Assembly: GCA_037349105.1 (NCBI GenBank) | Contig: JAYJMM010000100.1 | Span: 1,644,501 to 1,708,500, forward strand | Direction: 5' to 3' | Length of the DNA: 64,000 nucleotides | From: Limnomonas spitsbergensis | Taxonomy: Eukaryota > Chlorophyta > Chlorophyceae > Chlamydomonadales | In this document: positions 1-64,000 of the stretch, piece after piece | How positions within the stretch are numbered: position 1 is the first letter of the stretch | How the letters are laid out: each line of letters begins with the position of its first letter | Position numbers and translations under genes: made by a program | Notes under the pieces: generated by a model | Database searches by the model: none | Told to the model about the DNA's origin: nothing | What the model saw: the letters and a program-made list of their open reading frames with translations, nothing else

Positions 1-240
1 AATGGAAATCACAATCAGGTGAGAGCATGATACCAATGTTTTTACTTTATATGAGAATAACTTGCTGTATAACGTTGTACCGTAAGTTGTTTTGGATGTC
101 GAGGATATATTGAGCTTGATGTAAGAGCATGCTCAACCTGCATTGTGTTTACTGTTGTACGAAAGCATTGACAACCTAAACCCTTATCGCTTTAATCAAG
201 CGTCACAAAGCCTGTCACCCCATGTGTCTTCCCGCAACAG
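1..240. other. left edge, no gene seen
   Basis: AT-rich sequence without a recognisable gene. It may be intron or promoter of the glucosyltransferase gene. The reading frame entering at 241 is closed by TAA at 193-195. Confidence 0.4.
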
Positions 241-3200
241 AACCTGATGCTGGCGTCCGGCAGCCTGCCCACACCCACGCTAGGCCTCCCCGGAGGAGCA
301 TCAGTGCTGACAGCAGTCCCCGAGGGAGACACAAGCTCTTGCGGGGGACAGAACAGCGGAGACGGACACACGCAAGGAGAGGCAGCGGCGGCCGCCGCCG
401 CGTGCCCGGTGCATCGCGACTCCTCCTCCTCGGTGCTGCAAGCCTCAGCGTCGTTCTCCGCGTTGCCCATCGGCCCGGCGGCGGCGGCGGCCGCCGCCGC
501 GTACGTGGCGGTGTCTGCCCCGGACCAGCTGCCGTTACCTTCCATGAAGTACGTGTCACCGAGGCGCTCGGCTGACGACGGAGAGAGACCGCGGTATGTC
601 CAGCCGAACGCCCTGTGCTTGAACACGCTGCCTGCCTTTCCATATTTTGTCTCCATGTCCATTCTCATGTCCCTTGCACGAGCCGTAGTGTGCTAGGCGT
701 ATGGTATGTTTATCCAATCCGAGAGTCACGCCTACAGCTACTGCCTGTCCTTTCCAAAACCTGTATCCGTATCAAACATATGTTCATATCCATACATCTG
801 CATACCCATGTTCATTCACATGCTCACACCCATGTTCACACCCATGCTCACACCCTTGTTCATACCCATGCCCATATCCAGTGACAACTCGATTTTTGTC
901 ATGGGTTTTTCTGACTGCATACCATCAATGCATGTCGCCTAATAGCCTAATTGCCTACCCAGCGCTACGGCCGAATGGGTGGCTTCCTGATCCCATGCTT
1001 CAGGGCGTGTTTTTGATTTATTTTCACACAGTATGAACAGGAAAGCAGCTCAACACACACGCGCACAATTTCGAGGAAACTGCTGCCAGTCCTGGGACTT
1101 TTGATACCGGTGGTTTTAAATGAAAGTACCGTATCTGGTTGAGTTGCCAGTAGACCGTGCGAGGGAAAGGAAGCCTCCACTCCTTGGGCATATCAAATGC
1201 TATGTGGCTGGCCCTGCACCTCAATTCCTCCTAAACCCTCAGCCATAACTCTTTACCCCAAATCCCAAACCCTAAGTCCTATACCCTTAAAATGCCTGTT
1301 TCTCAACCCATCCTCTTCACAGTTCCCGCTGCCATTCCCTTTCCATACATACGTGAAACCCACAATCAAATGCGCCCTCCCCCGCCCCGCTCCCTCCCCC
1401 GTTTTTTATGTGCTAGGCCCACACCGCTCGATGCTGGCGGTCCAGCAGCCAAATCCTCCGGCGCCGCGGGCGCTGCCGCCGCGGGTGTCGCAGCCTGTAC
1501 CGCCGCCGCCGCCGCCGCCACGGCGCGGGCGTCCTCCTCCTCCTCGTCCTCCCCGCCTCTGGCCGGCGACATAAAGTTCCACTCCCCGCGGGCGCCACAG
1601 CGGAGCTCCACGGACCTCTCGACGCCGGAGGCCGCGGCGGCAGCGGTCGCTGCGCCGCTGTCGTCGAGCCTGCGTGTCCCGGTCTGCCCAACGGGCCCGT
1701 TTGCAGGGGTCCCGGTCAAGCCCATGTCGACAGAACTCAAGGAGACGATCAAGCAGGACTTGTCGCGCGGCATCCGGTCGGAGCTGCAGAAGTAGGACGC
1801 AGGCGCGGGTGCAGTTTAGGGTAGAGAGCTCAGGGATGAGGGTTGAGGGTTGACCCCCAAGACAAGGCCTTCATTATAATACCCTTTCCCTCAATCCCTG
1901 CACCTGGGATTTGAACCCTGAACCAAGAACCATAGACCATGAACCATGAACCCTGAACCATGCACCTTGAACCCTCAGCCCTGAATTCTTAACCACATCC
2001 AGGAGCATGTGATTTTTTACGTATCCTGGGTTAGGCCACGTTGGCTGCTGCTCCGGTTGTGGCCCCTTCACTCCCCTCCCCCCTTTTGATTACGAGCAGG
2101 AGCATGAGGCCCCTCATGTCATCAGCTGCAGTGGCGTTGGCTGCTGCGGCTGCTGCGGCCGCCACGCCAGGGATGTCCCCCACCACACGAGTCTCGGGGC
2201 CTTGCCTGCAGGGATCCCCAGTGGCTAAGGACACAACTATCAGGTGACAGAAGGGGGGGGGGAGTGGGCAGGATGGCATTGGGGGGCAGGGAGAGGCTGT
2301 GCCCCATGACATGTGGGGCAGAATAAGGTGGGTGGGTGGGTGGGTTCGAAAACCAACCTGTGAAAATCCATTGTCCTGAATGTGGCCTCTTTCAACGCTG
2401 TGCTGTTCAGAGTCAGCGCGATATCCGGGCGGATCAAGCCCATCAACATCGTGATGCTGGTGAGGCAGGACAGTGTCAGTGGGAGGGGGGGAGTGCGCGC
2501 ACCAGCAGGCTGGTGAGGATGGACAGTGTGGGTGGGAGGGGGGGTGAGAGGGAAGGGGGGGAGTGCGCGCACCAGCAGGCTGGTGAAGATGGGCAGTGTT
2601 TGACACTGTGTTTGTGTTTATGTGTGTGTGGGGGGGGGGGGCGAGCACCAGCAGGCTGGATGCCTGTGAAGCACCCTGACAGTTTAGTTTCAATCAGACA
2701 ATTCATTTTTTACGAACCAGGCAGTTTGTTTTTGAACGCACGCTGAAGTTTGTTTTTGAACGCACGCTGAAGTTTGTTTTTGAACGCACGCTGAAGTTTG
2801 TTTTTGAACGCACGCTGAAGTTTGTTTTTGAACGCACGCTGAAGTTTGTTTTTGAAGGCACGCTGAAGTTTGTTTTTGAAGGCATGCTGAAGCTTGTTTT
2901 GAACGCACGCTGAAGTATGCCTTTGAACGCACGCTGAAGTATGCCTTTGAACGCACGCTGAAGCTTGTTTTGAACGCACGCTGAAGTATGCCTTTGAACG
3001 CACGCTGAAGCTTGTTTTGAACGCACGCTGAAGTATGCCTTTGAACGCACGCTGAAGCTTGTTTTGAACGCACGCTGAAGTATGCCTTTGAACGCACGCT
3101 GAAGCTTGTTTTGAACGCACGCTGAAGTATGCCTTTGAACGCACGCTGAAGCTTGTTTTGAACGCACGCTGAAGTATGCCTTTGAACGCACGCTGAAGTA

Positions 3201-6200
3201 TGCCTTTGAACGCACGCTGAAGCTTGTTTTGAACGCACGCTGAAGTATGCCTTTGAACGCACCAGATTTTTTTCTGAACGCAGCACGCAGCTTTCTACCA
3301 GCATTCAATTTATTAACTGCCACCGCACCCTCTTTCAGATTGTGGGTACCCGAGGGGATGTGCAACCCTTCATCGGCATCGGGCTGAAGCTCAAGGAGTA
3401 TGGCCACAGGGTCAGAATTGCCAGCCACAAGGTAAGACAGGACGGCCTAGGGGTTGGAGGGGAAAGCACTAAGTACTAAAACTTCAGCATAAACCGCACC
3501 CTACATCCTTAACCCTATGTAGGCTATGTAAGAGGCATAGGATCAGGGTTTGAAGGGCCTATGGTCAAAATTGGTAGCCAAAAGGTAAGGTGGGAGGGCC
3601 TAGGGGGTGGAGAGTGGGTGAAGAAGGTTCAGGATGTAAGGACTTGATAGATATTTTTTGGGTGTTGCAAAGTGTGCAGTATACCAGTACGTTGTTGTTA
3701 ACAGTGCTGAGGACAGTATTGCAGAAGGTATTGCAGAAGGTGTTACGCCGACATATGCGGCAGCCTGACGAACAAGTCTGCGTCGTCAAGGGATTTGTTG
3801 CAGGCGTCGGCACCTAACAGAGCTTTGGAGGGGCTTGCTGTTGCTTATGATGTTACTATTGCTGCCAAGGAAGTTGTACTGTCTTGCACTGCCTGTCGGT
3901 GTACCGCACGTGTGTTGCCAATCGTGTAGCAAGGCTCTGTACTGCATGCTCGTGAACAGCAATTAAGCAACGGAACTCCAGCGTCAGTCCTAACCATTTC
4001 AGGGAGACGTAAAGATGGTACCTGTACTGCCATACGTTGCACATAACTATCTTTTGTATTGCTGCGCTTGCAAAGTCTTTGGCAAAAAATATTGATTGTA
4101 CCGCAGGTGTACCGCGAGTTTGTGACGGGCTTCGGGCTCGAGTTCTATCCCATTGGAGGGGATCCCAAGGTGCTGTCCGAGTTTGTCGTGAAGCACAGGT
4201 GGGAAGCAGTACATGCGGTACATGCAGTGGTCATCAAGTAGGCAGTACATGCATTACACATGATGGTGCATTGGCAGGGACCCTAGCGTTCTGTCCGAGT
4301 TTGTCAAGCACAGATGCAACTATTTCTCGTGCTCTGCATTCAACTCCAGAACAAAAATACAATTGAGACCTCTGGTCATGACTCGTGAGAACTCCCATCA
4401 CGCCTGAACCCTCAACCCTTGTGCTCTTAACCCTAAGCGCCTGAACCCTAAACCTGTCTTGCATGTTCACCCTGACCCCCTGAACCCTCGACCCCTCAAC
4501 TCGTGACCCAAACCCCTCTATACTGATAACCCTTACCCCTCTAAACCCTGACTCCCCGCCTCACCCCTCTAAACCCTGACCCCCCGTCTTACCCTTCTAA
4601 ACCCTAACCCCCAGCTGCCCCCTGCTATTTTCAGGGGTATCATGCCGGGCCTCAACATCGCCGATGCCTTGCAGCAGCGAGACCAGGTCAAGGAGATATT
4701 GTACAGCAGCTGGGGCGCGTGTGTACTGCCGGATCCAGAAAATCCAGGTGTGTATTGCCTGACCCAGAAAAATTGGTGTGTAATGACGTGCATCAGCGGG
4801 ATTTGGCCAAAGACCTTATGTACAGCAGCTGGGGTATGAGTGTACTGCCGGATCCAGAAAATCCAGAAGTGCACCACCGGATCCAGGCAAGTCAGGTATG
4901 TACTGCCATGCGGCAGCGGAACCAGGTCAAGGATATTATGTAAAGTCGCTGGGGCGCGTGTGTACTGCCGGATCCAGAAAATGTATGTGTGTGCTGCCAT
5001 TCAGCAGCGAGATCAGGTGATGGAGATACTATGCGGCAGCTGGGGGAGCCCACCCACCAGCTTCCTGCCACTCCCTTCACACCTTTCAAAATGCCTGCAG
5101 GGAAATCGTTAATTGCCGACGCCATTATGGCTAACCCGCCTGCATACGGTCAAACCCTTTCACACCCTTCACACTGTCTATTGGAAGACCCTTCATTGGC
5201 GACACCATCGAGACCAACACGCCTGCATACGGTAACACTATTCACACCTTCCACACCTTTCACACCCTTCACACTGCCCGCAGGAAAACCCTTCATTGGC
5301 GACACCATCGAGACCAACACGCCTGCATACGGTCACACCTTTCACACCTTTCACACCCTTCACACTGCCCGCAAGGAAACCCTTCATTGCCGACACCATC
5401 GAGACCAACACGCCTGCATACGGTCACACCGTTCACATCATTCACACCTTTCACACCCTTCACACTGTCCGCAGGAAAACCCTTCATTGCCGATGCCATC
5501 GTGGCCAACCCGCCCGCATACGGCCACACACACTGCGCCGAGAAGCTTAATGTGCCGCTCCACATCATCTTCACCATGCCGTGGTCACCGACAAAGGTGG
5601 GTAGATGGGAGATTTGGGAGAGCGGTTTGACTGTTCATGGTTTTGTCTTTGCCCTATTCGTGGCCGCGCGCTGCGCTGAGAAGCTGGATGTGACGCCCCA
5701 CATCGTCGTCACCATGCCGTGGTCGCTGGCAATGGTGAGGAGATGGGCAATATTGAGGTTTTAAGTTGCAGGTTGGCTCCTCAGGGTTTGGGGCTGGGTT
5801 TGGGAGTTCCTCTCTCCATGGGGTTACGCTTTCCATGGTCACACACTGCACTGAGACGGTCGATTTGCGGCTCCGTATCACCTTCACCATTGCCGTGGTG
5901 TCCCCGACATTGGTTTTTTACTGAGCGACTGCTCACGACTAGAATACCAAAAAACTGTTTTGTCATTGTGTTTCGGTACAAGTCCCAGAAGGTACCTCCT
6001 GAAAAGCATGAGTGGCCAGGGCCAAATGCCAGCGGCCCATGTGATCCTGGTAGAAAGAAAGAAAGCTACGCCCCGTGGGGGGCGTGAGAGTTAAGGAAAC
6101 AGCGCAGCCTGGGGAAGAAACACTTATCCTGGTATGTCCTGGTATGACTGCGCAGGCCTTCCCCAACCCTTTTGCGCGCATCAAGACCACGATCGGCGGG

Positions 6201-9200
6201 CAGAACAGCAAGGCGCGGGAGGTGAGAGGGGGAGGGAGAGAGGGGTGAGAGGGAGAGGGAAGTTGGGGTGGGGTGGGGGTGAGAGGGTGAGGGAGGGGGG
6301 GCAAGGGAGGGGGAGGGAAGGAGGCTAGGAGAGGGAGAGGGCGTGGCGGTTTCACTCAATTTGGTTTCCCCTTAGTAGGTAGAGAGTGGTTTTGAGGGAG
6401 GGGGGTCAGACGGAGGGGGGTGCACAATGTACATCAAGTGTGTGTGTGGGGGGGGGGGGGGGGCAACAGGGGGGGGGGGATGTCCCCACTGCAGGGAGGT
6501 GAGAATGAACATGTCAGGAAAAGACGGCAACCCTACATCTATGAGACCCCGAACCCTCAACACTGAACACTAAAAGTTTACAGGAGGGGGGGAACTGCAG
6601 AGCACGGATGGACCGCATGATGACGTCAAGTCGGCAAGCCAACCAGAAGGACCTGCATTTGAATTTAGTTAATTGCTGCACCGCGTCCATGCACTGATGT
6701 TTCCCGCTGATGTGTACTACCTGTGTGTACTGCCCACGTTTGTGTGCCTCCTGCATGTCATGGACTGCAATGTTCCTGTTCTATTGAGGTCCTTGCCTGG
6801 CTAGGCACGTCTGGGATGCTCAAATGCCCTCGTTGATATGTACTGCATTTGTGTGCCGCCCATGTGTGGACTGCCTGCAGATCATGAACTGGCTGAGCTA
6901 CTTTGCGGTAGAGGATCTGGCATGGCTGGGCATGTCGGGGATGGTGAAGGACTTTCGAAAACGGATACTACAGCTCACTGACTGGAGCAAGGAGAACGGC
7001 TCGCACACAATACACCACTCAAAGGTGAGGAACCTGGATATAGATCTAGATCTTGGTGGGAAACAGACCCTGCAGATCATGGACAGGAGACCCGAGACTG
7101 GTTCTCACGTGATACCCCCCCCAAAAGTGAGGAACCTGGATCTTGATCTAGGCCTTGGTGGGAAACGGATGCTGCAGCTAACCGACTGGGGCAAAGCGAA
7201 CAGCTCCCAAACGATACACCACTCAAAGATGAGGAACCTGGATCTAGATGCAGAAATATAGATCTAGATCTTAGTGGACTATGGATCCTGCATATCTCTT
7301 ATTGGAGCAAGGACAGTGGTCCGCACATGATTAGCTATGTTAAGGTGAGGAGCTTGGATCTTGATCTAGATATTGGTGGGTCACGGATCCTACAGATCTT
7401 TGATTGGGACTAGGGGAGTCCACTGATCATCCACCCGCACCAATCACTGTCTCCATCATGTGTAAATTCCCTTCACCTCTCACTGCCCCCGTCCACCACC
7501 ATTCACTGCCCCCATCACCTCCATTCACTGCCATCTAGTCACACAGTGACCTCTCACCACCACTCACTGTTCTCTGACCACTCACTACCACTGCCCACCA
7601 CCACCCACTGACATCTGGCCACCCACTGCCCCACTCACCACCATTCACTGCCCCCATCATGTGCAACGCCCCCTCACCTCCCACTGTTACCGCCAACCAT
7701 CACTCACATGGCTCTCACCACCACTCACTGTTCTCTGACCACTCACTGCTCCCACCCACCACCACGCACTGGTTACTCACCAGTCACCACTCCCTGTCCC
7801 GCCCACCACCATTCACTGGTCTCTCACCACTCACTGCCCCCCACCCACCACCACGCACTGATCTATTACCACTCACTGTCTCGTCCTCCACCACTCACTG
7901 GTCTCTCACCACTCACTGCCCCCACTCACCACCACCCACTGGTATCTCACCACGCACGGTTCCGTCCACCACCACTCACTGGTCTCCCACCACTCACTGT
8001 CCCGTCCACCACCACTCACTGGTCTCTCACCACTTCTCACCACTCACTTCCTCCACCCACCACCACTCACTGGTCTCTCACCACTTCCCACCACTCACTG
8101 CCCCCTCCCACCACCATTCACTGCCTACATCAGGTGCCTGTCACATACATCTGGTCTCCATCCCTGGTGGAGCGGCCGCCAGACTGGCCACACTACTGCG
8201 AGGTGTGTGTGGGGGGGGGGGGGCAGAGTGCTGGAAAACCCCCAATATATGCATGAATTGAAAATCTGGATGTGGAGCGGCCACCAGACTGGCCACACTA
8301 CTGCGAGGTATGGGGGGGCCAGTGTGCTGGGACAAGCCCGAATAAATGCATGAATTAAAAATCTGGATGTGGAGGGAACACCAGGCTGACCATGCCTCTG
8401 CGATGTAGGCATGTGCAGGGACGCCTCAAATGAATAAATAGGATTAAGATCTGGGCATGGAGCTGCCACCAGATTGGTCAAATCACCGCAAGGTGTGGGG
8501 GGGGATGCAGTGCGTGGGGAAACACCAGCATAAATTAAGTAAATGATTTATTAATAAACTGGATGTGGAGCAATCACCAGTTTGGCCGTGCTGGTGGGCA
8601 CAAACCTAAATCGATTTGTATGTCAAGAATCTGGACGTGGTGCAGCCACTAGACTGTCCACACTTGTACGAGATGTGTGGGGGGCGCAGAGTGCAGGGAC
8701 ACCCCCAAATAGTAATATATCTAAAAATCTGGACGTGGAGGGGCCACAAGACTGTCCACGCTTATGTGAGGTGTGGGGGGCGCAGGGTGCGGGGGGCACG
8801 TCTAATTTATATAAATGAATGGTTTACCAAAAAAAATGACGGCAGGTGGTCGGCTGTGTGATCACAGAGATCCAGATTGGCACTTGTGATAATTACATGA
8901 CACCCATTGTCCCCACACTTGTGATAATTACATGACACCCATTATCCCCACACTTGTGATAATTACATGACACCCATTGTCCCCACACTTGTGATAATTA
9001 CATGACACCCATTGTCCCCACACTTGTGATAATTACATGACACCCATTATCCCCACACTTGTGATAATTACATGACACCCATTGTCCCCACACTTGTGAT
9101 AATTACATGACACCCATTGTCCCCACACTTGTGATAATTACATGACACCCATTGTCCCCACACTTGTGATAATTACATGACACCCATTATCCCCACACTT

Positions 9201-10715
9201 GTGATAATTACATGACACCCATTGTCCCCACACTTGTGATAATTACATGACACCCATTGTCCCCACACTTGTGATAATTACATGACACCCATTGTCCCCA
9301 CACTTGTGATAATTACATGACACCCATTGTCCCCACACTTGTGATAATTACATGACACCCATTGTCCCCACACTTTTTCATATTTAACTCTTTGCTGGAA
9401 TACGCATTGTTGGATAATAGAGTCCAATACCGAGTCCAATGCAATCATTCGTTTTGTTTGTTTTCGACAGGTTGTTGGCTTTGTGAACGTGGAGCTACAG
9501 AAGCTCACCAATTACACGCCACCCAAGGATCTGCAGGACTTTCTGGATGCAGGTGTGGTAAATGGTGTGAGCAAGAGTGTGGAGGTGTAGAACCCACTCA
9601 TTTCCCCCCACACAATGTCGATTTTTGGAGGGTGACCGAGTCTAGACGCTCCCAGGGTGTAAAGAAGAGTGTGGCCGTTTGAGCAATATTTGTGTGGAGG
9701 AGAGTGTGGCGGTGTGACATGCCTGCCCCGCTCCAAACCCCTCTACCTCTCCGTAATCATCCACATCCTCCCCCCCTTCTACGCCTGCCCCGCCCCACAT
9801 CCACCCCAAACCCCGCTCGTTGGCAGGCCCCCCCCCTGTGTACATCGGTTTTGGAAGCCTTGTGGTGGACGATCCCGTCAAGCTGACACAAGATTTCCTA
9901 GAGGTGAAATTATGAGAGGGGAGATGGGGGAAGGGGAGGGGGGGGGGGGGAGAGGGAGGAGGGAAGATGGGGTGAGGGGGGGGGGAGGGGGAGAGGGAGG
10001 GGGAGATGGGGGATACAAGGGTTGAGGGGCAGGGGAGGGAGGGGGGAGGATCCTGTTCAGCTGACACAAAAATTACTTGAGGTGAGGTTGTGATAAGGGG
10101 AGGATGTGTGGAGGGTGGAGGAGGGGTAGACAAGGGTGCAGGTGAGGGTGGAGGAGGGGTAGACAAGGGTGCAGGTGAGGGTGGAGGAGGGGTAGACTAG
10201 GGTGAGGGTGGAGGAGGGGTAGACTAGGGTTGAGGGTGGAGGAGGGGTAGACAAGGGTGCAGGTGAGGGTGGAGGAGGGGTAGACTAGGGTGGAGGGTGG
10301 AGGAGGGGTAGACTAGGGTGAGGGTGGAGGAGGGGTACTAGGGTGGAGGGTGGAGGAGGGGTAGACAAGGGTGCAGGTGAGGGTGGAGGAGGGTTAGACT
10401 AGGGTGAGGGTGGAGGAGGGGTAGACTAGGGTGAGGGTGGAGGAGGGGTAGACTAGGGTGGAGGGTGGAGGAGGGGTAGACTAGGGTGAGGGTGGAGGAG
10501 GGGTAGACTAGGGTGGAGGGTGGAGGAGGGTTAGACTAGGTTGACGGTGGAGGAGGGTTAGACTAGGGTGAGGGTGGAGGAGGGGTAGACTAGGGTTGAG
10601 GGGTGACTGTGAGGGTGGATGATCCCGTCATTCTGATGCAAGATTTCCTTTAGGTGAGATTATGAGGAGGGGGGGAGGGGAGGGGAAGGGAAGGGAAGGG
10701 AAGGAAGGTGTAGAT

Positions 10716-10774
<59 letters not shown>

Positions 10775-13700
10775 ATAACAGGTGGGGGGATCCCGTTCAG
10801 CTGACGCAAGATTTCCGTAAGGTGAGGTTGTGAGGTTGAGGGGGGAAATGGAAGAGGGAGTTGAGAGGAGAATATCCCTGTCAAGCTGAGGCAACATTTC
10901 AAAGAGGTGAGGTTGTGAGAGGGTGAGGGTGGGGGGTGAGACAAGGGAGGGAAAAGGAGGAGGGAGAGGGGGGGATAAGGGGGGGAGGTCCCTGTCAAGC
11001 TGACGCAAAATTTTACAGAGGTGAGGTTTGGGGAGGTTGATGGTGGGGATAGTGAGGGGAGGGGGGGTGAAGGAGGAGGGGGAGGGAAGACAACTCGTAT
11101 AAATTGGCGCTAGATTCCTTGAGATAAGGGCGACAGACAGACAGACAACTAATCCCCTAAACCTCAAACCACAAACCTCGAATCACAAGCGTCAAACCTC
11201 AAACCTGCACTCTACCTGATACCTGCACTCGACCTGATTCCTGCACTCGACCTAAACCCTGAGCCCTGATCCACGTTGTCAGGCTGTCGCATGATTTCCT
11301 AGAGGTAAGGGCGGCAGGTACGCGCCAGAAATGACCGCGCTGTGAGCATCCTGGATGTGGAGAGTAGATCTAGGATTTTGAGAAAGATCTCAAGATCTGA
11401 AGCTGGAATGCTGCAGGCGATCTACGGACTGCGACCGTGCTGAAGTTTTGAAGGCCCCAGCTCTAAAGACCTGAAGATCCAAACCCTATTTATTGTTTTG
11501 GATTTTTGAAATTGTTGAACCTGATCTGTTGCTCTTTGTGTTTTTGAAACCCTACCTGTTACAGGCGATCAAAGTGACAGGTCTGCGAGCGATCATACAG
11601 AAGGGATGGGGTGGCCTCGGAGCCGGAATCACCGGCACCATCGAGGGCGTTCTTTTCTTGGGGCAGGTGCGTCACACTCAATGGGAGTGGACACAGTGTG
11701 AAACAGTTTGAAATTCGTGGGGGGCAGTACATGGACAGGGGCAGTACATGGACAGGGGCAGTACATGGACAGGGGCAGTGCATGGACAGGGGCAGTACAT
11801 GGACAGGGGCAGTACATGGACAGGGGCAGTACATGGACAGGGGCAGTGCATGGACAGGGGCAGTACATGGACAGGGGCAGTACATGGACAGGGGCAGTGC
11901 ATGGACAGGGGCAGTACATGGACAGGGGCAGTACATGGACAGGGGCAGTGCATGGACAGGGGCAGTACATGGACAGGGGCAGTACATGGGCAGGGGCAGT
12001 ACATGGACAGGGGCAGTGCATGGACAGGGGCAGTACATGGGCAGGGGCAGTACATGGACAGGGACAGTGCATGGACAGGGGCAGTACATGGACAGGGGCA
12101 GTACATGGACAGGGGCAGTGCATGGACAGGGGCAGTACATGGACAGGGGCAGTACATGGACAGGGGCAGTGCATGGACAGGGGCAGTGCATGGACAGGGG
12201 CAGTACATGGACAGGGGCAGTACATGGACAGGGGCAGTGCATGGACAGGGGCAGTGCATGGACAGGGGCAGTGCATGGACAGGGGCAGTACATGGACAGG
12301 GGCAGTACATGGACAGGGGCAGTACATGGACAGGGGCATGCTCGGGTCTGCATTCACCGACAGCATGGAGGGCGTGCTCTCTACTAGTTGGGAAGTTGCG
12401 CCACGTGCAATGAGAGTGAGCAAAACAGCAAATTATTACTCCACAACATAATCGGCGAGGAGTAATAATGAATCGGGGAGGTTTCAGAGCCAGCAACTCT
12501 GGGATCATTGAGGGCTTTTTTTCAAAGAGCTGGTGTATTACACACAAACAGTGTGATGATATCAGGTGGAGAATAAATCATGTTTTGTATTCGTGTTTAA
12601 ATAACTTGCGACCTTCCTTTTCTGCATGTAAAACAAGCCGTTTCAAATCAAATCCACATTTCCAAATGAAATGGCAGGCCCCGCACGACTGGCTGTTTGA
12701 AAAGTGCTGCGCGGTTGTACACCACGGAGGAGCGGGGACCACGGCCTGCGGGCTGTACTGCGGTAAGTGTGTGGGATCGTTGTACTGCCTTGGGTGGGGA
12801 GATGGGGAGGACAGCTTGTTCTGTGGTGTATTGGTGGTTCGGCTGCGCCTTGTAGGCAAGCACAATGTCGGCATGCCCTAAAAAAAGCCTCTTGTAGGCA
12901 AGCACACCTCTAGCATGTTCTGAAATATTCCCCTTGTAGGCAAACCCACATTTGGCATGCCTTGAAGTAACTCCCTTGTGGGCAAGCTCACACACGGCAT
13001 GCCCCGGAATAATTACTTGTAGGCAAACCCACCTTTGGCATGCCCTAAATATTCCCCTCGCAGGCAAGCCCACGTTCATCGTGCCTTTCTTTGGCGATCA
13101 GCCCTTCTGGGGAGCGGCCTGCCACCGCGCCGGTGTCGGGCCTGCCCCGGTCGCCATCGACGACCTAAACGCAGACCGCATCGTGGACGCGCTCAAGACC
13201 CTCATCATGCCAAAGTGGGTTCAGGTTTTGTGTGCAGGGTCTCATGCCAAAGAAGGTTTAATGGTACGGGTCCGTGCCAAAAAAGGGTTCAGGGTCCGTT
13301 CCCAAGAGGCATGAGGGTTTATGAAACGTGTTCAAAAGGGCTTAGGGCTTAGGGTCTCAGCCGAAGAGGGTTTAATGTTCAGAGAAGCACCAAGGTGGAC
13401 CACCTGCTTGCACCGTGCGGGTTTGAAGCCCCAAGCCCTTAAAACTGTTCCTGTTTTTGTTCCCTAAACCCTAAACCCTCATCCTGCCTAAACCCTAAAC
13501 CCTCATCCTGTCGTAGGAGCCTGAGCAGCGCCAAGGTGATCCAGGCGCGCATGAAGATGGAGAATGGCATCGAGGCGGCGGTGGACCACCTCCACCGCAC
13601 CATTTACGGGGCGCTGCTGGCCGGGAAGACCTTTACTTGGATGAAGCAGGTGGGCCTGCCTCTGCACGCGCCATTTGTCTGTTTCGTTTCCTTTTGAGTA

Positions 13701-16700
13701 GTCCCCACCCTCGCAGCAGGGTGCCAGCGTTGCTGGCCGGCAAAACCTTCATTTAATTGAAGCAGGTGGGTCCAAGAAAATGTTATCAGGGGAGGTAACA
13801 TTCCCCATGCCATTTTTTTTTGTTCCGCTACCTTTTATTTGCTCCTCGCCCTCCAGCAGCCCTAGGGTGCCAGCCGCGTGCAGCCGCGCGCTGTATGCTA
13901 TTTATTTCACTTACGGGGCGTTGCTGGCCGGCAAGACTTTCATTTTGAATGAAACGGGTGGGTCCCACGAAAAGTGTTATCAGGGGAGATAAGATTCCCC
14001 ACGCCATTTTGTCTGTTTCGTTTCCTTTTATTTACTCCCTACCCTCCCACACCCCTTTTCCCACACCCCTTTTCCCACACCCCCTTTTCCCACACCCCTT
14101 TTCCCACACCCCTTTTCCCACACCCCTTTTCCCACACCCCCTTTTCCCACACCCCTTTTCCCACACCCCTTTTCCCACACCCCTTTTCCCACACACCCTT
14201 TTCCCACACCACCTTTTCCCACACCCCTTTTCCCACACCCCTTTTCACACACCCCTTTTCCCACACCCCTTTTCCCACACCCCTTTTCCCACACCCCTTT
14301 TCCCACACCCCTTTTCCCACACCCCTTTTCCCACACACCCTTTTCCCACACACCCTTTTCCCACACACCCCTTTTCCCACACACCCCTTTTCCCACACCC
14401 CTTTTCCCACACACCCTTTTCCCACACCCCTTTTCCCACACCCCTTTTCCCACACCCCTTTTCCCACACACCCTTTTCCCACACACCCTTTTCCCACTCC
14501 CCCTTTTCCCACTCCCCCTTTTCCCACACACCCTTTTCCCACACACCCTTTTCCCACACACCCTTTTCCCACACACCCTTTTCCCACTCCCCCTTTTCCC
14601 ACTCCCCCTTTTCCCACACCCCCTTTTCCCACACCCCCTTTTCCCACACCCCCTTTTCCCACACACCCTTTTCCCACTCCCCCTTTTCCCACACACCCTT
14701 TTCCCACACACCCTTTTCCCACACACCCTTTTCCCACACACCCTTTTCCCACACACCCTTTTCCCACACACCCTTTTCCCACACACCCTTTTCCCACACA
14801 CCCTTTTCCCACACACCCTTTTCCCACACACCCTTTTCCCACACACCCTTTTCCCACACACCCTTTTCCCACACACCCTTTTCCCACACACCCTTTTCCC
14901 ACACACCCTTTTCCCACACACCCTTTTCCCACACACCCTTTTCCCACACACCCTTTTCCCACACACCCTTTTCCCACACACCCTTTTCCCACACACCCTT
15001 TTCCCACACCCCTTTTCCCACACACCCTTTTCCCACACACCCTTTTCCCACACACCCTTTTCCCACTCCCCTTTTTCCCACTCCCCCTTTTTCCACACCC
15101 CCTTTTCCCACACCCCCTTTTCCCACTCCCCCTTTTCCCACACCCCCTTTTCCCACACACCCTTTTCCGGTGTCTATTAAGCCCCGCAAGGTGATTTATT
15201 TATTTCCTAGTTACCTTCTCCTGCAGGGCTCCAGCCTCTGAGGCAGGTCATCATCCATTCTTTGTATTCCATTAGTTTGTTTTTTACCCCGACTCCTTGC
15301 CCCCCTGGGACACATTACGGTGTTCAATGTTTTCGTATGCGGTATTTTGATATGATTTGTTTCGACACCCTGCCCCTGCCCCCTCAGACATTTTCACAGC
15401 GCACATTTTTAATTTGCACCAGTACCGTTCTGTACTGTGGATGAAGTTACCTTTCCACAAAATTCTTGTTTACAAAGGGGGGCGCGATGTGCCGTGCAAA
15501 CTGTAAAGTAATAATGGGGGGGCGCGACAGCAACGCTGGGAGGAATCGGTGAGAATTGGTTGGGCTAGGTCGGAATCTGTTGTAATCAGGCAGTGCGTTA
15601 ATTAGGAAACAACTAACTTACTCTGCGGGGCTTAAGAAACACCGGAAATAGGGTCGCAGGGCTTCATGTAAAAAAACTATTTCCCTAAGGGTGCGGGGAG
15701 GCTATTTTAGTAAACCGGTATACCGGTAGATGTACTGTTTGTGCTGCCCTCGCCATTCTTAGTGTGGCGACTTTTGGGGTTTTGGGCTAAAATATTCATT
15801 TTTTTATTCGTTTTCGGCCTACGGTACATATTATGGTGTGAATCAACCATTCGTTTTCTTGAAAAACGATCAATAAAACGAAATCGGACTGATACTACGG
15901 TACCGGTAGATGTACTCTTTGTGCTGACTTGGCCATGTCCCACGCAGGGTGCTAGCCGGAGCCAAGTGCTGTCGTCTGATGTCATGGAGTTTCAGGACAC
16001 GGAGGAGTTTGAGGGCGGCGGCGCATTGTCAAAGATTGTGGGGACCTTCAGCCGGTTCTTCAGGTGTGAGAGTGTGGGCAGAGGTGTGGGGTATGGGGGC
16101 AGAGGTGTGGGGTGTGGAGGCAGAGGTGTGGGGTGTGGGGGCAGAGGTGTTTATATACCCTATACCGCCACCCCTGAATCGTTTGCTCTGTACCCTAATC
16201 CAGGAATCATAATCCTGAATCTGCGAGCCTTAACCCTAAACCGTGACTCCTATTCTTTGAATCTTAAACCCTGAATCATATTTCATGAACCCTCCACCCT
16301 GCAGAGGCAGCGTTCCTGTGAGTGTCAACGGCGCGTCGTCGGTGAATGACAGGTCGCGCAGGTGAGAGCTGCTGACCTGGCTAGCAAACGTGCAATCAAT
16401 CAACTAGGTTGAAAAGCCACCATGCTATAATTGATGCAAGCATGCAATCGATCAACTAGGTTGAAACGCCACCATGGTATAATTCATGGTAGCATGCAAT
16501 CGATACATATATAACCAACCATTCATTAATTCATGCTGGAATTAGATAAATGCTTAAATTATGCTGGAAATCATTTAAGCCACGTGTTAGCACCAGCTCA
16601 CCAACCGCATTGGAGAGAGAAACAGGCATTGAAGGACGCTGGAGAGCACTCTTGGCCCTTGACCTGATATATGTACAGCAAGCAACCGGCCAGCAATATC

Positions 16701-17954
16701 TCTCCTCTCTTTATTGTATCAATGTCAGCAGCCCTCACAAGGGGCCTGTCACTAGGGGGGTCGGGCTAGTTCCCCGACACCCCCCTGGGTTATAATGCAA
16801 TCCCATGGTTGGCGCCTTAGCACATGGAAGAACCGACTGGCGTCCAGGACTTAAGCCATAAATACAAAATGGAACATTGATTTTTTTTCTGGTCGATTCT
16901 TCGTTGTGCACTGAAAGCCCCTGTTTGGGGGACTAGTCCGACCCACCTAGTGACAGGCCCCTTGCCCTCACCCCAAATTAGGGTTTAAACCCTAAAGCCA
17001 AATTAGGCAAATTTCAAGTATCCACTTCATTCTGCCCCAAGCATAAAATAAATTGAGTATTTAAAACCGAGGGAAGGCCAATCAAATCTACGGTATTAGT
17101 ATATGATTATTTATTTTGTGATTGCTTACCGGTTATATTTCCACACGTTCACGCCCTGCCTGCAGGGGCAGCATTTTGTATATATTGATATAATAATGTT
17201 ACTGCTCTCACAAGATTACTTTCGTTGCCACAGGAGTAACATTCTGCTCGACGGCCGTGTTGGCAGCAGCGGTGCCAGCTTCTACATCCACCCGACCACG
17301 GGCGCCGTCATTTGCGGTACAACCGTTCCCGGAGCAGGCGGCGGCCTTGATCGCAGCAGCGTTGGATCTCAGGTACAAAATGTACCGCATGGCAGGGCGG
17401 AAATTGCAGTACAGGGTGCAGGGACCGAAGTACAGGGCACGGGGATTGAAGTACAGGCTGCAAGGACTGCAGTACAGGGTACAGGGTGAGGGGGCTGCCG
17501 TACAGGATGTGGGGACTGCCATACAGGATGTGGGGACTGCCGTACATGGCGCTAAAACCTGAGCCTTGAACCCCAAGGCCTAGGCCATGGACATTGTTAG
17601 CTTAAATAACTGAAGCGGGGGGGGCGAGCGGAAGCGCTGCTGCTTCTGCTTCTAGCTGCTACTGCTGCTTTGACTTCAGGTTTGAATCACAGAAGCATGC
17701 GGAAGCACGGCTGCTTCTGCATCTCTAGCTGCTGCTGCTGCTGCTGCTGCAGCTGCTGCTGCTGCTGCAGCTGCTGCTGCTTTGACTGCCGTAACTGCTG
17801 CGGCGGCTGCTGCTGCTGCTTTGACTGCCGCTGCTTCTTTGACTGCCGCTGCTAATGGACCCCCCTTGCACCTTGTCGTGCTTTGCAGGTCCGCATTGTC
17901 GGTGGGGAAGGCGAGAAGAAGCGCGGCGGCCTGCTGTCTTGGCTCGGATGTTGA
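241..17954 (+). CDS. UGT80: UGT80-like sterol 3-beta-glucosyltransferase, 21 exons
   Basis: Predicted to transfer glucose from UDP-glucose to the 3-OH of membrane sterols (GT1 family). Exons: 241-593, 1417-1791, 2100-2243, 2411-2459, 3339-3431, 4107-4198, 4635-4747, 5475-5596, 6156-6221, 6881-7024, 8134-8202, 9471-9552, 9827-9903, 11565-11666, 12678-12762, 13064-13214, 13517-13649, 15948-16063, 16305-16361, 17234-17372, 17889-17954 (TGA). All junctions are GT-AG and in phase; total 2628 nt. The first ATG is at 247, just after a possible acceptor (ACAG at 240), so a 5' exon outside the window is possible. The N-terminal ~300 residues are Ala/Ser-rich and unconserved. The GT domain starts at ~306 with [11 protein letters not shown], followed by [48 protein letters not shown] and KGWGGLG. 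The donor-binding PSPG-like box is APHDWLF...[10 protein letters not shown]...[11 protein letters not shown] (~626-670). About 130-170 C-terminal residues (exons 17-21) extend past the usual end and finish in SWLGC; their role is unknown. Family call is secure; the terminal exons are less so. Confidence 0.92.
818..880. repeat. 12-bp minisatellite, CACCCATGTTCA-like
   Basis: About five imperfect units in intron 1 of the glucosyltransferase gene. Confidence 0.8.
2460..2660. repeat. tandem copies of exon 4 donor region
   Basis: Three to four units with CTGGTGAGGA...GACAGTGT and GTGCGCGCACCAGCAGG. They repeat the sequence that follows exon 4 (ATGCTG/GTGAGGCAGGACAGTGT) and include the donor itself. 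Confidence 0.75.
2721..3262. repeat. 23/24-bp minisatellite, about 23 units
   Basis: Shared core GAACGCACGCTGAAG with heads TTTGTTTTT, TATGCCTTT or CTTGTTTT. In the right half, 24-bp and 23-bp variants alternate as a 47-bp higher-order unit. The long minus-strand frames here (FSVRSK / ASACVQ repeats) are repeat artefacts. Confidence 0.95.
3545..3612 (+). repeat. decayed copy of exon 5 3' end plus donor
   Basis: TATGGTCAAAATTGGTAGCC then AAAAGGTAAGGTGGGAGGGC parallels exon 5 (TATGGCCACAGGGTCAGAATTGCC...) and its donor GTAAGACAGGACGGCCTAGG. One copy in intron 5. Confidence 0.75.
4270..4320 (+). repeat. decayed copy of exon 6 3' end
   Basis: TCTGTCCGAGTTTGTCAAGC matches exon 6 TGCTGTCCGAGTTTGTCGTG with a 3-base deletion; the donor has become CAGATG. 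Confidence 0.75.
4748..5045 (+). repeat. three decayed copies of exon 7 plus donor
   Basis: Copies at about 4788-4868, 4905-4985 and 5000-5045 repeat CAGCAGCGAGACCAGGTCAA ... TACAGCAGCTGGGG ... GTACTGCCGGATCCAGAAAA. The second carries an in-frame TAA and the last loses the 3' end. The functional exon is the leftmost, 4635-4747. Confidence 0.85.
5098..5474 (+). repeat. four decayed copies of exon 8 5' half plus acceptor
   Basis: Units begin at about 5098, 5186, 5283 and 5371. Each has CCCTTCATTG(G/C)CGA ... CCTGCATACGG, separated by CACACCTTTCACACCCTTCA tracts. They repeat the acceptor and first ~60 nt of exon 8 (5475-5596) but lack its 3' half. Confidence 0.9.
5655..5915 (+). repeat. two decayed copies of exon 8 3' half plus donor
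   Basis: The copy at ~5661-5733 still reads [20 protein letters not shown] and keeps a GTGAGG donor. The copy at ~5838-5915 is frameshifted (CACTGCACTGAGACGGTCGA, TTCACCATTGCCGTGGTGTC). Exon 8 is thus echoed on both sides, each side copying only the nearer half. Confidence 0.88.
6222..6330. repeat. purine-rich GAGGG tract
   Basis: Degenerate GAGAGGG/GAGGGGG sequence directly after the exon 9 donor GTGAGAGGG, probably expanded from it. Confidence 0.7.
7065..7435 (+). repeat. four decayed copies of exon 10 3' end plus donor
   Basis: Units start at ~7070, 7171, 7288 and 7390. They repeat CT(A/G)CAG(C/A)TCACTGACTGGAGC-like sequence and, in the first three, end in (A)GTGAGG or an altered AGATGAGG donor, followed by AACCTGGAT...GATCTAG. 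Confidence 0.88.
7440..8133. repeat. CACCACTCACTG minisatellite before exon 11
   Basis: Degenerate units of CCACCACCACTCACTGGTCT and CTCACCACTCACTGCCCCC. Several end like the real acceptor region (CATTCACTGCCTACATCAG); for example ATTCACTGCCCCCATCATGT at ~7644. This suggests expansion from the acceptor. Confidence 0.85.
8245..8800 (+). repeat. about six decayed copies of exon 11 3' end plus donor
   Basis: Units at about 8264, 8362, 8455, 8558, 8630 and 8728 carry CTGGATGTGGAGCGGCCACC-like sequence, then AGACTGGCCACACT and a GAGGTGTGGGG donor. They copy exon 11 (GTGGAGCGGCCGCCAGACTG...TGCGAG/GTGTGT) with growing divergence. Confidence 0.88.
8844..9372 (+). repeat. decayed exon 12 copy expanded into a 35-bp array, 14 units
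   Basis: 8844-8910 (GCAGGTGGTCGGCTGTGTGA ... AATTACATGACACCCA) resembles the start of exon 12 at 9467-9530 (ACAGGTTGTTGGCTTTGTGA ... AATTACACGCCACCCA). Its 3' part, AATTACATGACACCCATTGT, then recurs every 35 bp, nearly identical, 14 times. The array is an amplified fragment of a dead exon. Confidence 0.85.
9904..11320 (+). repeat. exon 13 3' end plus donor copied about seven times, with a 27-bp array
   Basis: Copies of GATCCCGTCAAGCTGACACA ... TTTCCTAGAGGTGA lie at ~10050, 10618, 10797, 10873, 10992, 11090 and 11268. Most keep an AGGTGAG or GGTAAG donor. Between the first two is a ~27-bp array (GGTGGAGGAGGGGTAGACTA), about 18 units (10095-10610). Confidence 0.9.
10716..10773 (+). repeat. 58-nt poly-G run
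   Basis: An uninterrupted run of 58 G in intron 13, flanked by GGGAAGG sequence. It could form G-quadruplexes. Its exact length may be an assembly estimate. Confidence 0.9.
11715..12340. repeat. 18-bp minisatellite, about 34 units
   Basis: Unit GGGCAGTACATGGACAGG with variants GTGCATGG and ATGGGCAGG, in intron 14. All six frames are open because 18 is a multiple of 3, which creates 220-290 aa false frames ([15 protein letters not shown] and others). Confidence 0.97.
12345..12570 (+). repeat. two decayed copies of exon 14 3' end plus donor
   Basis: 12348-12425 and 12480-12565 parallel exon 14 and its donor (ATCACCGGCACCATCGAGGG ... CAGGTGCGTCACACTCAATG): CACCGACAGCATGGAGGGCG and CTGGGATCATTGAGGGCTTT, followed by GCGCCACGTGCAATGAGAGT or TATTACACACAAACAGTGTG. 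Confidence 0.8.
12850..13063 (+). repeat. five copies of exon 16 acceptor plus start
   Basis: Unit of ~42 bp: TTGTAGGCAAGCACA...GGCATGCCCTAAATATTCCC. It copies CCCTCGCAG/GCAAGCCCACGTTCATCGTG, the real acceptor and first bases of exon 16 (13064). Several copies keep a TAG/GCAA acceptor. Confidence 0.9.
13215..13390 (+). repeat. copies of exon 16 donor region
   Basis: CATGCCAAAGTGGGTTCAGG at the donor is followed by CATGCCAAAGAAGGTTTAAT, GTGCCAAAAAAGGGTTCAGG and CCCAAGAGGCATGAGGGTTT: three to four degenerate copies in which the GT is lost. Confidence 0.8.
13690..13990 (+). repeat. two decayed copies of exon 17 3' end plus donor
   Basis: GCTGGCCGGCAAAACCTTCA ... GAAGCAGGTGGGTCC (13730) and GGGGCGTTGCTGGCCGGCAA ... 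ACGGGTGGGTCC (13913) copy exon 17 (GGGGCGCTGCTGGCCGGGAA ... AAGCAG/GTGGGCC) with their downstream intron sequence. Confidence 0.88.
14046..15168. repeat. 14/15-bp minisatellite CCCACACACCCTTTT, about 76 units
   Basis: 1.1-kb pyrimidine-strand array in intron 17 of the glucosyltransferase gene. Units of 14 bp dominate on the left and 15 bp on the right. All frames appear open up to 430 residues; none is a gene. Confidence 0.97.
15725..15900 (+). mobile_element. truncated copy of the CCGTAGTATCAGTC MITE (one end only)
   Basis: From ~15760 the sequence matches the right half of the element at 26330-26912, including GAAAAACGATCAATAAAACG and the terminal GACTGATACTACGG, then TA. The left end is missing. 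Lies in intron 17, close to the exon 18 acceptor. Confidence 0.8.
16066..16152 (+). repeat. GGTGTGGGG-type array after exon 18 donor
   Basis: About four units of GGCAGAGGTGTGGGGTGTGG begin right at the exon 18 donor (CAG/GTGTGAGAGTGTGGGCAG), suggesting expansion from the donor. Confidence 0.7.
16375..16505 (+). repeat. tandem duplication of about 58 bp
   Basis: ATCAACTAGGTTGAAAAGCC / ATCAACTAGGTTGAAACGCC with ACCATG(C/G)TATAATT(G/C)AT(G) and GCATGCAATCGAT: two units plus a partial, in intron 19. Confidence 0.85.
16739..16963. mobile_element. hAT-like MITE, 225 bp, with 8-bp target duplication
   Basis: Terminal inverted repeats start AAGGGGCCTGTCACTAGG and run ~36 bp with a few mismatches. 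They are flanked by the perfect direct repeat GCCCTCAC (16731-16738 and 16964-16971). An 8-bp duplication is typical of hAT transposons. There is no coding capacity. Sits in intron 19 of the glucosyltransferase gene. Confidence 0.9.
17373..17545 (+). repeat. array after exon 20 donor
   Basis: Degenerate GCAGTACAGGGTGCAGGGAC and TACAGGATGTGGGGACTGCC units follow the exon 20 donor (CAG/GTACAAAATG) and seem derived from it. Confidence 0.7.
17650..17860 (+). repeat. CTG trinucleotide-rich tract
   Basis: Interrupted (CTG)n with GCAGCTGCTG and TTTGACTGCC interruptions, in the last intron of the glucosyltransferase gene. Confidence 0.9.
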
Positions 17955-18320
17955 AAACTCTCCTCCGGTGTGAGTGGCCCAAGCATACGTGCTTGTGCCA
18001 TCTCACCGTTTGGCACGAATCGTGAGAGGAGGAACGCAGCAGCCTTCTGCTGCCCTGTAGCTTTTTTTTTCAAGACTCTCCTCCGGCGGGATAAGCCCGC
18101 ATGTGCGCGCGTGCTTCTTGGCTGTTTGGTGGGGTGGGCGATGTGAGGAGCAGGGTGACCAGCTGTGTTGGCATGGTGTGTTGAAAACTCTCCTCGGGCG
18201 GGATAGGCCAGCATGTGCGCTCGTGCCTGTTCGCTGTTTGGCGGGTAGGGCGAGGGGAGTAACGTGGCAGCAGGCTTCTGCCCTCTTGCCCATTTGTTGC
18301 CAACTCTCTTCCACCCGCAT
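17955..18320 (+). repeat. copies of the terminal-exon/3'-UTR segment
   Basis: GAAAACTCTCCTCCGG and GCATACGTGCTTGTGCC around the stop codon are repeated at ~18070 (AAGACTCTCCTCCGGCGGGA) and ~18183 (GAAAACTCTCCTCGGGCGGG), each followed by GCATGTGCGC and GCTGTTTGG sequence: three units of ~115-120 bp. Confidence 0.8.
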
Positions 18321-18691
18321 GCGCGCGCGTGCTTCTTAGTCGCGCTAGTGCGTGCATAGTTTAGGATTCAGGGACGACATCAGTGTTGGTAATCTCAGGG
18401 CAGGCTTGGCGGCCCGTACCGCAGCCGCGTTGGGCTGTGGGCTGTGCCCGGCTCTTTTACACTTCTGATCCAGTGATTATTTTAAGGCGTGGTATACCAA
18501 AGAATCTTCACCGCCAGGCCCCCTGCTCTTGTACCGTCACTTACCGCCACCATTCGTGTTACCCTTTTCCCGTTCCTGCCGTGATTTTTTTCCCATTATC
18601 ACACTTTCCCGGTGTCACTCTTTCCATGGTGGCATCACATTTCATGTGGTCAAACGGTGCATTCCTACCATCATCTTAATTGGTGGGTGTG

Positions 18692-18727
<36 letters not shown>

Positions 18728-21185
18728 ATTTTGTAGTCTGCACCACTGGCACGCCTGGGTTAAATACCTTTCGCTTAGTATGGTCACCTAAAGTGTTTTC
18801 AATGTTTTGCGTTAAATCCAGAGCAGGGCAATGGCGGCCTCTGGCTTCCCGACTGATGTTCATCAGTGGTAGGGATACAGTAATAATTCAGAGGTGGGCT
18901 GGGCGATGGCTGGATCTGGCTTCCCTTCCTATGATCCATGTTTGAATTCGAATCTGAATTCAAACCTGAGATCTAGTTGTGCTCAAGGTGCCTCGTGTCG
19001 CTTTTCCTGTGAAAGTGCAAAGCGTGCAATGTACTGCCTAAAAGTTTGGGCATGCAGGTGATTGCGTACAGGCATATAGGTTGTTTGTGAGCCAGCATGC
19101 TGGTAGGTAACGTACTGGCATGCTGGTTGCTTATGAGCATTTATTCTAGGGCGGGACGATTTTGCGGTCCCTTGGTTGGATATTGCAAGGTAATTTTCCC
19201 AAGTGTGGATGCCTTCATACTTTACGTTCGTTTGCTTGCCAGGTGTGATACTTATAATCCAGATAGGAAGGTGTAAGAGACCTGAATGTGCTAGGGATCT
19301 TAAGGTGTGGGAGATATGAAGGTGTGGAGGGCGGCATGGAGGCTTCAGGAGGCCTCTGAGCTGTATAGGGCTGCCGAGTTGGACGGGGTTTAAGTAGAAG
19401 TTGAGCTGCGGCTGGTCATGCGCTCTGTTAGACTCTCCCACTGGTATTGCAGCTCTGATCCAAGCATTTAAAATGTTTCCCCTGCTTTGATATGACCAGC
19501 TTTTAGTGTGTCGACTACTGGACTGGTGCTTTCTTGTGTTCCATCTGATTCTCTGCTTTGATGTGCTTCCAATCCCGTAAATAATGATGCTGGCCTGTAA
19601 ACAATGGTGGGAACCATATTTTTCTTTTAGATTCAACCTGTCCACGTCCACACAACCTCTGAATACCGGTATACAAATTACAAGGTAGAAAGGCAGATTA
19701 TATTATTGAAGTCAATCGCTTGGGGACAGACAAAGGCTCCATGACGGGCTAAAGAACGGGCCTTGCAGACAGGTACCGTACTGGTATGGAACTATGGATG
19801 CCGATTCTGTCTTTCGTACCCGTGCATTTGTTAAGGATTGGCCACCGACCGATGATGCATGTTTTCATGTCTGAATACCGGAACCACACTCTATTTTATT
19901 TTCGCTGGTATATCTGGTTATCCCTAACGACATAGCGCAATTTAGGTACATTGGCATGTGTGACCTTGAGCATTGCGAGGTTATTTAGGGGAGATTAGGG
20001 GGGGGGGCAAAATATCTTCTTAAAATTCTTCGGATGTGACAAAAGAAAAGTCAGGTTCAAATAAAAAAAGAACCATAAAAACGGATCAGGTGGCTTTGTG
20101 CTAGGTTCGAGACCATCTGATAAAACTAGTTGAATTTAAAAAGGTACACAGAAGTCCACAAAATGGCTGGCAACATTTCATCATGTAAAACTTGAAAAAT
20201 GGCTGACTGTGTGTATACTTAAAACGTCCTTGAATCAAGCACGGCTGGGGCATTGGGCTGTTTTCCCTTTCGGCGTGATCACACTGGTAAGGTATTTCTC
20301 AGCGAGAGTAAGATTATTACTGATGGGGTCATACGAGACCTGCGGTGTTACACGTTTTGTTTTGACCAGTGTAGTGGGATAAAGGAAACTTTCAGGAAGT
20401 GCCGCATGGGGCTCGGGCTGTGCCGCCGCAAGGTGGGCTGATCGATCTCTGCTGGCGGAATTCCTGAACTCTTGGCAGGCCTCGCTGGGATATAATGGAT
20501 GGATACCATTACCGTATATCACGATTACCGAATTATCGTGCGACAGGTAGTCAACGACTACTAGTCATTGTCATACGGCAGATGAGAACTTTGTATGTGT
20601 TAAATAGTTACTGATGAGACGAGCCAAGAAACCGCTCTCGTTGTTTTCTACTGCGATGCATAGACAAGGCATCGAGGGGACCGCAAAAGACATGGGCAGT
20701 TACATACCGCTGTGAGGGGGTGGTATTTGCCACACATCTGATGCGGGCTAGTTTCCACGCTTTGAAATGTTTCGAACAGGACCAAGATAACGTTGGTGGC
20801 ATCCATACCCAGAGGTTGAGGGATCGAACCCGCCACACGATCTTCTCTCCCCCCCGCCTAGAATGCCGGGATCCATGTTCCTGCCCCCTCGCATATTAGA
20901 ATGGCATGGCTGCACTATGGCACAGGCTGTGCATGGTAGCTGCATTTGATCCTAGTAGTTCCCTATCAGCCCCACGTGGCCTGGCGATCAGCGGGGACCA
21001 GCGAGTATGCACCGATAAGAAGAGGGCATCGCTGGGGTTGCTCGAAAGTGGAGCAAAGAATGAGGCATGGAGGGACGCAATCGAGACCTGGAATGTTACA
21101 AGCCGTTGTTTGAGGGAGTTATTTGCAGCAGTGTGGCACAAAGCTCCTTCCCTCCTTTTCCTCCTTTAACTGGATCCGTGAGTCA
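18321..21185. other. convergent intergenic region, no gene recognised
   Basis: Between the 3' ends of the glucosyltransferase and RPS7 genes. Contains a (TG)n tract at 18697-18724. Frames such as 18983-19651 (-) show no conserved motif or coding-like composition and are rejected. The 3' UTRs of both genes must lie here. Confidence 0.5.
18697..18724 (+). repeat. (TG)n microsatellite
   Basis: About 14 TG units following TGGTGGGTGTGC. Confidence 0.95.
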
Positions 21186-24100
21186 TCATGCCGAGGCGAC
21201 TTCGACGGGGTACTCGAAGGTGATGTCCTTTCCGGTCAGCTTCTTGTACACGTTGGCGAAGGTCTCCAGCTTGTGCTCGTTGGAGTTGCGGTCCTTGGGG
21301 TCGAGGAAGACCTAGCATGAGGGGAAAGAGGCTAGCATGGTTCATACAAAGCTGTGTGAGGGGGTATCAGTGTGAGAGCGATGCAAATCGGGGGGGTGCA
21401 CGGTTGAGTGCACCTCCATATATCCCCACTCATCCTCATGCACCTCTGCATAAATCTCTCCATGCACGTCCACGCATGACCTTGCACCACCATGTAACCC
21501 CATGCATCTCCATGCACCATCTTGAGCCATTATGCACCTTCATGTATCCCCATTAACCATTATGTATCTTCATGCAGCCCCGTGCGTCCCCATCAGCCTC
21601 CATGTATCCCCGTGCTAGTTAATGCCCCCATGTTCCCATGCACGTACACGACCAGTGAGGCACAGCCAATGCGCCACATACCCTTACAAGGCATGCGTTC
21701 CAACCCCTGGCCTCACAAGGCATTATGTCCTGATGCCTGGCATCTCCCTACCGCCGCAACCTCAATCATAACCACCATCAACTGACTCCCCAGCTGGACC
21801 CAAGCATCGCATGGCCGCCAGCCATGCCTATACCCATGTACCGTTGCCAGGACTTTGCATTCAGCACGTCACCCTACATCTTCCGCCCCCTCTCCCCCCC
21901 CCCCAGACCCCCCCCCCCCTCTCCCCCCCCAGACCCCCCCCCCCCCAGCACGCACCTTGAGGACCTTTGAGCCGTCGACGTGGTAGCGCACACGCTTGCC
22001 GACGATCTCTGTGGGGTACACCAGGTCGTCCAGGATCGCGCCATGCACCTGGACAAAAACAATTCAAATTTCAAATTCAAATCCACACGCCTGCCGAGAC
22101 GATCTCTGTGCGGTACACCAGGTCGTCCAGGATTGCGCCATGCACCTGAAGGCATGCACGCATTCACTCATCCACAATAAATTCGAATCAACAACTCGCG
22201 TCAAGGTACTCAGTGGAGCACACGAGGTTGTCGAGGGTCACGCTGCGCACCTGAAGGCAGTCAGATGTTCCATCTCGAAATTGACACTGCGCCGTTTCTC
22301 AGCTAGAGTCCTAGGCCTGCCTTTGAGGAGTAGTGGCTGAAATGCACGGCAGGGTTAACTGCTACACTACGGAACTACGGTACAGCGAACGGTACGGGAT
22401 TTGGGCCCCTAAAGCAGTACCAGGTATCACCATGCTGCGCGGCGCCATACCAGCGTTTGTCTGTCTCCCTGCCCTGCCAGCCTACCAGCGTATCATAAGT
22501 ACATTTTGCTTCTAAAATGACTTGTTACTGCCACCATTTTGATCAGTTGAAACGAACATAATAAGCGGAAGGTGACCGACCAGCTGTAGATCTGATCAGC
22601 TGTGGATCCAATCAGTTGTATATCTATATCCAAACATATGTGCATCCAGCTAGCTGTTTGTCCAATCCACTGAGGATCCAATGAGCTGTAGATCCAACAT
22701 GCTGCAGATCCAGCCAGTCGTAGATCCAATCAGCTGTGAATCTAACCAACTGTGAATCCAATTAGCTGTGGATCTAACCAACTGTGAATCCAATAAGCTG
22801 TGGATCTAACCAGCGGTCGAATTCCACGCCAAAGCCCGGGTGCTGCTGCAGGGGCGATGTGCGGCCTAGCTATGAGCATGGCAAGCGGTTATCCAGCCAT
22901 GCTTCCGATGCCCTCCATGCGCCCATGCCTCCGATGCCCCATGCAGCTGCTTACCGCCGTCAGGGTGCACTGGTGCAGCTGTCAGGGCAATCCTAGGCCA
23001 TCACCGTGGAGCAGGACATGCGACCACGCGACCCCATGCGACCACGCTTTTAATGCCCCCCATGCGACCATGCTTCCAATGCCCCCCCATGCAGCTGCTT
23101 ACCGCCGTCAGGGTGCGGCTGCGAGGACGGTCCGTGGCCTTCCCGGTGGAGCAGGGCGGCAGGATGCGGCGGTTGGCAATCAGGACCACGTCCTTTCCGG
23201 AGAACTTCTTCTCCAGCTCGCGCACTAGCCTGAGCTGAATCTTGTGGAAGGACTTGAGCAGGCGGTAGGGCACCTATGGGGGGTGGGGAGTGGAGGGAGG
23301 AGGGTTCAGGGCTAAGGGTTAAGGCGGTAGGGCACCTATGGGGGGGTTGGGGAGTGGAGGGAGGAGGGTTCAGGGCTAAGGGTTAAGGCGGTAGGGCACC
23401 TATGGGGGGTTGGGGAGTGGAAGGAGGAGGGTTCGGGGCTAAGGGTTAAGGCGGTAGGGCACCTATGGGGGGTTGGGGAGTGGAAGGAGGAGGGTTCAGG
23501 GCTAAGGGTTTAGGTGGTAGGGCACATGTAAGGGTGTGTGCGAGGCGGAGTGTAGGGAGGAGGGTTAAGGGCTAAGGGTTTAGGCGGTAGGGCATTTGAG
23601 GGTGGAGTGTCCAGTGCACAATTTAGGGTCATGGGGTTGAGAATTTAGGAGGTAGAGTACTTGAAGTGGAGGGCGTGGAGGGAGGAGAATTGAAGGCACA
23701 GTGACAGGGTAGGGGTGCTCAGCAAGCAGTATGGCACTTATTTTCATTTAGGAGCTGCGGGCCTACATGCAGTGTATATGCGTACTGATGAGTGCATGTT
23801 TGTGCAAGTGTGCTTTAGTGGTGTATGCATTTGCATGTTTGTTCAGTGTGTGTGTTGAGGGCAGGTCGTGCAGGAACCTGATGGCGGGGTGGGGAGAGAG
23901 GGGAGGGGACATCAGTGGGCACCGCAGTGAATGCACAACCGCCCCCCTGTTAACTGCACCGCTGCCTCTCCAGCACTGCTACTACTGCGTTGCCTTCACT
24001 ACCGCAGCTCTGCATTGCTGATGCAGTCTTGCTCCCTCTCGACTACTGCTTAACTGTTCATGCTGCCCTGCTGCCCCAAATGCTCTGCTCCTTCACTACT

Positions 24101-24908
24101 GCCAGGTACTGCTGCTTCACTGCTGCTGCTGCTGCTTCACTGCTGCTGTTACTGAACTGCTTCTTTTGTTATTGCTCTCTTGCTGACTTGCAGCAGCCGC
24201 TGCTGCTGCCACTGCTTCTGTTGCTTCAGCTGCTTGGCTATATTTCATACCCTAAGGAAGCTTCCTCCATGCCTTCCCTTGTATTCCATCAGATCAGACG
24301 ACCAGGCTGCTGTTTCCTCAGCTGCTGCCAATGCAACCACTTGGACATGTCCACGACGACCAGACATAAATTCCTTTCATCGCCTGTGTTTCCTCAGCCC
24401 TGTCTACTGCAATGCTGCTGCAGCAACTGTTGCTTCTGATAAGCTTAATCATAGACCAGGGGCCCTAACTCTTACCCCCCATGCTTGCCCAGCCCTGGCT
24501 ATTGCGCTGCAGCTGCTGCATGGTCAGGTTTCAACCTCCCCCCTGTTTGCGCAGCCCATTCCAGCCCATTCCAGTCAGGTAGCAGCAGCTTACGTGCACA
24601 ATAATCGCCTTCCTGGTGGTTCCACTAATGTCGATTTCCCTCGCGGACGTGATGTACAGGTCGCGCAGATCGGCCTTGAGCTCCTGGTTGGTCGCCTCCA
24701 GGTCGAACAGGGCCTGTGGGACAAGACAGGCGAGCAACATGAGGATTCGAAAATTTTATGGCGTAACAAGGGAAGCAGTCTTCATGGAAGGGTATGCTGC
24801 TGGTGCTGTTGGTACAGGTTTGTGTACCTGGGCCACCGACTCCTCGAACTCGTCGGGCTCGATGCCCCTCTCCTTAACGATTTTCTTGCTGCGGGCTGTG
24901 AACGCCAT
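21186..24908 (-). CDS. RPS7: 40S ribosomal protein S7 (eS7)
   Basis: Structural protein of the small cytosolic ribosomal subunit. Coding exons on the - strand: 24908-24828, 24713-24594, 23273-23103, 22048-21956, 21311-21186. All are GT-AG and in phase, giving 196 aa, close to the usual 190-195. The start is [20 protein letters not shown], and the conserved order follows: [95 protein letters not shown], then VFLDPKDRN and [10 protein letters not shown] before TGA. The CILPP-like stretch [10 protein letters not shown] is slightly unusual against plant S7. A probable 5'-UTR intron lies just upstream. Introns 2 and 3 carry tandem copies of the exon 3 and exon 4 edges. The gene converges on the glucosyltransferase gene. 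Confidence 0.97.
22076..22260 (-). repeat. two decayed copies of RPS7 exon 4 5' end plus acceptor
   Basis: On the + strand, CGATCTCTGTGCGGTACACC with AGGATTGCGCCATGCACCTG (~22095-22150) and GGTTGTCGAGGGTCACGCTG with CGCACCTGAAGGCAG (~22215-22260) copy exon 4 (21956-22048) and its acceptor, with rising divergence away from the exon. Confidence 0.9.
22540..22815. repeat. degenerate ATCCAATCAGCTGT repeat
   Basis: About 13 loose units of GTAGATCCAATCAGCTGTGA in RPS7 intron 3, spacing 20-24 bp. Confidence 0.8.
22900..23100 (-). repeat. decayed copies of RPS7 exon 3 3' end plus donor
   Basis: On the + strand, CATGCAGCTGCTTACCGCCG at ~22940 repeats the same string at ~23088 (exon 3 3' end with its GTAAGC donor). 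It is followed by a degenerate copy of exon 3 codons (TCACCGTGGAGCAGGACATG versus TTCCCGGTGGAGCAGGGCGG) and small ATGCGACCACGC repeats. Confidence 0.88.
23274..23600 (-). repeat. 63-bp array built on RPS7 exon 3 acceptor, about 5 units
   Basis: Each unit contains GCGGTAGGGCACCTATGGGG, which on the - strand is CCCCATAG/GTGCCCTACCGC: the exon 3 acceptor and the codons for VPYR. It is followed by AGGGTTCAGGGCTAAGGGTT. Divergence rises away from the exon. Confidence 0.93.
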
Positions 24909-24926
24909 GTTGCAAGGGGGAGGCAC

Positions 24927-25027
24927 CTGTGAAACACGTACGGCGAAACGAAATGGAAATCGGTCCCCCGAGTTGGCGCGTGATCAGGTGCGGCCGACCT
25001 CAAATGTTAGCTTGTGGGGATGGTTAC
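24927..25027 (-). other. probable 5'-UTR intron of RPS7
   Basis: On the - strand a GTAACC donor follows TTCTGCAG at 25028, and a TTTCACAG acceptor ends at 24927, 18 nt before the ATG at 24908. The leader upstream (25028-25075) is pyrimidine-rich. Leader introns are common in ribosomal protein genes. The splice sites are inferred, not shown by transcripts. Confidence 0.55.
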
Positions 25028-25394
25028 CTGCAGAAATGAACTACAGGAAGGGAAGAGGACGAGCCGAGCGAGGGAGCCGTCAAATGGAGGCATCGAGGGT
25101 TGGGGTTTAGAATACTAGCATTTTCAAGCCAAGGTATCGCTGCAGCCCAAACGTCTCGACCTCATTGCGTTTAGCTGCTTATTTATATTCGCTCAAGTCA
25201 CAGTATATCCTTGCGTCATTTAGCCTTGCTGCACACCCGACGGCTTCATCTCTCAACCTCGCATTCCCTTTTAAAGGCTGGCATGCGTGACTGCGTAAGC
25301 CTTAAACATTCCCAGGCCTCATTTTATTGCCACAGTCATGAGAAGCTGCTTCGCTGGAAAAGAAATTTGGTTTGGACCAGCATCGGCCCTGGTC

Positions 25395-25893
25395 CAAGGT
25401 AGCACGATATGGATATGATATGATCCTCATATGATATTATGTGGTGTTTTGACCATATTAAATCTTGCAGTCAAGAACTTGCTTTTGCCACAAAAGTGCA
25501 GAAGGACACGAGGACAGATGGACAAGCCCATGCATTCAACATTTCCTCTACCCCATGCATTCGACAGGCATCACATTGACCCCGTTCACATGCTAGCCAG
25601 TATGCACAGGTGTTGCCATGGTTGCATGCTGTATGCCAGCGCTCCCACTAATCCCTAGGGTCACCATGCGCCACTGATGCATCCACATTTACATGGGAAA
25701 TGCATCACGTGGCCCACACGCTTGCACAAATTGGGCCCATTACCGCGTTGAAACTACAACGCCAGAGAGCCCTATTCCCTACCCTTTACCACCAATTCAC
25801 CAAACCCATGCCCATGCATGGAGAAGCTGTTACCATATCATGTTGCTGATATAATATGGTATGATGGCCCCAAAACCATGTTGTGCTACCTTG
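25395..25893. mobile_element. hAT-like MITE, 499 bp, with 8-bp target duplication
   Basis: Ends are CAAGGTAGCAC...GTGCTACCTTG, an 11-bp perfect inverted repeat with similarity continuing (CRAYATGG) for ~18 bp. The flanks carry the perfect direct repeat CCCTGGTC (25387-25394 and 25894-25901). An 8-bp duplication fits hAT. No transposase frame. Confidence 0.92.
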
Positions 25894-26329
25894 CCCTGGT
25901 CCAACAACACCCGTCATGAATGGCGATAGTAGATTATATAAATGTGAACGGTGTATATATATAATGAATTTTGGCCCCTAAGAAGAGCTGCCGATGTGTC
26001 ATGTGCTCTGACTTTGCCCCCCCCCCAACTTTCGAAAGCGCGACCAAGCATGGCTGGCTCCCCACTCCGATACGATGGAGCGTAATATTCGTAAATCATA
26101 GAACACAGGAATCGAATCCAAGCAAAGTTTAGCTGTATCGTCCTTAACCCTGCGAAAGGGATTGTCCTCCTTCTCTCTGATCTACTAAGCAGCTTATCAG
26201 TCTGGTCTAAGCAACTTATCAGTTTCGAACATATATATAAATAAATATATATTATGTTACTTACAGTACTCTCAGATCTGTCTCCATAGATCTAACGTTC
26301 CTTTAGTTCTTATATAAATCAATGAACTA

Positions 26330-26912
26330 CCGTAGTATCAGTCAATTTTCGTTTTATATTGTATTCGTTTTTTGTTTGGAAACCTCCTAATTAACAAAAT
26401 CACGCTTTCGTTTTAGTGGTTCGTTTTTCTGATCGGAGGCTGAAATTTTTTACCATCACTGGTTCGTTTTTGCTCCAGAACCGCTCAAACCGCTGAATGG
26501 TTGCTGGGCGCGCAGCTCTGAGAGCCGCGACCTCCTTGGCCTGCCGGATAACTTGAAGGAGTGGGACGCCCTCATAGTATCGAGCTGTAGAGGCCTGCTT
26601 TCTTCGGCGACTGGCCTTCGTTTTCTTCTGATGCGGTTGGAAGACGCGGCGGGGCCGCTCGCCTACTATCTCGACATCCGGTCTAAATCAATAATCACTG
26701 TGGCAGGAGCTGTGGCTACTGGTGCTGCTCCGGGAAGATTCGTGTTTGCGACATGAGCGGCGCTACTCTTTGTGTGGCAATTTGTTTAGGGTTTAAGGCG
26801 AAAATGTTCGTTTTATGGTTCGTTTTTGTCCCACGGTACACATTTTTATTGAAATCAACGGTTCGTTTTCTTGAAAAACGATCAATAAAACGAAATCGGA
26901 CTGATACTACGG
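26330..26912. mobile_element. TA-flanked MITE, 583 bp (copy A)
   Basis: Perfect 14-bp terminal inverted repeats CCGTAGTATCAGTC / GACTGATACTACGG with TA on both sides. Subterminal regions hold many TTCGTTTT motifs. The GC-rich centre (~26500-26735) is absent from copy B. A TA duplication suggests the Tc1/mariner superfamily. No transposase. Confidence 0.92.
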
Positions 26913-28794
26913 TAGTTACTCTTAATTACACCTCAGTACTTTTTTATCCCGGTGTACATCCTTTTGGGACCTGCATGCTTACCGCACAGCTACTAAACCC
27001 CATATTGCATGCCAGGAGGCGTCTGGTTTTCTGTGTGGAATACATGGCGATGCATCGCCCCCCCCCTCCCCCCTTTGACCCTCCTTCTCCCAACCCCTTG
27101 GGCCAAAATAATTTGAAGACCAGATACCGGTATGGAAAGCTTTTGTCAAGCTCAACAACTTTGAATAATGGGGGGCACCCGTTGGGGGTTTCCAGCTGAT
27201 TTAAACATTCGAAATTAGTGTTCAACTCAAGGGGAAGGGGGGGGAGGCAAAAAAATGGTGATTTTATACTACTGGTATGTGGTCGACTTATTTAAGTTCC
27301 TAATATCTCGCGTCATCATGCTTCTTATTTATTTATGCATTGCAGGATATTTCGTATCTCCCCCGCTGGTATGCGCACGCAACGATATGACAGTTAATTG
27401 CCACGCGGCCACAGTTTTCGGGCAAGGCTCTGAGGTGTCTTACATATTCAACCCAAAATGATGGGGCGGTCATTGCCAGTAATCTCAAAAGGATAAATTT
27501 GCTTGTCTGACTGCGACATCTGCTATATTTGTCGGACACCTTGCATTCATTTCTGCTTACCTTGTCATCAGCTAGTCGCAAAGCCCACAAATTGTTGTTC
27601 GAGCTTGACCATGGCGCTCTCCGACATGTTGTGAAGTTGTGTGGATTTTGCAGTCCAACGTTGTGGCAAATTTAAAAAGGAATCGGTAGCAAGATCCAAG
27701 TTTCCCGGTCAGGACAGTTGCACAACTGCTTTTATGTCAGCAACAAGGCAAGAAACTGCAGCCAGCGGGCAAGCAGTGAACATAACTACGAGTGCCCAGT
27801 GTGATGCAATTATTTATATTTTGGTTTTAAACCTAGGAGCCTACACGGAGCAAGCCCAAGGTCATACGACAATTCGGCGACCCTGACCAATTCTAGCCAG
27901 TCGACCATCCCCAAAGGATCCAGTACATTCCCGATCAGCCCTGGGTAGTGGTGCAAATCCACCCCACAACTCACCACCTACTCCACCCCACTCACAGGAC
28001 CAAAGGAAGATTGCTTCAAATCTAGTGCCTTTGCCAGATTGGCATGCCAGCCCAAGGGGCCGCACATGAAATCACAGCTGCATCAGCAATTGGATCAATA
28101 AAGACTCAGAAAATAACAGCGTATCAGCACACATAGCACACACAGCAAAGCTGGATCTCGATATACATCTACCCAAAAGACAAGGAAGCTCAATATCCAT
28201 ATGGCAGCCCTATCTCTCCCTACACTGGAAGGCTCTAGCCCCTTTTGATAAAGGCTACTGGGTAGGGTGGCTGCACATAAACTGCAACAAAAGACAACTC
28301 ACGCTTATTTGATTGGAAGTAAGAACAACCCCTCCCTCCCTCTCTCTTTTGGCACCCTCCACAAGCTGGATTGCCTCGCATGAAAAAAGAGCTTAACATA
28401 CGCAGAGGATGCCAGAGGATGCCGCACATAAAAATCTATCAACTTGACTAAACGTGGTGGATACGGCCCGTGAAAAATAACGTACATGCGCGCGGGGGAC
28501 GCCACACTGAAAGCAACCCGGAGGGCGTGTCATGCACACATGGAAAATCACCTAAATAATCACATAAAAGGCCAGATGACGCAATATGCTGTCCATGAAT
28601 CTCTCAAATTCAGAGACCCACACTGCACTAAAATTCAAAGCTTCCACACGCAAGGACGAGCCCCTGTCGCTCTGCTCTGTGCGTCTTTCCATACTTGCTA
28701 CAGTATCAGCCAGGATCCAGGGCCAAGGGGTCAAATCCACCGAGTCGCTCAAAGCCGGGTCACTCAAAATCTGCAGGTCACTCATAACCTAGAT

Positions 28795-29010
28795 CAGTCA
28801 TACCCAGGCAATCAAACTTGGTCACACGTCTAGGTCACTGAAATCGGACAATCAAACCTTGGTCACACATCTAGGTCACTGGAATGGGGAGATCAAACCT
28901 TGGTCACACATCTAGGTCACTGGAATCGGGCAATCAAACCTTGGTCACACATCTAGGTCACTGAAATCGGACAATCAAACCTTGGTCACACATCTAGGTC
29001 ACTGGAATCA
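28795..29010. repeat. 41-bp minisatellite, about 5 units
   Basis: Unit TCACACATCTAGGTCACTGG followed by AATCGGGCAATCAAACCTTGG. Confidence 0.92.
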
Positions 29011-29108
29011 GGGTCAAACCAAGCCCAATCACTCAAACATAGGGCCTTAAAACACTGCAACCAGACAAATGAATGATTCAAGCACCCTGGGACCTGCCTC
29101 CCAAATTT

Positions 29109-29567
29109 AGGTGTGATGCCTGGCCCAAGGGTGTGATGCCTGGCCCAAGGGTGTGATGCCTGGCCCAAGGGTGTGATGTCTGGCCCAAGGGTGTGATGTC
29201 TGGCCCAAGGGTGTGATGTCTGGCCCAAGGGTGTGATGTCTGGCCCAAGGGTGTGATGTCTGGCCCAAGGGTGTGATGTCTGGCCCAAGGGTGTGATGCC
29301 TGGCCCAAGGGTGTGATGCCTGGCCCAAGGGTGTGATGCCTGGCCCAAGGGTGTGATGTCTGGCCCAAGGGTGTGATGCCTGGCCCAAGGGTGTGACGTC
29401 TGGCCCAAGGGTGTGATGTCTGGCCCAAGGGTGTGATGTCTGGCCCAAGGGTGTGATGTCTGGCCCAAGGGTGTGATGTCTGGCCCAAGGGTGTGATGTC
29501 TGGCCCAAGGGTGTGATGTCTGGCCCAAGGGTGTAATGTCTGGCCCAAGGGTGTGATGTCTGGCCCG
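29109..29567. repeat. 20-bp minisatellite, about 23 units
   Basis: Unit GTGTGATGTCTGGCCCAAGG, nearly perfect, with T/C variants (ATGTC versus ATGCC) arranged in blocks. The minus-strand frames (GQTSHPWARHHTLGPDIT) are artefacts. Confidence 0.97.
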
Positions 29568-29704
29568 GGGACTTACTTCCTGAACGACTGTGTAAAGTCC
29601 GGTCAGACCAACAGTCATGCGCCATTGCGCCCCAACTAAGGTGGTCTTGGTTCGCCCCGTCCTTGGTCTCATTCTAAAGCGGGAAAGGGTGACGTATTTC
29701 TTCC

Positions 29705-29870
29705 ATTGCCTCCTGATACAACTCTATCTACACCATCACCTCCTGATGAAACTTGATCCCCACCATCGCCTCCTGATAAACTCTATCCCCGCCATCGTCT
29801 GCTGATAAACTCGATGTCCGCCATCGTCTGCTGATAAACACCATCCTGCCATCATCGCCTGCTGAAGGGA
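29705..29870. repeat. degenerate CATCGCCTCCTGATAAAC repeat
   Basis: About six loose units of 25-30 bp just beyond the channel 3' end. Confidence 0.75.
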
Positions 29871-30017
29871 TGATTCAAGTAAATTGCGGCCAACGCTGTC
29901 CGCTGACGTAACTCAATGACAGTCACTTTCCAGATCTGTCACCTGCCAGATCTCCATACAGATCTGCCTGCCAGATGTACCTGGCAACCACTACAATCCA
30001 TGCTTCGTTGATTGATC

Positions 30018-33000
30018 TCATTCATCCCTAGCTGTCCGCTCCGTAACTTCGCTTCGGGGCTGATCGGGGCGTCCAGAGGTCGACGTCAAGTTGGTAAGGA
30101 ACTGCAATTGCCAGGGAGGGGGGACGTGTGTGTAGTGTGTGGGGTGTGTGGGGGGTGCAGAGAGTGCATGCGGGAGGGATGGGTGGGAAAGCGACCCCAT
30201 GCGTGAGTCTAGTTGGTCAGGAAGTGCATTTAAGGGAGAGGGTGGGTGGGGGGAAAATGTAGGGGGAGGTGCGGGAATTGCCGGAGGGGAGTGAGGGGTG
30301 GGGGAGGAGGGAGGGGAGGGAGGCGTATACGCATGGGAGGGCAACAGCAGGACCAGGCAAGGGAAGCACGGACAGAACAGGTGTGAGATTTTGTTGATTG
30401 CGTTTGCATTTCAGGTAGGTTTGGCAACATGTTCCCGGGGGGAGGGCAGAAGCATGCGAGACGAGGGGGCACTGAGTGCGCATCAATACCGGTAGACCAC
30501 TGATAGCACCATTCACTGTGGCCTCCCACCGCACTCCACTCACTCATCCAACTGCAACTGTATTTGACCAATTTCCAACACCCTGTACAGCCTACTACCG
30601 CTAACAGCTACCAACAGCCGCCTTCGACCTGACTCCGTCATGAACAACTGCATTTGACCTCTGTCCACCACCCTGTACCGCCTACAACCGCTAACAACTG
30701 CCATCAGCCACCTTCAACCTGGCGCCGTCATGAACAACCCAATCACGCACCTGTGACGAAAGTGCAAGTGCGCAGCAGCAGCCCACCCTCAACCGCCTTC
30801 AACCAACCTCACAACTGGGATTTGCAACCTCCAAAAAATAATTCCCATAACCACATACTACCGCCAACCGCGATATCGCACCTGGGACAGGGGCGAGTGA
30901 GGACGCGAGGTGTCCGGTGCAGCAGACCACGGCGGCACGCTGGCTGCCTGCTGCTGCTGCTGCTGTAACGGCTGCTGCGCACGCCTTGGCATCGTCAGCG
31001 TCATTGGCATTGCCATGAATGCCTCGATCTGATCGTCCAGCAGCTCCTCGTCGGCTTCGATGGCCAACGACGTCCTGAGCGGTGCGGCGGCGCTCTGCGC
31101 ACGGCGGCTCGCTGTCGCCGCCGGCGGCAGCTGGGAGGCGGTAGCTGCAGAACTACCGCTGCCGTCTTTCCCGCGATGCTCGGCGGACAGGGACGCAGCT
31201 GAGGGCGACGCGATGATGCGAAACGAAGAGGCTCGGCCGCTGATCTGCGCTCCTCGTTCCCCTCCTCCCCCGCCTCCCTTTCCGCTGCTGTTGTCGGTGT
31301 CACGCTCAGGTGTGAACGGGACAACCTCATTCGGGCCACCACCAGGCACTGCCACCGCCGCTCCGGCTACTGCGGCGGCGGCGGCGGCTTCAGGTGGTGG
31401 CAGCGAGGGCCACTGCGCCTTCTGGGCTGCGACCGCGGCAGACATCTGCGCCGCCTGCTGCGGCTGAAGCGAGGATGACGTGCCGCGGGACGGAGGCGGC
31501 GCAGGTTTCCCACGGACCAGCTCCTCACCGTCGTCGTCCTCGCCGCCGTCGATGTCGTCGAGCATACCCTCGTCGATCGCCGTCAGCGTGAGGGCTTCGC
31601 CCCGGGCTCCGCCGCGGACACTGGTGTCACCACCACTGCTCATTCTGATTGGCTCCGGCGGGCCGCCGCGGCGCCTGCTCCCTTGATCGGCGTCCAACCT
31701 TGACGCCGCCGTCGACTGGAGCACCGGCGCGGGGACGGGGAGGGCGGCGCTCCGGTCCGGACGCATGCTGGAGCTGTGGCGCATGCTGACCACTGAGCCC
31801 AGGCGCCTGGTTCCGCTCACACTGCCAACACTTTCAAACCTACACATCAACAGGAGGAACGGTTGAGAGTTGAGACTCTTGAGTGTTTATGGTGAAGGGT
31901 TTAGGGTTTAAGGTGAAGGGTTTAGGGTTTAAGGTGAAGGGTTTAGGTTAAAGTGTCAAGGGTGACAAATATCCACTCCTTTGCACCGTACCCGCCTGCA
32001 GCTGTTCAGGGGGGTTCAGGATTGCATGCTTACAAAGCTCTGCACCAAACCAACCAACGGCTGGATCCAACGGCTGGATCCAACGGTGGATCCATTGACA
32101 TTCCTCTTCTTGCTCAGTCTTGGGACTCTTGCTCAGTCCCACCAGCTTCAGTCTCACCAGCTTAAGGAGTTTAATTATTGCAGATATATAAAGCACCGAA
32201 CTCACCTGCGGCTGCTGGATCCATTGGCACTGCCGTTCTTGCTTCTGCTGCTCAGTCCCACCAGCTTCAGTCTCACCAGCTGAAGGAGTCAAATATTGGA
32301 GATGAATAAAGCACCGAACTCACCTGCGGCTGTTGAATCTGTTGTTGCTGCTGTTCCTGCTGCTCAGCCCCCCCCCCCCATTATTCCGCCAGGATCTAAG
32401 AATAGCTGACCTCTGCTCCTTTGCACCCGGTCAAGGGGGTCAAGATTTCAGATTGACAAGGCACCAAACCCACGTGTCTGTCAATCCTATTCTCATTCCC
32501 GTTCATGTTCCCATTCCCGTCCTTTCTCAGTCCCCACCCTGGCTATTCGTTCAGTTTTCAAGTGCAGCAAAGCTGTGCTCCTTTGCATCGGACCCACCTG
32601 CGGCTGTGGGATCTGTTGAGGCTGCTGTTCCTGCTCATGCTGCTGACTCCAGCCAGCACCCTCATGCCGCTGTTGGAGCCCCGCAACTGCATGGCCTGCA
32701 ATCACACAAAAGAGGTTTCACTCCCATAACATCACACATCACACATCATCCAGCACTCACACATATTACTTGCACATCACAACACACATCACACTCGTCA
32801 CTCATTCAGCCCATGACAAGTCACTTTTGTCACTCATTCAGCAACACCCTCATCCTACACGTCACGCATCCATTATCACATGTCACATACACCCTCACAC
32901 ATCCTCATATATCAGCCGCACAAGTCCCCACACCGGCGCCCGCCTCCAGACACACACTTCACATATCACTCTATTCCACCGCCCCACTCTTCCTGGCCAC

Positions 33001-36000
33001 CTATACCCGCTGCTCATCATTCGGGGCTTTCACCACTGGTGCAGTGGTACCCTTCCCACACTTAATGCTTCACATTTCACTCGTAGAACCTCACCTCGTT
33101 AAAGATCGGCTCAAGGAATTCCACGACAGGCGTCGCCTGGACCCGCTTTGCATCATCCAGCGAGGTGTTGCCCCATCGATTCATGAGGAGGACATCCGCA
33201 CCCGCCTTGACCAAAAGCTTAACCTGTACCAGCAGCAGTCACTAGTCAGAAGCTGTTTTTTGTTTGCGTCTTCAGCGGCGTATTGCCCCCACTGGTTCAT
33301 AAGGAAGACGTCCGCACTCGCCTTGGCCAACAGCTTAGCCTTCAGTAGCAGTAGCAGTAGCAGTAGCAGGAGCAGTAGCAGTAGCAGCAGCAGCAGCAGC
33401 AGCAGTCAAAAGTCTGTAGCAGTCAGAAGTCTGTGACAGCTGCTTTGTTTGCATTGAACAGAGACGTGGAGCAGCAGCCAAGAACAATGAGATTATCTGC
33501 TCCCGTCCTCAAAAGCAGGTCGATCTGCAGGAGGCAGCAGCAGTAGCAGCAGAGGAGGCAGCAGCAACAGCAGCAGTAGTTACCATCCAGTGGCATATTT
33601 GTATTTCGATCCAGAACGTATTGCACCGCGGATTGACTTGGAGCTCGTCCGCCTTGACCTGCAGCTTAAAAGGGTAGGCGTAAGACAAAATATTGTGCGA
33701 TGAAGCTTCTCCTCATTCCCCTTGAACCATCGTCTCCAATCTAAGCCCACAAACCCTGAATAAACCCAATTAACATTCCAGACCTCCGTCCCCGCCTTGA
33801 CCTGCAGCTCAATCTTCAGCATCCGTGAAGAGTTGCGACACATTCAAAGCAACACTGAGGCCGACCCCATGCATACACCACTGCTTACTTTGACCCGCCT
33901 CAGCTACATTACAGGTACATCACAGCTACTCGGCTGCATCACAGATACATTGCAGCTACAGATCAGCTACATCACAGCTGAAAATCAGCTACGTTGCATG
34001 TGCATCACAGCTATAATTCAGCTGCGAATCAGCTACATCACAGCTATAATTCCGCTACATCGCGGTGTAGGGCCAAGGGGGCCTGGGCAGCCAGCCCAGC
34101 AGCTTGGGCTGCCAGCTGTAGACCAATCCGTCTATGGATTGGACAGCCGGATCGGCAATCCTCTGTCCCAAGTTAATCAGTGGTGGCCACCCGGCAGGCC
34201 CCCCAAGAGTGCTATCTTAGATCCTTGCCCCAAGACGGGAACCTATGAATACTAAAATCCAAAACCAGGCATACCGCTTCGAACCTTTAACCCTAACACC
34301 CTAAACCATGCATATCGCTGTGACCCCTAAACCCTAACACCCTAAACCATGAATACCGCTGTGGCCCCTAAACCCTAACACCCTAAACCATGAATACCGC
34401 TGTGGCCCCTAAACCCTAACACCCTTAGCAAGACGTACCGCTGCGACCCCTAAACCCTAACACCCTAAACCATGAATACCGCTGTGGCCCCTAAACCCTT
34501 ACACCCTTAGCAAGACGTACCGCTGCGACCCCTAAACCCTAACACCCTAAACCATGAATACCGCTGTGGCCCCTAAACCCTAGCACCCTTAGCAAGGCGT
34601 ACCGCTGCGACCCCTAAACCCTAACACCCTAAACCATGAATACCGCTGTGGCCCCTAAACCCTGACACCATTAGCAAGACGTACCGCTGCGACCCCTAAA
34701 CCCTAACACCCTAAACCATGAATACCGCTGTGGCCCCTAAACCCTAACACCCTTAGCAAGACGTACCCCTGTGGCCCCTAAACCCTAACATCCTAAACCA
34801 TGAATACCGCTGTGGCCCCTAAACCCTAACACCCTTAGCAAGACGTACCGCTGCGACCCCTAAACCCTAACACCCTAAACCATGAATACCGCTGTGGCCC
34901 CTAAACCCTAACACCCTTAGCAAGACGTACCGCTGCGAGGGCGCCCTCCGTCGCCGCGACGTGAATGAGGCGGTTCTTATTGCTGCAGGAGGCAAGGGCG
35001 GAGCAGGGGCGTCAGTATAAAAAAATACAAGAAGGGTTGCAGGTGTGAGGGTTAAGGGTTGCAGGTGTGAGGGTCAAGGGTTGCAGGTGTGAGGGTTAAG
35101 GGTTGCATGTGTGAGGGTTAAGAGTTGCAGGCGTGAGTGTTAAGGGTTGCAGGTGTGAAGGTTAAGGGTTGCATGTGTGAGGGTTAAGGGTTGCAGGTGT
35201 GAGGGTAAAGGGTTGCAGGTGTGAGAGTTAAGGGTTGCAGGTGTGAGGGTTAAGGGTTGCAGGTGTGAGGGTTAAGGGTTGCATGTGTGAGGGTTAAGGG
35301 TTGCAGGTGTGAGGGTTAAGGGTTGCAGGTGTGAGGGTTAAGGGTTGCAGGTGTGAGGGTTAAGGGTTGCAGGTGTGAGGGTTAAGAGTTGCAGGTGTGA
35401 GTGTGAAGGTTGCAGGTGTCAGGGTTAAGGGTTGCAGGTGTGGGGGTTAAGAGTTGCAGGTGTGAGGGTTAAGGGTTGCAGGTGTGAGGGTTAAGGGTTG
35501 CAGGTGTGAGGGTTAAGGGTTGCAAGTGTGAGGGTTAAGGGTTGCAGGTGTGAGGGTTAAGGGTTGCAGGTGTGAGGGTTAAGGGTTGCAGGTGTGAGGG
35601 TTAAGGGTTGCAGGTGTGAGGGTTAAGGGTTGCAAGTGTGAGGGTTAAGGGTTGCAGGTGTGAGGGTTAAGGGTTGCAGGTATGAGGGTTAAGGGTTGCA
35701 GGTGTGAGGGTTAAGGGTTGCAGGTGTGAGGGTTAAGGGTTGCATGTGTGAGGGTTACGGGTTGCATGTGTGAGGGTTAAGGGTTGCAGGTGTGAGGGTT
35801 AAGGGTTGCAAGTGTGAGGGTTAAGGGTTGCAGGTGTGAGGGTTAAGGGTTGCAGGTGTGAGGGTTAAGGTTGAGATTTATGTGTGACTCACTGATCGCC
35901 GTAGTCCGGGTCTGCTCCTGCTGCCAGGTACCGTCCCAGCATGGCCATGTCGCCCTCAAGGATGCTCTCAATCGCCTGGCCCATGACCACCTTGGAACAG

Positions 36001-39000
36001 TCTGACAGGCTGCGATGCAGGAGGAGGGCTAGGAGTCAGGGAGGTGGTGTGAGGAGGGAATTAAAGGCAAGGCAGGGAGGGGGGGGGCAGGGGAGGGTAA
36101 ATCTAGCAAGCTGCGATACAGTAGGAGGGCTAGGAGTCAAGGGAAGCAAAGGCAAGGCAGGGACGGGGGGGGGGGGGGCAGGGGAATGTAAAACTAGGAA
36201 GCTGCGGTGTAGGAGGGCTAGGAGTCAAGGGAATTCAAGGTGAGGCAGGGGGGTAGAGGGGAGGGGGGAGTAAATCTAGCAAGCCGTGGGGTAGAAAGAG
36301 GGCTAGGAGTCAAGGTAAGTTATGGCGAGGCAGGGACGGGGGGGAGGGGAGGGTATATGTAGCAAGCTGCGATACAGTAGGAGGGCAAGGAATCAAGGGA
36401 ATTCAAGGTGAGGCAGGGGGGTAGAGGGGAGGGGGGAGTAAATCTAACAAGCCGTGGGGTAGAAAGAGGGCTAGGAGTCAAGGTAAGTTATGGCGAGGCA
36501 GGGACGGGGGGGAGGGGAGGGTATATGTAGCAAGCTGCGATACAGTAGGAGGGCAAGGAATCAAGGCGAGGAAGGCAAGGCAGGGTGCTGGGAGGGGCGG
36601 GGCAGGGCAGAGCAAGGCAGGGCAGGGGGCTGGGAGGGTCGGGGCGAAGCAGGGTGGGGAGGGTCGATCCAGCAAGCTGCGGCGCAGTAGGAGGGCGGTG
36701 CGTCGACGAAGGCGGGGAGGTGAGGTTCAGGCCGGCAGGATGCGCAGCACTTTCCCACACCCTTCACACTTGCACCACACTTTTCCACACACACCTGGCT
36801 CCGTTCTCCATCAGCACTTGGATGACGGAGTGGTGCCCCATCTTCACAGCCCCGAGCACAGCGTTCCCCCCAAAGATGTCGAGAGCATGGACGTTGGCCT
36901 TGCCCGCGATGAGCTGCCTCACAATTGCCTGGGGTGCACGGGGGGAGAGGGAGAGAAATGTTATCAGTCTGACTGAATATCAAATCCCTTGTGTCCTTGC
37001 CTTGAGTGTATTGGCTGCCTCACAACTACCTGGGAAGTGCCGGGGGCGAGAAAGAAAGGTTTAAACTTAACCCTCAACCCCTTGCATGTAAGCTTTTCCC
37101 TTGAACACCTGCCTCACAATCACCTGGGAGGTACGGGGGGCGAGGGGGAGGAGTTTACACTAAACCCTGAACCCCTTGTGTGTAGAGTTTGCCCTTCAGT
37201 AGCTGCCTCAAAATCACGTGGGGAGCACAGGGGGCGGGGAAGGCAGAGTTTGAATTACATGCCCTGAACCCTCATCTCAATGCAAGCCGGTCCGGCTCTT
37301 GATGAGCTGCATCACCATCGCCTGATGATGTGGATGATGTGGGGCGGTTTTATAAATAAAAACAGTTTCATTGGTACGGTGATGAAGCGGTGAATGGTGT
37401 GTGGGGGGAACGGGGAATGCTACTTAATTTTGCCCAGCTGTTGATGAGCTGCCTCACAATTGCCTGGGGTGTATGGGGGGCGAGGGAGAAGAGTTTTAAC
37501 CCTGAACCTATCCTGAACCCCGCTTACCCAGTCCAAGCAACTAGCTGAGACGGCCTGCCCTGAACCCTTTCCCATGCATGAAACCTGAAGCCCTTCCCAA
37601 CCATGCTAGATCTTAATCTCTGCTTGGTAAATTTTTACATCTTGGTGCCCTCTGCCCAGTTCTCCCACCTCCTTGCCCTCTTGCGATGCCACCATGAGTG
37701 GGGAGCGCTTGTCGTAATCTGAGCAGCTAGCGGAGACACCCTGCCCGAGGAGCTTCTTGACAATCTGGTCAGGAACAGGAATCGAAAGTGTGGGGTGCTG
37801 GATGTTGGAGTTCAGGGGATGGCCATTGGGGTTTTGTTGGTCGGTGGTTGGCGGTTGGTGTTCGATGGTTGGAGAGACAACCAAGAGGCCAGGTATATTC
37901 AAAAGTGTGCGTGAAGGTTGACCTGAACCCTTAACCCTAGACCCTAAACCCCAAACCCCAAAATCATCTGTGAAGTTTGACCTGAACCCTGAACTGACAA
38001 ATCTACAACACAAGAACAATTAAAAGTGTGCCTGAAGGTTAACCTAGACCCCTACACCTATAACCTTCAAGCGTCGATGAAGTTTGACCACAACCCTAAA
38101 CCAGCAAACCTAATAAACAGGAACAGTCGAAAGTATGCGTCAAGGTTAACAAAAGCCTTAAACCAAATTCCTCAATCATCAAATGGGTAGGGCTAAGTCA
38201 AAAGGTTGTGAGATCAAGCTTCTCCTCATTTCCCTTAATTCATCAACTCCAATTTACCCACAAACCTGAATTAACCCAAACCACATTCCAGACCTTCAGG
38301 GCAGAGGGGGGCATGCAGATCTACAGTGGCCCACCTTCATCTTAAATCCTAAACTTCTAACCAACAACCCCTTCTCACCTCCTCGCCCCCCTAAACCCTC
38401 AATCCTTGACTCCCAAAACCTGATTCAGCCCCCCTGGTATGAACAAGCATGCACCTCCTCGCCCCCCCCCCTAAACACTCAATCCTTGATCCCCAAACCC
38501 TGATTCAGCCCTTGGGGTGTGAACAAGCACGCACCTCCTCGTCTCCCTTTGAAGCTGCACCAAGCAGCGCGATTGCATTTGCCAGCTCCTGCATGGAGTG
38601 GAGCGAAATGTCAATAAATGGCTCAGGTTGAGGGGTTTAGGGCTCAGGATGGGGCTACGTCCGTAACCCTCACCCCCCCCCCCCAATCCCACCTGGTGGT
38701 CAAACTGCCAAACACGGCGCTCACTTTCTTCCGACTCATTTTAGTGCAGTGCAGTGTAGTACAGTTCAGAGCAATAGGTTGCAGTCCAGTATAGTACAGT
38801 CAAGATCAATTCGTTGCAATACATGAGTACAGTGCAGTGCAGTGCAGTGTACGGTGCAGTACATGAGTGCAGTACAGTGCGGTTCCCTGGCCGTCGAAGA
38901 AGGTGGATCTTGTGTTATGGTTCATCTCCAGGGCAGAGTTAAGGGTTTAGGGTTTACAGGTTCAGGGTCTAATACTAAGAAGGCAGTACAGTGTAGCACA

Positions 39001-42000
39001 GCATAGTACATCGCAGCAGAGCATAGCAGTGCTGAACAACGCAGTAACCTGGCGGTCGAGGAAGGTTGGCACATCGTTCCGGTTCATCTTCAGTGCAGTG
39101 CAGTACAACACAGCACAGTACAACACAGCACAGTACAACACAGTGCAGTACAACACAGCACAGTACAACACAGTGCAGTACAACACAGCACAGTACAACA
39201 CAGCGCAGTACAACACAGCACAGTACAACACAGTGCAGTACGTTGCAGTTACCTGGCGGTCGAAGAAGGTGGACACATCGTTGTGGTTCATCTCTAGTCG
39301 GGCCATCCGCTTGGCCGCCTTGTCATTGAGGAAGTCGCGGATCTGTGAAACAGGAGCAGCAAGGTGTTCACACAGCATCGACATAAACCACCGCAGCATC
39401 GGGCCTGCCACCTGCAGGTTGTTCAGCACGCTGTACTCTACCTCAATCACGTGCCACAAGTCCCGCCCTATACCCCCACCCTATACCCCACCCTATACCC
39501 CCACCTTATACCCCCATCGTATACCCCCTGCGTATACTCGTAGGCACCCAGATGAAATCCCTGCCAGTGGCTTGTCTGCCTAAACAAGACAAGCCCTAAA
39601 CCCTCACGGATATACGCATCAGGGACGGCAGGATGATGCTGCCACAGATCATTCCATAAACCCTAAGATCCTCAAAAATGTAATCTCTGTCAGTCGCCTA
39701 TCTGCCTTTACTCTAAACCCTCACGAATCTCCACACGAGGAGCATCAGGCTGCTGGTGCCACAAGTCCTACCCCAAACCCCTGCCCCCCCACGCCAACTG
39801 CAGGTTATACTTCCTTAACCCCTACCCCCACCCCCACCCCTGAAGTGAAATTCTGCCAGTGGCCTGCATGCCTTGACCTTTAGCCCTGCCTCATGTACCC
39901 TGTCTCTTGCACCCTGTACTATGAAACCTACATCCTAAACCCAGCGTCCTGTACCCTGCCTCTTGCATCCTGTACCCTGCACCCAGTACCCACGCGCTTA
40001 CTTCAGCTGACCAGAGGGCAGCTCCACCATCTCAAGCCTTCCCTCGCCTACACACCTTGATATAGACCCCACACCCTCAACCATGAAACCGGGTTTACGA
40101 GTGCATTAGGCAGCTCTACTGTCTTGAGCATGCTGCTTGCCCCTTGTACCCTGCTTCCTGCCCTTTGTACCATAAAACCAACTTATGGTTTCATGAATGC
40201 ATTGGGTAGCTCTGCTGTCTTACGTATGCCCTCACCTACACGCCTTGATCTATACCCCGGAACCCTATACCCTCACAACCATAAAACCTTTTGTCGATTC
40301 CATGAACGCATTGGTTAGATCTGCTGTCTAACCCTTGATCTAGACCCTACTCCCTGTATCATAGAACCACTTACTGGTTTCATGAATGCATTGGGTAGCT
40401 GTGCAATCTACCCCTTGATCTAGACCCTACCCTTTAAACCATACAACCAGATCTGCTGCACCCTTGATCTAGACCCTACCCTTTAAACCATACAACCAGA
40501 TCTGCTGCACCCTTGATCTAGACCCTACCCCCTGTACCATATAACCAATTGCCGGTTTCATGAATGCATTAGGCAACTCTGCCGTCTTCAGCATGCCCTC
40601 GTCTACACACCCTCATCTAGACCCTTTACCCTAAACCCTCTCAACCACATAACCACTTGCCGGTTTCATGAGTGCGCTAGGCAGCTCTGCGGTCCTCAGC
40701 ATGCCTGTATCGTCCACGAACTCTGAGATCTTGTCGTGTATGGAGTTGACGCCGTGAGGCATGTAGGCAATCGCAGTCTGTATATCTGCAATAAGCGCCT
40801 GCCGAGTTCAAACGTGGGTTTACGTTTTCAGTAATCAGTTGATACCGTGAGGCCACCACAGGCTTATGTCTTATTCACTAGGCCACCACAGTCTGGATAT
40901 CCGTGATCAGTGGTTTTTGCTTTCTGTCCTAGTGTATCAAGTGCCTGTACCGGTTTACGGGCACATGTCCCATGCATCAATTGTGATGCTCTGATGGACT
41001 GTAAAAACTTCACAAAACTTCACAGTGCCTGCCGGGTTGAAAGGTGGCTTTCCGTTTTCATATCTCGGATGGCACCGTGCAGCACACAGGCTGTCGGTTA
41101 TCAGACGACACCGTGGGACATGCAGGCCACAGCAGTCAAGATCTACGAATCCAGCGATCCTCTCCCTCCTACCCCCCCCCCCCACCCACACACACTCCCC
41201 CACCTGCCATCCCCCCATCCTTTTCCCACCCCTCCTCCTCCTCCTCACTTTGTTTGCCCTTTTGCGCATGTTATGCTGCATCAGCCGGATTTGCAGCGGG
41301 TACGTCTCCTCAAGCGCGTCAAACGCCGTCTTGGACAGCACGAGCAAGCGCACGACAGTCTCCGTGTAAATCGCCTCAGTGCTCGGGGTCTCGGTCAGGA
41401 AAGCAATCTGAGGGCGTGTGAGGGAGGGGCAGGGGGGAAGGGTTGAGGGAGGGGGGGCGAAGGGAGGGAGTTTAGGGGGTGGGTTAGGGGGTGGGTTGAG
41501 GGTTGGATTCAGTGGTGGGGGAGGGGGGATGGGGGGGGGGGGGGATGGGGGGGGGGGGGCATATTTCCTGCACGCCGGACAGCCTTTGAGGGGCTTCAAG
41601 GCTTCACCTCCCCCCCCCCCCTCCCCCCCCCCTTCTCTCCTACCCCTCCCCCCCCCCTCCTCTCCCCCCCCTGAAAATCCTCAGCTACCCCCCCCCTGAA
41701 AATCCTCAGCTACCCCCCCCCCCTGAAAATCCTCAGCTACCCCCCCCCCCCCTGAAAATCCTCAGCTACCCCCCCCCCCCTGAAAATCCTCAGCTACCCC
41801 CCCCCCCCCTGAAAATCCTCAGCTACCCCCCCCCCCCCCCTTGAAAATCCTCAGCTACCCCCCCCCCCCTGAAAATCCTCAGCTACCCCCCCCCCCTGAA
41901 AATCCTCAGCTACCCCCCCCCCCTGAAAATCCTCAGCTACCCCCCCCCCTGAAAATCCTCAGCTACCCCCCCCCCTGAAAATCCTCAGCTACCCCCCCCC

Positions 42001-45000
42001 CCCCCTTGAAAATCCTCAGCTACCCCCCCCCCTGAAAATCCTCAGCTACCCCCCCCCCCTGAAAATCCTCAGCTACCCCCCCCCCCCTGAAAATCCTAAG
42101 CTACCCCCCCCCCCCCTGAAAATCCTCAGCTACCCCCCCCCCTGAAAATCCTCAGCTACCCCCCCCCCCCACTGAAAACCCTCAGCTACCCCCCCCCCCC
42201 CCCCAGCACCTCCCCAAAGCACTCAGACTTGCTCCCCGAATTCCTCTCGACCCCCCCTCACCTCCCCCAGTCACTCTTGACCCCCCCTTACCTCCCCAAA
42301 GCAATCGGATTCGCCCCTCAACTCGGTGTCCAAGCTCATGGTAGCATCCATCTCGAACCTGCACATATCACACATATCCAACTGGTGGGTACAGTGCAAA
42401 TTGCAATGGCGGCTATCATGGTGGTTGCAACGACTGCCATGTTGGCAGTTACATGTCAGTTACAATGGCCGTTACAGCATCGCCCCGCTACAATTGCTCA
42501 TGGCCACATTTATCTCTGACCCATGAAGTGGTTACACGTTCATTATGGCAGTTGGGACGGCGTTTAAATGGCGGTTGCAATGGCTATAGCATTCGCAATT
42601 TGAAAACCAGTAGCACTAGGATCCCTCGCTTTCAAACCTTGAATCACGTTTAAGGCCATTCACCTCAACAACCCTAAATTCACAGTGACTCCCTGCTAGA
42701 AAAGCACGTCAAAGGGTTTTGGAACACATCGTTCAACCCTGAACTCACAATGACTCCTAGATTAAAAAACATGTCTTTGGGTTTCGGCACGTATCCCTCA
42801 ACCCTGAACTCACATTGACACCTTCCTAGAAAAGCAAGTCTTTGGGTTTCGGCACGTATCCCTCAACCCTGAACTCACATTGACACCTTCCTAGAAAAGC
42901 AAGTCTTTGGGTTTCGGCACGTATCCCTCAACCCTGAACTCACATTGACACCTTCCTAGAAAAGCAAGTCTTTGGGTTTCGGCACGTATCCCTAAACCCT
43001 GAACTCACATTGACACCTTCCTAGAAAAGCAAGTCTTTGGGTTTCGGCACGTATCCCTAAACCCTGAACTCACATTGACCCTTTCATCGAGGAGCCCGGT
43101 TTTATCTTCATAGTCCCTGATAGGCCAGACCCCATCACACCGAAGCTGTTACGGCCGGAAGTGGAATTGCCGGACTTGTCAACACCCGAGCTGTTGCAGA
43201 AGCAGAGCAGGGTAAGTTATAGTCAGTTAGGATTGGTAAGTGGTTGGGCAAATAGCAGTTGGTTAGGTTGGTTAACAGACAAGCATCAGTCGATAAGGGT
43301 TGCTTTGAAGGCAGGTAGCGGTCCGTCAGCAGACGGGTAATAGTCGTTTAGGATTGGGTGACAGGCGGTTAACAGTTGGTTAGGATTGGGTGACAGGCGG
43401 GTAACAGTTGGCTAGGATTGGGTGACAGGTGGTTTACAGTTGGTTAGGATTGGGTGACAGGCAGTTAACCGTTGCTTAGGATACGGTGACAGGCGGTTAA
43501 CAGTTGGCTAGGATTGGGTGACTGGCGGTTAACAGTTGGTCATGATTGGGTGACAGGCGGTTAACAGTTGGCTAGGATTGTGTGATAGGCTGTTAACAGT
43601 TGGCTAGGATTGGGTGACAGGCGGTTAACAGTTGGTTAGGATTTGGTGACAGGCGGTTAACAGTTGGTTAGGATTGGGTGATAGGCGGTTAGCAGTTGGT
43701 TAGGATTGGGTGACAGGTGGGTAACCGTTGCTTAGGATCGGGTGAGGCGGTTAACAGTTGGCTAGGATTGGGTGACAGGTGGTTAACAGTTGGTTAGGAT
43801 TGGGTGACAGGCGGTTAACAGTTGGTCATGATTGGGTGACAGGCGGTTAACAGTTGGTTAGGATTGGGTGACAGGCGGTTAACAGTTGGTCATGATTGGG
43901 TGACAGGCGGTTAACAGCTGGTTAGGATTGGGTGACAGGCAGTTAACCGTTGCTTAGGATACGGTGACAGGCGGTTAACAGGTTGCTAGGATTGGGTGAC
44001 AATTGGTTAACAGTTGGTCACGATTGGGTGACAGGCGGGTAACAGTTGGTTAGGATTGGGTCACAGGCGGTTAACAGTTGGTCATGATTGGGTGACAGGC
44101 GCTTAACAGTTGGTTAGGATTGGGTGACAGGCAGTTAACCGTTGCTTAGGATACGGTGACAGGCGGTTAACAGTTGGCTAGGATTGGGTGACGGGCGGTT
44201 AACAGTTGGTCATGATTGGGTGACAGGCGGTTAACAGTTGGCTAGGGTTGTGTGATAGGCTGTTAACAGTTGGCTAGGATTGGGTGGCAGGCGGTTAACA
44301 GCTGGTTAGGATTGGGTGACAGGCGGTTAACAGTTGGCTAGGATTGGGTGACAGGCGGTTAACAGTTGGTTAGGATTGGGTGACATGCGGTTAACAGTTG
44401 GCTAGGATTGGGTGACAGGCGGTTAACAGTTGCTAAGGATTGGGTGACAGGCGGTTAACAGTTGGCTAGGATTGGGTGACAGGCGGTTAATAGTTGGTTA
44501 GGATTGGGTGATAGGCGGTTAGCAGTTGGTTAGGATTGGGTGACAGGTGGGTAACAGTTGCTTAGGATCGGGTGAGGCGGTTAACAGTTGGTTAGGATTG
44601 GGTGACAGGTGATTAACAGTTGGCTAGGATTGGGTGACAGGCGGTTAACAGTTGGCTAGGATTGGGTGACAGGCGGTTAACAGTTGGTTAGGATTGGGTG
44701 ATAGGCGGTTAGCAGTTGGTTAGGATTGGGTGACAGGTGGGTAACAGTTGCTTAGGATCGGGTGAGGCGGTTAACAGTTGGTTAGGATTGGGTGACAGGC
44801 GGTTAACAGTTGGCTAGGATTGGGTGACAGGCGGTTAACAGTTGGTTAGGATTGGGTGACAGGCAGTTAACAGTTCCTTAGGATTGGGTGACAGGTGGTT
44901 AACAGTTGGTTAGGATTGGGTGACAGGCGGTTAACAGTTGGTTAGGATTGGGTGACAGGCGGTTAACAGTTGGCTAGGATTGTGTGATAGGCTGTTAACA

Positions 45001-48000
45001 GTTGGCTAGGATTGGGTGACAGGCGGTTAACAGTTGGTTAGGATTGGGTGACAGGCGGTTAACAGTTGGTTAGGATTGGGTGACAGGCTGTTAACAGTTG
45101 GTTAGGATTGGGTGACAGGTGGTTAACAGTTGGCTAGGATTGAGTGACAGGCGGTTAGCAGTTGGTTAGGATTGGGTGACAGGCGGTTAACAGTTGGCTA
45201 GGATTGGGTGACAGGCGGTTAACAGTTGGTTAGGATTGGGTGACAGGCGGTTAACAGTTGGCTAGGATTGGGTGACAGGCGGGTAACAGTTGGTTAGGAT
45301 TGGGTGATAGGCGGGTAAAAGTTGGTTAGGATTGGGTGACACCGTGAAAGGTGGGTAACAGTCGGGCCATCCTGACTATTTGTAGGGATAGGGTTAAGGC
45401 TCATGATCAGCTGAGCGAGCGCACACCTCCGGCGGGCCACCGCAGCTGCCGCTCGATCCGAGCGGGTGGTCGTCGTCACCGATCGATCCGGATGTCCAAT
45501 GGACTTGTCGCCGCCGTGCTGACTGCCTCCATTGGACTTATCACCTGCAGGGTTAGCAGGGTTTATCGGAGCCAATTTGATTTTAGCCCTGAAACATGGA
45601 CCCTGAAACTTAGAGGCAGGTTCCACAGTAGCATTGTGGTGGTGAGTGTACTGTAGATTTTTGCTTTGCCTTCCCTCATAATTAACATTGTTGGGGGTTG
45701 TTGAGGGATCCTTGAATTTACTGATGATCGATTGTCGACGCCAGTTTCCAGTCAGAAATTAAGAGTTTTGGTCGATTATATGCTATGCAATGCGGGCAGC
45801 ATTGAAACAAATCGTTTTTTTTCATATCCGAGTGAAGGCAAATCAAATCTACTGTATACAGTTGCCTCCTCAAATGTGTGGAAGATGTCTGGGATGGAGA
45901 TTTTACAGAATGGAAGATGTACAGGGTGGAGGATGTGCAGGATGGAGGATGTACATTATGGAAGATGTACACAATGGAGGATGTACATGATGGACGATGT
46001 ACATGCCGAAAAATGTACCGACCGGAAGATGTACATATCAAAAGCTGTACAGGATGGAAGATGTGAAGGACGGAGGATGTACAGGATTGAGGATGATTAA
46101 GTGTGCACCAGCTTTCATACATTTCTGCGTCGTCAACACATCCACACTTCAGTCAACCAAAAGCACAAACATAAGGCTTACAACAACCATACATTCAAGC
46201 CATGATGATCGCGCTCGCACCTGCATTGGACTTGTCGTCAGCAGCGCTGCCGTAGGCACACACCTCCACCTCGCCCTCGATCACGATGTGCAGCTCGGTC
46301 AAGATATCGCCCTCGTGGATCAGCTCCACCTGTACCCATAGGGGGGATGATAGGGGTTTAGGGTTCATGTATGAGGGTCAAGGGATGAGGGTTCAGGGAT
46401 GAGGGATGAAGGTAGAGGGATGAGGGTTATAGGATGGGGGTTCAGGTCAAGGATGAGGGTTGGGGTTTCAGGGAATAGGGACGAGGGTTGAACGTGGATT
46501 CAAAGGAATGGAAGTGGATTGTGAAATGAGCTTCCTGCTCAGGCAAATATCTCCCTTGCATCAGCTCCACTTATTCTTCGTGTGGGAGAGGTAGAGATAC
46601 GAAATCAGGGTTTAGGGGCACGGGATCCATGTCTTTAGATGAGCATAAGTGCGCATACAAACAGAGAGAGAGGGAGGGAGATAAGTGCGCACCAGGAAAA
46701 CAAACATGGCTGAGTGAGACATTCACATGCCCCAACCCTGCTCCACGATGCTCACTGCCAGCGTGTCTCCCCTCCCCCCCTTCACACATCGCTTTCTCCC
46801 CCCCCCTACACACCCCCACACTTACCCACCCGCTCTGCCCTGCCGTTTCCCCAGCTGTTCACACCCAGCATGCCCTTACCCGCCCCTGACCGCATCCTTA
46901 CACCCCTCGACGACTTACATGCCGCATGCCTCCAACTCAAATTCTGATCCAACACATATGCGTGACATGCCGACACCTCCGCTGCTCCTTACATTCGGCA
47001 CGCCCCCAACTCACATTTGGCATGAACATATCTGCGCGGCAAGCCGCCATGATTGCGTCGAGGAATTTGGGCTTGCAGGACTTGAAGAGGTAGCAGTGCT
47101 TCAGTGAGTCGAGGTAGAGGTGCCTGGGAGATTCAAAATCGAATTTGTTTGACGTATTCCGGGTGCATTGCTCAGGTATGACAAGGTAGCGTGCAGGACT
47201 TGTAGAGGTAGCAGTGCTTGAGTGAGTCGAGGTAGAGGTGCCTGGGAAATTCAAAATCCAAATTTCGACGTATTTTGGATGCATTGTTCATGTATGACTT
47301 AGGAGAGCGTGCAGGACTTGTAGAGGTAGCAGTGCTGGAGGATGTCGAGGTAGAGATGCCTAGAAAGTCATAACAAACTCAATCCAGCGTAATTTATGTT
47401 GTTCTCTGTTCAAGAATAGGGCCAACAGGGCTTGCAGAGGTGGCAGTGCCGGAGGGTGTTGAGGTCAAGATGCCTGGAAATTCAGAACAAACTCAATCCA
47501 GCGTATCTTTTGCTCTCTGATCTGGAATAGGGCCAACAGGACTTGCAGAGGTAGCAGTGCTGGAAGGAGTCATGAAGTCGATATAGACTTATAGGCGCCT
47601 GGAAAAGTGTGTATATGTGGGTTTGGGGTGCAGGCTCGCTGGTAGAGGTGCCTGGACATGCAAGCATGCAACATATTGTGTGCCTGGTGTGCAGGAATGA
47701 AGGCCTGCAGGCCTGGAACAGGTAGCACTGCTCGATTGGTTCAAGGGTAAGATTGGTTCAAGGTTAAGGGCGCTAAAAGCACCTCTACCGTCTGGGACCT
47801 AAATTGGGTGAAAACCGCCCTGCCTACACCTATGGTGCCTTGAATCGAATTTCATATGGTGCGGTAAGGGCAGTTTTCACCCCTCGCACACAATTTGGGT
47901 CCAAAGTTTTTTCCTTTAAGAGGCAGAAGAAGATGACCAAAATTGCGCTCTTAGAGGTAGAGGTGCCTATAAAATGAGCATATGGTTCAGATTTCAGAAA

Positions 48001-51000
48001 GGGTCCTGCCAAAATGTTAAGGGTTTAGGCCAGACATAATTTACCCCTAAGAACAGGAAGAACGTGGAAAGGTAGCGGTGATCGAGGAAATCTAAGGTTG
48101 AATATCTCCCCCTCGCCCCTGCCCCCCTACCTCAATTCATACCCTACTGGCAAGCGTTGAGAGATACATATTTATCCTCCTCAATCCTAACCTAGATATT
48201 GAACCCCACGCCCCATGCAATCAACTCCTCATGCCCCCCTCCGATCGCATCCTCTTGGCGCACAGCTTTAAAAGTGGCATGGACACAAAAGCCTGAACCT
48301 GCCTCACTTGAGTACCCTGCCTCACCTGAACCTGCCTCACCTGAGTACCCTGCCTCACTTGAACCTGCCTCACCTAAGTACCCTGCCTCACCTGAGTACC
48401 CAGCCTGTCAGGGCTGAGGGATAGATACTGAGCACAAAGCCTGAAGCTGCCTCACCTAAGCACCCTGCTTGTCAGGGCTGAAGGATAGATGCTGAGCACA
48501 AAGCCTGAAGCTGCCTCACCTAAGCACCCTGCTTGTCAGGGCTGAAGGATAGATGCTGAGCACAAAGCCTGAAGCTGCCTCACCTAAGCACCCTGCTTGT
48601 CAGGGCTGAAGGATAGATGCTGAGCACAAAGCCCGAAGCTGCCTCACCTAAGCACCCTGCTTGTCAGGGCTGAAGGATAGATGCTGAGCACAAAGCCTGA
48701 AGCTGCCTCACCTAAGCACCCTGCTTGTCAGGGCTGAAGGATAGATGCTGAGCACAAAGCCTGAAGCTGCCTCACCTAAGCACCCTGCTTGTCAGGGCTG
48801 AAGGATAGATGCTGAGCACAAAGCCTGAAGCTGCCTCACCTAAGCACCCTGCTTGTCAGGGCTGAAGGATGGATGCTGAGCACAAAGCCTGAAGCTGCCT
48901 CACCTGAGCACCCTGCTTGTCAGGGCTGAAGGATAGATGCTGAGCACAAAGCCTGAAGCTGCCTCACCTGAGCACCCTGCTTGTCAGGGCTGAAGGATAG
49001 ATACTGAGCACAAAGCCTGAAGCTGCCTCACCTAAGCACCCTGCTTGTCAGGGCTGAAAGATAGATGCTGAGCACAAAGCCTGAAGCTGCCTCACCTAAG
49101 CACCCTGCTTGTCAGGGCTGAAGGATAGATGCTGAGCACAAAGCCTGAAGCTGCCTCACCTAAGCACCCTGCTTGTCAGGGCTCAAGGATAGATGCTGAG
49201 CACAAAGCCTGAAGCTGCCTCACCTAAGCACCCTGCTTGTCAGGGCTGAAGGATAGATACTGAGCACAAAGCCTGAAGCTGCCTCACCTGAGCACCCTGC
49301 TTGTCAGGGCTGAAGGATAGATGCTGAGCGCAAACCCTGAAGCTGCCTCACCTAAGCACCCTGCTTGTCAGGGCTGAAGGATAGATACTGAGCACAAAGC
49401 CTGAAGCTGCCTCACCTAAGCACCCTGCTTGTCAGGGCTGAAGGATAGATGCTGAGGACCTTATCCACATCCGCATTGTCGTTGGAGAATTGGAGGTCCA
49501 GGTGCTGCCTCATGTCAGTCTCCAGTTCCTGCAGTGTGCGTAGGGGGGGGGGGTCTTTTATCCAATGTGCAGGGCTTCGATCTACGTCACCGGTGTTAGC
49601 TCGGGATGCTGCCACTTTGGTCCAGTGTTCCTGCAGCATTGGTTTAGGGTCAAGGGTTTAGGGTTTGGTCCATGGTTATGCCGGGGAGAGGCAATCACCA
49701 ATCCAATTGACAGGGGGGGAGTCTCCAATCGAATAGACAGGGTGTCAATCTGCGTCACCGGTGTTAACTGGGGATGAGATGCTGCCGCTTTGGTCCAATG
49801 TTCCTGCAGCATGGGTTAAGGTTTCAGGGTTTACGGCTTGGTCCATGGTTCCTGCAGCATGGGTTAAGGTTTCAGGGTTTACGGCTTGGTCCATGGTTCC
49901 TGCAGCATGGGTTAAGGTTTCAGGGTTTACGGCTTGGTCCATGGTTCCTGCAGCATGCCAGGGAGAAACAATCAACAATGGAATGGGCAGGGCGTCAATC
50001 TGCATCGCAAGCAATCCTTTTGGATCAGATACGTACTCCTGTCGGTATATGGTCCCAGGTTTGTGAAGGAGGGAATCAAGCACCCTTCAAATTCGCAGGG
50101 CATCGATCAGTATCACAGACAACTACTCAAAATCGGATGCTGCCTCACGTCGGTGTCTGGCTCCTGAGGTGTAAAGGAGGGAATCAATAAGGGTTTGATG
50201 ACGTACCTTTCGTAGACATGCTATATTTGCATTTATTACTGAAGGCCCGCATTTGTAACTGGAGATCTGCATCGGAAACTGAAGATCTGAATCTATATTG
50301 GAAGGTTCGCATTCATAACTGAAGATCCGCATTCACAAGAGAGGCCCATGCCTCTGCTTCATGCCGGTCCCCAGATCCTTCAGAGGGCGGGAGAAAATCA
50401 ATCCACGGTGAAAGAAAATCAATCGTGCATGTCTTCTCACCCCCCCCCCCACACACACACACATTAGTCATGTCCAATGCTTTGGCCGACATATGTAGCT
50501 TCCGCAATCCACATCTCAGGACATATGCATGTATTTATTGATACATCTACCGGTATTGATTGATACATATTTATTTTTAGGGTTCGGCATATAATATTAT
50601 ATGCAAAATCATGTTACATTATATACCGTAAAGGGATCGGCCAACTTATACGTATACCAAGTTTTCACACTATACAATATCATACCACATCAATTCAACT
50701 TATTTTGAAATTAACGATACCTTATACAAGGTGCCGACAAAACTTATACAAGGTACCTCCGGCGTACCTCAATTTATTGATCCCTTCACCTGCCGAAGTA
50801 CCACATGCCTTGGGCAAGGTTATGCAGCCAGCTGCATTCTGAAAGCAAGGCGATCTGCTGATTGCACTTTGAATTTGAATGCCCCCCCACACACATATCT
50901 TCAATTCTCAACTCGAAAAAAAGTACCTTGGGCAGGTTATGCAGTCGGCTGTATTCGTACAGCAAGGCAATCTGCTCACGGAAAGCCTTGGACTTCTTGT

Positions 51001-54000
51001 CACTTTTCACCATAAGCATGGTGATGGTACCTTCAGGGGTTAAGGGTTGGGGGTTACAGATTACGGTTTAGGCTTGTTGTATATCTCAACCACAAACATG
51101 ACGATGGTACATTAAAGGGTTTAGGGTTGGGGTTTTGGGCTGAGGGTGTAGGGTTAGGTTTAAGGGCTGTTGTATCTCTTTACCGTAAGCATGCCCAGGA
51201 GTCAGGAACTAGTTAAGGCCTAGTAATGAAGGATATCGGGGCAAAACAGGGAAATGCTCGATCGTAACCCCCAACTCCTGTATGGGGCACAAAGGAGCTG
51301 GCACATTACAGACCTAACGACGGCAAGTAATTTCCTGCCAATGCTGAGTATACATTTCCTTCTTATTTCTTGGCATTCTTATACCATTAGCATGGTGATG
51401 GTACCTTATCTTAAAGGCCCTGTGTCACACCTCTGCCCTGACCGCCAAACACCGTACGCACGTGCCCCCAGCGGGCAAACAGGGGAACGGCTGTTCCTGC
51501 TGCACCCCACAAGCAACAACACCAATACCAAACCCCATTGATGCAATGCACAGACAGCACTACACCCACAAATGCAGTACAATGACAGCACTACACCCAC
51601 AAATACAGTACAAATACAGCACTACATCCACAAATACAGTAAAAATAAAACACTACACCCACCAGGGCAGCACACGGACAGCGCTGCACCGACCTAGGCA
51701 GTACACAGACAGCACTGCACCGACCTAGGCAGTACACAGGCAGCACTACACCCACCAAGGCAGTATGCAGACAGCACTACAAAGATCACAACAAAGACGA
51801 TGACGGCAAGCGACTCTGCAGGGCTTGCCGCGAAGAAATCTCCGTCCCCAAGACCGGTGTAAAGAGTGATGGCGTAATATAGTGAGTACATGTACCTGCA
51901 TAGGTGAAGGGTTCAGGGCGGATGGTTCATGTCTCCAGGTCAAGGCTAAGGTTGTATTGTATAGGTTTCATAGTTTAAGGCTTGGGGTTTAAGATGTAAG
52001 GAGTAGAAGAAAGGTTTCAGGCAAAGAGTTTCGGTCGTAATATGCTGAATTAAGGTTTACATGTATAGGGTGAAGGGTCCAGGGTGAGGGGTGAAGGGTG
52101 CAGGGGCTGGGACTCATAGTTAAGCCGGTGCAAATTACCCTATTCCCTTAACCCTTAACCTCTAAACCCTTAAACCATAAATTCGCAGCCCATAAACCCT
52201 GAGCCCATCCTGAATCCATAGACCCTGAGCCCATACCCCCCCTCCCCCTTTTGACCAGTTTGCCACACCAAGGCGGTCCCAGCGATTCACACATTTTCAG
52301 CATACAATCTTATCCCTTAACCACCCCCAATTTTCAATTTGACTTGCGTGCCACGCCAAGTGGGTATCAGCAGTTCACACACCTTCATCCTAAAATTTAA
52401 CACTTAAGACTGAACCCTCACCCTGACTGGACCACTTGGGCCCTATCGATCCTCCCACTTGTCTACACTTATGCAAAATGGAACATTTAACATGCGCCCT
52501 GCAGCACTGCGCAAAATCGAACCTACACCTACCACCCTTGCCACTCACCGCCTACAGATAGGCTGGTCATCGAAACGGTCCATTTGTTGCCAGCCACGTA
52601 CCACCCCACTTGGGCCCCAGGGGCTTCTCATGCGCTTCATGCATTTTACAAAATCAAACCTGAACCCTGCACCCGTTAGTCCAAAGTCTTCCACAATTTG
52701 GCAGAATGGAACCTATACCCTTAACCCTTACTCCCCGTGGGCCACTCACAGCACATGTAGGGGTTGGCCATCGAAGCGGTCCATTTTGTTGCCGATCCAC
52801 GTACCGACCCACTTGGGGCCCAGCGGGTTGTCATGCGCTTCACAACGAGCGATAAAGTAGAAGGTGCATCCGCAGAGGTGGCAGATAAGCAAGGCATACA
52901 TGATGTTACGCTGTGAAGAGACAGGAGGGGGGGGGTTAAGGTTAAGGGCTAAGAGGGTTCAGAGGTTGAAGGTCTATTGATTGGCATGCGCTGCGCCAAG
53001 GGGGGGTCGGGTGAGGTTATTTAGGGTGCAGGGCTCGAGGCTCAAAGAGTTCATGATTTGTTTCAAGGGCAAAAGATTGGCATGCATCTCGCAGCACGCA
53101 ACAAAGTAGAAAGTACATCCTCCCTAGTCTATATTCATAGTTCCAAGCCCCAGCTCAGTTAATGACGTTATACCTTTGGGCCCTGCTTAAATAAAGCTCA
53201 GCCATGTTGGGTTTAGGGCATAGGGCTCAGGATTCAGGGTGCATGGTATTCTGCCTGGTTGCACCATGATGACTTAGGGTTTAGGGTTTAGGGCGTAGGG
53301 CTCAGGATTCAGGGTGCGTGGTATTCTGCCTGGTTGCACCATGATGATTTAGGGTTTAGGGTTTAGGGCGTAGGGCACAGGATTCAGGGTGCGTGGTATT
53401 CCGCCTGGTCGCACCATGATGATTTAGGGTTTAGGGTTTAGGGCGTAGGGCTCAGGATTCAGGGTGCGTGGTATTCCGCCTGGTCGCACCATGATGGTCA
53501 GGGTGATCTGGCTGAAGATCATGGAAAAGTCGAGCTGACGGAACATCTCGAAAATATCATACAGCCTCCCTAGCTTCAGCATGCCGAGGATGCCGATGTA
53601 CAGCCCGACGTTGGAATCGTACAGCGACGGGTCAGCCGTGAGGATGATCGGCGCGAACGGGATCATGAAAATTAGGTCCCAGAAGAAAAAACCCCTGCAG
53701 CAGGGGCAGACGTGCGGTTAGTTGGACGGCAGGCAAGGATGACAAGCCTAGGTTGCACATTAGAGTTGGGTAAAGGAATGAGTCTGCTGTGAGGATGATC
53801 GGCGTGAACGGGATCGTGAATAAAAGGTCCCAAAAGGAAATATTCCTGCAGCAGGGGAGGGGGGGGGGGGCGGAGGGTTAATTGGAGGGCGGGCCAGGAT
53901 GCCTATAATCAACCTGATGTTGGAGTAGTACAGGGATGGTTCGGCGGACAGGGTGATCGGGGCAACCGGGATAGCGAAATGAGGTATAAGAAGGTTCCTG

Positions 54001-57000
54001 CAGCAGGGGAGGGGGGGGTATAAGGTTAATTGATGGGCAGGCCAGGATGCCTATGATCAGCCTGATGTAGGAGTGGTACAGGGATGGGTCGGCTGCCAGG
54101 ACTCACTTGAGGTAGTGCATCCGTATGGTAGCCAGGTCGATGATCTCGTTGCGGCTCTCAGGCGTCTCCTTGTAGGCCAAGAAGAACCTTATATGGCAAG
54201 GGAAAACAACAACAAAATGGTTGGCAAACTCGTATTTTAAAATAATTATTGATAGGCCAAGAAGAACCTGAAATGGTAAGGAAAAGAAACAACAAAAGGT
54301 TGGCAAGCTCCTATTTTAAAATAATTACTGATAGGCCAAGAAGAACCTGATATGGCAAGGAAAAGAAACAACAAAAGGTTAGCAAACTCATATTAAAAAA
54401 AATGATGATGGGCCAAGGAGAACCTGATATAGCAAGGAAAAGAAGCTACAAAATATTAACAAACTCGTATTTCAAAGTAATTATTAATACGAAAACGGGC
54501 AGGAAGATCAGGATGTGCATAAAACTTACAAATAAATGTGAAACAAGTAACAGGAGAAAATGAATGAGCACCAAGGGCGAGGGAAAGATTAATTCAAGAT
54601 CAATTCACCGTAAATTAAATAAATACAAATAAATAAATACCGTATGTGGCAATAAGTACATCAATGGGAAAACACGGGGCAGATCAGATCACATATACCA
54701 TACGGAAAGCCGAAACAGACACGTTGTAAAAACATGCAACACAACAATTTACTGTCTCACTTGATCGCGATGTCCACAGGTACAAAGAAAGAAAACTACG
54801 CCCGCAGGGATGTGAGGCTTCAGGAAGCAGTGCGGCATGGGCCGAGGCCGCGTCCGCACCGTTACCATCAAAACAAGAAAGCCATGCGATAAAAAAAAAA
54901 CCATGCAGTGCAAAGATCATGCAATAAAAAACATGCAATACAAATGTGCCGGTCTCACTTGATTGCGATGTCCACGGCAAACACCGCGGTACCGAACAAC
55001 TCGGTGATGGTCCAGAAGATCGTGGAGCTCCTGGGAGTGTGACGAGTAGAAGACGCGCAGAACAATTTCATATTTTTGCTCAAAAGTGCAAGGGCAGGGG
55101 TGAAGACGCGCGGTACACTTTGAAACTGTTTTTCACAAGTGTAAGGGCAGGGGTTGGAATTTCTTTTGATTCGAATCCAGCCACTTCACCAGCCAGGGTC
55201 CATCATTACTTCCATGATGTATGGATAACGGTGTAATTGCACAGCATTGGAAGGATGGCGTCCCCGAAGCAGCCCACCCCTTCAAAAAGTAGCGACCCCG
55301 TCAGCTGACAGTTCACACTTTGTGTCCACACACCGCCCATACCTCATTGGCAGCTGTCACGATCACAAGAGGCCTGGAAGCTCTGGAAGGCTGAAGCTTC
55401 ACTAGCACCGGTCTAGCATTCATCCCAGCGATTTTCACACTGAATTCATACCTTCCAAACTTAGCCAACAGCATTCACACTGACGAGACGTACTGGCGCT
55501 CAAGAGACTGCAGCTTCACTAGCACCAGCCAAAACTTCATACTAGAACTTCACACTTTCCACTCTCACACATTTCACACTTGTTTCCCAGCAGACACACT
55601 CATGAGAGGGTCTACTGTCTCGGTAAGGCCGTCGTCACAGGCTACATCCCAGAGTTCATCCCAGTGTTACACACACATTTCCTCACACCTTCCACACTTC
55701 AACGACAGAGTTCTCACTCACGAGAAAGTCTGCGCGCTCGTAAAGGCCGTCTTAACAGGCTCAAGCCCAGCGTTCATCAGCGCCACAAATACAGTCAGAG
55801 ACCAGAACCAGCGGTACCTAAGAAAGGGTCCAAATTGAAGGAGGGGGCTTGCAGTATTGTGTAATATGCCTCAGGTAGAGGCATGCCCCAAAATGTGGCG
55901 ACGTTCGAAACACGACAAATACTGTCAGGGAACCAAAACCACCTGTACCGAAGAGGAAGGGTCCAGGGTGAAGGAGGGACCTTGATTTGTTGTTTAGTAT
56001 GCCCCAGGAAGTGGCATGCCACAATATGTGGCATGTCCCAACTTGCGGCATACCCCATGTAGTTGCATTCAAGAAAAGAAATACGGTCAGGATCCAAGGT
56101 GGGGAAGGTAGGGTTTGGGCATCCCGGATCAGGTTTTAAGGTTTTGTTAAGCAGGATTTACTTACCGGCATACAAGTATTGATTTATTAATCAACCGGCG
56201 CAGCACCCACCACGTAGCGTCCGGGGAGACCACCGCAGGCATCCTCAGCCAGCGCCAGCCTGCTTTGCGGGTGTCGGCCTCGTCTGCCTCGGGGTCATTT
56301 AGCATCGCCTTAGTATGGGAGGGGTGAGGCGTAGGGACACATACAGCTGATGGCATTGCGGGGGGGGTGACAGACTGGGTCGTAAACAGGACGAGGGGCG
56401 GGGAACATGAGTTGGGTTTGGGGGGAGACGGGCAAGTGGCGGGGGACAGGGGGTGGAGGGGTGGGGGACGGGGAGACAGGGGGAGAGGGGGGTACAGGCG
56501 GACAGGACGAGTGGCAAGGGGGGGAAGACGGGGGGTGGGGGACGGGGGCAGGGCGAGTGGCCAGTGGCAGAGGGTGGGGGACAAGGGACAGGGCGAGCGG
56601 CGGGTCGGATGACGGGGGACAGGGGGACGGGGCCAGTGGCGGGGGTCAGGGCGGGACCTAGAACCTGAAAACGTCAGCTCTACATAACTAGAGTATTCAT
56701 CTCTGGACCTGAACACCCCACAAAAATAAAAACAATCTTGTCACTCCGGGATGTGAGTGTTAGGGAGACATTGCGGCATGAGGCCAAGGCCATATCCATT
56801 CCTTTATGGCCTCTCCTCCCCTCATCTTCCTTCTGGCAGCCTGCCTGTCCAGTTGGGTAGACTATCAGCTGTGCACTGAATACAGCAGGGATCACAGTCA
56901 TGGATTAATCCATCCTGCAGTCGCCTGCATTGGCTAGCCTGCATGGGTCCTTCCTGCATGGACCCATCGTACATGGTCTATCCTGCATGGCCTATCCTGC

Positions 57001-58184
57001 ATGGCCTATCCTGCATGGGCCTATCCTGCATGGGCGCATCCTGCATGGGCCTATCCTGCATGGGCCTATCCTGCATGGGCCCATCCTGCATGGGCCTATC
57101 CTGCATGGGTGCATCCTGCATGGGCGCATCCTGCATTGGTCGATCCTGCATGGGCCCATCCTGCATGGCCGCATCCTGCTGGACCTATCAGCATGGACCT
57201 ATCCTGTATAGGCTTATCCTGCATGGGCCCACTCGGCATGGGTCCGTCCTGCATGGACCCATCTTGCATGTGCCCACAGAAACAACAGCAGCTGACCGCA
57301 CACGCACTTTGAGAGACGTCTGCACTACCGTCATGATCATAGCCTTGCGCATGCGCCTCTCATAGGCATGCATGGCCTGCATGCGCCTATCATAGGCCTG
57401 CATGGGCATATCATAGGTCTGCATGGTCATATCATAGGCCTGCATGGTCATATCATAGGTCTGCATGGTCATATCATAGGCCTGCATGGTCATATCATAG
57501 GCCTGTGTGGGTATATCATGAGCCTGCATGGGCATATCATGGGCCTGCATGGGCATACCATGGGCATATCATGGGCCTGCATGGCACGCATACCTTCAGA
57601 CTCTTTTGCGCTGCTGTCATGATCATGGCCTTGGGCGGGTCGTCTTCATCGTCATTGTCGCTTTCTTCACCCTCCATGACCGGCCCAGCCGTCACCTCTG
57701 TGTCTGAAGGGGCTGCCCATGCTTCAAAGGGAAGTTCGACAAAGGTGGAGCAGTTCAGCATGGTGCCGCGATTCTGTTCCGATGTCTGCTGCAGGTAATT
57801 CCGCTGCTGCTGCTGCTGCTGCTGGTCGCTGCTGCTGCCTAACTTTGAGGCACAAGATGAAGACGCCGCTGACGAAGACGAGTCAGATCGCGTATACCGC
57901 GTCGGGGATGGGGTGGGAAAGGCCACAAAGCTGTATGAGCTGTCGGCCAGCTGCATGTCACAGCCGTTGTAGCCTGGGGCAGGCAAGCTGCTGCAGCTGC
58001 TGTTAATCCTGCTGCCATTGAATCGCACACTGGGTGCCATGGCATCAGCTGCTGCTTCTGCTGCTTCTGCTCCTGCTGCAGCAGTCAAGGTGGGACTGCA
58101 CAAGGTGTCCCATGCCGATGTTGCTCCTTCGGATGTATTTAGGGCTCTCGGGAGCATGCGCTCCTGCTGCTTTTGCTGCTGCAT
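30018..58184 (-). CDS. AKT-like cation (K+) channel with CNBD and ankyrin repeats, 27 exons
   Basis: Six-TM, voltage-gated-channel-fold protein, probably in the plasma membrane. Exons (- strand): 58184-57594, 56308-56166, 55817-55722, 55030-54959, 54187-54107, 53694-53490, 52910-52750, 51895-51756, 51030-50927, 49528-49416, 47123-47015, 46329-46221, 45544-45427, 43190-43074, 42358-42292, 41407-41249, 40798-40661, 39342-39253, 38588-38535, 37764-37669, 36928-36795, 36009-35893, 34982-34931, 33223-33095, 32695-32598, 31839-30882, 30101-30018. Total 4335 nt, all phases agree, 1444 aa. Residues: 1-197 Gln/Ser/acidic N-terminus; S1 ~247-270 (WFWSLTVFVALMN); S2 ~283-302; S3 ~328-345 (GFFFWDLIFMIPFAP); weakly charged S4 ~360-385; S5 ~397-420; pore with YTGLGDGDFF; S6 to ~497; C-linker; CNBD ~568-790 with an ~85-residue insert; coiled linker; ankyrin repeats ~872-1065; low-complexity tail 1098-1417; short last exon. 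The ATG at 58184 is the first in a frame that is also open upstream, so the true start may be further 5'. One intron is GC-AG. K+ selectivity is inferred from GLGD. Confidence 0.9.
30195..30300 (-). repeat. decayed copy of channel last-exon acceptor
   Basis: + strand GTCTAGTTGGTCAGGAAGTG...CATTT parallels the start of the last exon and its acceptor (GTCAAGTTGGTAAGGAACTG...CAATT), both followed by GGGAGGG tracts. Supports the reality of the last exon. Confidence 0.7.
31860..31955. repeat. TTTAGGGTTTAAGGTGAAGGG repeats
   Basis: Short telomere-like repeat next to the exon 26 acceptor. Interstitial, not a chromosome end. Confidence 0.7.
31985..32400 (-). repeat. three decayed copies of channel exon 25 3' end plus donor
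   Basis: + strand ACTCACCTGCGGCTG(C/T)TG...GTTC(C/T)TGCTGCTCAGTCCC at ~32200 and ~32315, and a poorer one at ~31993, copy the exon end at 32598 (CCCACCTGCGGCTGTGGGAT ... GTTCCTGCTCATGCTGCTGA). Confidence 0.85.
33240..33845 (-). repeat. about four decayed copies of the ankyrin exon 33223-33095
   Basis: The copy at 33243-33345 still reads AKLLAKASADVFLMNQWG, then shifts frame by one base after TGGGG. Shorter copies lie at ~33455-33530 (LLLRTGAD), ~33595-33672 and ~33780-33830, each beginning after a CTGCAG-like acceptor with (G)GTCAAGGCGG(A/G). Between them are CAGCAG/GCAGTA tracts (33349-33405, 33530-33580). Confidence 0.85.
34262..34930 (-). repeat. 41/42-bp array built on channel exon 23 donor
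   Basis: + strand units AAGACGTACCGCTGCGA and ATGAATACCGCTGTGGCCCC alternate, joined by CCTAAACCCTAACACCCT. The first contains the exon 23 donor (on the - strand CGCAGCG/GTACGTCTT). About 16 monomers in ~83-bp dimers. Confidence 0.92.
35036..35876. repeat. 22-bp minisatellite, about 38 units
   Basis: Unit GGGTTGCAGGTGTGAGGGTT plus AA, with ATG/AAG variants, in channel intron 22. GGGTTAAGGG is telomere-like. Confidence 0.96.
36110..36670 (-). repeat. copies of channel exon 22 acceptor region
   Basis: + strand AAGCTGCGATACAGTAGGAG and GGCTAGGAGTCAAGG repeat about six times. They copy the acceptor side of exon 22 at 36009 (AGGCTGCGATGCAGGAGGAG, GGCTAGGAGTCAGGG). Confidence 0.85.
36995..37480 (-). 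repeat. about five copies of channel exon 21 acceptor plus start
   Basis: + strand GAGCTGCCTCACAATTGCCT then GGGGTGTACGGGGGGCGAGG. Copies at ~37012, 37110, 37200, 37303 and 37445 resemble exon 21 with its acceptor (36910-36940) and diverge unevenly. The one at 37445 is nearly identical to the exon. Confidence 0.9.
38375..38534 (-). repeat. copies of channel exon 19 donor region
   Basis: + strand TGAACAAGCATGCACCTCCT preceded by CTCAATCCTTGAC(T)CCC: two units beside the exon 19 donor (GAGGAG/GTGCGTGC on the - strand). Confidence 0.8.
38880..39250 (-). repeat. copies of channel exon 18 3' end plus a 15-bp array
   Basis: + strand CCTGGCCGTCGAAGAAGGTG (~38888) and CCTGGCGGTCGAGGAAGGTT (~39049) copy exon 18 (CCTGGCGGTCGAAGAAGGTG at 39253). 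A CAGTACAACACAGCA array (39095-39245) fills the gap. Confidence 0.88.
40005..40655 (-). repeat. six to seven decayed copies of channel exon 17 3' end plus donor
   Basis: + strand GGTTTCATGAATGCATTGGG and CAGCTCTGC(T/C)GTCTTC, starting at ~40020, 40090, 40185, 40290, 40374 and 40552, separated by CCTTGATCTAGACCCTACCC. The copy at ~40370 carries GTAAGTG where the functional exon has GCAAGTG. Confidence 0.88.
40655..40660 (-). other. GC-type splice donor (GCAAGT)
   Basis: The exon at 40798-40661 ends ATG AAA CCG and is followed by GCAAGTGG. No GT donor keeps the frame here. The next exon (39342-39253, acceptor TTTCACAG) joins in phase 0 and continues a plausible linker before the ankyrin repeats. 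It is the only GC-AG intron among about 50 modelled coding introns. Confidence 0.7.
41515..41570. repeat. poly-G-rich tract
   Basis: GGGGATGGGGGGGGGGGG sequence near the exon 16 acceptor. Confidence 0.85.
41680..42205. repeat. poly-C-interrupted minisatellite, about 19 units
   Basis: Constant core TGAAAATCCTCAGCTA joined by 8-15 C. Unit length varies only through the C run. In channel intron 15. Confidence 0.97.
42640..43073 (-). repeat. 64-bp array built on channel exon 14 donor, about 6 units
   Basis: + strand CCCTGAACTCACATTGACAC then TTCCTAGAAAAGCAAGTCTT and TGGGTTTCGGCACGTATCC. ACTCACATTGAC is the exon 14 donor junction (on the - strand GTCAAT/GTGAGT). Units next to the exon are the most alike. 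Confidence 0.93.
43205..45355. repeat. 32-bp minisatellite, about 67 units (2.1 kb)
   Basis: Unit GGTTAGGATTGGGTGACAGG then CGGTTAACAGTT, with recurring variants (GGCTAGGATT, GTCATGATT, TGTGATAGGCTG). Variant patterns recur in blocks, e.g. around 43480 and 44200, showing segmental duplication inside the array. In channel intron 13. Confidence 0.97.
45890..46095. repeat. 18-bp GGATGTACAGGATGGAGG minisatellite
   Basis: About 11 degenerate units in channel intron 12. Confidence 0.9.
46345..46500. repeat. GGGATGAGGGTTCA repeats
   Basis: Degenerate short repeat beside the exon 12 acceptor. Confidence 0.75.
47125..48100 (-). repeat. six or more copies of channel exon 11 acceptor plus start
   Basis: + strand GCAGGACTTGTAGAGGTAGC, AGTGCTTGAGTGAGTCGAGG, TAGAGGTGCCTGG at ~47190, 47310, 47425, 47540, 47700 and 47925 copy exon 11 (GGACTTGAAGAGGTAGCAGT... 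GAGGTAGAGGTGC/CTGG). The first copies are nearly intact, the last barely recognisable. Confidence 0.92.
48290..49447 (-). repeat. 64-bp array of channel exon 10 3' end plus donor, about 16 units
   Basis: + strand unit: GAAGCTGCCTCACCTAAGCA, CCCTGCTTGTCAGGGCTGAA, GGATAGATGCTGAGCACAAA, GCCT. On the - strand this is the last ~36 nt of exon 10 (SIYPSALTSRVL) plus donor GTGAGG and ~20 nt of intron. The exon itself is the rightmost unit. Confidence 0.96.
49560..50185 (-). repeat. copies of channel exon 10 acceptor plus start
   Basis: + strand GGTCCA(G/A)TGTTCCTGCAGCA and GGTCCATGGTTCCTGCAGCA recur at ~49618, 49792, 49840, 49890 and 49935. A longer copy (GCTGCCTCACGTCGGTGTCT) is at ~50140. They resemble the exon start at 49528 (GTCTCCAGTTCCTGCAGTGT). 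Confidence 0.82.
50735..50860 (-). repeat. decayed copy of channel exon 9 3' end plus donor
   Basis: + strand TGCCTTGGGCAAGGTTATGC with AGCTGCATTCTGAAAGCAAG and GCGATCTGCTGATTGC copies exon 9 (ACCTTGGGCAGGTTATGCAG, GTATTCGTACAGCAAGGCAA, TCTGCTCACGG). Confidence 0.88.
51040..51415 (-). repeat. copies of channel exon 9 acceptor plus start
   Basis: + strand CAAACATGACGATGGTACAT (~51093), a short ACCGTAAGCATG (~51181) and CCATTAGCATGGTGATGGTA (~51382) copy the exon 9 start (CCATAAGCATGGTGATGGTA/CCTTC). Confidence 0.85.
51540..51755 (-). repeat. about seven copies of the pore/S6 exon 3' end plus donor
   Basis: + strand ACAGCACTACACCCACAAAT / ACCTAGGCAGTACACAGACA units of ~30 bp. On the - strand they copy the exon 8 end GTGCTGTCTGCATACTGCCT and its donor GTGGGTGTAG. 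Confidence 0.88.
52245..52665 (-). repeat. decayed copies of channel exon 7
   Basis: + strand TAGGCTGGTCATCGAAACGG, TCCATTTGTTGCCAGCCACG, TACCACCCCACTTGGGCCCC (~52557-52640) copy exon 7 (GTTGGCCATCGAAGCGGTCC...CCACTTGGGGCCC). Weaker copies (CCAAGGCGGTCCCAGCGATT; CCAAGTGGGTATCAGCAGTT) are at ~52265 and ~52355. Confidence 0.85.
53215..53489 (-). repeat. about 72-bp array on channel exon 6 donor, 4 units
   Basis: + strand GTGGTATTCCGCCTGGTCGC, ACCATGATGATTTAGGGTTT and AGGGTTTAGGGCGTAGGGCT. The functional exon begins right after the last CACCATGATGGT. On the - strand ATCATG/GTGCGACC is the donor. Confidence 0.92.
53770..54060 (-). repeat. two decayed copies of channel exon 6 5' end plus acceptor
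   Basis: + strand TGAGGATGATCGGCGTGAAC ... CCTGCAGCAGGGGAGGGG (~53788) and ACAGGGTGATCGGGGCAACC ... CCTGCAGCAGGGGAGGGG (~53948) copy exon 6 with its CTGCAG acceptor. Confidence 0.92.
54190..54500 (-). repeat. about 85-bp array on channel exon 5 acceptor, 4 units
   Basis: + strand GGCCAAGAAGAACCTGATAT, GGCAAGGAAAAGAAACAACA, AAAGGTTGGCAAACTC. GGCCAAGAAGAACCTTATAT at 54173-54192 is the functional exon 5 edge with its acceptor. Units decay with distance. Confidence 0.93.
54755..54785 (-). repeat. copy of channel exon 4 3' end plus donor
   Basis: + strand CTCACTTGATCGCGATGTCC matches the exon 4 edge CTCACTTGATTGCGATGTCC (54954) with one change; the copy continues only to CACAGG. Confidence 0.88.
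55360..55700 (-). repeat. decayed copies of channel exon 3 3' end plus donor
   Basis: + strand CATGAGAGGGTCTACTGTCT, AAGGCCGTCGTCACAGGCTA, GAGTTCATCCCAGTG (~55601-55665) copies exon 3. Poorer copies are near 55373-55430 and 55495-55540 (GCAGCTTCACTAGCACC). Confidence 0.82.
55875..56110 (-). repeat. decayed copies of channel exon 3 5' end plus acceptor
   Basis: + strand AATACTGTCAGGGAACCAAA, ACCACCTGTACCGAAGAGGA, AGGGTCCAGGGTGAAGGAGG (~55915-55980), plus a partial AATACGGTCAGGATCCAAGG (~56080), copy the exon 3 start and its intron flank. Confidence 0.88.
56940..57255. repeat. 15-bp CCTATCCTGCATGGG minisatellite, about 20 units
   Basis: Degenerate array in channel intron 1. Open frames (GLSCMGLSCMG and similar) are artefacts. 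Confidence 0.95.
57284..57593 (-). repeat. copy of channel exon 1 3' end plus 21-bp array
   Basis: A decayed exon copy (~57290-57350; on the - strand AAGGCTATGATCATGACGGT, TCTCTCAAAGTGCGTGTGCG) is separated from exon 1 by a 21-bp array of CCTGCATGGTCATATCATAG (57355-57590). The unit resembles sequence directly after the donor. Confidence 0.9.
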
Positions 58185-58399
58185 GGTCAGCTGCTTCTGT
58201 TGCTGCTTCTGCTGCTCCTGCTGCTGTGGGGGCAGCGCCTGTGCACTGCCTGGACGCTGCTGTGTGCTACCTGCTGCTGCAACCAGACCTGCTGCTGAAC
58301 CTACTTATCTCCGGCTGGCAACCGGTGACCTGCCCGATGTGTGCGTCGATGGGTCGTCCATGCGAGGATACAAATTTTCACGGGATGACTAAGTTGGTT

Positions 58400-61300
58400 A
58401 CGAGGTTGGAGTTATGTTGTGGCAACAACACACACCCTGGCCCTGGACCCCTGGTGTCCTAAGCAAAAGGGCCAGACAGAGCAGACCGGAAGGCGATGTA
58501 AAAAGTATTGTCCAAATGAATCAACTGATGTGTTTTGATCCACGCTTGCTTGCTCTTGGTGGGCTGATGGTGGTCCGTAGTTCGTTTTCAGGGCGACAGC
58601 GTCAACAGTATTCAGCTCTCCGGCTGCTACATCTGCTGCGTGTTGTTACAAGATCGAAGCTCTGGATTTGAAAAATTGGGCCGACTGACTGACTAATAAT
58701 TCTGGCACACATTGGGGATTCACAGGGGGGGGGCGTGGCACTAGTGCGGCGCGTGAGCAAATCCTTCCGGCACACGGGATAGTGACTCCTGACGTTTAAT
58801 ATGCTCGCTGCAGTGTCACATGCGAGATTTCGGCACGGCCTTCTGCACAGAGGTGATCTAAGGGATAGAGGGGACGAACTTGACGATGACCAAGCAAGAA
58901 AGGCCAGCCTGCGGTCTGCAGGCGACGGCTGTATTGCTAGTTGTACTGCCGTACTGCAGGAGTACGTTACAAACACGTTGCATTACGCCCCTGATATGCA
59001 TGGGCACGCACGTGTATCCAGCTCAGAGGTCCAGCTGTCAGATTTGGATTTTGTGAATGTCTTCGGGAGGCACAGCAAGCAATCCCATACTTGTCCTGCT
59101 CACCATCCACAACTCCAGCCACCTATTTTGACATATATATACCCCCCTGCTAGTACCCACCGGGCTTTAAAGCCCACTTTCGTGGTGGCCCGTAAGCTGA
59201 GCTTAGCGCAAATTAACCGGCTATATTCATTAAGGTTATTCCCGTCAGACCTCAAAGGTCGAGGTGCAGAAATCAGCTCAGCTACCGTACCAAGGCTGGA
59301 TCTCACAGCGGATGACGTAAGGTGTCACGCAACAGCTGCAACTTCGCTTCTCTACGCAATTCGATGCGCATCGTTACCAACACGCACTACGCCAGCGATA
59401 CAATTGTGACTATTTTTGAATCCTGTAACATGGCAAGGGGGTTTGCATGGGGTCCAGGTGACCCCGTCCGCAGTCCGCACATGCACCTGTCCTCTGAAAA
59501 GTCACATACCGGTACCCGACTGCTCTACCGTTTTCGTGCTGCGCAGCAGCACCTCTGATTACTTGTCCAGAGGCTAATGAAGCACGGGGTAATCTTGTTT
59601 TCGTTAAAAGCATAGCTTTGGCTATTTCGTAAGCACTATTTATGTAAGGCCTTCACATGCAGAAGTTTCCACTGAGAATCAGGAGATTGGAAGTCGTGCA
59701 AGGAGAGGCCACGAATTGGGTGACGCTGCGAATTACGCTGCGGTCAAGTCAGCGCAAATAGCAATCTTCTATATATATTTTGTGTGCTTGACCTGGCTTC
59801 CTGTGCACGCCTACAATTCGAGGTCGTTTTTGTGCTCTTGCCGGCAAGGCTTGCCCTCCCCACCACCCTCATCATCCCAAGTCATGGCCATCTCGACTGC
59901 CTTGATCGGCTGCTGGTGTGCGACTGTTACGCAAGTTAGTTCTTCACCGGCGATCGTCCTGGTGCGTCGCTTCACACACAGTGGCGATTTCAAGCTCAGA
60001 AGGTCGATGCAGCAGGGCGCAACACAACGCAACGCAACAGAGGGGATTTATGTTGAAAATAAACAGGGGGGACCCCTCTTTACTGTCAGAACATGTTGAA
60101 GTTATTAGCATGAAAGGATTGCTTACAACCCTAGGCCTTGCTAACAAAGCTCGGTCCCGCCGGCAAATAAAAGAATGTAAGGTTACTCAAGAGAGAAGGA
60201 AAGAGAGGAATGTATAAAATCCCCCCCCTCCCACACACACACACTACCAGAAAATAAAATATAAGGACAGGACAATTAAAGCCCCAGGTAACTTAATTAC
60301 CCAGGTAACTTAAAAGTAAGACGAAACAGGGAAGTAAACAGACAGGTCCCGCAATCGGCATGGGTGCCCCAAAGTTAAACCGTAGAACCACATAGACTTC
60401 GCTCATAATTAATTAATTATTGGCCTGCGCGAACATGGGTGCTAGCTAGTAATAATTCACAAAACGCCACTGCGTGGACTGTCAGTCAAGTGCCCAAACA
60501 ACTATTTGGAGGGGGGGACGCGCTATGTCGCACCATAAAGCAGTAAACGCGCCAATATGGTAAACTCCGTAATCTCCGGTAAAGGCGCCTTAGAGAGGCG
60601 TCCTTCTACTCACAAACAGGCTCCTTGTACTTCAGACAAGAGCTGTTAACTGGCTACTGTAAGGTTCAGCCCTAGCAGGGAGTCTCTCTGCCTAGGGATA
60701 AGTCTGGGTGTCCCTGTCTCGTGGGTACCGCCCCTACTACTTCACTTCGAGATGTGCGCTTCAGGTCCGTGGCGGACTTCTCCCTCACGAAAGTGATGGG
60801 CGCCTACGGGCAGACTTCGTGACTACTCACTGGCTGCGGGTGCTCAACGAGTTAAGCTTCTAAACTTGTATTTGAATGTCAGGCAATATCTTTGGGAGGC
60901 ACAGGCCTTCTGGCTGTATGGTCGCGATCCTGCTGGGCTGTGATAAGGGCACTTACCGCGTCACACGCGGTGAGGGGTACGGGATCGTAGACTGCGAACT
61001 ACAGTTCTGCAGGGATCTCGTTCCTCAACTGAGGTCTTGTTCTCCTGCTATCTCAGAGGAGGTTGAGCTAGTCTTGACTTGATATAGGTACTGACGTTAT
61101 GAACACCTCAGGCCTCGAGCATTGGATGACGGCCGGAGCTTGTTACATAAGAGGTCTGTCCTTTTGAAAGGGACGAAGTAGCTAGTTTGGCAATCGCCGA
61201 GAAAGATATTGAATCGGCAAACCCTAAACTCAGAGTACGGGCCAGATAAACCCCTAGCGTAAGCGGGTTTCTAGGTTCCAGTTCAAATAAGGAGACTCCG

Positions 61301-61816
61301 CAGGGAAGCTGCGAAGTCTCCGCGGTCGCAAACTGCGGCCTAGACGGTTTTGGCACGTATACCGTAATATACCGTGACAGCTATGGCTTAAAACAGCAAA
61401 TATAAAAACGCGCGATAGCTCGCGACTGTTTGATTTGACATCCGGCGAGTGATCCTTACGCCAGTCCCCGTAGCTCGATCCTGGAGGCAGACACGGGTGC
61501 TGCCGACTGCTGCTGACGTTTCGGGGCCCCAAAAGCCACACGTTTCCTGAGGCCGGGAACCGGCGGAGGAGGAGGAGGACGACTTAACTGAGTATTGCTG
61601 TCTTGCTGACCGTGCATCGAACGAGGGGTTTAACTGAGTTTTACTGTACTGGCTGAAAGTGCTGCGCGGACGGAAATTAATATTATTTTTACTGATGCGC
61701 AACGTGAAATTAAATTAAGATTTCGTTTTTAGATATTTTTGGCTACGCAACGAAAAAATAAATTAATTTGTTTTGCCTGCACGGACCTCAAGTGGTTTTA
61801 CGGTACCTTGTGTATA
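58400..61816. other. upstream region of the channel gene, no gene recognised
   Basis: Should contain the channel 5' UTR and promoter. The longest frame, 58801-59409 (+, 202 codons), shows no family motif and ordinary composition. 60540-61350 is different in texture: moderate GC, no repeats, no telomere-like strings. I could not identify it in any frame or as an RNA. Confidence 0.4.
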
Positions 61817-62253
61817 CCGTAGTATCAGTCCGATTTCGTTTTATTGATCGTTTTCAAGAAAACAGTGGTTGATTTCCACGATAATCTGCACCATACGCCG
61901 AAAACGAACGAAAAAACGAAGATTTCAGCTCCAAACCCTAAAATAATCGCGACATAAAGAGTAGCGCCGTTCATTTCGCAGACACGGTCCTTTCGCATCG
62001 AAATGCTGTCGTTATGAGCAAAAGGCAGTGTACTTTTTCTGCGTCAATTGCTATAGCGAAGGCACGAGCTGTTCTGGCAGCCGGTGCCTTTTGAGTGGTT
62101 CTGGAGCAAAAACGAACCAGTGATCGGAAAGAAATGCAGCCTCAGATCTATCAGAAAAACGAACCACTAAAACGAAACCGTGATTTTCTTAATTAGAAGG
62201 TTTCCAAACAAAAATCGAATTCAATATAAAACGAAAATTGACTTATACTACGG
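61817..62253. mobile_element. TA-flanked MITE, 437 bp (copy B, inverted)
   Basis: Starts CCGTAGTATCAGTC after TA and ends GACTTATACTACGG before TA (one mismatch). Its outer ~180 bp on each side match copy A in reverse orientation (TTTGTTTGGAAACC, GGTTCGTTTTTGCTCCAGAA, ACGATCAATAAAACG). The core differs. Confidence 0.9.
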
Positions 62254-62317
62254 TAAGCGGCAAGCAGTGCCAAGTTTTTTTAGTTAGAGTAACGTAGTTT
62301 AAATTGCATGGCACGGC

Positions 62318-62480
62318 ACGGCAGGACAGGACAGGGCAGGGCAGGGCAGGGCAGGGCAGGGCAGGGCAGGGCAGGGCAGGGCAGGGCAGGGCAGGGCAGG
62401 GCAGGGCAGCAGGTCAGGGCAGGGCAGGGCAGGGCAGGGCAGGGCAGGGCAGGGCAGGGCAGGGCAGGGCAGGGCAGCGC
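62318..62480 (+). repeat. (GGGCA)n pentanucleotide microsatellite
   Basis: About 31 units of GGGCA with one CAGGT interruption, starting about 65 bp past MITE copy B and ending in GCGCA units. Confidence 0.97.
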
Positions 62481-62499
62481 AGCGCAGCGCAGCGTTGGG

Positions 62500-64000
62500 C
62501 AGGGCAGACCGTCCAGGGGTCCATCCTTACGTTTTGCATTTTGCAGTTATCGGAGCGACGTGATCGCGCGTTTGAAAGTAGCACGGAGAATGCGGCGCCG
62601 GGATTCTCTCAGACAGGCAGGCAGATCTATCTGCGGCAAGCCCTTTTCAGGTGAGACTCTCGAGTGAGATTTACTTGGCGTGAAGAAATCCCTGCAATTG
62701 AAAGACATTCCTCAAGCCACGCTCAGGCGTTTTCTTTCTTCTTTCTACATGAGTAACCTACAATGCCGCCTTATCGTAGTGGATCACCGGCTCCCTCCCC
62801 AGACATTCATGGAATGTGTCAGTGCCTCGAAATCTCCGCCTGGATTGCAAAGACAGGTCCATGTTCAAGGGAATGTCTTGTCTGTGGTTCGGTCGTTGCA
62901 ATCGAGGCGATGACCAAGACATTCTCAGGACATTCCTCGTCGTCATTGCTTTCAGAGCGTTTGACAAAGCTCGAGCTCAGTCGTTTGCATCATTGAACCC
63001 AAGTCGCCTCTCGTCCTTCTCTTCCTCCTCCTCCTCTTCCTCCCTCTCCCTACGAACGTCCTCAAGGGCTGCCAAGCCAAGCCCTCTCGATCGTGTGCTG
63101 GTCGAGCACGAGCTGGGCATTCTCCTCATCGTTATCATTCGCGGTATGCAAAGGTGAACCCGGAGCAAACTGAGAGGGGTCGACATGATCTTGCTCTGAG
63201 CATGTGTGCATCGCTTGCCTCACAACCTACCGAATTGAAGGCAGGGCCTCAGGGGTGCAACCATGCTGCCGGTAACCAGCATGCATGCCAGCAAACTCCA
63301 AGAAAGGCTGCCCATCCTCGTCAAACTCAAGGCACACTTTGATATAGCCATGGTCATATACACCTGGTCATCCAAGGCAGACATCTTGGTAGCATACTTG
63401 AGCATGCATGCTTCTCTGGGATGGGAGGCAGTGCTTAAGCTCGAGCCCATGGAAGCACAATCCGGCTAAACCTGCGCTGTATTGCGTTGTTTAGTGCTAC
63501 CTCAGTAGTACATTCTGGCTAAACCTCTGCCGTAACGCGCTGTATCGTGCTTCCTCATGAGAACAATCCGGATAAAAATGTTGGGCTGTATCCCGCCGCA
63601 TCCTGCTACCGGAAGTACAATCCGATTAAACCTGTGCCGTACTGCACAGTATCATGTCGAATCGTGCTACTGTGCTTGGCCTAGCTCAGGGTTACCTGGA
63701 AGGACAGATTGGGCTCAATCCCCGTACCGTGTACATTTCACGAAACGGCCTGGTGCGGTTTTCAAGTTATTGCATGGCAAAGCTGCATGCATGTCTGGTG
63801 GTTCATGTGGGCAGGTTTAAGCCCACGCATGGGGATTGTCAGGCTGCATCCTTGTTCTTATGCTATGCATGGTCAAATTCATATCGATGCAGTTCAAGGG
63901 CTCGGCCAAGGCCGCGACCCATTCTGCTCAAATAAGATTCAAATATTGTCAAGAACCTCCCATCCATTGCCATCGACCCTCAGTGTTTGCATAATGAACC
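62500..64000. other. right edge, no gene recognised
   Basis: Several 60-115 codon frames on both strands. A minus-strand frame at 63186-62977 encodes an Arg/Glu-rich stretch (RREREEEEEEEEKDERR) made by a TCC repeat. None shows a recognisable domain. GTACAATCCGGCTAAACCTG-like sequence recurs loosely at 63450-63650. Confidence 0.35.

Follow-up and report, generated by a model that had tools for sequence, protein, structure and literature searches.

Tandem repeats that run across exon-intron boundaries have been reported in amphioxus, where such minisatellites are called 'mirages' and have been described in Adh, globin and PGBD5 genes (PMC3087553, PMC3902484). In the potato RdRp gene, a duplication over an intron-exon boundary is reported to have given a new intron (PMC4974935), and in Chlamydomonas reinhardtii and Volvox carteri the density of tandem repeats is reported to be highest in introns and to rise towards intron ends (PMC3887541). 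Here we examine introns of the green alga Limnomonas spitsbergensis, beginning with a stretch of 64,000 nucleotides (hereafter the window; G000:C100:1644501-1708500) from a 260-Mb assembly of 124 contigs. The window holds genes for a sterol glucosyltransferase (SGT), the ribosomal protein eS7 and an ankyrin channel. A preliminary description of the window had noted copies of exon edges in the neighbouring introns and could place them in no class that it could name; boundary-spanning tandem repeats had, however, already been named in amphioxus (PMC3087553, PMC3902484).

Copies of exon edges in the adjoining introns

Gene models were obtained by spliced alignment to homologues, using an in-house protein-to-genome aligner with GT/GC-AG introns; most of the alignment templates were predicted proteins. 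The internal boundaries of the SGT gene were identical with templates P0001 and P0002 up to 13214, the exon at 13517-13649 was placed with P0001 alone, and further exons, whose model is uncertain, lie on both sides. The best matches of the pieced-together SGT query were from Chlamydomonas euryale (70%) and Haematococcus lacustris (63%), and the spliced protein showed 83% identity to that of C. euryale (443 aa) with no indels at the 12 junctions. For the channel gene, which matched a Chlamydomonas eustigma channel (62% over about half of the query), we used boundaries concordant in at least two of three templates (P0121, P0126 and P0125); its model is uncertain in the 46221-43190 stretch and at the N- and C-terminal exons. 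The matches of the window genes point to a chlamydomonadalean green alga. The test set comprised 37 window introns after removal of terminal exons, the 46221-43190 stretch and introns with template-discordant boundaries. Single-template boundaries were retained for the eS7 gene, an acetyl-CoA-synthetase (ACS)-like gene and the acceptor at 13517, and SGT intron 1 was retained despite the uncertain start of its upstream exon. Together with two paralogues of the channel gene, a xanthine-dehydrogenase (XDH)-like gene and the ACS-like gene, the three window genes gave a full sample of 98 introns and 196 edges in seven genes. In the 87 introns that entered the comparison with homologous proteins, the median size was 109 bp for upstream exons and 789 bp for introns.

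In the edge test, each splice site was represented by its 40 adjoining exon bases, which were compared with the adjacent intron and, as a control, with 200 segments of the same length from non-adjacent introns; multiple testing was allowed for only through the control edges. Copies of the adjoining exon edge that include the splice site (echoes) occurred far above chance and, as first described, at either end of exons and in genes of both orientations. At p≤0.01, 21 of 37 donor edges and 17 of 37 acceptor edges in the window were echoed (38 of 74 in all, with about 0.4 expected per set), and 27 of the 37 introns had at least one echoed edge, which bears out the earlier estimate of more than half of the introns, made for about 50 of them. 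The opposite ends of the tested exons, used as a wrong-end control, gave 2/37 and 1/37 (3/74), and reverse-strand matches with a score of at least 16 were found at none of the 74 window edges. The echoes were thus specific to the neighbouring exon edge and to the sense strand, and this restriction fits what local tandem duplication demands. No edge reached p≤0.01 in SGT introns 1, 6 and 9, eS7 introns 1 and 4, or channel introns 5, 13, 18, 20 and 21; shorter or weaker copies are present in SGT intron 6 and in channel introns 5, 13 and 18.

The pattern recurred in genes elsewhere in the assembly. The two channel paralogues (contigs C116 and C110) had echoes at 17 of 33 donors and 12 of 33 acceptors (29 of 66 edges, 22 of 33 introns) and none in the wrong-end control (0/66). 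Two more genes were picked by coding score in stretches at round-number positions: the XDH-like gene (C116), in which 11 of 21 introns and 12 of 42 edges were echoed, and a putatively ACS-like gene (C105), modelled with a single template, in which none of 7 introns and 14 edges was echoed. Pooled, these two genes gave 6/28 donors and 6/28 acceptors, with 1/56 at the wrong end. Over the whole sample, echoes were observed at p≤0.01 on 79 of 196 edges (44 of 98 donors, 35 of 98 acceptors), in 60 of 98 introns and in six of the seven genes. The echo rate differs by gene, and the window, which was chosen for its pattern, lies on the rich side.

Table 1. Modelled genes of the window and arrays of exon-edge copies in their introns (window positions).
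Feature	Position	Strand	Details	Basis
Sterol 3-beta-glucosyltransferase (SGT) gene	3339..13649	+	13 of its exons (3339-3431 to 13517-13649)	spliced alignment to P0001, P0002
Donor-side copies of SGT exon 4635-4747	4827..4998	+	2 copies
Acceptor-side array of SGT exon 5475-5596	5077..5474	+	4 copies, AG kept in two
Donor-side copies of SGT exon 5475-5596	5695..5914	+	2 copies
Donor-side copies of SGT exon 6881-7024	7094..7368	+	3 copies
Donor-side copies of SGT exon 8134-8202	8272..8798	+	5 copies
Donor-side copies of SGT exon 9827-9903	10042..11306	+	6 copies, G-rich arrays between	alignment
Ribosomal protein eS7 gene	21195..24902	-	5 exons	PDB sequence matches and one composite template
Acceptor-side copies of eS7 exon 22048-21956	22106..22253	-	2 copies
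Acceptor-side copies of eS7 exon 23273-23103	23322..23487	-	3 copies
Cyclic-nucleotide-binding/ankyrin channel gene	33095..56239	-	about 22 modelled exons	P0121, P0126, P0125
Acceptor-side copies of channel exon 36928-36795	37014..37487	-	5 copies
Donor-side copies of channel exon 40798-40661	40089..40592	-	5 copies
Donor-side copies of channel exon 43190-43074	42790..43030	-	4 copies of a 65-bp unit; p=0.03 in the exon-only test
Acceptor-side copies of channel exon 47123-47015	47204..47571	-	4 copies, units about 114-118 bp
Donor-side array of channel exon 49528-49416	48288..49391	-	18 copies, 64-bp unit
Donor-side copies of channel exon 53694-53490	53241..53430	-	3 copies, 75-bp unit
Acceptor-side copies of channel exon 54187-54107	54253..54441	-	3 copies, 79-bp unit

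At SGT exon 9827-9903 the real donor is GTGAAA and several copies read GTGAGG, nearer the consensus, and at channel exon 40798-40661 the modelled donor is a GC (GCAAGT, in two of three templates) and one downstream copy has GTAAGT. In the 64-bp array of channel exon 49528-49416, 15 of 18 copies are at least 95% identical and all have GT. The units at channel exon 53694-53490 hold just 15 exon bases, and the exon-only test was not significant there (p=0.64). Two further features of the window's repeats were a run of 58 G inside an intron (10716-10773) and short CCCTAAA-like (telomere-like) motifs in interstitial minisatellites (13463-13510 and 34262-34938).

Position, spacing and relatedness of the copies

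In total, 298 junction copies were found on 88 of the 196 edges (98 introns, seven genes). The first 70 introns, which served for the position profile, copy statistics and splice-site scores and exclude the XDH-like and ACS-like genes, held 258 copies on 70 of 140 edges; 26 of these 70 edges have a single copy, and the remainder have 2-41. The nearest copy lies a median of 116 bp off (68-199 bp from the 10th to the 90th percentile). Echo-bearing introns exceed the others in length (median 1050 vs 683 bp, p=0.001), and introns with edge copies are more repetitive in their interior than those without (0.47, n=50, vs 0.36, n=46; p=0.03), both comparisons covering 96 of the 98 introns, with short ones omitted. 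Donor and acceptor echoes showed no association within introns (Fisher p=0.48).

To obtain a profile of repetition, 30-bp windows were scored for repetition within their own intron against distance from the junction, in 36 of the 37 window introns and in 65 of 70 introns of the larger set (short introns omitted). The course was similar in both samples, and neither profile has a peak of repetitiveness at the junction. In the 65 introns, the donor-side values were 0.45-0.57 around the junction (the last 30 exon bases and first intron bases) and 0.40-0.60 at +15 to +300, and the acceptor-side values were 0.32 at the junction and 0.32-0.51 inside. Repetitiveness is thus roughly flat across the intron and dies out about 60-75 bp into the exon, the donor-side windows starting at -60, -75 and -90 scoring 0.21, 0.06 and 0.04. 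We read the echoes at exon edges as the shoulder of a whole-intron process, which ends where duplication would alter the protein.

Edge and interior levels were also compared with a simulation that has few parameters fitted on a coarse grid and ignores indels (interior level 0.32-0.49 vs 0.42 observed); decay was included, since divergence is slower between an exon and an intron copy than between two intron copies. The simulated ratio of edge to interior repetitiveness was 0.46-0.64 for uniform placement, 1.1-1.4 with 30% of duplications anchored at the junction and 1.7-2.4 with all anchored, and the observed ratio was 0.75 (donor 0.86, acceptor 0.64). Under this model, uniform placement comes nearest to the observed ratio, full anchoring is impossible, and a small anchored fraction or junction preference is possible. 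A simulation without decay (uniform about 0.45-0.65, anchored about 1.0-1.6) was superseded by this version.

The copies are related to one another as well as to the exon. In 36 arrays with at least three copies, identity averaged 0.772 between exon and copy, 0.796 between neighbouring copies and 0.775 between other pairs, whereas independent copying from the exon followed by decay would give an expected copy-copy identity of 0.60. Templating of each copy by the exon was therefore rejected (copy-copy identity 0.78-0.80). Neighbouring copies were more alike than non-neighbours (p=0.022), the difference between neighbour and exon-copy identity was not significant (p=0.20), and the relatedness from copy to copy is that of ordinary minisatellite turnover within arrays.

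In introns, the share of windows strongly repeated within 400 bp was 0.51 for the SGT and channel genes and 0.25 for eS7, compared with 0.03-0.14 in five unmodelled stretches of the window (1-2400, 15200-17000, 17000-21190, 24903-29000 and 58300-64000). Four gene-side stretches were richer (13650-15200, 0.89; 29000-31000, 0.36; 31000-33090, 0.15; 56240-58300, 0.45); these could belong to terminal introns outside the gene models. The channel paralogues gave 0.63 and 0.75 in introns and 0.08, 0.36 and 0.12 in flanks, and ten further stretches ranged from 0.02 to 0.64. The contrast between introns and intergenic DNA, drawn from a few kilobases without annotation, is a lead. Giant tandem arrays, in which 98-100% of 30-bp windows are locally repeated, apparently lie in or beside the introns of the C110 paralogue (G000:C110:1906001-1956000, joined and reversed, local 1-7600 and 22051-33571). 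Outside the modelled genes, the window also has, side by side at 17901-18337, two stretches of roughly 210 bp that are repeated locally. An open reading frame segment is shared between 15714-16271 and 26687-27196, which probably represent a mobile element or a dispersed repeat.

Tandem duplication as the probable explanation, and alternatives

The explanation that we consider probable, with good confidence, is minisatellite-like tandem duplication throughout introns, in units that at times reach over a splice site, which the cell tolerates. The preliminary description had set the pattern apart from random minisatellite birth, but the flat profile and the copy-copy relatedness make duplication of this kind the best reading. 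Introns would lengthen by frequent local tandem duplication, followed by minisatellite-type copying inside the arrays, and breakpoints placed fairly evenly along the intron would cause some units to straddle the splice junction. A straddling duplication would be harmless if the outermost donor (the first) or the outermost acceptor (the last) stayed in use: the protein would be unchanged, and the surplus exon edge would turn intronic and decay neutrally. Duplication itself would be mutational and unselected, and duplications wholly within exons would presumably be removed by selection. Such a selective filter alone would produce both the rule that the exon is outermost and the fade-out into the exon. 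Exon definition favours the splice sites closest to the exon; given short exons and long introns, it would be the natural reason for use of the outermost site.

Some observations do not follow from even duplication. The ratio of 0.75 exceeds that of the uniform model, which leaves room for a small junction preference. Random duplication acting evenly over the genome does not account for repeats that look much denser in introns than in most unmodelled DNA of the window, yet some gene flanks are rich as well. The negative trend with distance lies outside the simulation; the fall of similarity described earlier was recovered weakly, as a negative rank correlation at 24 of the 31 edges that had three or more copies, and the nearest copy exceeded the mean of the others at 27 of 44. 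We considered, as a tentative and rather unlikely reading, that strict outermost-site (exon-definition) splicing in this lineage, by turning every junction-crossing duplication into harmless length, makes such duplication a main, ratchet-like route of intron growth genome-wide, perhaps together with a modest mutational bias towards junctions and towards transcribed over intergenic DNA.

Much less probable is directional growth anchored at splice junctions, as originally proposed, in which a process linked to splicing or transcription would recopy the exon edge into the intron. The echoed edges in 60 of 98 introns, the tendency of similarity to drop with distance (24/31 edges) and an edge/interior ratio a little above the uniform model are in its favour, but there is no junction peak, the copies are too alike for repeated copying of the exon, full anchoring predicts 1.7-2.4 and not 0.75, and intron-only arrays also occur. 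This reading is largely refuted.

We judge it slightly less probable still that selection keeps the copies, be it as alternative exons or as regulatory decoys for splicing. Many copies do keep the splice dinucleotide (145 of 168 aligned donors, 68 of 82 aligned acceptors), the retention of donor GT being 0.86 compared with 0.75 for other dinucleotides among copies that are not independent, and between a quarter and a third of them reach the score of the real site (0.37 and 0.25 per edge). However, while real sites score 8.4 and 8.8, the site scores of the copies showed no significant difference from those of neutral decay (donors, 4.8 vs 4.15, 40 edges, p=0.22; acceptors, 4.49 vs 4.25, 28 edges, p=0.54), and the exon part of the copies is kept no better than the intron part (0.859 vs 0.896 and 0.867 vs 0.888). 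The splice sites of the copies thus decay at the neutral rate, and selection against decoy sites gave no sign. At the protein level, the 55 echo junctions gave no sign of alternative-exon use either: homologous proteins in five genes span all 55, with no extra residues here and one residue short in 2. At junctions without echoes, homologous proteins span 31 of 32, with indels in 3. This set covers 87 of the 98 introns (the 11 eS7 and ACS-like introns being out), with the 55 echo introns taken at a looser score cut-off, and the colinearity is partly built in, since the alignments that set the exon boundaries used these very homologues. The statement that the functional exon is always the outermost copy agrees with the homologous proteins at 55 of 55 junctions but is partly true by definition.

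An assembly artefact has a negligible probability, for although long near-identical arrays can be miscounted (as with the 17 units of 64 bp at 48383-49456), many copies diverge by 10-30% from the exon and the pattern recurs on three contigs (C100, C116 and C110).

Comparison with known systems

A narrow search of the open-licence literature, by title and start of abstract, returned no earlier report of boundary-spanning repeats in a green alga; as far as our searches show, what is new is the host group and the frequency of such repeats. The 88 edges and 298 copies, near-identical sites in a row at known distance and decay, are natural experiments in splice-site choice in which the outermost site of each row yields the conserved protein. 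They also make intron lengthening without transposons measurable, and they set a trap for gene prediction, decoy exon edges being common.

Among the known systems, high repeat density in introns is shared with C. reinhardtii and V. carteri, but the rise near intron ends reported there is absent from the profile of this alga, and units with exon sequence, present here, are not part of the published account of those two species as far as we could consult it (PMC3887541). As in the reported potato RdRp case (PMC4974935), duplication crosses the splice junction and supplies splice sites; in potato a new intron was made, whereas here an existing intron was lengthened.

The closest resemblance is to the mirages, which, as reported, share with the algal echoes tandem units that contain splice sites, a position at 5' as well as 3' boundaries of exons, and an AG or GT that is often kept. 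Regular splicing is reported to be unaffected by mirages (PMC3087553, PMC3902484). In the alga, homologous proteins appear to run colinearly across all 55 echo junctions compared. The host of mirages is a cephalochordate and the present one a green alga; mirages are reported gene by gene, whereas the echoes occur in 60 of 98 introns and six of seven genes; and length polymorphism is reported for mirages, whereas the alga is represented here by one assembly. In structure, the algal echoes correspond to the definition of mirages, with boundary units on 88 of 196 edges, at both boundary types, and turnover within the arrays.
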